DNA from: a virus
Length of the DNA: 26,317 nt
IMG/VR virus record: IMGVR_UViG_3300048833_000734
Span: 1-26,317 of that record
Direction: 5' to 3' (one strand)
Part shown: piece after piece, positions 1-26,317 of the stretch
Position numbering within the stretch: position 1 is the first letter of the stretch
Layout of the letters: the number at the start of each line of letters is the position of its first letter
Notes under the pieces: generated by a model
What the model saw: the letters and a program-made list of their open reading frames with translations, nothing else
Databases searched by the model: none
What the model was told of the DNA's origin: nothing
Program-made: the position numbers and the translations under genes

Positions 1-510
1 ATGATCTATCTGCGCGCCACGATTCTGTGTGGACTGGTTGCCGTCTCCGCTTCGTGTTCGACTACACCCAGCGTGACGCTGAAGTCCGAATACGTGATGG
101 CGATAGACTCGCTTCGGACCTCTGCGACGCCCAAGGGGATCCCGAGGAGCAAGGTGTTTTACCAGTTCCAGTTGGATGGCATGAGTAGCACGAGGCACGG
201 AGGTGGAAGCGTAAGGGGCGGATGGACTAGCGCATGGGAGGAGTGGAGTTTGCCGCAGGGATTTCGACTGATTGCCAGCAAGTCAACCTACGTGGGCCGA
301 GACTTGCAGGTCACCCCGCTCAAAGAAGGAGAGTCGTTCTTCGTGCCGGGACCACGTCTCATGGTCAGGGAGAAGTATTACCATGAAGCTCCTTTGGAGC
401 CGTATTTTGACTCGATCCGCCTCCTCGACAAGAGGGACGGTCTCGTCGCGGAGATCAATCTGCCTCGAAAAACCCCTGCAGAACAAGTCGAGGCACCGAA
501 CCGGCGTTAA
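1..510 (+). CDS. putative secreted lipoprotein of unknown function
   Basis: A 169-residue protein starts at the first base of the window, so a longer upstream start cannot be excluded. Residues 1-19 form a hydrophobic export signal ending in VSASC, with Cys19 as a possible lipidation site. The lipobox is not ideal because Ser sits where Leu is usual at -3. The mature part is mixed polar sequence with no domain I recognise. Base composition is lower in GC than the phage genes further right, so this is probably host DNA flanking a prophage. It could instead be a phage lipoprotein (moron), but its isolation from the phage operons argues against that. Confidence 0.6.
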   Translation: MIYLRATILCGLVAVSASCSTTPSVTLKSEYVMAIDSLRTSATPKGIPRSKVFYQFQLDGMSSTRHGGGSVRGGWTSAWEEWSLPQGFRLIASKSTYVGRDLQVTPLKEGESFFVPGPRLMVREKYYHEAPLEPYFDSIRLLDKRDGLVAEINLPRKTPAEQVEAPNRR

Positions 511-576
511 CGTCCCTCTTTGAATTCGAGCTTCCTTCCCGCCGGTCCGATGCTCTATGACGTTCTGTGAATCAAC

Positions 577-912
577 ATGGCAACTAACAAAAATCGTCTG
601 ACACCAAGGTTCCAAGTGTGGGTGGACGCTCGGAGCAAATTTCGGTTGTCACATGCCCACATCCAGATGGCGCGAGAGCTTGGGCTCAATCCAAAGAAGC
701 TCGGAAGCCTTGCGAATCACAACCAAGAGCGGTGGAAGTCACCATTGCCGCAGTTCATCGAGGAACTCTATCACGAACGGTTCGGGAGGGATCGTCCTGA
801 AATGGTGATGACCATCGAGGAGCATGCTCAGAAGAAGCACAAGCGGCAAATCCCGGCACAGGAATCCGCCCCCATCGAACCGGTGAACGAAATCGATGGC
901 GATCCCTTCTGA
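577..912 (+). CDS. small conserved protein of unknown function
   Basis: A 111-residue basic protein with a conserved-looking core (SHAHIQMARELGLNPKKLG, residues 25-43) and the stretch FIEELYHERFG. From memory this resembles a widespread small bacterial protein family with no assigned role. The C-terminus is charged (KKHKRQ) with an acidic end. It converges with the AAA+ gene on the other strand, and only one base separates the two stop codons. No terminator hairpin is visible at the junction. It is probably the last host gene before the phage block, which makes this 3' end a candidate prophage boundary. Confidence 0.65.
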   Translation: MATNKNRLTPRFQVWVDARSKFRLSHAHIQMARELGLNPKKLGSLANHNQERWKSPLPQFIEELYHERFGRDRPEMVMTIEEHAQKKHKRQIPAQESAPIEPVNEIDGDPF

Positions 913-913
913 C

Positions 914-1537
914 TCACCCAAACCACATCTCCAAATCCGCCATCGCCGCCCTGACATTCCCTGCTGCCCCGGCCGCAATCAACCGGGTGGTTGCGATGGG
1001 GACATGCCACCGCCTCGCGAGGAATGCCGCGAGAACCTCGTTTTCCGGTGGCTGGAGGCGGACCGGGAGGAAGCGGGTTTGGAGCCGTTCGGTCAGGTTG
1101 CCGATGTCGAGGTTCGTGGTGGCGAGGAACGCGTGGCCCGGCGGCATCCGGTCGAGCATCGTGAGCAGCAGATCCTGGGCGTCGCGCGAGCAGCGGTCGA
1201 ACTCATTGACCACCTTCACCGTCCATCCGCCAAACAGGCTGCGATAGGGCAGGCCGCGGAGCCATTCCCTGACCGTGTCCAGGCTGACTTCCCGACCGTT
1301 CACGTCCTCGATGGCGGCGGGATGGACAACCAGTGCCCGGGCGATCAGGTTGACCAAACTCGTCTTGCCGATGCCCGGAGCGCCGGACACCAGCAACTTG
1401 AGCGGTTGATCGGGGTTGGCCCGCAGGCGCTCGGCTTTCCGCAGCAGCATTTCCGCCACCTTGCCCGCCTGCCCCACGAAATCCGCAGGGCAGGACGGGA
1501 CAAAGCAGGTGGGCACTACCGGTGACTTACGCGGCAT
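914..1537 (-). CDS. stand-alone AAA+ ATPase (clamp-loader/RarA-like)
   Basis: A 207-residue AAA+ module with little else. Residues 19-24 (DFVGQA) match the N-terminal box of the clamp-loader/RarA/RuvB group. GAPGIGKTS (52-60) is Walker A. VKVVNEFD (107-114) occupies the Walker B position but has Asn where Asp is usual. FLATTN (137-142) is sensor 1, Arg151/Arg155 are candidate arginine fingers, and GNVRAAM (193-199) is the sensor 2 region. The collar domain of DnaX or RarA is missing. The start chosen is the ATG at 1537, which overlaps the stop of the upstream small gene; an in-frame start at 1558 is also open. It is the last gene of the leftward block. A role in phage replication or recombination is inferred. 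Confidence 0.75.
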   Translation of the reverse strand: MPRKSPVVPTCFVPSCPADFVGQAGKVAEMLLRKAERLRANPDQPLKLLVSGAPGIGKTSLVNLIARALVVHPAAIEDVNGREVSLDTVREWLRGLPYRSLFGGWTVKVVNEFDRCSRDAQDLLLTMLDRMPPGHAFLATTNLDIGNLTERLQTRFLPVRLQPPENEVLAAFLARRWHVPIATTRLIAAGAAGNVRAAMADLEMWFG

Positions 1538-1697
1538 CACTCGCCGCCTTTCCAGCACGGGAGGACAGGATCAGGTCCGCAATCGCCTGCGCTCCCTTTC
1601 GATAGAGCACCACCGCCAACAACTCGCCATCGACATACACGGCCCAATGACGTGTGCGGTATCCGTCCGGCTTGTGATAGGGTTTGATCTCGATCAT
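1527..1697 (-). CDS. small conserved phage protein (56 aa)
   Basis: A short reading frame of 56 residues, starting MIEIKPYHKPDGYRTRHWAV and ending GKAASDAA. Its ATG overlaps the stop of the upstream gene as ATGA (1694-1697), and its stop overlaps the ATG of the AAA+ gene. Both junctions are what tight translational coupling looks like, which is the main argument that it is real. The middle (YVDGELLAVVLYRKGAQAI) alternates hydrophobic and polar residues like a small beta-sheet plus helix. It resembles small hypothetical proteins of other phages, but I can assign no function. Confidence 0.7.
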   Translation of the reverse strand: MIEIKPYHKPDGYRTRHWAVYVDGELLAVVLYRKGAQAIADLILSSRAGKAASDAA

Positions 1698-2194
1698 TCC
1701 ACCCACCCCTCCCTTCTGGCGCGTGAGTTCAGGTCGCGCAGGTTCAGGCCGTATTTCTCCGCCGTCTTGCGCGGATCCCCGTAGCGACGGAAGTGGCGTT
1801 TCACGAGGTTCCAGTCCGGCTCCGGTGGCGTGTCCGGCAGAATCGCGAGCGGGTCGAAGCGGGCTGGGCGCTCCGGTTCATCCGGCGTCTGTTCCAGTGC
1901 TGACAGTCGGCGGAGGATGGGTTTCAGGCGGTCCATCACCAGAGCCTCAACGTCGGCGGGCACCGGTGTTTGAATCGGCGCTCCGCCGGCAAGTTCGGCA
2001 ATCCTGGCGTCCACAATCTCGCGAATCAGGTCCACCGGGATCTCGGTGATGGAATACACGATGCCGCTCAGGCTTTCGAGGCCCAGCAGCTTCTTCATTT
2101 CCCGGCGTGCATCACGGGGGCTGTCTGCTTGCAGACGATCATCAAAGACGATCTCGTTGCCGCGGCTGGCGATCAGTTTGTAGGTGCGTTTCAT
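1694..2194 (-). CDS. hypothetical protein with a C-terminal HTH-like segment
   Basis: 166 residues. The N-terminal third (MKRTYKLIASRGNEIVF) looks like a small beta-rich unit. A helical middle (residues 50-105) follows, then a proline-rich linker. The last 40 residues (from DWNLVKRHFRRYGD, with KTAEKYGLNLRDLNSRAR) resemble a helix-turn-helix. A DNA-binding or replication-accessory role is therefore possible but unproven. It is coupled by ATGA overlap to the 56-residue gene downstream and lies six bases below its upstream neighbour. The bases just before its ATG are GAGAACC, without a Shine-Dalgarno sequence. Confidence 0.65.
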   Translation of the reverse strand: MKRTYKLIASRGNEIVFDDRLQADSPRDARREMKKLLGLESLSGIVYSITEIPVDLIREIVDARIAELAGGAPIQTPVPADVEALVMDRLKPILRRLSALEQTPDEPERPARFDPLAILPDTPPEPDWNLVKRHFRRYGDPRKTAEKYGLNLRDLNSRARREGWVE

Positions 2195-2199
2195 GGTTC

Positions 2200-2616
2200 T
2201 CAGTGGTCAGGGGTGAAACATTCCTCCGCCCATTCGCGGGCGGCTTGGGTGATGGCGGCGGCGAACTTCTGTGGATCGGCTGCCAGCGGGTTGTCGCCAA
2301 TCAGGTCATGGAAGCTGTTGAGCGCGGATGTCACGGCGGCACCCAACAGAATTTCCGGGTCGTCGAGTTCCAGCGCGGTTTCCCAGTAGCCGATGCGCTC
2401 GATCAGCACCGGGAACTTGCGTGCGTCTGGCATTGGCTTCTGGCGCAGCGGGCCGTTCTGGTAGCTCTTGTGTCCAATGGTCGCGATGGCGGGGACAAAC
2501 TCCCGTCCCTTGGCGCTCGCCCACAACAAGGCATGGGCGTCGATTTCAAAGGCGGGCTGGATCGTGCGGTTCACGGGTTCGCCGAGATGCACGGTGGGTC
2601 TGGTCATGGTCTTCAT
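2200..2616 (-). CDS. hypothetical protein in the leftward phage operon
   Basis: 138 residues beginning MKTMTRPTVHLGEPV. No known domain is recognised. The sequence has conserved-looking aromatic and charged positions (IERIGYWETALELDDPEILLG, written here as two adjoining pieces IERIGYWETA and LELDDPEILLG) and a helical C-terminus rich in Ala and Glu. It looks soluble, with no signal peptide or membrane segment. A second in-frame Met at codon 4 is an alternative start; TAGAACC lies directly before the first ATG. It sits between the amidotransferase and the HTH-like gene and is probably co-transcribed with both. Confidence 0.6.
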   Translation of the reverse strand: MKTMTRPTVHLGEPVNRTIQPAFEIDAHALLWASAKGREFVPAIATIGHKSYQNGPLRQKPMPDARKFPVLIERIGYWETALELDDPEILLGAAVTSALNSFHDLIGDNPLAADPQKFAAAITQAAREWAEECFTPDH

Positions 2617-2634
2617 GGTTCTATCGTTTTTGGT

Positions 2635-3315
2635 TCATGGTTTGCGTGGAGAGGGCACATGCGACCGGCGCTTGGAGCCGGGGTTGCCGCAGGTGTCCGG
2701 AAGATCGAGAAGGGCCTGATGGCTGCTATGCGCAGTCTGCGCACACTTGGGCGCAAAAGAACGCGGCTTGCTCAGGTGATGGGTGAAGCCGAGGTTGCTC
2801 ACCTGCATGCCGCCCCACCGCTGCCAGTCGCCGAACAGCTCGGTGAAATCGCGTTCGAAGAACACGTAGCGGCCGGGCAGGCGCTCAAGCGCCTCGATGC
2901 CGCAGAGATCGACCAAGGACGCGGCGACGCGGGAATCCGACAGCAGTCCGTCGGGCATCCGGTGCTTGGGCATTCGCCGCAGGGTTTCGCGCCACTGGCA
3001 CCACGTTCCATTGTGGAAGAGCACGGCGCGGGCATGGCCGGACAAGCGGGTCGTGGCTTTCGCAGAAACCGGGAACGGGTGGCACAGCTTAGGTGTCACT
3101 TCCCCGACGCTCGCCCACCGGAAATGGATCACGATCTCGCCGGGGAGCTGGGCGATCAGCGGTTCGAGTTCACCGGGTTCGAGTCCCTTGAACCAGCGCA
3201 CCACTCCATTCTCCCGCCATGCCACCCCGGCACCGTGAGGGTTGGCTTGGTGGCAGGCATCGAGGGTTCTTCTATCAGGCCGCACATCGGCGGGGCATAC
3301 GAGGATCACACACAT
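2635..3315 (-). CDS. class II (Ntn-type) glutamine amidotransferase-like protein
   Basis: 226 residues starting Met-Cys, so removal of Met would expose Cys2 as the N-terminal nucleophile typical of class II glutaminase domains. Motifs follow in family order: NPHGAGVAW (25-33), IHFRWASVGEV (63-73; the Arg corresponds to the glutamine-carboxylate-binding Arg of the family), CHPFP (78-82), LFHNGTW (99-105; the Asn-Gly oxyanion-hole pair) and LLSDSRVAAS (124-133). The family releases ammonia from glutamine for a partner enzyme. No synthetase domain is fused here. Sixteen bases upstream ends an amidoligase gene, which is the natural acceptor partner. The last 30 residues are basic, look disordered and have no clear counterpart. 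Catalytic competence is inferred from motifs only. Confidence 0.8.
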   Translation of the reverse strand: MCVILVCPADVRPDRRTLDACHQANPHGAGVAWRENGVVRWFKGLEPGELEPLIAQLPGEIVIHFRWASVGEVTPKLCHPFPVSAKATTRLSGHARAVLFHNGTWCQWRETLRRMPKHRMPDGLLSDSRVAASLVDLCGIEALERLPGRYVFFERDFTELFGDWQRWGGMQVSNLGFTHHLSKPRSFAPKCAQTAHSSHQALLDLPDTCGNPGSKRRSHVPSPRKP

Positions 3316-3331
3316 GGCTTTTGGCTTTCGG

Positions 3332-4333
3332 TTAGAGGTTGGCGTAGGGGAAACGGGAATCGAAGCGGCGGCACATCAGCTCGGCGGCTTGGCGGTAGCC
3401 CTTGAACTCGGCGTGGAGCGGGCCGATCAGGCCCAGGGCAACGGGGCGCTTGCCGCCGGTCCACCCGAGGTAATCCCAGAGGAATCTCAGCGCGTTGGCG
3501 GCGGTAGCCGTGCGTTTCGCCTGCACCTTGTTTTTGCCGAAGCCACCGAGGCATTCGACTTCGGCGGCGCGGCGGCACAGACCCAGCACGGTGGCAAGGT
3601 GGTGCATGAGCTTGTGGCGGTTGAGCGTGCCGGCAAACACCCGGAACTCGATCACGCCATGGGAGAAGAGCTTCTTGAAGTTGACCATCCCGCGACCACA
3701 GCGGCTGGCGGCGTCGGCTTTCCGTTGCGGGTTGCTCACGCGCTCCATCCGGCGCACCAGCGACCCCACATCCTCGCCGAGCGTGTGGCTGTAGCGGTTC
3801 AGGTGGCGTCCGGTGCCCGTCTGGCCGTAGAGGCTCATGGCGTGCCACCGTGCGATGTGGGCGAGCTTGCGCGCGAATTCGCTCATCGCTTGCGGATCGT
3901 CCGTGCCAATGATGGAAGCGACGCCCACGGTGATGTGGCAGCCGCACGAGGCGTTCACCTTGGCCCCGATGGTGCGCGCCCACTCGACAAATTGAAGTAG
4001 GTGCTCGACGCCTTCGCTGCCTTGGAGGATGGGCGACACGAACTCGCAAGCCATGCGGCCCGGGGTGATAATGATGGAGCCGTCGCGTTCGGCTTTCCAA
4101 TGCTTGCCGTGGAAAGTGGGCGCGTTGAGCGGCAGGCCGTCCGTGGCATCAATGGCCGTGCTCACTGGACTTCCGAAATGGTAGCCGCCGACAACGATGC
4201 CGCTGGTGGCGGGGATGGTGGTTTCGAGTTCGACTCCGAAGGTGATGGCTTCGGCTTTGGGATCTTGCGGTTTCATCTGTGGATCTGGTTGGAATCTGAG
4301 GCCGGTGAGCCAATGGGTGGCGCGTTCCGACAT
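3332..4333 (-). CDS. amidoligase (COOH-NH2 ligase) family enzyme
   Basis: 333 residues with the signature of the phage/bacterial amidoligase family, which has a glutamine-synthetase/GCS-like fold and forms amide bonds using ATP. Visible motifs: ITFGVELETT (30-39), ERDGSI (82-87), CEFVSPIL (96-103), GCHITVG (131-137), GRHLNRYSH (175-183) and VIEFRVFAGTLN (227-238). These supply the Glu, Asp, His, Asn and Arg residues expected for metal/ATP binding. The C-terminal 90 residues are helical. The start at 4333 directly follows AAGGAGGAGG; an internal ATG at 4276 lies just before the conserved core, and the frame is also open to an ATG at 4435 inside the upstream repeat. With the adjacent amidotransferase it may amidate or ligate a peptide or small molecule. 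The substrate is unknown. Confidence 0.75.
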   Translation of the reverse strand: MSERATHWLTGLRFQPDPQMKPQDPKAEAITFGVELETTIPATSGIVVGGYHFGSPVSTAIDATDGLPLNAPTFHGKHWKAERDGSIIITPGRMACEFVSPILQGSEGVEHLLQFVEWARTIGAKVNASCGCHITVGVASIIGTDDPQAMSEFARKLAHIARWHAMSLYGQTGTGRHLNRYSHTLGEDVGSLVRRMERVSNPQRKADAASRCGRGMVNFKKLFSHGVIEFRVFAGTLNRHKLMHHLATVLGLCRRAAEVECLGGFGKNKVQAKRTATAANALRFLWDYLGWTGGKRPVALGLIGPLHAEFKGYRQAAELMCRRFDSRFPYANL

Positions 4334-4445
4334 CCTCCTCCTTGCCAGCCACCCGCGTCGTTTGTCGCGCACCATCCGCACGCCAATTCGCACCATTTTT
4401 AACGGCCATTTATTGTCGTTAGATGCCATTGGCATGCGGATTGAA
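4322..4445 (-). repeat. 124-bp leader repeat, copy A (upstream of amidoligase)
   Basis: Read on the minus strand it begins TTCAATCCGC and ends with ATGTCGGAACGC. It aligns without any gap to copy B at 5386-5509, with about 95 of 124 positions identical by hand count. The best-conserved blocks are the first 20 bases, the segment with three TGCG elements (TGGTGCG, TGGCGTGCG, TGGTGCG, roughly 10-11 bp apart) and the last 14 bases. A 13-bp palindrome, ATGCCATTGGCAT, lies at 4423-4435. All three reading frames are partly open, so it may be a regulatory leader, a small coding region or both. Confidence 0.75.
4334..4343 (-). promoter_or_regulatory. strong purine-rich RBS directly before the amidoligase start
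   Basis: On the minus strand AAGGAGGAGG abuts ATG at 4333. It is one of the few strong Shine-Dalgarno matches in the window. It lies closer to the ATG than the usual 5-9 bases, so it may instead serve a different nearby start. It forms the end of repeat copy A, and the equivalent site in copy B reads AGGAGGAAGG before an ATG that is not in the ligase frame. Confidence 0.4.
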
Positions 4446-4457
4446 CAGGGCCGCAGA

Positions 4458-5363
4458 TCACATGTCCCATGCTTCTCGAAAGCCGATGAACTTCGGAAAC
4501 CGTGGTGCATCTTTCGCACCGCTCGGCTGGTGGCTGAACTTCACCACGCGGCCAATCAGGGTTTCGCGTTTCATCCAGAGCGTGACCCTGTCGATACCGC
4601 CGACGACATGGTTGTAGCCTAAGCGGAATTCCACCCCGGTTGAGAGGTGGCGGACAATGAACCCACCGAGCTCTCCCCGGCCAATCATGCCAGCCTGGGC
4701 GAGACTGCGTTTCGTGCGACCGAAGGCATCCTGTTCGGCGGCGTTCTGATTGGTCATGCCCTCGTAAGGCTCAAGCACCACGGCTTCGGCGTCTTCAAAG
4801 CGTTTGATCTTGAGGAGCCACGCTTCGCGCTCCGTCGAACGTCCGCACTTGTAGGGTGAATGCGGCGTGCGGACCATTACTCCCTCGTATCCCCCATCAA
4901 GGCATTTGGTCTCGAACGCCTCAAGCTCGGCCAGATTGCGAACAAGCGTGGGCGTCACGAATACCAGATGCCGCGAGCGTGGGTCGGAATCGCTGAATCC
5001 AAGCAGGCCGTCAAGGTCCGCCACGCGCTGGCGATAGGGTTCGTCCAACCGTCCCTCAAACACATAGTCGAAGATATGAAAGACGAAGTCCGGCTGACCG
5101 TCCCGCCGACCGATCGCGCTGGTGGTTTCCGAAAACGTGCCGTCGCGCAGCATGAGTTCTCCGTCCACACCGTCGGGCAGGTTGGCTTCGATCCATTCGC
5201 GGGCGAAGCGGTTGGAGATCGGTTTGAACGAGCGAGTCAGCGCCTTTCCACCGACTTTCAGACAGCGGATGCCGTCAAGCTTGGGCGTGGCAAGCACGGG
5301 GAATGGGAGCAGGTCTGGGCGCTCGCACTTGCTGGCGAGCATCGGCTTGGTGATGGCATTCAT
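4458..5363 (-). CDS. ATP-dependent DNA ligase, small T7-like type
   Basis: 301 residues, typical of minimal phage ligases with an adenylation domain plus an OB-fold. ATPKLDGIRC (26-34) is motif I, with Lys28 as the adenylated residue. DGELML (67-72), FHIFDYV (95-101), YEGVMVR (159-165) and WLLKIKR (182-188) correspond to the downstream nucleotidyltransferase motifs. The OB-fold is covered by about residues 225-295 (GRGELGGFIV to VVKFSHQP). It seals nicks during phage replication or repair. The chosen ATG at 5363 lies just before the conserved core and is preceded by CCGAACC. The reading frame stays open upstream to 5600, but that extension runs through the repeats and has no ligase character. 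Confidence 0.88.
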   Translation of the reverse strand: MNAITKPMLASKCERPDLLPFPVLATPKLDGIRCLKVGGKALTRSFKPISNRFAREWIEANLPDGVDGELMLRDGTFSETTSAIGRRDGQPDFVFHIFDYVFEGRLDEPYRQRVADLDGLLGFSDSDPRSRHLVFVTPTLVRNLAELEAFETKCLDGGYEGVMVRTPHSPYKCGRSTEREAWLLKIKRFEDAEAVVLEPYEGMTNQNAAEQDAFGRTKRSLAQAGMIGRGELGGFIVRHLSTGVEFRLGYNHVVGGIDRVTLWMKRETLIGRVVKFSHQPSGAKDAPRFPKFIGFREAWDM

Positions 5364-5385
5364 GGTTCGGTGTGCCGGAGGTTGT

Positions 5386-5509
5386 GCGTTCCGACATCCT
5401 TCCTCCTGCCAGCCATCCCTCGTGATTGTCGCGCACCATCCGCACGCCAGTTCGCACCATAGTGATCGGCCATTTTGCGCGGCAATCCACCGTTGGCATA
5501 CGGATTGAA
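5386..5509 (-). repeat. 124-bp leader repeat, copy B (upstream of DNA ligase)
   Basis: The gapless partner of copy A. It ends 22 bases before the ligase ATG. Inside it are an ATG at 5499, preceded by GTTGAC with a 15-base gap on the minus strand, that opens a 74-codon frame (down to 5275) overlapping the ligase start, and a second short frame starting ATGGCC whose TGA overlaps the ligase ATG as ATGA. Neither peptide has recognisable features. The TGCG triplet array is fully conserved. The stretch 5364-5693 contains no convincing gene apart from these short frames; it holds copies B and C. Confidence 0.75.
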
Positions 5510-5618
5510 CGGGCGTCAACCGGGGCCGGATTTCCCGCAGCCGCCATGGTGCCGCGTAATCAGGCGTAGGGACACACGACCCCCGCTCAAGGTATGGCAA
5601 TATGACCGGCCCTCACAT

Positions 5619-5682
5619 GCACCATCCGCGTTTGTTAGGCTGCCGTTAGACGGTTTTGCCGTCCGTTGGCATGCGGATTGAA
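5619..5682 (-). repeat. partial leader repeat, copy C
   Basis: The first 20 bases on the minus strand (TTCAATCCGCATGCCAACGG) match copies A and B almost perfectly, and CGGATGGTGC recurs after a gap about 13 bp shorter than in those copies. The first two of the three TGCG elements are missing. Between the conserved ends lies a perfect 5-bp hairpin, GACGG-CAAAA-CCGTC (5649-5663). It begins 11 bases downstream of the preceding gene and is the upstream member of a C-B tandem ahead of the ligase. Confidence 0.55.
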
Positions 5683-5693
5683 CAGGAGCCGTG

Positions 5694-5972
5694 TCAGTAT
5701 TCACTGGGCAGAAGGATCGTGGTCATCGACCGGTCATGCTCGGTGATGATGTAGATCGAACCGCCGGGCGTGGAATAGCGGCTCAGCAGGCGGGTGCCGT
5801 ACTTCAGCGAGTGTTCGTTCGCCTTCTTGTCCTCGTCGCACAGCTCGTCGCCCCAATCGCCGCAGTGGTGCCGGCGGAGGTAGCGGGCGAGGTCCACGTT
5901 CAGCGCGATGGCTCCTGGGGTGGCGAAAATCTTCCCAAGCGGGAAGCGCGGTTGCATCAGTTGGTATGGCAT
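5694..5972 (-). CDS. small plasmid/phage-associated protein of unknown function
   Basis: 92 residues. The pattern PRFPLGKIFATPGAIAL near the start, a middle reading RHHCGDWGDELCDEDKKAN, and the ending IITEHDRSMTTILLPSEY match, from memory, a family common on plasmids and integrative elements. Members are often annotated only as hypothetical. Acidic and aromatic positions are conserved, with no catalytic motif I can name. It is followed (leftward) by the repeat-rich leader of the ligase and preceded by the RarA-C-like gene, so it belongs to the same leftward block. Confidence 0.7.
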   Translation of the reverse strand: MPYQLMQPRFPLGKIFATPGAIALNVDLARYLRRHHCGDWGDELCDEDKKANEHSLKYGTRLLSRYSTPGGSIYIITEHDRSMTTILLPSEY

Positions 5973-5989
5973 GGGATCTCGGGGTTGGT

Positions 5990-6550
5990 TCAGGAATCGA
6001 TCAGGTTGTCGAACAGGCCGGGGATGAACGGGTTGAGCGCTTCCTGCTCGGCCTTGAAGAACTCTGCTTTCGTCTTGCCCATCGTCCTCCCCTGCGGCGT
6101 GTGGCAGTCGTAGGCGTAGTCAGGGATGGGGATGTATTCGCCCGCCGCTTCGAGTTCATCGGTCAGTGTCTCCGGGTCGAGGCCCGCCTGCTGGTCATAG
6201 ACGAAGTTCTGGAGGTGGTCGGCGTCGCGGCTCTTCTTGGCAAGGCAGAGCAAGATCACCGCCTTGGATATGAAGATGCGGCCCTTGGGCGTCTTTGCCG
6301 CGGTGTTGCGGTTGATCTCGGTGTAGCTGTCGTGCAGGGCTTTGACTTCATGGGTGAGGATTCCCCAGCAGTCCTCCGCGCTCACGGTGAGCAGCCGCCT
6401 CCAGACATACTGGCCGTAGCCGCTGGACCACAGTTCGAGCGCCCAATAACCCGCGAGCTTCGCGTCACCGCGCCGGATCGCCTTCTGCATCGCGCTGGAC
6501 ACCGCCGGGAAGCTGTATCCGCGCTTGGTTGGTATGCGATGTATCATCAT
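5990..6550 (-). CDS. RarA/MgsA C-terminal-like protein without its ATPase
   Basis: 186 residues. The N-terminal half (RGYSFPAVSSAMQKAIRRGD at 11-30, then AKLAGYWALELWSSGYGQYVWRR) closely follows the helical C-terminal domain of the RarA/MgsA replication-associated ATPase and its clamp-loader relatives. The later segment with SKAVILLCLAKKSRDADHLQNF and IPIPDYAYDCHTPQGR is also typical of this stand-alone phage/mobile-element version. No P-loop is present. The domain mediates oligomerisation and DNA/SSB-related contacts in RarA, so a replication-restart accessory is a reasonable inference. TAGGAA lies before tandem ATGs; the second may be used. The AAA+ protein at 914-1537 is a possible partner. 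Confidence 0.7.
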   Translation of the reverse strand: MMIHRIPTKRGYSFPAVSSAMQKAIRRGDAKLAGYWALELWSSGYGQYVWRRLLTVSAEDCWGILTHEVKALHDSYTEINRNTAAKTPKGRIFISKAVILLCLAKKSRDADHLQNFVYDQQAGLDPETLTDELEAAGEYIPIPDYAYDCHTPQGRTMGKTKAEFFKAEQEALNPFIPGLFDNLIDS

Positions 6551-6603
6551 TTCCTAGTATCCGCAGTTTGCACACAACGGGAAGCAGTTTGAGACGCCAT
6601 TTA

Positions 6604-7395
6604 TCATATCTTCACCGATTGACGTCGGGGTGCGTCCATCGCCACACGATCCTGGCTCTTGTAGGTTTCGAGCCGGATGTGGGCCTTCCACTTTCGCTTG
6701 AGGTGGCGCTTCTCGGTGGCGATGCGTTCCTCGCTGCGGAACAGGCTGTTGCCGCCGAGGTTCTTGTCGCGCTCCTGGACGAAGCAGAACCGCGCCTCGT
6801 TCCAGACGAGACGATTGTCCATGAGTTCTTGGAGCGTGGCGTCGATGTCGCACTTGCACTTGAGCAACTCGTCCCACTTCGGCACACCGCCTCTTTCATC
6901 GCGCACCACGCCGACCGCGCCACCGACCCAGTGGTTCACGCCGAACGGATCGTTGCGTTGCAAAAGCCGCGGGTCGCTCCGCTGGTGCCAGCCGAACAAT
7001 CGCGCCCCGGCCCCGCGCGCACACCACGCGGAGTTTTCGAGCATCGCCAGCGTTTCCTCGGACGAGAGGCGGCGGCAGCGAAGGCTCACCATGCAGACGC
7101 ACGCGGAAATGTCGTCGTCGAGCATGACGATGGCGTCGTCGGTAAAGTGCCGCAGCACCCAGTTCCGCACCGCGCTGATGCCGGCGATCTCGTCGGGGAT
7201 GGTTTGGATTTCCAGCCCGGTGTGACGGTAGTACTCAGCCTCGCTTGCGGGAACGAGCAGCGTCGCCGTCGGGAACAGCTTGTGGCTGGTGATCGAGTGG
7301 CTGCGGCTCCGGGACAGGATCACCAGTCGGAGCTTGAGCGGGCGGAGTTCCGGCCATGGCGGCGCGGCGGCAGAGTTCGAGGAGTCGTTTTCCAT
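6604..7395 (-). CDS. GT-A glycosyltransferase, GREB1/TAGT-like
   Basis: 263 residues from the ATG at 7395. The first strand of the Rossmann-like fold is KLRLVILSRSRS (21-32). TTLLVP-type and IPDEIAGISAVRNWV segments follow, then the acidic motif IVMLDDDIS (89-97), which would bind metal and the sugar nucleotide. Later conserved-looking stretches are FGVNHWVGGAVGVV (151-164), CDIDATLQELM (182-192) and FVQERDKNLGGNSLFR (205-220). This order resembles the glycosyltransferases associated with TET/JBP-type DNA base modification in phages and with base J. That subfamily call is from memory. The start lies 161 bases inside the upstream ParB-like frame. Acceptor and sugar are unknown; DNA is a candidate, and a protein or glycan acceptor is not excluded. 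Confidence 0.65.
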   Translation of the reverse strand: MENDSSNSAAAPPWPELRPLKLRLVILSRSRSHSITSHKLFPTATLLVPASEAEYYRHTGLEIQTIPDEIAGISAVRNWVLRHFTDDAIVMLDDDISACVCMVSLRCRRLSSEETLAMLENSAWCARGAGARLFGWHQRSDPRLLQRNDPFGVNHWVGGAVGVVRDERGGVPKWDELLKCKCDIDATLQELMDNRLVWNEARFCFVQERDKNLGGNSLFRSEERIATEKRHLKRKWKAHIRLETYKSQDRVAMDAPRRQSVKI

Positions 7396-8014
7396 GGAGC
7401 ACACGGCCGAGGCCGATTTTCTTGGTTCTGCGGGTGATCGAGTAGTCAACCTCGCGGACCCCCATGAGCTGGAGCGCCTGCATCCAGTCCCGCAGGTCAT
7501 GGAACATGAAGACGAGGTAATCGTGATGCTCGAACGCCTGGCACTCCATCCGCGGGATCGTTTCGAGTTCATCCTCGGGCGTGGCGTCCTCCTCCATCAA
7601 CTTGCGGATCTCGTCCTCCATGAAGCCGGTCAGCTCGATATCGAAGGACGGATCGGCGTCACCGATGGATTTGAGCACACGCCGCAGGTCGTCTTCATCG
7701 AGTTCGGCCAGTTCAGAGAGCCGGTTGTCGGCCAGCAGGTCGGCGAGTTCCTCCGCTTCGCTTGCATAGTCCTGCTCGTCCACCGGGATCGTCTCGCAGC
7801 CGATGAGGAGCGCCGCCTCCAACCGGCCATGTCCGCGGACGATCAAGCCCGAGCGTTTCGACACGGTGACCGGGTTGCGCCAACCCTGCTCCTGGATGAT
7901 CGACGCGAGAAGCTGGATCTGGTGGGCGCTGTGGCGGTTCGGGTTGACCGGGTTGGGTTTCAGCGTGTTCGGATCAACGAGGCGGGTGTGGGCGCAATGC
8001 ACGGGGATGCTCAT
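7235..8014 (-). CDS. ParB-like (ParB/Srx fold) phage protein
   Basis: 259 residues from the ATG at 8014. Residues 17-80 carry the ParB-type core: NPVNPNRHSAHQI (21-33), GWRNPVTVSKRSGLIVRGHG (44-63) and the box GHGRLEAALLIG (61-72). An acidic helical region (85-150) follows, then a second conserved-looking unit, FEHHDYLVFMFHDLRDWMQA (161-180) to KKIGLGRVLHGKRLLEL (198-214). The last 40 residues are Pro/Arg-rich, look non-conserved and overlap the glycosyltransferase gene. Family members include nucleases, CTPases and DNA-modification partners; no residue here decides among them. It is first in the leftward block and divergent from the terminase genes, with GTTGAC 15 bases before its ATG on its own strand. 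Confidence 0.75.
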   Translation of the reverse strand: MSIPVHCAHTRLVDPNTLKPNPVNPNRHSAHQIQLLASIIQEQGWRNPVTVSKRSGLIVRGHGRLEAALLIGCETIPVDEQDYASEAEELADLLADNRLSELAELDEDDLRRVLKSIGDADPSFDIELTGFMEDEIRKLMEEDATPEDELETIPRMECQAFEHHDYLVFMFHDLRDWMQALQLMGVREVDYSITRRTKKIGLGRVLHGKRLLELCRRAAMAGTPPAQAPTGDPVPEPQPLDHQPQAVPDGDAARSRKRG

Positions 8015-8029
8015 GTCCCCTGCCCCACC

Positions 8030-8048
8030 GTCAACCACAGTGGTTGAC
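8030..8048. promoter_or_regulatory. perfect 19-bp palindrome between divergent operons
   Basis: GTCAACCAC-A-GTGGTTGAC lies in the 51-bp gap between the ParB-like gene (minus) and the small terminase gene (plus). Each arm places GTTGAC in front of one gene: 17 bases before the ATG at 8066 and 15 bases before the ATG at 8014. It could be an operator for both operons, or two back-to-back copies of the start-associated GTTGAC element. No clear -35/-10 pair is visible around it. Confidence 0.7.
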
Positions 8049-8065
8049 TCGTCCCCAACCTGCGG

Positions 8066-8671
8066 ATGGACCCTGTTTCCCCTGACGTTGCCAAGAAGCT
8101 GCTCTCGCGCGACTTCGCCAACCTGATCGCCCGCGTGCAAAAGGGCGGCAAGCTGACCCGTGCCGAGCGGGCCATGCTGCAAACGATGGCCACCGGCACC
8201 GGAGCGGCCCCAGCCAGCGCAGCCTCCTACGTGGAACTCGCCGTGATCCTCGGCATCACCCGTCAGACGCTCAACACCTGGAAGAAGCGCAAGGACGCCC
8301 CGAAGCCCGCCGCCAACGGCCTGCACGACGTAGCCGCCTGGCGGGAATTCATGCGGCGCAACGACCTCAAGGGCGGCGAACCGGCGACACAGGAATCCGC
8401 CGACATCGAATCCTCGCTCAAGGCGCGCAAGCTGCTCGCAGAGGTCGAGGAACGGGAATTGCGGCTCGGCATCAAGCGCGGCGACTACGTGGCCGTCGAG
8501 GAAGTGCGCCAGGCATGGACCGAGTTCGTTGCGCAGGCAACTTCCATGCTCCGCAAGAAATTCGAACAGGAACTCCCGCCGATTCTCTCGGGCCTCGACG
8601 CCACCGGCATTCAGGAGGAAGCGCGGCGGGCCATCGACGAAGTGTTGACGATCCTCCACCAGGGCGAATGA
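8066..8671 (+). CDS. terminase small subunit, Nu1-like
   Basis: 201 residues. A helix-turn-helix at about 55-77 (VELAVILGITRQTLNTWKKR) fits the DNA-recognition domain of Nu1-type small terminases, which bind the packaging site and recruit the large subunit. A long helical, charged middle (LKARKLLAEVEERELRLGIK) is the usual oligomerisation region, and the C-terminus would contact the large subunit. The gene overlaps the large subunit by ATGA (8668-8671), as in lambda-type packaging pairs. GTTGAC lies 17 bases before the start and no good Shine-Dalgarno sequence is seen. Confidence 0.85.
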   Translation: MDPVSPDVAKKLLSRDFANLIARVQKGGKLTRAERAMLQTMATGTGAAPASAASYVELAVILGITRQTLNTWKKRKDAPKPAANGLHDVAAWREFMRRNDLKGGEPATQESADIESSLKARKLLAEVEERELRLGIKRGDYVAVEEVRQAWTEFVAQATSMLRKKFEQELPPILSGLDATGIQEEARRAIDEVLTILHQGE

Positions 8672-10485
8672 AGACCGTTGAATCAGCCCGCGACAAACTC
8701 ACCCGGATCTGGCGCGATGCCTGGCGACCGCCAGACCGCCGTCCCCCGTGGGCGTGGTGCGAGGACCACATTACCTCGATTCCCTACTCGCCAATCCCCG
8801 GGCGCTTCAGATCGGACAACTCGCCGTGGATGCGCGAACCGATGGAGGCGCTGGTCGATCCACGAATCCGCATTGTCTCGATCATCGCGGCGATCCAGAG
8901 CGGCAAGACCAGCGTCGGTGAACTCGGCCTCGCCCACATCATCGCCAACCATCCCGGCCCAACCCTCTGGCTCGACCAGACCGACGACGACGCGAAGGAC
9001 CAGAGCGAGAGCCGGCTCCAGAAGCTCTTCGACGAATGCCCGCCGGTCCGCTCCCTCTATCCGGCCAACCGCCACAAGAAGCGCGTCGCGACCGTGCATT
9101 TTGCCAACGGCATGACGCTGTGGGTGCTCGGTGCGCACAACAAGACCAACCTTCAGCGGCGATCCATCCGTTGGCTCATTTGTGATGAAACATGGCGGTA
9201 TCCCCAAGGTCACATGGCCGAAGCCGAAGCCCGTGTTACCGCATTCGGCTGGTTGGGCAAATGCCTGTTCATGTCCCAAGGCGGCGAGGAGGACGACGAC
9301 ACACACCGCAAACATGAAACCACCGACATGCGGGTGTGGACCTTTGCCTGCCCGCACTGCCACCACCGCCAACCATTCAAGTGGGAGCAGGTCGAGTGGA
9401 GCAAGGACGCCCGCGACGAAACCGGCGAGTGGGATTTCCAGCGGGTGCGCGACACCACCACGATGACCTGCGCGTCGTGCAACCAAATCTTCGAGGACAG
9501 CGACCGCACGCGCCGCGAACTCAACGCCACCGGCCGCTACGTGGTGACCAACCCGAACGCGCCGAAGGAAAACGCCGGATTCCACTGGAACGCCCTCTGC
9601 GCCATGAGTTGGGGACGACTGGCGGAACTCTACCTCCGCGCCAAGGCTGCCGCCCGCAAAGGCGATGTGAGTTTGATCCAGCAGTTCTATCAAAAGCGTC
9701 TGGCCCTGGCATGGCGCGAATACCTGGAGGACTACAAACTCGACATCGTCCCGGGCGGCTACCTCAAGGGCGAAACCTGGGACGGCGAGGCGGGCGTGGA
9801 CGCTCAAGGGCGGATCGTTCCCGCGGGTGAGCCATCCGTCTGTCCGCTGCGCATCCTCACCGTGGACTGCCAGATGGACCACCTGTTCCTCGTCGTCCGC
9901 GCATGGGCCGAGGACGGATCAAGCCGCCTGATCTGGAACGAGCGCGTGCTGACGTTCTCCGACGTACAATCCGTGCAGGAGCGCTTCGGCATTCACCCGA
10001 ACCTCGTCTTCATCGATGCCGGCCACGCCACCTATGACGTGTATCGCGAGTGTGCGGCCCACGGATGGACGGCCCTCATGGGCGACAAGCGCGCCACGTT
10101 CACCCACAAGGTGAAGGGTCGGAAATCGGTGGAGCGGTTCTATTCGCCACGTCGCAAGGTGGTGCTCGGCCGCGGGCAATCGTGTTCCGTGTTCTATTGG
10201 TCCAACCTCAACATCAAGGACACGCTGGCCCGCCTGCGCCGCAATCAGGACCCGGAAAACGGCCCGGTGTGGGAGGTGCCCGACGACATCGACGAGGACT
10301 ACCTCGCCCAGATGGAAAGCGAGCACCGGATTCGCAAGAACGGCAAGTGGATCTACGAGCGCATCGGATCGCGCCCAAATCACTACTACGACTGCGAGGC
10401 GGAACAGGTGGTGGCCGCCACCATGCTCAAGATCGTGGGTCGGGAGGCATCCGCCCCGGTTGACACCCCGGACGGGGAGCCATGA
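8668..10485 (+). CDS. terminase large subunit, lambda gpA family
   Basis: 605 residues, close to lambda gpA length. The ATPase half has Walker A AAIQSGKTS (74-82), Walker B WLICDET (169-175) and the coupling motif SQGG (203-206). An inserted zinc-ribbon pair is visible as CPHC (228-231) and CASC (268-271), characteristic of the GpA group. The nuclease half begins near LRILTVDCQMD (395-404), with a further acidic site at NLVFIDAG (445-452). The enzyme packages DNA into the prohead and cuts concatemers. The ATG at 8668 is coupled to the small subunit; the reading frame is open further upstream but out of family context. It ends overlapping the small lipoprotein gene. Confidence 0.93.
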   Translation: MKTVESARDKLTRIWRDAWRPPDRRPPWAWCEDHITSIPYSPIPGRFRSDNSPWMREPMEALVDPRIRIVSIIAAIQSGKTSVGELGLAHIIANHPGPTLWLDQTDDDAKDQSESRLQKLFDECPPVRSLYPANRHKKRVATVHFANGMTLWVLGAHNKTNLQRRSIRWLICDETWRYPQGHMAEAEARVTAFGWLGKCLFMSQGGEEDDDTHRKHETTDMRVWTFACPHCHHRQPFKWEQVEWSKDARDETGEWDFQRVRDTTTMTCASCNQIFEDSDRTRRELNATGRYVVTNPNAPKENAGFHWNALCAMSWGRLAELYLRAKAAARKGDVSLIQQFYQKRLALAWREYLEDYKLDIVPGGYLKGETWDGEAGVDAQGRIVPAGEPSVCPLRILTVDCQMDHLFLVVRAWAEDGSSRLIWNERVLTFSDVQSVQERFGIHPNLVFIDAGHATYDVYRECAAHGWTALMGDKRATFTHKVKGRKSVERFYSPRRKVVLGRGQSCSVFYWSNLNIKDTLARLRRNQDPENGPVWEVPDDIDEDYLAQMESEHRIRKNGKWIYERIGSRPNHYYDCEAEQVVAATMLKIVGREASAPVDTPDGEP

Positions 10486-10637
10486 GAACCCGTTATTTCC
10501 TCGCCGCCCTGTCGCTGCTGCTGCCGTCCTGCATCACCCCGCCGATCACCGGTCGCCTTTCCACCACCGACGGCAAGATCAAGGTCTATCCGGACGGTCG
10601 CTTTGAACTCGTCGTCGAACCCCGCAGCGCCAAGTAA
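10482..10637 (+). CDS. small phage lipoprotein, possible Rz1-like spanin part
   Basis: A 51-residue frame whose ATG overlaps the terminase stop (ATGA). GTTGAC lies 17 bases upstream, at 10459-10464. MRTRYFLAALSLLLPSC is a clean type II signal with lipobox LPSC and Cys17 as the lipidation site. The mature part is only 34 residues and includes ITPPITGR and a basic end. Small size, lipid anchor and position right before a peptidoglycan peptidase suggest an outer-membrane spanin (Rz1-like). No inner-membrane Rz partner is visible, so this is tentative. Confidence 0.65.
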   Translation: MRTRYFLAALSLLLPSCITPPITGRLSTTDGKIKVYPDGRFELVVEPRSAK

Positions 10638-10640
10638 GCC

Positions 10641-11081
10641 ATGCCAGCGGAAACATTCAGCGACTGGTTCGATTCCCAGAAATTCCGCCACTTCGGCGCG
10701 GGCGAGTTCGAATCCTACTTCAAGCGCGAGCGCAACGGCGTGAAGAACAGCCCGCCGCCGCGCAAGCTGTGGAAGAACATCTTGCCCACACTCCGCATCG
10801 TGGATGATCTCCGCGAATCGTTCGGCAAACCCTGCCGCATCCTGAGTTCCTACCGTGCGCCCGATTACAACCGTGCCGTGGGCGGTGCCCCGCTCAGCCA
10901 GCACAAGGAGTTCACCGCGCTGGACATCACCATCGACGGCATCAGTCCGCAGCGCGTCTATGACCGGCTGATCGAATGGCGCAAGGCGGGCAAGTTCACC
11001 GGCGGCCTTGGCCTCTATCCGTCGTCGGGCTTCGTTCACATCGATACGCGGGGCCGCAACGCCACCTGGAAAGGCAACTGA
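10641..11081 (+). CDS. M15-family peptidase, probable endolysin
   Basis: 146 residues with the peptidase M15A/M15_3 layout: RILSSYRAPDYNRAVGGAP (66-84), then SQHKEFTALD (86-95), giving zinc ligands His88 and Asp95, and GFVHIDTRG (130-138), giving the last zinc ligand His133. The family cleaves D-Ala-containing peptide bonds in peptidoglycan. There is no signal peptide, as expected for a holin-dependent endolysin. It lies three bases after the small lipoprotein and before the gpW-position gene. That placement is unusual, because lysis genes normally follow the tail genes. A virion-associated wall-degrading role is an alternative. Confidence 0.82.
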   Translation: MPAETFSDWFDSQKFRHFGAGEFESYFKRERNGVKNSPPPRKLWKNILPTLRIVDDLRESFGKPCRILSSYRAPDYNRAVGGAPLSQHKEFTALDITIDGISPQRVYDRLIEWRKAGKFTGGLGLYPSSGFVHIDTRGRNATWKGN

Positions 11082-11084
11082 TTC

Positions 11085-11345
11085 ATGGCCCGCGGACTCT
11101 TCATCACCGGCTTCACGATTTCCGAGGTGCTGGCCATCCAGCAGCGGGCGAAGGAACTGCTGCTCGAAGGCAAGACGATCATGAACTGGAACGACGCGGA
11201 CACCTCCGCCGCCAAGCAGTTCGTCATGCCGGTCGATCAGGTGCTCGACGAATGCGGCCACGCGCTGCGGGTGCTTGATCCCGCCACCTATGGCCGCCCG
11301 CGCAACGTGGTCGTCTCTCAAATTTCCGGATACCTGCCCAAGTGA
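11085..11345 (+). CDS. small head protein in the gpW position
   Basis: 86 residues. The first half is helical (TISEVLAIQQRAKELLLEGK, residues 11-30), the second half contains VDQVLDECGHALRVLDP. Its size and its place immediately before the portal correspond to lambda gpW, the head-completion/connector protein. Sequence similarity to gpW itself is not obvious, so the role rests on position. Its stop overlaps the GTG start of the portal gene. Confidence 0.6.
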   Translation: MARGLFITGFTISEVLAIQQRAKELLLEGKTIMNWNDADTSAAKQFVMPVDQVLDECGHALRVLDPATYGRPRNVVVSQISGYLPK

Positions 11346-12802
11346 ACCGCCTACAGTCCATCGCCCGCCTGCTGCTGCCCCCCGTGCTTGTTCCCAAAGC
11401 ATGGGGTTCGCAGTTTGAGGCTGCCAACTGGTCCCCACGCCGTGGATCTGTGCCGGGGGCATCGCCGACCGATTCCCGCAACGAGCTCACTCCTTCGGTG
11501 CGCACCGAACTGGTGAGGAAATCCCGCTACCTCCACAAGAACTCGGGCTTCGTCCGCGAGTTGGTGGCCAACATGGCGATCTATTCGACAGGCGACGGCA
11601 TCCGCGTCCAGGCGCAATCGCCCGATCCCGAATGGAACCGTGCCGCCGAAGCCTACTTCTCGCTGTGGTCGGCCCGCTGCGAAGTGACGCGGCGGTTCTC
11701 ATTTGAGGAATGCCAGGCGCTCGTCTGCCGCGGCATGGACATCGACGGCGAATACTTCATCCACAAGACCCGCGACCGCGACGGCGAACCACGCATCCAG
11801 ATGCTAGAAAGCCACCGCATCGGCGATGATTTCGGATCGAAGGACACCATCGACGGCATTGGCCTCGACGCCTGGGGTGCGCCTGTCTTCTACCGTGTCC
11901 TGGAAGACGGCAACCAGAAGCGCGACCTGTCGGCCGAATCCGTGCTCCACATCCACGAACCGGAATGGTCGGGAGGTGTGCGCAACCATCCGACGATCCA
12001 GCATTCGATCAACCACATCCTCGACGAGATCGAACTGCTTGCCCTGGAGAAACACGCGGTCAAGGACAATGCCGACGTGTCCCGCGTCTTGAAAACGGCC
12101 CGCGGTGAGTTGGACGACAACGGCGACTTCGTGGTGGGCGGCAATGCCGGCGCGGGTGAACAAAGCGATCCGGTGTCACTCCAGAAGATCGTCGGCGGCA
12201 AGCTGGTGGCACTCAAACCAGACGAATCGCTCGATAGTTTCCAATCGAACCGCCCATCGCCAACATTCACCGGCTTCCTCGAACACCTGCGGCGTGACTC
12301 CGCGCTTGGAATGATCCCATTCGAGTTCGCAGCGGATTCGAGCAAGGTGGGCGGTGCGGGCGTGCGGCTCATCGTCGCCAAGGCCGACCGTCGCTTCTCG
12401 TTCCGCCAGATGATCCTTGAACGCCGCCTGATCCGGCCGGTGTGGACCTACGTGATCGGCGATGCCATCAGCCGCGGCCTGCTACCCGCCGTGGAAGGCT
12501 GGTGGAAAATCTGCACGGTGCCACCGAAGCGCGTGACCGTGGACGCCGGACGCGAAGCCCAGCAGAACCGCGCCGACGTGGAGATGGGACTCAAGACCCT
12601 ATCAGACCACTTCCAGGAACTCGGTGCCGACTTCGGCGAGGAAATCGAACGCCGTGCCAGTGATGCGAAGCTCATTCTCGAAACCGCGGAGAAGCACGGT
12701 GTGCCGATCGAGATGCTGTGGAAGCCTTCCGGCTCCGCGTTGACACCACCGACCGGGCGTGAACCCGGTTCTTCAACATCGCGAGTGGCTGATTCAGCCT
12801 GA
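11342..12802 (+). CDS. portal protein, lambda gpB family
   Basis: 486 residues from the GTG at 11342. Portal-type features run in order: an N-terminal region with LVRKSRYLHKNSGFVRELV (about 57-75), a block reading EAYFSLWSARCEVTRRFSFE with CRGMDIDGEYFI, the stretch IQMLESHRIGDDFG, and the C-terminal region with RLIRPVWTYVI and a helical, disordered tail. Twelve copies of such a protein form the DNA entry ring and bind the terminase. The C-terminus overlaps the protease gene by 44 bases, as lambda B and C do closely. The low-complexity end (PPTGREPGSSTSRV) lies in that overlap. Confidence 0.9.
   Translation: MNRLQSIARLLLPPVLVPKAWGSQFEAANWSPRRGSVPGASPTDSRNELTPSVRTELVRKSRYLHKNSGFVRELVANMAIYSTGDGIRVQAQSPDPEWNRAAEAYFSLWSARCEVTRRFSFEECQALVCRGMDIDGEYFIHKTRDRDGEPRIQMLESHRIGDDFGSKDTIDGIGLDAWGAPVFYRVLEDGNQKRDLSAESVLHIHEPEWSGGVRNHPTIQHSINHILDEIELLALEKHAVKDNADVSRVLKTARGELDDNGDFVVGGNAGAGEQSDPVSLQKIVGGKLVALKPDESLDSFQSNRPSPTFTGFLEHLRRDSALGMIPFEFAADSSKVGGAGVRLIVAKADRRFSFRQMILERRLIRPVWTYVIGDAISRGLLPAVEGWWKICTVPPKRVTVDAGREAQQNRADVEMGLKTLSDHFQELGADFGEEIERRASDAKLILETAEKHGVPIEMLWKPSGSALTPPTGREPGSSTSRVADSA
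12739..12744 (+). promoter_or_regulatory. GTTGAC element before the S49 protease start
   Basis: GTTGAC ends 14 bases before the GTG at 12759 and supports this unusual start over the next in-frame ATG (codon 20). It lies inside the portal coding region, so it is not simply part of an intergenic spacer. Confidence 0.5.
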
Positions 12803-14033
12803 TGCCCTGCAATCCATGGCCGCCTCCCTGCGGTCGCTGGTGGACAAGGGCGGTTTCATGCCCCGGCAGGCATCGGAGAGTTCCCTGCTCTCCGTCGAGG
12901 ACGGCATCGGCGTGGTGGCCATCGAAGGCCCGATCCTCCGCAAGCCCGACCTCTTCGCCCGAGTGTTCTTCGGGGCCACTTCATCGGAAGACATCACCGC
13001 GGCCATGCGCGAAGCGGGCGAACGTGACGACATCAAGGCCGTCTTTCTCGACATCGACTCGCCCGGCGGCACGGTGGCCGGCACCCCGGAACTCGCCGCG
13101 GCCGTGGCATCGCTCAACGCGAAGAAGCCGGTCTATGCGTTCTCTTCCGGCCTCATGTGCTCCGCCGCCTACTGGGTGGCCAGCCAGGCCCGCGCGATCT
13201 ACGCGACGCCATCCGCACAGGTCGGCTCCATCGGCGTCGTGCAGGCGGTGATCGACAACAGCGCGGCCCTCGACCGTGCGGGGCTCAAGGTGGAGGTGTT
13301 TTCCGTCGGCAAATACAAGGCGATGGGCGCTCCTGGCACGCCGCTAACCGACGACCAGCGCGAGTTGATTTCCTCAAACCTCGCCGAGATCGCCCGCGAC
13401 TTCCATGCGGCGGTGCTGGCGAAAGGCCGTGCGATCCCCGCCGAAGCGATGGAAGGCCAGACGTTCAGCGGCAAGCAGGCCCAGCGCCACAACCTCGCCG
13501 GAATGGTCGCGGATCGTGCCGAAGCCATGCGCCGCCTGCGCGTCTATCACGCCGCATCGGTTGACACGGGATCACGGGCAATGGACACCACCATCGAAGA
13601 CCAACTCGCCCAGGCCCGCGCCGATCTCGCCAACCTCCAGCGGGACCATCAGGCCCAAACCGAACTTCTGACAGAGGAATCGGCCACTGTCACCTCGTTG
13701 CGCAGCGAAGTGCAACTGCTCACCGCGGAAATCGAAACTCTCAAGTCCGAGCGCGACACCGCCTCCGCCGAAGTCGCCACGCTGCGCAAGCAGGTCACTG
13801 AACTTCAGGCGTCGCAGACCGACTTCGACAAGCGCCTGCAACTTGAAGTCGCCCGGGTCGTCGCCTCCACCGGCACCACAATGCCTGCCCGCGTCACCCC
13901 CGCAGGCGACCACGTTCAAGCCGCCGACCTCCACGCGCAGTTCGCCGCCATCACTGACCCGGCCGAGCAGACCGCCTTCTGGCGGAAACTCACCCCTCAG
14001 CAACAAGCCATGATTCTCAAACACCAAGCCTGA
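12759..14033 (+). CDS. S49-type prohead protease fused to scaffold (lambda C-like)
   Basis: 424 residues. Residues 45-265 form an S49/SppA-like serine protease: GVVAIEGPI (51-59), FLDIDSPGGTV (96-106), the nucleophile region GLMCSAAYW (131-139) with Ser135, AQVGSIGVV (153-161) and GKYKAMG (184-190) with Lys187 as the likely general base. From about 275 to 355 the sequence is a coiled coil with regular heptads of Leu, Ala and Glu, then a short C-terminal domain ending QQQAMILKHQA. The enzyme matures the prohead and the C-terminal part acts as scaffold, as in lambda C/Nu3. The next gene is the major capsid protein. Confidence 0.9.
   Translation: MNPVLQHREWLIQPDALQSMAASLRSLVDKGGFMPRQASESSLLSVEDGIGVVAIEGPILRKPDLFARVFFGATSSEDITAAMREAGERDDIKAVFLDIDSPGGTVAGTPELAAAVASLNAKKPVYAFSSGLMCSAAYWVASQARAIYATPSAQVGSIGVVQAVIDNSAALDRAGLKVEVFSVGKYKAMGAPGTPLTDDQRELISSNLAEIARDFHAAVLAKGRAIPAEAMEGQTFSGKQAQRHNLAGMVADRAEAMRRLRVYHAASVDTGSRAMDTTIEDQLAQARADLANLQRDHQAQTELLTEESATVTSLRSEVQLLTAEIETLKSERDTASAEVATLRKQVTELQASQTDFDKRLQLEVARVVASTGTTMPARVTPAGDHVQAADLHAQFAAITDPAEQTAFWRKLTPQQQAMILKHQA
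13560..13565 (+). promoter_or_regulatory. GTTGAC element before the nested scaffold start
   Basis: GTTGAC lies in the middle of the protease gene, 15 bases before an in-frame ATG at 13581. It is the same element found before other late-gene starts, and here it marks an internal start exactly where the scaffold coiled coil begins. Confidence 0.5.
13581..14033 (+). CDS. nested scaffold protein (lambda Nu3-like)
   Basis: A predicted 150-residue product starting at Met275 of the protease frame (MDTTIEDQLAQARAD) and sharing its stop. The product would be almost entirely the coiled-coil scaffold without the protease, the same arrangement as lambda Nu3 inside gene C. Support comes from the domain boundary coinciding with the ATG and from the GTTGAC element 15 bases before it. 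Production of the separate protein is inferred. Confidence 0.6.
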   Translation: MDTTIEDQLAQARADLANLQRDHQAQTELLTEESATVTSLRSEVQLLTAEIETLKSERDTASAEVATLRKQVTELQASQTDFDKRLQLEVARVVASTGTTMPARVTPAGDHVQAADLHAQFAAITDPAEQTAFWRKLTPQQQAMILKHQA

Positions 14034-14042
14034 TAGAACACC

Positions 14043-14936
14043 ATGTCCAATACACTCACCAACATCAAAGACATCAAGGTCGCGCAACGGGCGCTCATGC
14101 CCTTCACCGCGAACCTGATGCCCGTGTCCTCGTTCTCGACCAACTTCGGTCCCCAACAGGCCGACAAGGGCGACACCGTGCGCGTCCCGCTGGTCGGTGC
14201 CCCATCCGGGTCGAGCGACTTCGCTGGTGACTACACCGCCAACGCCGATTCCACGGTCACCACCATTCCGGTGACGCTCAACCGCCACAAGTTCAAGACG
14301 GTGCATGTCACCGCCCGCGAGGCGTCCGAGACGGCCATGGACGTTCTTGACACCCTGGTGGAAACCGCCGCCCAGCAACTCGCCCAGGACGTGCTGCTCG
14401 ACATCATGTCGGTCATCACGCTGGCGAACTTCGGCGCTCCCCTTCCCGCCGTTGCCGCGACCAACTTCGACTACAAGAAGGTCCTCAACATCCGCGAGGA
14501 GTGCGGCAAGGTGAAGATGCCCGCCTCGCCCCGTTCTCTCGTGCTCGACGCCGGGCACTACACCAACCTGCTCGCTGACGACGTGGTGGCCAAGAGCTTC
14601 AACATGAACCTCAGCGCCCCGGGCGTCACCGAAGGCCTCATCAAGCGGCTCGCCGGATTCGACCTCCACGAAACCGTGGTGATCCCCGCCGATCACGCCG
14701 AGAAGCTCGTCGGCTTCGCCGTCCATCCGAGCGCCGTCGCGGTGGCCATGCGCTACCTCCAACCGGTCGCCGAATACCAGCAGTCGGGCGCGGTCACCGA
14801 TCCGCAAACCGGAATGACCTTCGGCTACCTGCGCTTCACCGACACCCGCGCCAACAAGGTGTTTGTCACCATCGAGTGCCTCTACGGCTTCACGGTGGGC
14901 AAGAACGACGCCCTCAAGCGCATCGTCAAACCCTGA
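14043..14936 (+). CDS. major capsid protein
   Basis: 297 residues, placed directly after protease/scaffold. Features fit a HK97-fold coat of the P22-like kind: an N-terminal helix, an early extended region (DTVRVPLVGAPSGSSDF), a long helix with AMDVLDTLVETAAQQLAQDV, a segment reading PRSLVLDAGHYTNLLADDVV and a final beta-rich part with FVTIECLYGFTVGKNDALKR. No signal or membrane segment is present. The leader is TAGAACACC without Shine-Dalgarno or GTTGAC, although this is expected to be the most abundant protein. Confidence 0.85.
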   Translation: MSNTLTNIKDIKVAQRALMPFTANLMPVSSFSTNFGPQQADKGDTVRVPLVGAPSGSSDFAGDYTANADSTVTTIPVTLNRHKFKTVHVTAREASETAMDVLDTLVETAAQQLAQDVLLDIMSVITLANFGAPLPAVAATNFDYKKVLNIREECGKVKMPASPRSLVLDAGHYTNLLADDVVAKSFNMNLSAPGVTEGLIKRLAGFDLHETVVIPADHAEKLVGFAVHPSAVAVAMRYLQPVAEYQQSGAVTDPQTGMTFGYLRFTDTRANKVFVTIECLYGFTVGKNDALKRIVKP

Positions 14937-14963
14937 GCCATTAACCTCTAGCAGAACATCGCC

Positions 14964-15479
14964 ATGACTCCATTCAGCTTTACCGGCAATGCCGGCTCCA
15001 CCCTCAGCCATGTGGTCGTCCCCGCCAGTGGACGCGACCGGGTTCGGATCCAGTATGCGAGCGCCACATCCGACAAGGCCGCCTCGCTGCTGACCTTCCG
15101 CGCCCAGTCGCGTGCCACCACCGTGACGGCCACCAGCGCGTCGAACCAAACCGTCATCAACGCGCCTCCTTACACGGGTGCCGCCGCCAACGACGTGGTG
15201 GTCCTGTTCTCCAATGCCACCGGAACTGGAGTGCGCGGCGTGGTTGCCTCAGTCGATGCCGCGGCTGGAACCATCACCCTCAACGCCAACCTCGGTCTCG
15301 CGCTGGCCCCAGGCGACACGGTTTCGCTCATGACCTCCCGCGGCCAGGTGCCGGTCGGTGCCACCACCAAGGAGGTCAACGCCCCGACCGTCTTTGCCGT
15401 GAACGAGGGACCAGCCCTCATCGAACTCGATGGCACCTCCGCCTGCCGCATCAACCTGGTGGCGGGCGAATACTCCTGA
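14964..15479 (+). CDS. capsid-associated protein, possible decoration protein
   Basis: 171 residues, mostly beta-strand-forming and Thr/Ala/Val-rich (for example AAGTITLNANLGLALAPGDT). It is soluble, with no cysteine cluster, apart from a single Cys in DGTSACRINL. It directly follows the coat gene and precedes a strong terminator, so it shares the head transcript. Head decoration or stabilisation is the usual role of a gene in this place. I do not recognise the family, so the function is inferred from position. Confidence 0.55.
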   Translation: MTPFSFTGNAGSTLSHVVVPASGRDRVRIQYASATSDKAASLLTFRAQSRATTVTATSASNQTVINAPPYTGAAANDVVVLFSNATGTGVRGVVASVDAAAGTITLNANLGLALAPGDTVSLMTSRGQVPVGATTKEVNAPTVFAVNEGPALIELDGTSACRINLVAGEYS

Positions 15480-15511
15480 TCTTCACCGTTTGGGTGGTTG
15501 TGGTTGGCATG

Positions 15512-15549
15512 CACCCTCTCTCGGGAAACCGGGAGGGGGTGTTTCATTT
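15512..15549 (+). terminator. Rho-independent terminator after the capsid genes
   Basis: A 13-bp stem, CACCCTCTCTCGG / CCGGGAGGGGGTG, with two G-U pairs closes a GAAA tetraloop (15512-15541). A T-rich tract (TTTCATTT) follows. It separates the head genes from the head-tail and tail genes and would reduce read-through, favouring high capsid protein output. Confidence 0.8.
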
Positions 15550-15566
15550 GACAGTCGTGCCATGGC

Positions 15567-15878
15567 ATGAGCCTCGAATCCGAAATCCTCGCCGACCTCC
15601 ACCAGCTTCTCACCGAGCATGGAGCCCGGGCACGGTGGAAAACCATCGACCTGCTCGTCCTGGTGAGCCGCCTGCGCAACGACCAGCAGATCGACATGGG
15701 CGGGTTTGTGGAATCACCGGATCTCAGCCTGCGCGTGCCCAAGCGGGCGTTTCCCGCGGCCCTGCCCAAGCTCGGCGAGCGCATCGAGGTGGACGGCACC
15801 GAATACCGCATCACCAAGGTCGGCAATCACCCTCGCTCGCCGCTTCTTACGCTCACGCTTTCCTCGACCGATGAATGA
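15567..15878 (+). CDS. putative head-tail connector protein
   Basis: 103 residues. A helical N-terminus (SLESEILADLHQLLTEHG) is followed by a beta-rich C-terminal part (LGERIEVDGTEYRITKVGN) like small head-tail joining or stopper proteins of siphophages. TTTGAC lies 14 bases before the ATG, a near-copy of the GTTGAC element. It is the first gene after the terminator. Its last eight bases overlap the next gene. The specific role is inferred from size, fold impression and position. Confidence 0.5.
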   Translation: MSLESEILADLHQLLTEHGARARWKTIDLLVLVSRLRNDQQIDMGGFVESPDLSLRVPKRAFPAALPKLGERIEVDGTEYRITKVGNHPRSPLLTLTLSSTDE

Positions 15879-16677
15879 CTATGCCGTCCGGTTCACCGCC
15901 AAGCTCAAGGGGGCCTTCAACGTGGCCCGCCTGCTGCGGCGACATCCCGAAAAGGTGGGGCGGACGCTCGAATCCCTCGTGAAACAGGAAGCCCGCGGCC
16001 TGGCCGTGGAACTCGCCCGCAACACCCGGCCGTTCGGGTTCTCGGAAAAGGCGAAACAGCGCGGGGAATTCTCGGTGGCGCAGGACATCGGTCTGGTTTA
16101 CGCCATCCCCTCTGAGGCCTATGCGGAAATGAGGAAATCCGACCCCAAGGCCGCTGACAGGTTCTGGGCCAACATCCAGAACAAGCGGTTCTCGCGCGCG
16201 GAGAATGCCCTGCGCAATTCCAGTTCGGGGTGGAAGGATCTCTCGGTCGGGCGTCTTGATCCGAAACTCCATCACGCGAGCCGAAATATCCGGGGTGAGG
16301 TGACGCGCACGAAACCCGCGCAGGTCGTCACCAGCCCCAAGGCGCTCGACAACTACATCGCCCGCCGGAAGAAGAACGTCGGATTCGCCAAGGGATCATG
16401 GATCAACGCGGCGAAATCCATCGGCGGCCGGGTGCGTGGTGCGGCGCAATGGGTCACCAGGCACAAGAAATCCCCGGGAAGCGCGGTGGTGAAAACAGGC
16501 GACAAGGCATCCGTCACGCTGGTCAACCGCCTCGACTACATCGAACAGGTGAGCACCTACAAGGGCATCAACCTCGCCCTGCAAGTTGCGGCGGGACGCC
16601 TTCGCAAGGCGCTGTCTGCCTCGCTGCAAAAGATCAACGAGCGCACGAGCCGATCCATCAATCGGCGTGCCGGTTGA
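15871..16677 (+). CDS. basic tail/neck protein of unknown function
   Basis: 268 residues from the ATG at 15871, which overlaps the stop of the previous gene. The protein is strongly basic, with repeated Arg/Lys patches (LLRRHPEKVGRTLE, ARRKKNVGFAKGS, RTSRSINRRAG), and looks helical at both ends. The middle contains YAIPSEAYAEMRKSDPKAADR. It could be a tail-completion or minor tail protein, or bind DNA at the neck. No family is recognised. It is a plausible real gene because of its coupling and of the GTTGAC-marked gene that follows. Confidence 0.65.
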   Translation: MNDYAVRFTAKLKGAFNVARLLRRHPEKVGRTLESLVKQEARGLAVELARNTRPFGFSEKAKQRGEFSVAQDIGLVYAIPSEAYAEMRKSDPKAADRFWANIQNKRFSRAENALRNSSSGWKDLSVGRLDPKLHHASRNIRGEVTRTKPAQVVTSPKALDNYIARRKKNVGFAKGSWINAAKSIGGRVRGAAQWVTRHKKSPGSAVVKTGDKASVTLVNRLDYIEQVSTYKGINLALQVAAGRLRKALSASLQKINERTSRSINRRAG

Positions 16678-16678
16678 C
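16673..16678 (+). promoter_or_regulatory. GTTGAC element deciding the 16696 start
   Basis: GTTGAC includes the stop of the preceding gene (TGA, 16675-16677) and lies 17 bases before the ATG at 16696. That is the same spacing seen at four other late starts. It favours 16696 over a GTG at 16681, which would be only two bases away. Confidence 0.5.
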
Positions 16679-16695
16679 GAGTGACCGATGGCAAG

Positions 16696-17121
16696 ATGCC
16701 CAATCTGATCGAAGACCGCCTATCGTCACTGCTGGCCGACTGGATCGACAGCCACCACCCCGAAGGGTTTCCCGAGGCGATCCCGGTTCACGTCGCCCGC
16801 CGGGATGAAATCCGCACGCGGCCCTGCGTGGTCCTCAACCCGGCTGAATCCAAGCCGGTCCCGGGCATGCCACACACCGCTCGTCTGAAGCTCGATGTGC
16901 ATCTGTTTTCCCAGGTGGACGACACGCCAGCCGACGATCACGCCACATGGGCGGGCAAGCTCGTGACTCTTCTGCGCGGCAAAGCGGCGATCCAGGCGGA
17001 TCTGGATTCGGACACCTTCGTCCTGCACGACCTGATCGAGCGGGAAAGCACCACCACGCCGGACGAATCCCGCGGCCGGGAAACCGTGCTGTCCTACGAG
17101 GCGGTGGTGTCGGCGGTCTGA
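16696..17121 (+). CDS. putative tail terminator/minor tail protein
   Basis: 141 residues starting MPNLIEDRLSSLLADWIDSH. The layout of an N-terminal helix, a beta strand (RPCVVLNPAE), a central strand with LKLDVHLFSQVDD, a helix around HATWAGKLVTLLRG and a final strand (ETVLSYEAVVSAV) fits the small alpha/beta tail-terminator family (lambda gpU-like). It stands between the head-tail genes and the tube-like gene, where such a protein belongs. A GTG at 16681 would add five residues. Confidence 0.55.
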   Translation: MPNLIEDRLSSLLADWIDSHHPEGFPEAIPVHVARRDEIRTRPCVVLNPAESKPVPGMPHTARLKLDVHLFSQVDDTPADDHATWAGKLVTLLRGKAAIQADLDSDTFVLHDLIERESTTTPDESRGRETVLSYEAVVSAV

Positions 17122-17148
17122 TGCGGTTGACACGCCGCCCGCGGTCAA

Positions 17149-17523
17149 ATGGCCGCGACTTTCCTTGGCACCACCGGCAACTGGGGCATCCCCCAGGACG
17201 AGGCTGGCATCATCATCACCGACCTTTCGTTCGACTACTCCAACCAGGAGAAGCTGGTTCTGGACAAAGGCGGCGAGATCCAGGGCATCGCGCTCTATCA
17301 GGAGAAGATCGAAATCAAGATCTCGGGCCTTGTCGCCAAGAACTCGCCGTTCAGCGGCAAGATCGGTGCCGCGCTCACGCTGGCCAATGTGATCCCGCTT
17401 CACCTCCACGCCACCAGCGGCGGCATCACGATCATCAAGCAGATCAGCCGCTCCCTCAACAACGAGGACTTCGAGAAGATCGAAATCACCGCCACCTACT
17501 ATCCCTTCGTCACGGCCGCCTGA
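17149..17523 (+). CDS. putative major tail tube protein
   Basis: 124 residues, mostly beta-structure (GIIITDLSFDYSNQ, KIEIKISGLV, FEKIEITATYYPFV), with no Cys and no membrane segment. It lies upstream of the tail chaperone pair and tape measure, where the tube gene usually is. It is shorter than lambda gpV (246 residues), so it may be a minimal tube protein. GTTGAC is 17 bases before the ATG. Confidence 0.55.
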   Translation: MAATFLGTTGNWGIPQDEAGIIITDLSFDYSNQEKLVLDKGGEIQGIALYQEKIEIKISGLVAKNSPFSGKIGAALTLANVIPLHLHATSGGITIIKQISRSLNNEDFEKIEITATYYPFVTAA

Positions 17524-17546
17524 ACCCTTCCGCCAGAGATACCAAC

Positions 17547-17948
17547 ATGAACGCCATATCCCACGTTTCCTCCACCGCCACCAGCAACACCTGCCTAGCC
17601 GCCGCACTGACGGCCGTGGGCATCCCGCTCGCCGAAAAGCCGTTCGTCCGAGTCGTTGGCGATGGCATCCGCGGCGAACGCACCGTCTGGTTCTTCGAGC
17701 CGCAAAGCCAATGCGGCAAATTCCAGACCAAGGCGCTCATCGAGGCATGGAACGACGACGCCTGGCACCTGGCCAACCCGGAGCATCCGTTCGCCTACAT
17801 CAAATGCGCGCTCATGAACCGCCAGCGCCTGGTGGACAAGGTGAAGCAGGACGTGCCGCTCGCCTGCGTGAAGCGCCGGGGCAAGGTCGCTTTCATCCCG
17901 CTCGATGCATCGCCCGCCACTGAAGACCTATTCCTTCGCCACCTCTGA
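17547..17948 (+). CDS. hypothetical protein before the tail chaperone
   Basis: 133 residues from the ATG at 17547. It starts MNAISHVSSTATSNTCLAAA and contains ERTVWFFEPQSQCGKFQTKA, HPFAYIKCALMNRQRLVD and VKRRGKVAFIPLD. Four Cys residues are spread along the chain without a zinc-binding spacing. No family is recognised. It sits between the tube candidate and the G-like chaperone, so a tail or chaperone role is possible. It lies four bases before the next gene. Confidence 0.6.
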   Translation: MNAISHVSSTATSNTCLAAALTAVGIPLAEKPFVRVVGDGIRGERTVWFFEPQSQCGKFQTKALIEAWNDDAWHLANPEHPFAYIKCALMNRQRLVDKVKQDVPLACVKRRGKVAFIPLDASPATEDLFLRHL

Positions 17949-17952
17949 AGCC

Positions 17953-18372
17953 ATGGACGACACCGAACGCCAGAAACTCCTCTCCGCCGCCTTCCATGAT
18001 ATGGAGACCATCGTTGGCGGCTACGCCATGCGCCCGCTGTCGTTGGCCAGTTACGACGTGCTGCTACGCACCGGCAACCCGCTCGTGAAGGGGGAAATGC
18101 TTAAGGACGGGACGCCTGAGTTCACCTCGGCGATCATGGGCTTCGTCTTCACCCACTGCGCCCCGTGGCCCGAGGTGGTGCGTGCGTCTTTCAACGACCA
18201 AGGATTCCGCGAATCCGCCCTGATCTTCTGCGGTGGCCTCACCCCTGCCGATTTCAAAACCGCGTTCAAGCGCCTGGAGGAACAGAGCCGGGAACTGGAG
18301 GCGGCCCAAGTCGAAACCATGGGGGACACCGGCGGAAAAAAGCCCCTCCCTGCGACGAGCCCGGCTTCATAG
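17953..18372 (+). CDS. tail assembly chaperone, lambda G-like
   Basis: 139 residues, helical, located directly before the tape measure gene. It starts MDDTERQKLLSAAFHDMETI and contains FTHCAPWPEVVRASFNDQGF and LEEQSRELEAAQ. Near its end the codons GGA AAA AAG contain the slippery heptamer A AAA AAG. Ribosomes that stay in frame stop at 18372; those slipping by -1 would continue into the T-like extension. The G and GT proteins hold the tape measure protein unfolded during tail assembly. Assignment rests on position plus the frameshift signal. Confidence 0.7.
   Translation: MDDTERQKLLSAAFHDMETIVGGYAMRPLSLASYDVLLRTGNPLVKGEMLKDGTPEFTSAIMGFVFTHCAPWPEVVRASFNDQGFRESALIFCGGLTPADFKTAFKRLEEQSRELEAAQVETMGDTGGKKPLPATSPAS
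18336..18342 (+). other. -1 programmed frameshift site (A AAA AAG)
   Basis: The heptamer is in the correct phase with the chaperone frame (GGA AAA AAG) for a -1 slip. The -1 frame is open from there to 18596. A small hairpin, CGGCT-TCAT-AGCCG (18362-18375), lies 19 bases downstream, which is further than usual, so it may not be the stimulator. Confidence 0.7.
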
Positions 18373-18596
18373 CCGCCCAGGTATTCGCCGTCGCCGCCGA
18401 GACCGGCTGGACCGAGGAGCGGATCCTGTTCATGCCGCTGGCCCGGCTGTCTCAATACCAGCACTGCCTGTTGCGGCGGAATGGAGTGCGGACAAACTGG
18501 AGTAACTCAAGTCCGGACGGTCCTTCCGTGGGAGAGCAGCTTGCGCAGCTTCGAATCCAGTGGCGTCAGTCAGTTGACTCCACCCCCGGCGCATGA
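18342..18596 (+). CDS. T-like extension made by -1 frameshift (GT fusion)
   Basis: 84 residues in the -1 frame, without a start of its own. They contain FIAAQVFAVAAETGWTEER, the short stretch RLSQYQHCLLRRNG and an end reading QLRIQWRQSVDSTPGA. The fusion would have 130 chaperone residues plus these 84, about 214 in all. The extension fills the space exactly to the tape measure ATG (ATGA overlap at 18593-18596), as in lambda GT and many siphophages. Without frameshifting this stretch would be an unexplained 220-base gap. Confidence 0.7.
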   Translation, partial: APPCDEPGFIAAQVFAVAAETGWTEERILFMPLARLSQYQHCLLRRNGVRTNWSNSSPDGPSVGEQLAQLRIQWRQSVDSTPGA

Positions 18597-20353
18597 GCGC
18601 CCTGACCGTCACCCTTGGAGCCGACATCACTGCCTTGAGGCGGGCCATGGCGGGGGCCACCGAACTGGTGGGAGCCTCTGCCAAGCGAATGAGTAAACTC
18701 ACCGGCGCGGGACTGGCGGGACTCGGCAAAGGTGGCGCGGCGGCATTGAGCAAAGGTTTCTCGGTCGCGGGCACGGCACTCAAGGCAGGAATCGGAACCG
18801 CACTGGCAGGTGGAGCGGCGGCGATGGGTGTCGGTGTGAAGGCGGTGAATGCCGCTGCCGATTTCGAGCAGACCAAAGTCGCGTTCGCCACCATGATCGG
18901 CGATGCGGGCAAGGCCGAACAAACTCTGGCCAAGCTCCGCGAACTCGGTGCCCAGACGCCGTTTGAATTTCCCGAACTGGCCGACGCTGGCCGGAAGCTG
19001 ATCGCCTTCGGTGAATCCGCGGACTCGGTGCCCGAAACCATGCGGCGAATCGGCGACGTGTCCGCGGGCGTGCAGGCACCGGTCAATGAGATCGCGGAAC
19101 TCTACGGCAAAGCGCGGGTGCAGGGGCGGCTCTTCGCCGAGGACATCAACCAGCTCACCGGCCGGGGCATTCCAATCATCCAGGAACTCGCCAAGCAGTT
19201 CGGCGTGTCGGATTCGCAGGTGAAGAAGCTCGTGGAATCAGGGCAGGTCGGTTTCCCCAACATCGAGCGGGCGTTCATCGACATGACCTCGCAGGGCGGG
19301 AAGTTCGCGGGCATGATGGAGGCCCAGAGCAAGACGACCTCGGGCCTGTTCTCCACCCTCAAGGACACGATCAACGAGGTGTTCCTCACGCTCGGCACGC
19401 CGATCAACGACGCCATCCGTCCCCTGGTCGAACAGGCCATCGGACTTGTGCAAAAACTCACGCCTCTCGCGGCGGAGGCAGGCAAGCGGGTGAAGGAGGC
19501 GGTCATGTTCGTGATCGCCGCGTTCAAGAGCGGTCAGCTTCTGGATCTCGTCACCTCCGGGTTGAAGCTCGCCTTCGCAGTGGGCGTGAATGCCCTGGTC
19601 AACGGTTTCCGCGTGGCCATTGAGTTTTTCTGGAACCTGCTCACCGATGGCGCGATGTGGAAAAGCCTCGGCACGACATTGCTCGGACTGGCAGCAGGCT
19701 TCGGCGCGGCTTTGCTCAATGCGTTTCAAACGCCCATCGTCTATCTTCAGGCGGGCATGGAGTGGGTGATGGGCCATCTGCTCAAGGGACTGCTCAAGAT
19801 CCCTGGCATGAGCGACCTGCTCGGCTTCGACGAAAGTGCGGTGGAAACCGACTTCGGCCGAATCCTCAAGGACCGGCGGGAAACCGGCGCGGATCTCTTC
19901 GGCATGAACTTCAAGGGGATGGCCGAAGAAGCACAGGGACTGCTCGGCAAAGGTGCTCCACAACTCGGCGAACGGGTGGCGGCAGCGGCCAAGAAGGCGG
20001 GCGAAACCAGCGGCAGCGAGCTGATCGACACCAGTGGCCTGCGGGACAGTTTCGGCAAGGTGGTGGCCTCCATCCGCGACACGATGCCCAAGCCTGAGGA
20101 GGTGAAGCAGGCGGCCACCGCGGCGGCCAACGTCACGACCGGCAACACGCCCGCAGTCGCCAAGCCGGCAGCCTCAACACTCGCGCCCATCGTCACCTCG
20201 CTGGGCAAGGTGGGCGGCGGCGGGTATTCGTCCGGTGCTCTTGATGCGCAACGAGAAAATAACCGGCTCACCAACGAGACGAACCGGATCCTGCGCGACA
20301 TGAGCGAGCGGATGAAACCGGGCACCGGCACCTACGTCCCGGCGTTCGGTTGA
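18593..20353 (+). CDS. tail tape measure protein
   Basis: 586 residues. The N-terminus is typical of tape measures: MSALTVTLGADITALRRAM, then an Ala/Gly-rich, helical region. Residues about 90-255 match the conserved tape-measure unit (FEQTKVAFATMIGDAGKAE, PFEFPELADAGRKLIAFGE, GRGIPIIQELAKQFGV). Hydrophobic segments follow at about 300-390, then a long helical C-terminus. It sets tail length and forms part of the DNA channel, which points to a long-tailed virion. GTTGAC lies 14 bases before the ATG. Confidence 0.88.
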   Translation: MSALTVTLGADITALRRAMAGATELVGASAKRMSKLTGAGLAGLGKGGAAALSKGFSVAGTALKAGIGTALAGGAAAMGVGVKAVNAAADFEQTKVAFATMIGDAGKAEQTLAKLRELGAQTPFEFPELADAGRKLIAFGESADSVPETMRRIGDVSAGVQAPVNEIAELYGKARVQGRLFAEDINQLTGRGIPIIQELAKQFGVSDSQVKKLVESGQVGFPNIERAFIDMTSQGGKFAGMMEAQSKTTSGLFSTLKDTINEVFLTLGTPINDAIRPLVEQAIGLVQKLTPLAAEAGKRVKEAVMFVIAAFKSGQLLDLVTSGLKLAFAVGVNALVNGFRVAIEFFWNLLTDGAMWKSLGTTLLGLAAGFGAALLNAFQTPIVYLQAGMEWVMGHLLKGLLKIPGMSDLLGFDESAVETDFGRILKDRRETGADLFGMNFKGMAEEAQGLLGKGAPQLGERVAAAAKKAGETSGSELIDTSGLRDSFGKVVASIRDTMPKPEEVKQAATAAANVTTGNTPAVAKPAASTLAPIVTSLGKVGGGGYSSGALDAQRENNRLTNETNRILRDMSERMKPGTGTYVPAFG

Positions 20354-20371
20354 CGTCGCGCCCCGGCCAAG

Positions 20372-21094
20372 ATGCCGAGACACATCGCAATTCAACCGGG
20401 CCGACTCTACCCGCAGCCGGACTACTCGGTGGCGGTGGACCGCGAGGGCAAATGGACCGCCACCCAGGTCTTCCTCTGCCACCGCAATTCCATCACCCAG
20501 GTGATGCCGAGGCCCGGGACGCCCCATCCGGACATCCCGTTCATCTGGGTGGACAATGCCACCGCCCAGGTCAGCGAGGGCGACATCGCCCAGATCACCT
20601 GCAACTACGCGGGCGCGGAGAACACCACCAACGACCCCAACAAGACCAGCTACACGCTCGGCCTGTCGCTCTCCGAGGAACCGCTGCTCTCCCACAAGAA
20701 GTTCCGCGATCTCGACGAGGAGGAGCTTGAGGCGCTCCAGGCGATCATCAGCGGCAAGGACAAGGACGGGTCCGGCACGCCCTACAAGGACAAGGTCACC
20801 AGCACACTCGGCAAGAAGGCACTCGCCAAGATCCAGCGCGGCCAGACTTCCTACTACTCGCCGAAGGTCGTCTGGCGGCAATCCACCGTGCGCCGTGCCT
20901 CGGCCGCCAGTTCCGACGTGCGCAAGATCGGCCAGATCGACCAACCGGATGGTCGGCAGCCGAATCTATCGGACGGTCGCACCTGGCTGCTCAACAGCGT
21001 CACCCAGACCCAGGAAGGCAACTCCTACCGCATCGAGCGCGAGTGGATTTCATCCGACGCGGGAGGTTGGGACACCGACATCTACAACCTCTGA
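20372..21094 (+). CDS. putative tail-tip protein
   Basis: 240 residues, starting MPRHIAIQPGRLYPQPDYSV. An extended, beta-rich N-terminal half is followed by a charged helical stretch (LDEEELEALQAIISGKDKDG) and a C-terminal part ending RIEREWISSDAGGWDTDIY. It occupies the place of the distal tail proteins right after the tape measure. No known family is recognised. GTTGAC lies 17 bases before the ATG, overlapping the tape measure stop. Confidence 0.5.
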   Translation: MPRHIAIQPGRLYPQPDYSVAVDREGKWTATQVFLCHRNSITQVMPRPGTPHPDIPFIWVDNATAQVSEGDIAQITCNYAGAENTTNDPNKTSYTLGLSLSEEPLLSHKKFRDLDEEELEALQAIISGKDKDGSGTPYKDKVTSTLGKKALAKIQRGQTSYYSPKVVWRQSTVRRASAASSDVRKIGQIDQPDGRQPNLSDGRTWLLNSVTQTQEGNSYRIEREWISSDAGGWDTDIYNL

Positions 21095-21101
21095 AATCCC
21101 A

Positions 21102-21701
21102 ATGCGCCTGCCGTCCAAGAAACGCCCCGGCAATCCGATCCTCGCCAAGGACTGGAACCTGCTCATCGACGCGCTGGAAGCACGCACCCCGCGGCCATCG
21201 GCGGGACTGGAACTCGTGTTCACATCCGGCGGATTCGCCTACCGGGCACGCAGGTCGGCGGCTGGCGGTGGAGTGGCCGGCGCACCGTGCCCGTTTGGCG
21301 AGGTCATCACGTTCAAAGATGGCGAGACCAACAAGACCGGCATCCGCGGCGGCGTGGTCTATGCGGGAGACAAGGTTTGGAACGTCGCTCACAAGGCACT
21401 CAATCTCGAAGCATCGGGCACGTTCAAAGTCTATCTGGAAGTCGGCGTCACCGCCAACGTCGAGGATGGTGTCCTGCTCCCCGGCCTCAAAACCTCGACC
21501 GCCCCCGAATGGAAGCATGTCGGCGGCGACGGCAACTATCCCGACCAGGACATCCCGGAAGCGCCGTCCGGCACCGGCAAGGCGATCATCGCTGCGGGCC
21601 TGCTCACCATCGAAGACGAAACGGCCACCTTCGAACGGGCGGGCTGTGGGGCGATCACCATCACGCACTGCCCGGGCACGCTCGGCCACACCCGCATCTG
21701 A
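21102..21701 (+). CDS. putative minor tail protein
   Basis: 199 residues from the ATG at 21102. The start MRLPSKKRPGNPILAKDWN is followed by a helical LLIDALEA segment and then beta-rich sequence (FKVYLEVGVTANVEDGVLL, AIIAAGLLTIEDETATFE). It resembles small tail-tip or baseplate-hub-associated proteins of beta type, but no family can be named. It is seven bases after the preceding gene and four before the next, so it is part of the same unit. No Shine-Dalgarno sequence is visible. Confidence 0.55.
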   Translation: MRLPSKKRPGNPILAKDWNLLIDALEARTPRPSAGLELVFTSGGFAYRARRSAAGGGVAGAPCPFGEVITFKDGETNKTGIRGGVVYAGDKVWNVAHKALNLEASGTFKVYLEVGVTANVEDGVLLPGLKTSTAPEWKHVGGDGNYPDQDIPEAPSGTGKAIIAAGLLTIEDETATFERAGCGAITITHCPGTLGHTRI

Positions 21702-21705
21702 CCCA

Positions 21706-22998
21706 ATGCCCATCGAAACGCTCGACGACTGGAACGACCGGCTGGCCGCCTGCGGGTGCTGCCCGATGCCGGATTGTCCCGCTCCCTCGCTGCAAAGCCA
21801 GCACGTCTTTCGCTCGCTCTGCGCGATGACCGCGAGCCCGTCCGAATATCACATCAACACCCCGAGCCCCAACTTCGATCCGGCCAACGGTGGTGTGCCG
21901 ATCAAGGAGGCGAATGTCGCCTACCGGACGATGCGGGTCACGGACTCGACATCCCACAGCGACGAATGGGGCAGCAGCTCGGACAGCTACGAGGTGACGG
22001 TTTCCAAAAATCCGGAAACCGCCGAGGACAACCGGGTGGGGACACCGGCCTACATCTGCGCACGGACCCGCGTGGACGGATCGTGGTCGTCCAGTTACAC
22101 GACCAAGGACGAGGACGGCAACGTCACCGAAACCGGGACTGACAACGGGACATGGACCAACGAACTCGCCACGCCATTTGGTGCCACGCCCGGCACCGGC
22201 ACGTTCACGTGGACCATCTACGACGAGGACGGGGGCGTCAGCGACAGCGGTTCAGGCGAGTCCAACCGAACTTGGGGACCATCCTGGTTCTGGTTCCTCA
22301 ATGCCGAAACCATCACGACCACGGTCGAGCAGGCGGGGCTCAAACACGAGGTTACCGGCGGTGGCCGCAATCTCGTGGTGCAGTTCGAGGACCCGCACAC
22401 CGACCAGACCGCCTTCGCCGCCATCACCACGCCGGACCCACCGGACGACCAATGGTTCGGCGTCGGCGGGCTAGCGGTTGTCGCCTCGTTCGTGGTCGGA
22501 CGTGCCGACGAGCCGAACAACGACATGCGGGTCACCGGCGCGGTGCATCGGATCGGCCGTTACCGCTGGCGCATCCCGTCCTCCCACAAGGGACCGAAGT
22601 TCAAGCTCTGGTGGGACGAGGGGTTTTTCTCGAAGGCATGGCTCGCTTGGAAGGCCCGCGACGACGCGCACAAGGCATGGCAGAAGGCGCACGACGAATG
22701 GGAGCAATCGCAGGAAAATCCGAAACCGCCCGAGCCGCAGGAACCGGAAGCACCGGGCGAGGAACCGGCCAAGCCGTCGCTGACGCCGAAGTCGTTCGTC
22801 TGGACCGGTCCGGGCAACGCCGACGATTCGAACCACGATTCCTGGTTCTCGCCCTATTCATCCATCGTGCGGATTCCATCGGCCACTGAAGGCCAGGTGG
22901 AGATCTGCAACGTCCGCTACCTCTGCTACGAGTCGAAGTTCGGAGCCAAGCCCCAGGTCCATGCAGGATTTCGCATCTACAACCCCGACGAAACCTGA
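21706..22998 (+). CDS. putative tail-tip or host-contact protein
   Basis: 430 residues from the ATG at 21706. A Cys-rich N-terminal patch (CGCCPMPDCPAP, about 16-27) could bind metal or form disulfides. The middle is Asp/Ser/Thr/Gly-rich and beta-forming (TKDEDGNVTETGTDNGT, TWTIYDEDGGVSDSGSGE), like extracellular phage tail proteins. A charged helix with AWLAWKARDDAHKAWQKAH and a Pro/Glu linker (ENPKPPEPQEPEAPGEEP) precede the C-terminal beta part. Function in tail tip or receptor contact is inferred from position and composition. Its end overlaps the next small gene by 38 bases. Confidence 0.6.
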   Translation: MPIETLDDWNDRLAACGCCPMPDCPAPSLQSQHVFRSLCAMTASPSEYHINTPSPNFDPANGGVPIKEANVAYRTMRVTDSTSHSDEWGSSSDSYEVTVSKNPETAEDNRVGTPAYICARTRVDGSWSSSYTTKDEDGNVTETGTDNGTWTNELATPFGATPGTGTFTWTIYDEDGGVSDSGSGESNRTWGPSWFWFLNAETITTTVEQAGLKHEVTGGGRNLVVQFEDPHTDQTAFAAITTPDPPDDQWFGVGGLAVVASFVVGRADEPNNDMRVTGAVHRIGRYRWRIPSSHKGPKFKLWWDEGFFSKAWLAWKARDDAHKAWQKAHDEWEQSQENPKPPEPQEPEAPGEEPAKPSLTPKSFVWTGPGNADDSNHDSWFSPYSSIVRIPSATEGQVEICNVRYLCYESKFGAKPQVHAGFRIYNPDET

Positions 22999-23170
22999 CC
23001 CGTTCGCGCCGTTACCGGATGCCCCGCCACGTCCACGGGCAGCAAAGGTCCGCGTGAAACTCAAGGGCGCTGCCGACGGCCCGGTCTATCAGGGCACCGA
23101 ACTGGTCATCCCATGCCCGACCTGCGGCGGCCGGTTGACAGCCGACCACGGACGTGAAGCTCCACGTTGA
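22961..23170 (+). CDS. small CxxC protein, possibly coding
   Basis: 69 residues starting MQDFASTTPTKPDPFAPLPD, Pro- and Lys-rich, with one CPTCGG motif. It overlaps the previous gene by 38 bases and the next by 17. Without it, 155 bases between 22998 and 23154 would be empty in an otherwise packed operon. A single CxxC is half a zinc site, so a dimer or a disulfide would be needed. The frame could also be chance. Confidence 0.4.
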   Translation: MQDFASTTPTKPDPFAPLPDAPPRPRAAKVRVKLKGAADGPVYQGTELVIPCPTCGGRLTADHGREAPR

Positions 23171-24338
23171 TCTCGAAACCCTGCAACTCATCGAAGGCCC
23201 AGGTTTCCGCAATCCGGTCACCTCGCTGCGCTTCAAACGCGGCGACGCCGCCCAGCTTGAGGTGATGTTCCTCGACGGCGGGACTACGCCGGTTGCGATT
23301 GGCGATCCGGGCACGCTTGAAATCCAGTTCGGCATCAAGCCGCGCAACCGCTACGACATCGGCTACCTCGTGCATTCCGCCGACTGGACGATGCCCGCGC
23401 CTGATGCGGAGTCGCCCGTCTATCAGTGCTCGCCGAGCTTCAACACCGTGGAACTTGATTCCGCCCTCGGCGTGGGATCGGCCACCGGCACCGAGCTTTC
23501 CGAAATCACCCTCATGGGCGAGATCACCTGGCGCGAGGGCAGCGGCGAACCGACAAGCACGCGCACGTTCCTGGTGGTGGTCGAGAACGACGTGAACCGC
23601 GGCACCGAGGGCGTGCCCCAATCGGCGGAACCAGCCTACCCGGCTGCCGCATCCATCGAACTTGTCGCCCGCAAGGGCGTAGCCAATGGGTATGCCGGTC
23701 TGGATTCCGGTGGCAAGGTGCCCGCCGCCCAACTGGCCATCACCGCCGCCTCTATCTCGGATTCGACCACGACCGGCCGCGCTCTCATCAAGGCGGCTTC
23801 CGCCGCATCGGCCCGCAGCACCATCGGCGCGATGGCCAACCCGTCGCTCGGCTTCGGCCCGCTCCACGGGCTGAACCAGTCCGGATCGTGGGTGAGCATC
23901 ACCCAAGGGCAGCGTGCCGTGTTGTATTCGCCCTACGACTACGCCGCCTATCCGCTGCCACCGTTCTTCAAGGGGCTGGCGCTCTACGTCCTCGCTCCGC
24001 TGTATTCCTTGCAGGGCTACACGCTCGCAGACCTCATAAGCTACATGGAGTCCTACCACGGCGGGTCCACGTTCTGGGGTCAGGTCCTGACCCAAGGCAC
24101 CGGCGATTGGTCATTCCCCGGATTCGCGGTCCTCAACCTCAACAACAGCTTGCCGATTACGGTCGGGGCGCTCGCTTCCTCGCCCATCCTCACCAGCCAG
24201 CCCGGCCGCCAGAGTCCCGGCTCCGAGGTCCGTCTCGACCCGAACGGCATGGCCACCCTGCGCTTCCTCGACACGGGCCTCGTTTCGGTCCACGGCGACC
24301 TGAGCACCACGGGAGGCGGCTACGCCTCCTCCTACTGA
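23154..24338 (+). CDS. tail fibre / receptor-binding-type protein
   Basis: 394 residues from a GTG with GTTGAC 14 bases upstream. Residues 1-150 form a beta-rich N-terminal part that may attach to the virion. Around residues 170-230, ANGYAGLDSGGKVPAAQLA and an Ala/Ser-rich helical stretch (IKAASAASARSTIGAMA) are typical of fibre shafts, where the NGYA-LD-GKVPAAQL motif is common. The C-terminal half is aromatic and Gly-rich (PPFFKGLALYVLAPLYSLQG) and would be the receptor-binding tip. No chaperone or peptidase motif is seen. Confidence 0.75.
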   Translation: MKLHVDLETLQLIEGPGFRNPVTSLRFKRGDAAQLEVMFLDGGTTPVAIGDPGTLEIQFGIKPRNRYDIGYLVHSADWTMPAPDAESPVYQCSPSFNTVELDSALGVGSATGTELSEITLMGEITWREGSGEPTSTRTFLVVVENDVNRGTEGVPQSAEPAYPAAASIELVARKGVANGYAGLDSGGKVPAAQLAITAASISDSTTTGRALIKAASAASARSTIGAMANPSLGFGPLHGLNQSGSWVSITQGQRAVLYSPYDYAAYPLPPFFKGLALYVLAPLYSLQGYTLADLISYMESYHGGSTFWGQVLTQGTGDWSFPGFAVLNLNNSLPITVGALASSPILTSQPGRQSPGSEVRLDPNGMATLRFLDTGLVSVHGDLSTTGGGYASSY

Positions 24339-24351
24339 TCTTCTCAACACC

Positions 24352-25773
24352 ATGAAACTCACCTGCTACATCTTCACACACGCCCCGGAAGCCCCGCTGC
24401 TCGCCCGCTGCATCGCCACGGCCCGCGCCGGGAAAGGCGATCACACCGCCTCGTTCGTGGTTGTCGAGGACGGCAACTCCCCGCTTCCACTGGATACCCG
24501 GAACGCTCTCGCTGCGGACGGCGTTCAAGTGGTGCGGACGACAGGGTCCCGGCACGGCAACCTGCGTGGCGAGCGATGGTTCGCGGAGCAAATGACCGTC
24601 ATGTCGGACCACGCGGGCGAAGCGGACATCGTTCTGAAAATCGACCCTGACACGCTCGTCCAGTCGCTCGCCAACGTGGTCAAGCCGCTGGTGGACAAGC
24701 CCGGTCTGGCAGGTGCCGGTTACGGCCGGGACGACCACTACGTCTATGGCCCATGCTATGCGTTCCGTCGCTGGATCGTGGACTACCTGGCCGCGAAGTA
24801 TGCCGTTCTGGCCGGCGTCGGGCAGGAGGAGTTGCGGGTGGCAACGGCGATCACCAACGGCGGTTCCATGGCGCGTCCGGTCCACGAGGATGTGTTGCTC
24901 AGCCGCGAGGCCCTTGCCTTCGGCGGACTCGACTTCGGGCAAAAACGTGCCCGCTGGCGGCACGACAAGGACGGCCGCGACATGGCCGCGGTGAAGGCGG
25001 GTGTCGATGTGGTGCTGTTCGGCAATCCGGGTCCCGTCTCGCACCTCGGAGGCGACACCCGCCCGGTGATCTCGCGGGTGATGGATTCCTTCCTCGCCGC
25101 CGACACCACCGCCGAGCCGCTTCCCGAGGGGCAGAAGCCCGTCGTGGTCCTTGGCCTCGGTCCCGGGCGTTCCGGCACCTCGTTCATGGCGACGTTGCTC
25201 AACATGCAGCCGGGCGCATGGATCAGCCACGAAAGCTACTCGCCGGTGCTGCTCAACCTGCCCAACGTGGATGGCTTCGCCAAGCGCCTCGTCGAAGGCC
25301 GGCCGGGACGCCGCTTCATCGGTGACTTCACCCCGGCGAACACCTGGATGGCGGCTGGCATGACCCGATGGCTCGTATCCCGAGGCTACGCGGTGAAGCT
25401 GGTGTCCACCGAACGCCACGACGACGAACTCGTCGCTTCGTGGGTGGCGATGATGGAGCGGCAGAAACACGATCCGTTCGTCACGATACCTCCGGAAGGC
25501 TGGCCCCATCGTGGTTGGTCGAAGGGCTTTCCGAAGTTCGATTCGATCACCACCAGAGAAGGACGCGTGCACGCCTACCTCGCGTGGTGCAGGGATCATG
25601 TCGCCGCCCTTGAGGACGAGTTCCCCGGCATGGTCCGCTCGATTTACACCGCAGACATGAACGACCCGGAGGAAATCAACCTCCTGCTCGACTGGATCGG
25701 CATGCCTGCCGAGGGACGCCGCCTCGAACTGCTTGGAACCCCGGTCAACACCACCCCATCCCCATCCCCATGA
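24352..25773 (+). CDS. glycosyltransferase-sulfotransferase fusion
   Basis: 473 residues in two parts. Residues 1-245 look like a GT-A glycosyltransferase: CYIFTHAPEAPLLARCI, FVVVEDG (35-41) and VLKIDPDTLV (94-103), with the DxD at 98-100 for metal/sugar nucleotide. After a linker (about 250-262), residues 263-460 carry a sulfotransferase P-loop, VLGLGPGRSGTSFMA (266-280), which would bind the 5'-phosphosulfate of PAPS, and a helical end, NDPEEINLLLDWIGMP, typical of that fold. It would attach and sulfate a sugar on an unknown acceptor (fibre, capsid or host surface glycan). Its neighbours are the fibre gene and a DUF4376-like gene. A start context CTCAACACC is seen instead of Shine-Dalgarno. 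Confidence 0.7.
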   Translation: MKLTCYIFTHAPEAPLLARCIATARAGKGDHTASFVVVEDGNSPLPLDTRNALAADGVQVVRTTGSRHGNLRGERWFAEQMTVMSDHAGEADIVLKIDPDTLVQSLANVVKPLVDKPGLAGAGYGRDDHYVYGPCYAFRRWIVDYLAAKYAVLAGVGQEELRVATAITNGGSMARPVHEDVLLSREALAFGGLDFGQKRARWRHDKDGRDMAAVKAGVDVVLFGNPGPVSHLGGDTRPVISRVMDSFLAADTTAEPLPEGQKPVVVLGLGPGRSGTSFMATLLNMQPGAWISHESYSPVLLNLPNVDGFAKRLVEGRPGRRFIGDFTPANTWMAAGMTRWLVSRGYAVKLVSTERHDDELVASWVAMMERQKHDPFVTIPPEGWPHRGWSKGFPKFDSITTREGRVHAYLAWCRDHVAALEDEFPGMVRSIYTADMNDPEEINLLLDWIGMPAEGRRLELLGTPVNTTPSPSP

Positions 25774-26126
25774 ACCTCCACTCCGCACTCGCCCGCATCG
25801 AAGGTGCATTCGCCGCCCGCATCCGGCAGGGCATCACCATCGGAGGCGTCACCCTGCGTGCCGCCGACACAGACCGCACCGCTTTCACCCAGTTGCTCAC
25901 CATGCTCAACGAGGCCGAGCGGGTGGGGATGCTTCCACCAACCACGACCATTGCCGACAAGGACGGTGTTCCGCATGAGCTGCCGACCGCGCAGGTCCGG
26001 GCGATGCTCGTCCAATACGGCGGCATCTATCAGACGCTCTGGCTCCAGAAGGTCGGACTGGAAAACGCGGTGAAGGCCGCCGCCGATGACACCGCCCGAG
26101 CCGCCATCCCGATCACCTTCGCCTGA
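25770..26126 (+). CDS. DUF4376-like tail-region protein
   Basis: 118 residues, coupled to the previous gene by an ATGA overlap (25770-25773). The core pattern, with IADKDGVPHELPTAQVRAML and LVQYGGIYQTLWLQKV, matches from memory a domain of unknown function (DUF4376) found near phage tail fibres. A role in fibre assembly is commonly supposed but unproven. It is all helical, with no signal or membrane segment. Confidence 0.65.
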   Translation: MNLHSALARIEGAFAARIRQGITIGGVTLRAADTDRTAFTQLLTMLNEAERVGMLPPTTTIADKDGVPHELPTAQVRAMLVQYGGIYQTLWLQKVGLENAVKAAADDTARAAIPITFA

Positions 26127-26128
26127 CC

Positions 26129-26317
26129 ATGCGCGCCGCCATCGACCTCGACTACGTTTCCAAGGCCATCGTCGGCATCGCCTCGCCAGTCGTCGGCGTC
26201 ATCACGTCGTTTCAGGAGCAGGTCGAATGGCACCTGCGAATCGCCTCGCTGCTCGTGGGCCTCGCCGTCGGCAGCATGTCGCTCGCCGCGATGGTGCGGA
26301 AGTGGCGGGGGAGGTAG
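26129..26317 (+). CDS. putative holin (two membrane helices)
   Basis: 62 residues ending at the window edge with TAG. Two hydrophobic segments, about 13-28 (AIVGIASPVVGVITSF) and 38-56 (IASLLVGLAVGSMSLAAMV), are separated by a short charged loop and followed by a basic tail (RKWRGR). This is the layout of small class II holins, which release endolysin. The peptidase at 10641 would be its partner, though far away. A non-holin membrane protein is possible. Confidence 0.6.
   Translation: MRAAIDLDYVSKAIVGIASPVVGVITSFQEQVEWHLRIASLLVGLAVGSMSLAAMVRKWRGR

Follow-up and report, generated by a model that had tools for sequence, protein, structure and literature searches.

The stoperators of mycobacteriophage L5 are 13-bp sites that bind the phage repressor, at no set spacing from start codons. 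The Start-Associated Sequences of cluster K mycobacteriophages (SAS/ESAS; 13 bp, GGGATAGGAGCCC) contain a Shine-Dalgarno core and lie 3 to 7 bp before gene starts in the non-structural half of the genome, and their function is unknown (PMC3203893). In phage phiEco32, the sigma factor gp36 serves single-element promoters ahead of middle and late genes, of the A+T-rich sequence tAATGTAtA, with transcription start sites mapped 6 to 8 bp downstream (PMC8948821). Here we describe phages that carry a short element, DTTGAC, at a nearly fixed distance ahead of the start codons of particular gene classes, that exchange it for stop-coupling and whose element is absent from the same position in sampled host genes. 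No earlier description of GTTGAC in such a role turned up in text searches of the open-licence literature.

The DNA analysed (the window) is an entire IMG/VR virus record of 26,317 bp. Its plus-strand block encodes small and large terminase, an M15 endolysin, a lambda-family portal, an S49 head maturation protease, a P22-like major capsid protein and a tape measure protein. Its large terminase has close relatives in hundreds of viral contigs as well as in bacterial genomes (Akkermansiaceae, Verrucomicrobiaceae, Prosthecobacter and Chthoniobacter), several of them in prophages with an integrase, and the terminase of Akkermansia prophages is still ca. 57% to 61% identical. The element-bearing phages are a clade of temperate tailed phages with hosts among the Verrucomicrobiales. 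In one Chthoniobacter genome (G012, C60 247112-248901), the large terminase match is broken into overlapping segments, possibly by a frameshift or a sequencing error.

A sequence-only reading of the window had listed ten plus-strand copies of GTTGAC between 8043 and 23134 with gaps to the start codon of 17 nt (five cases), 14 nt (three), 15 nt and 18 nt, and we found every position and gap to be as claimed. The same is true of a TTTGAC variant at 15547-15552, 14 nt ahead of 15567, and of a minus-strand copy at 8035-8030, 15 nt ahead of the ParB-like ATG at 8014, which together with the terS copy forms GTCAACCACAGTGGTTGAC (8030-8048; Table 1). Four copies (8644, 10459, 12739 and 13560) do lie within the upstream coding region, and element-bearing starts do in general lack a strong Shine-Dalgarno site. 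Further plus-strand copies that had been noticed on the left exist as well, at 1349 and 3680 rather than at 1347 and 3686. The copy at 16673 fits an ATG at 16696, where a mechanical start caller chooses GTG 16681 instead. By raw count the excess is weak (21 GTTGAC on both strands versus 14.05 expected, a number reached in 7 of 100 shuffles); the signal is positional.

Table 1. Element copies and associated features in the window, and large proteins of the variable slot in related genomes
Feature	Record	Position	Strand	Start codon	Gap (nt)	Remarks
GTTGAC of divergent ParB-like gene (7235-8014)	window	8030..8035	-	ATG 8014	15	
GTTGAC of terS	window	8043..8048	+	ATG 8066	17	TerS homologs carry it at -20 to -24
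GTTGAC of terL	window	8644..8649	+	ATG 8668	18	within end of terS
GTTGAC of 51-aa gene (10482-10637)	window	10459..10464	+		17	within end of terL; 8/8 homologs
GTTGAC of S49 head maturation protease	window	12739..12744	+	GTG 12759	14	inside portal gene
GTTGAC of nested in-frame start in protease gene	window	13560..13565	+	ATG 13581	15	
Strong terminator-like hairpin	window	15511..15542	+			T-tract continues into TTTGAC element
TTTGAC variant of gene 15567-15878	window	15547..15552	+		14	TTTGAC or ATTGAC in 17/18 homologs
GTTGAC of gene ending at 17121	window	16673..16678	+	ATG 16696	17	14/14 homologs
GTTGAC of gene 17149-17523	window	17126..17131	+		17	16/16 homologs
GTTGAC of tape measure gene (18593-20353)	window	18573..18578	+		14	
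GTTGAC of gene 20372-21094	window	20349..20354	+		17	
GTTGAC of gene 23154-24338	window	23134..23139	+	GTG	14	
Variable-slot large protein	G013	30625-33234				FGE-sulfatase and MBG domains
Variable-slot large protein	G015	14616-19745				
Variable-slot large protein	G016	20159-31900				

Starts were called from codon usage and start-codon type only, blind to upstream sequence. With such motif-blind starts, GTTGAC ranks first of all 4096 hexamers at positions -26 to -18, both in the window (6 matches) and in 80 related viral contigs (L001-L080), where 252 matches stand against 1.9 expected and are all confined to -24 to -20. The proposed enrichment near starts therefore held in relatives, these numbers rule out a chance origin, and phages that have diverged from one another still retain the element. 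GTTGAC was found at -26 to -18 of no gene in samples of four host chromosomes, and DTTGAC at -24 to -20 of none of 489 genes in a larger sample of one of them (G001), which rules out a host-wide signal. In all relatives taken together, 521 GTTGAC copies lie on the late strand, and 477 of them are followed by ATG or GTG at +20 to +24, compared to 16.3% at random positions; the remaining 44 form small groups of which the biggest comprises five related loci. Removal of near copies leaves 130 sites ahead of genes from 21 unrelated protein families, the safer figure given that related phages are not independent and within-family counts overstate the evidence. Unlike this motif-blind test, the within-family comparisons reported below use starts that were partly corrected with motif guidance, which could bias single cases.

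The core is best written as DTTGAC with a preference of G over T over A at its first position, as TTTGAC (35 versus 0.6 expected) and ATTGAC (23 versus 1.6 expected) are enriched while further substitutions are at or close to background, and the base directly after it is C in none of 130 sites. From core to start there are 14 to 18 nt of ca. 80% G+C, C-rich at first and then G-rich with few T, in which a G-run 10 to 12 nt past the core tracks the position of the core more than that of the start codon. No second conserved box was seen from -45 to +28 around the core, and no conservation between -45 and the core. The starts served are ATG (86%) or GTG and never TTG. Akkermansia prophages have TTTGAC at the late sites that were read, at the same spacing and in several cases with the same GGG. 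Compared with a Shine-Dalgarno site (the CCUCC complement at about -13 to -7), the element differs in sequence and position, and there is no match to the 3' end of host 16S rRNA (GGATCACCTCCTTTCTA). Two RNA structures were considered and rejected, namely a hairpin within the spacer, which is weak (z of 0.4 to 2.1 per class) and not general, and a hairpin with the core in its loop, an idea taken from CCCTCAGCCG-TTTTGACAAG-CGGCTGAGGG of Akkermansia that finds no covariation elsewhere (flank-to-spacer stem z 0.4).

The genes that carry the element, in six longer viral records and in three prophages, are those of the head-tail block together with a terminal 63-aa gene, the divergent ParB-like gene, the epimerase gene and the integrase gene; it is almost wholly missing from the replication module (Prim-Pol/PolA, Pif1-type helicase, PDDEXK nuclease, amidoligase and a clamp-loader-like ATPase). 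Among non-redundant late genes, it precedes only 1 of 38 that start 1 to 10 nt past the upstream stop, 14 of 22 that start 11 to 20 nt past it and 21 of 45 that overlap the upstream gene by 1 to 4 nt; the capsid gene has it in 0/31 cases. This pattern recurs within gene families. Where the endolysin gene overlaps the large terminase gene with no gene in between, it carries the element in 16/16 cases (one further entry, the seventeenth, being a fused gene call); where it follows 3 nt after the stop of an inserted small gene, it does so in 0/16, and the inserted gene carries the element instead. In the arrangement of the window, this is the endolysin gene at 10641, which has the element when the 51-aa gene is absent. 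Likewise, an 86-aa gene has the element in 36 of 39 cases at a distance of at least 15 nt, in 0/13 at 3 to 7 nt and in 0/4 in one lineage where it overlaps and shows a Shine-Dalgarno-like GGAAAGGAAA. Genes that persist after loss of the element have usually acquired stop-coupled starts. This switching within families implies that stop-coupling or a Shine-Dalgarno site can stand in for the element, a rule that is explained by a promoter as well as by a translation signal.

The epimerase gene lies near a variable slot with very large, differing proteins of 869, 1709 and 3913 aa (Table 1), which are probably host-facing fibres. In L171 (7787-9506), an amidoligase gene (PF12224) adjoins a glutamine-amidotransferase-like gene (PF13522) in a leftward module, a possible small peptide-ligation cassette, and the window has probable homologs of the pair on its minus strand, at about 2635-4519. 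The protein encoded at 24352-25773 of the window appears by eye to fuse a glycosyltransferase-like half to a P-loop sulfotransferase-like half and has no PHROG match.

The S49 protease gene carries the element twice. Its own start has it in 37 of 38 homologs, always at -20, and a second copy precedes an in-frame ATG at 13581 from which the 150 C-terminal residues (13581-14033) would be made; this nested unit lies in frame and always at -21 in 32 distinct homologs. The codons at the nested site are GTT GAC in 37/37, with GTT making up only 15% of Val codons in these genes, a conservation that bespeaks selection on nucleotides. In phage lambda, the scaffold Nu3 is nested in frame at the C-terminal part of the protease C. 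The 150-residue product sits where the lambda arrangement places the scaffold, and the nested start would by its position yield a scaffold-like protein. At two relatives (L105 7427 and L103 9075), ATT takes the place of the scaffold ATG at the same spacing and an ATG follows 15 nt further, so either an ATT start or a shifted start is possible there.

Upstream of the post-capsid element, strong terminator-like hairpins end 5 to 7 nt before DTTGAC and their T-tract is part of TTTGAC in at least nine phages; besides the window we found this arrangement in G013, G014, G015, L087, L096, L101, L117 and L097, and at 15 nt in G018. The Chthoniobacter prophage L119 has a second terminator abutting an element, that of the protease gene, and this hairpin (GATAATCGTTTCGGCACGATTATC) is exactly repeated in it, just upstream of the DTTGAC starts of terS and the protease gene (9513 and 14615).

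The divergent region between terS and the ParB-like gene measures 46 to 56 bp in 15 relatives and consists essentially of two head-to-head units. We considered a palindromic operator at 8030-8048 and rejected it, since the arms lie 2 to 13 nt apart in relatives with no conservation of the exact palindrome, as expected of merely two divergent units. Further upstream of the terS unit, the sequence is otherwise unrelated between phage groups. Other phages have a repressor-like gene inserted in this region with its own TTGACA-N19-TAGTCT-like promoter, and no sigma70-like promoter was found in the window from 7200 to 26317. As to a promoter hidden in the opposing gene, synonymous conservation is mildly raised over the first 16 codons of ParB and the first eight of TerS, a rise that is not specific to the class with short divergent regions.

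Akkermansia is described as scarce in Shine-Dalgarno sites with its anti-Shine-Dalgarno sequence intact (PMC10783764), and one sampled host shows no Shine-Dalgarno peak, its inner genes being C-rich and closely coupled. In the same host, first genes have TANNNT at -12/-13 in 14 of 330 cases (ca. 3.6 expected), a modest leaderless signature whose peak was sharper in a first, smaller sample. In the Verrucomicrobia phage P8625 (L166), TTGAC precedes the ATG of several genes by ca. 36 nt and a -10-like box precedes it by a few nucleotides, which suggests leaderless mRNAs; with TTGAC at about -36, P8625 was rejected as a carrier of the DTTGAC element.

A candidate reader of the element is a 183-aa protein with a C-terminal helix-turn-helix (HTH; weak Sigma70_r4 match with E 0.019, phrog_686 with E 0.00017), whose gene adjoins replication polymerase or helicase genes. 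It is encoded on the terL contig in 9/9 host genomes searched, in three prophages of G001 and in every longer viral record that extends over the replication module; the gene is missing from the window, a fragment in which this module is absent. In Akkermansia prophages the protein diverges to 27%, and this divergence would, together with their TTTGAC, be as expected for a co-evolving phage reader. Its structure was modelled with low confidence (pLDDT 65), and the model had no significant fold match. A search of seven phage records that did detect its positive control revealed no Sigma70 region 2 domain, the controls stayed silent in a search for T7-type single-subunit polymerases, and none of the phage proteins scanned was recognised as ribosome-associated. 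On the strength of its co-occurrence, we infer that the HTH protein may bind the element and is possibly its reader.

Judging from sequence patterns, we give about even chances to DTTGAC being the core of a phage-class-specific promoter that would act on the DNA and give near-leaderless mRNAs. A phage protein, possibly the HTH protein, would direct host RNA polymerase to DTTGAC, and transcription would begin at the start codon or a few nucleotides upstream of it, perhaps at the G-run 10 to 12 nt after the core, to make each late mRNA nearly leaderless. Since Shine-Dalgarno sites are rarely used by these hosts, translation of a late gene would start either at the 5' end of its own mRNA with its short leader or, by re-initiation, directly behind an upstream stop, so that late genes without stop-coupling, including the nested scaffold, would tend to carry their own element; the divergent ParB-like gene, the epimerase gene and the integrase gene would be served in the same way. 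A promoter placed at leaderless distance would, in hosts of this kind, have just the fixed spacing that is observed. The restriction to gene classes (late, integrase, ParB-like and epimerase genes, with the replication module excluded) argues for this promoter, which also accounts for the abutting terminators and the divergent regions of 46 to 56 bp better than a translation signal does. Also in its favour are the lack of a sigma70-like promoter found from 7200 to 26317, the leaderless signature of one host, the near absence of the element at starts 1 to 10 nt past a stop, the G-run that tracks the core, and the co-occurrence and divergence of the HTH protein. Against it speak the single conserved box, the failure to detect a sigma region 2 domain in seven records, the poor model of the HTH protein, a G+C-rich spacer that is unfavourable for DNA melting, the start codon at the right distance of nearly every copy, as a translation element also predicts, and the genes overlapping by 1 to 4 nt, which would normally be coupled and often keep the element (21/45). 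The main and less probable rival is a translation-initiation element, in which DTTGAC on the mRNA would lie where the 30S footprint ends upstream and be bound by a phage-encoded or phage-modified ribosome factor; it might then replace the Shine-Dalgarno site for late cistrons without stop-coupling, the nested one included. The tight spacing of 14 to 18 nt fits this well, as do the presence of one unit per uncoupled cistron even at 4-nt overlaps and at the nested scaffold, the exchange within a gene family for stop-coupling or, in one lineage, for a Shine-Dalgarno-like site, the near absence of late-strand copies without a start codon, the G+C-rich spacer with no promoter box seen, and the retained spacing in L103 and L105 with ATT at the place of the scaffold ATG. 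Yet a translation element leaves unexplained the terminators that enter the element and the short divergent regions without another promoter. Against it also stand the limitation to some gene classes and the absence from host genes (0/489), and neither a covarying hairpin around the element, nor a match to the host 16S 3' end, nor a ribosome-associated phage protein among those scanned was found.

Of the readings offered from sequence alone (a signal for translation, a site for RNA processing or for a regulator, or a -35-like element), the first remains a live rival. RNA processing, with a phage endoribonuclease that cuts at GTTGAC to leave short-leader mRNAs and upstream hairpins that protect 3' ends, would account for the short fixed leaders and the hairpins, but we consider it improbable: GTTGAC without a start on the sense strand inside late genes is not strongly avoided (13 versus 18.5 in synonymous shuffles, z -1.4; antisense z -1.8), and a hexamer cutter would therefore destroy its own mRNAs, nor was a candidate nuclease identified. 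Operators or stoperators, at which a phage repressor would silence prophage genes as in mycobacteriophage L5, suit temperate phages with short one-directional sites near starts and the head-to-head pair at 8030-8048, yet a roadblock needs neither a start codon exactly 14 to 18 nt downstream nor absence from stop-coupled genes, and we regard this explanation as very unlikely. Hardly any weight is left for an ordinary sigma70 -35 element (TTGACA) or chance. The core does equal the -35 consensus, and one host and phage P8625 show TTGAC at about -36, but here it lies at -20 to -24 with no -10 box at 16 to 18 nt, and the sigma70 geometry is excluded because a start site 35 nt downstream of TTGAC would fall inside the open reading frame; chance is at odds with the enrichment given above. 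The earlier claim that the distance is too short for an ordinary promoter hence stands for sigma70 promoters; with a non-ordinary, near-leaderless promoter the distance is compatible.

In hosts that seldom use Shine-Dalgarno sites, tens of phages own a compact mark for the starts of their late genes. If it is a promoter, it would be a late promoter at leaderless distance without an A+T-rich box, and if it acts in translation, a non-Shine-Dalgarno signal with its own reader. For annotation, the element helps to choose likely starts (such as ATG 16696 and GTG 12759) and brings nested genes to light (such as the scaffold at 13581). Like the stoperators of L5, it recurs in a temperate phage as numerous short sites that point in one direction and lie close to gene boundaries. 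With the leaderless-type promoters of the sampled Verrucomicrobia host and P8625 it shares the word TTGAC and a fixed distance to the start codon, but those have TTGAC at about -36 and TANNNT at -12, about 6 nt before ATG, whereas TTGAC lies at -20 to -24 here and there is no TANNNT box. The closest promoter precedent, by analogy, is the single-element late promoter of phiEco32, which likewise has one short conserved element ahead of middle and late genes and no -35 box; our element differs by its G+C-rich downstream sequence, its fixed start-codon distance and the lack of a detected sigma region 2. The closest described kind overall are the Start-Associated Sequences of cluster K mycobacteriophages. 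Unlike these, DTTGAC has 6 bp, stands 14 to 18 nt away, is without a Shine-Dalgarno core and marks mainly structural and late genes, but both are short, asymmetric sequences in one orientation upstream of many starts, kept across related phages and gene families and absent from their hosts.
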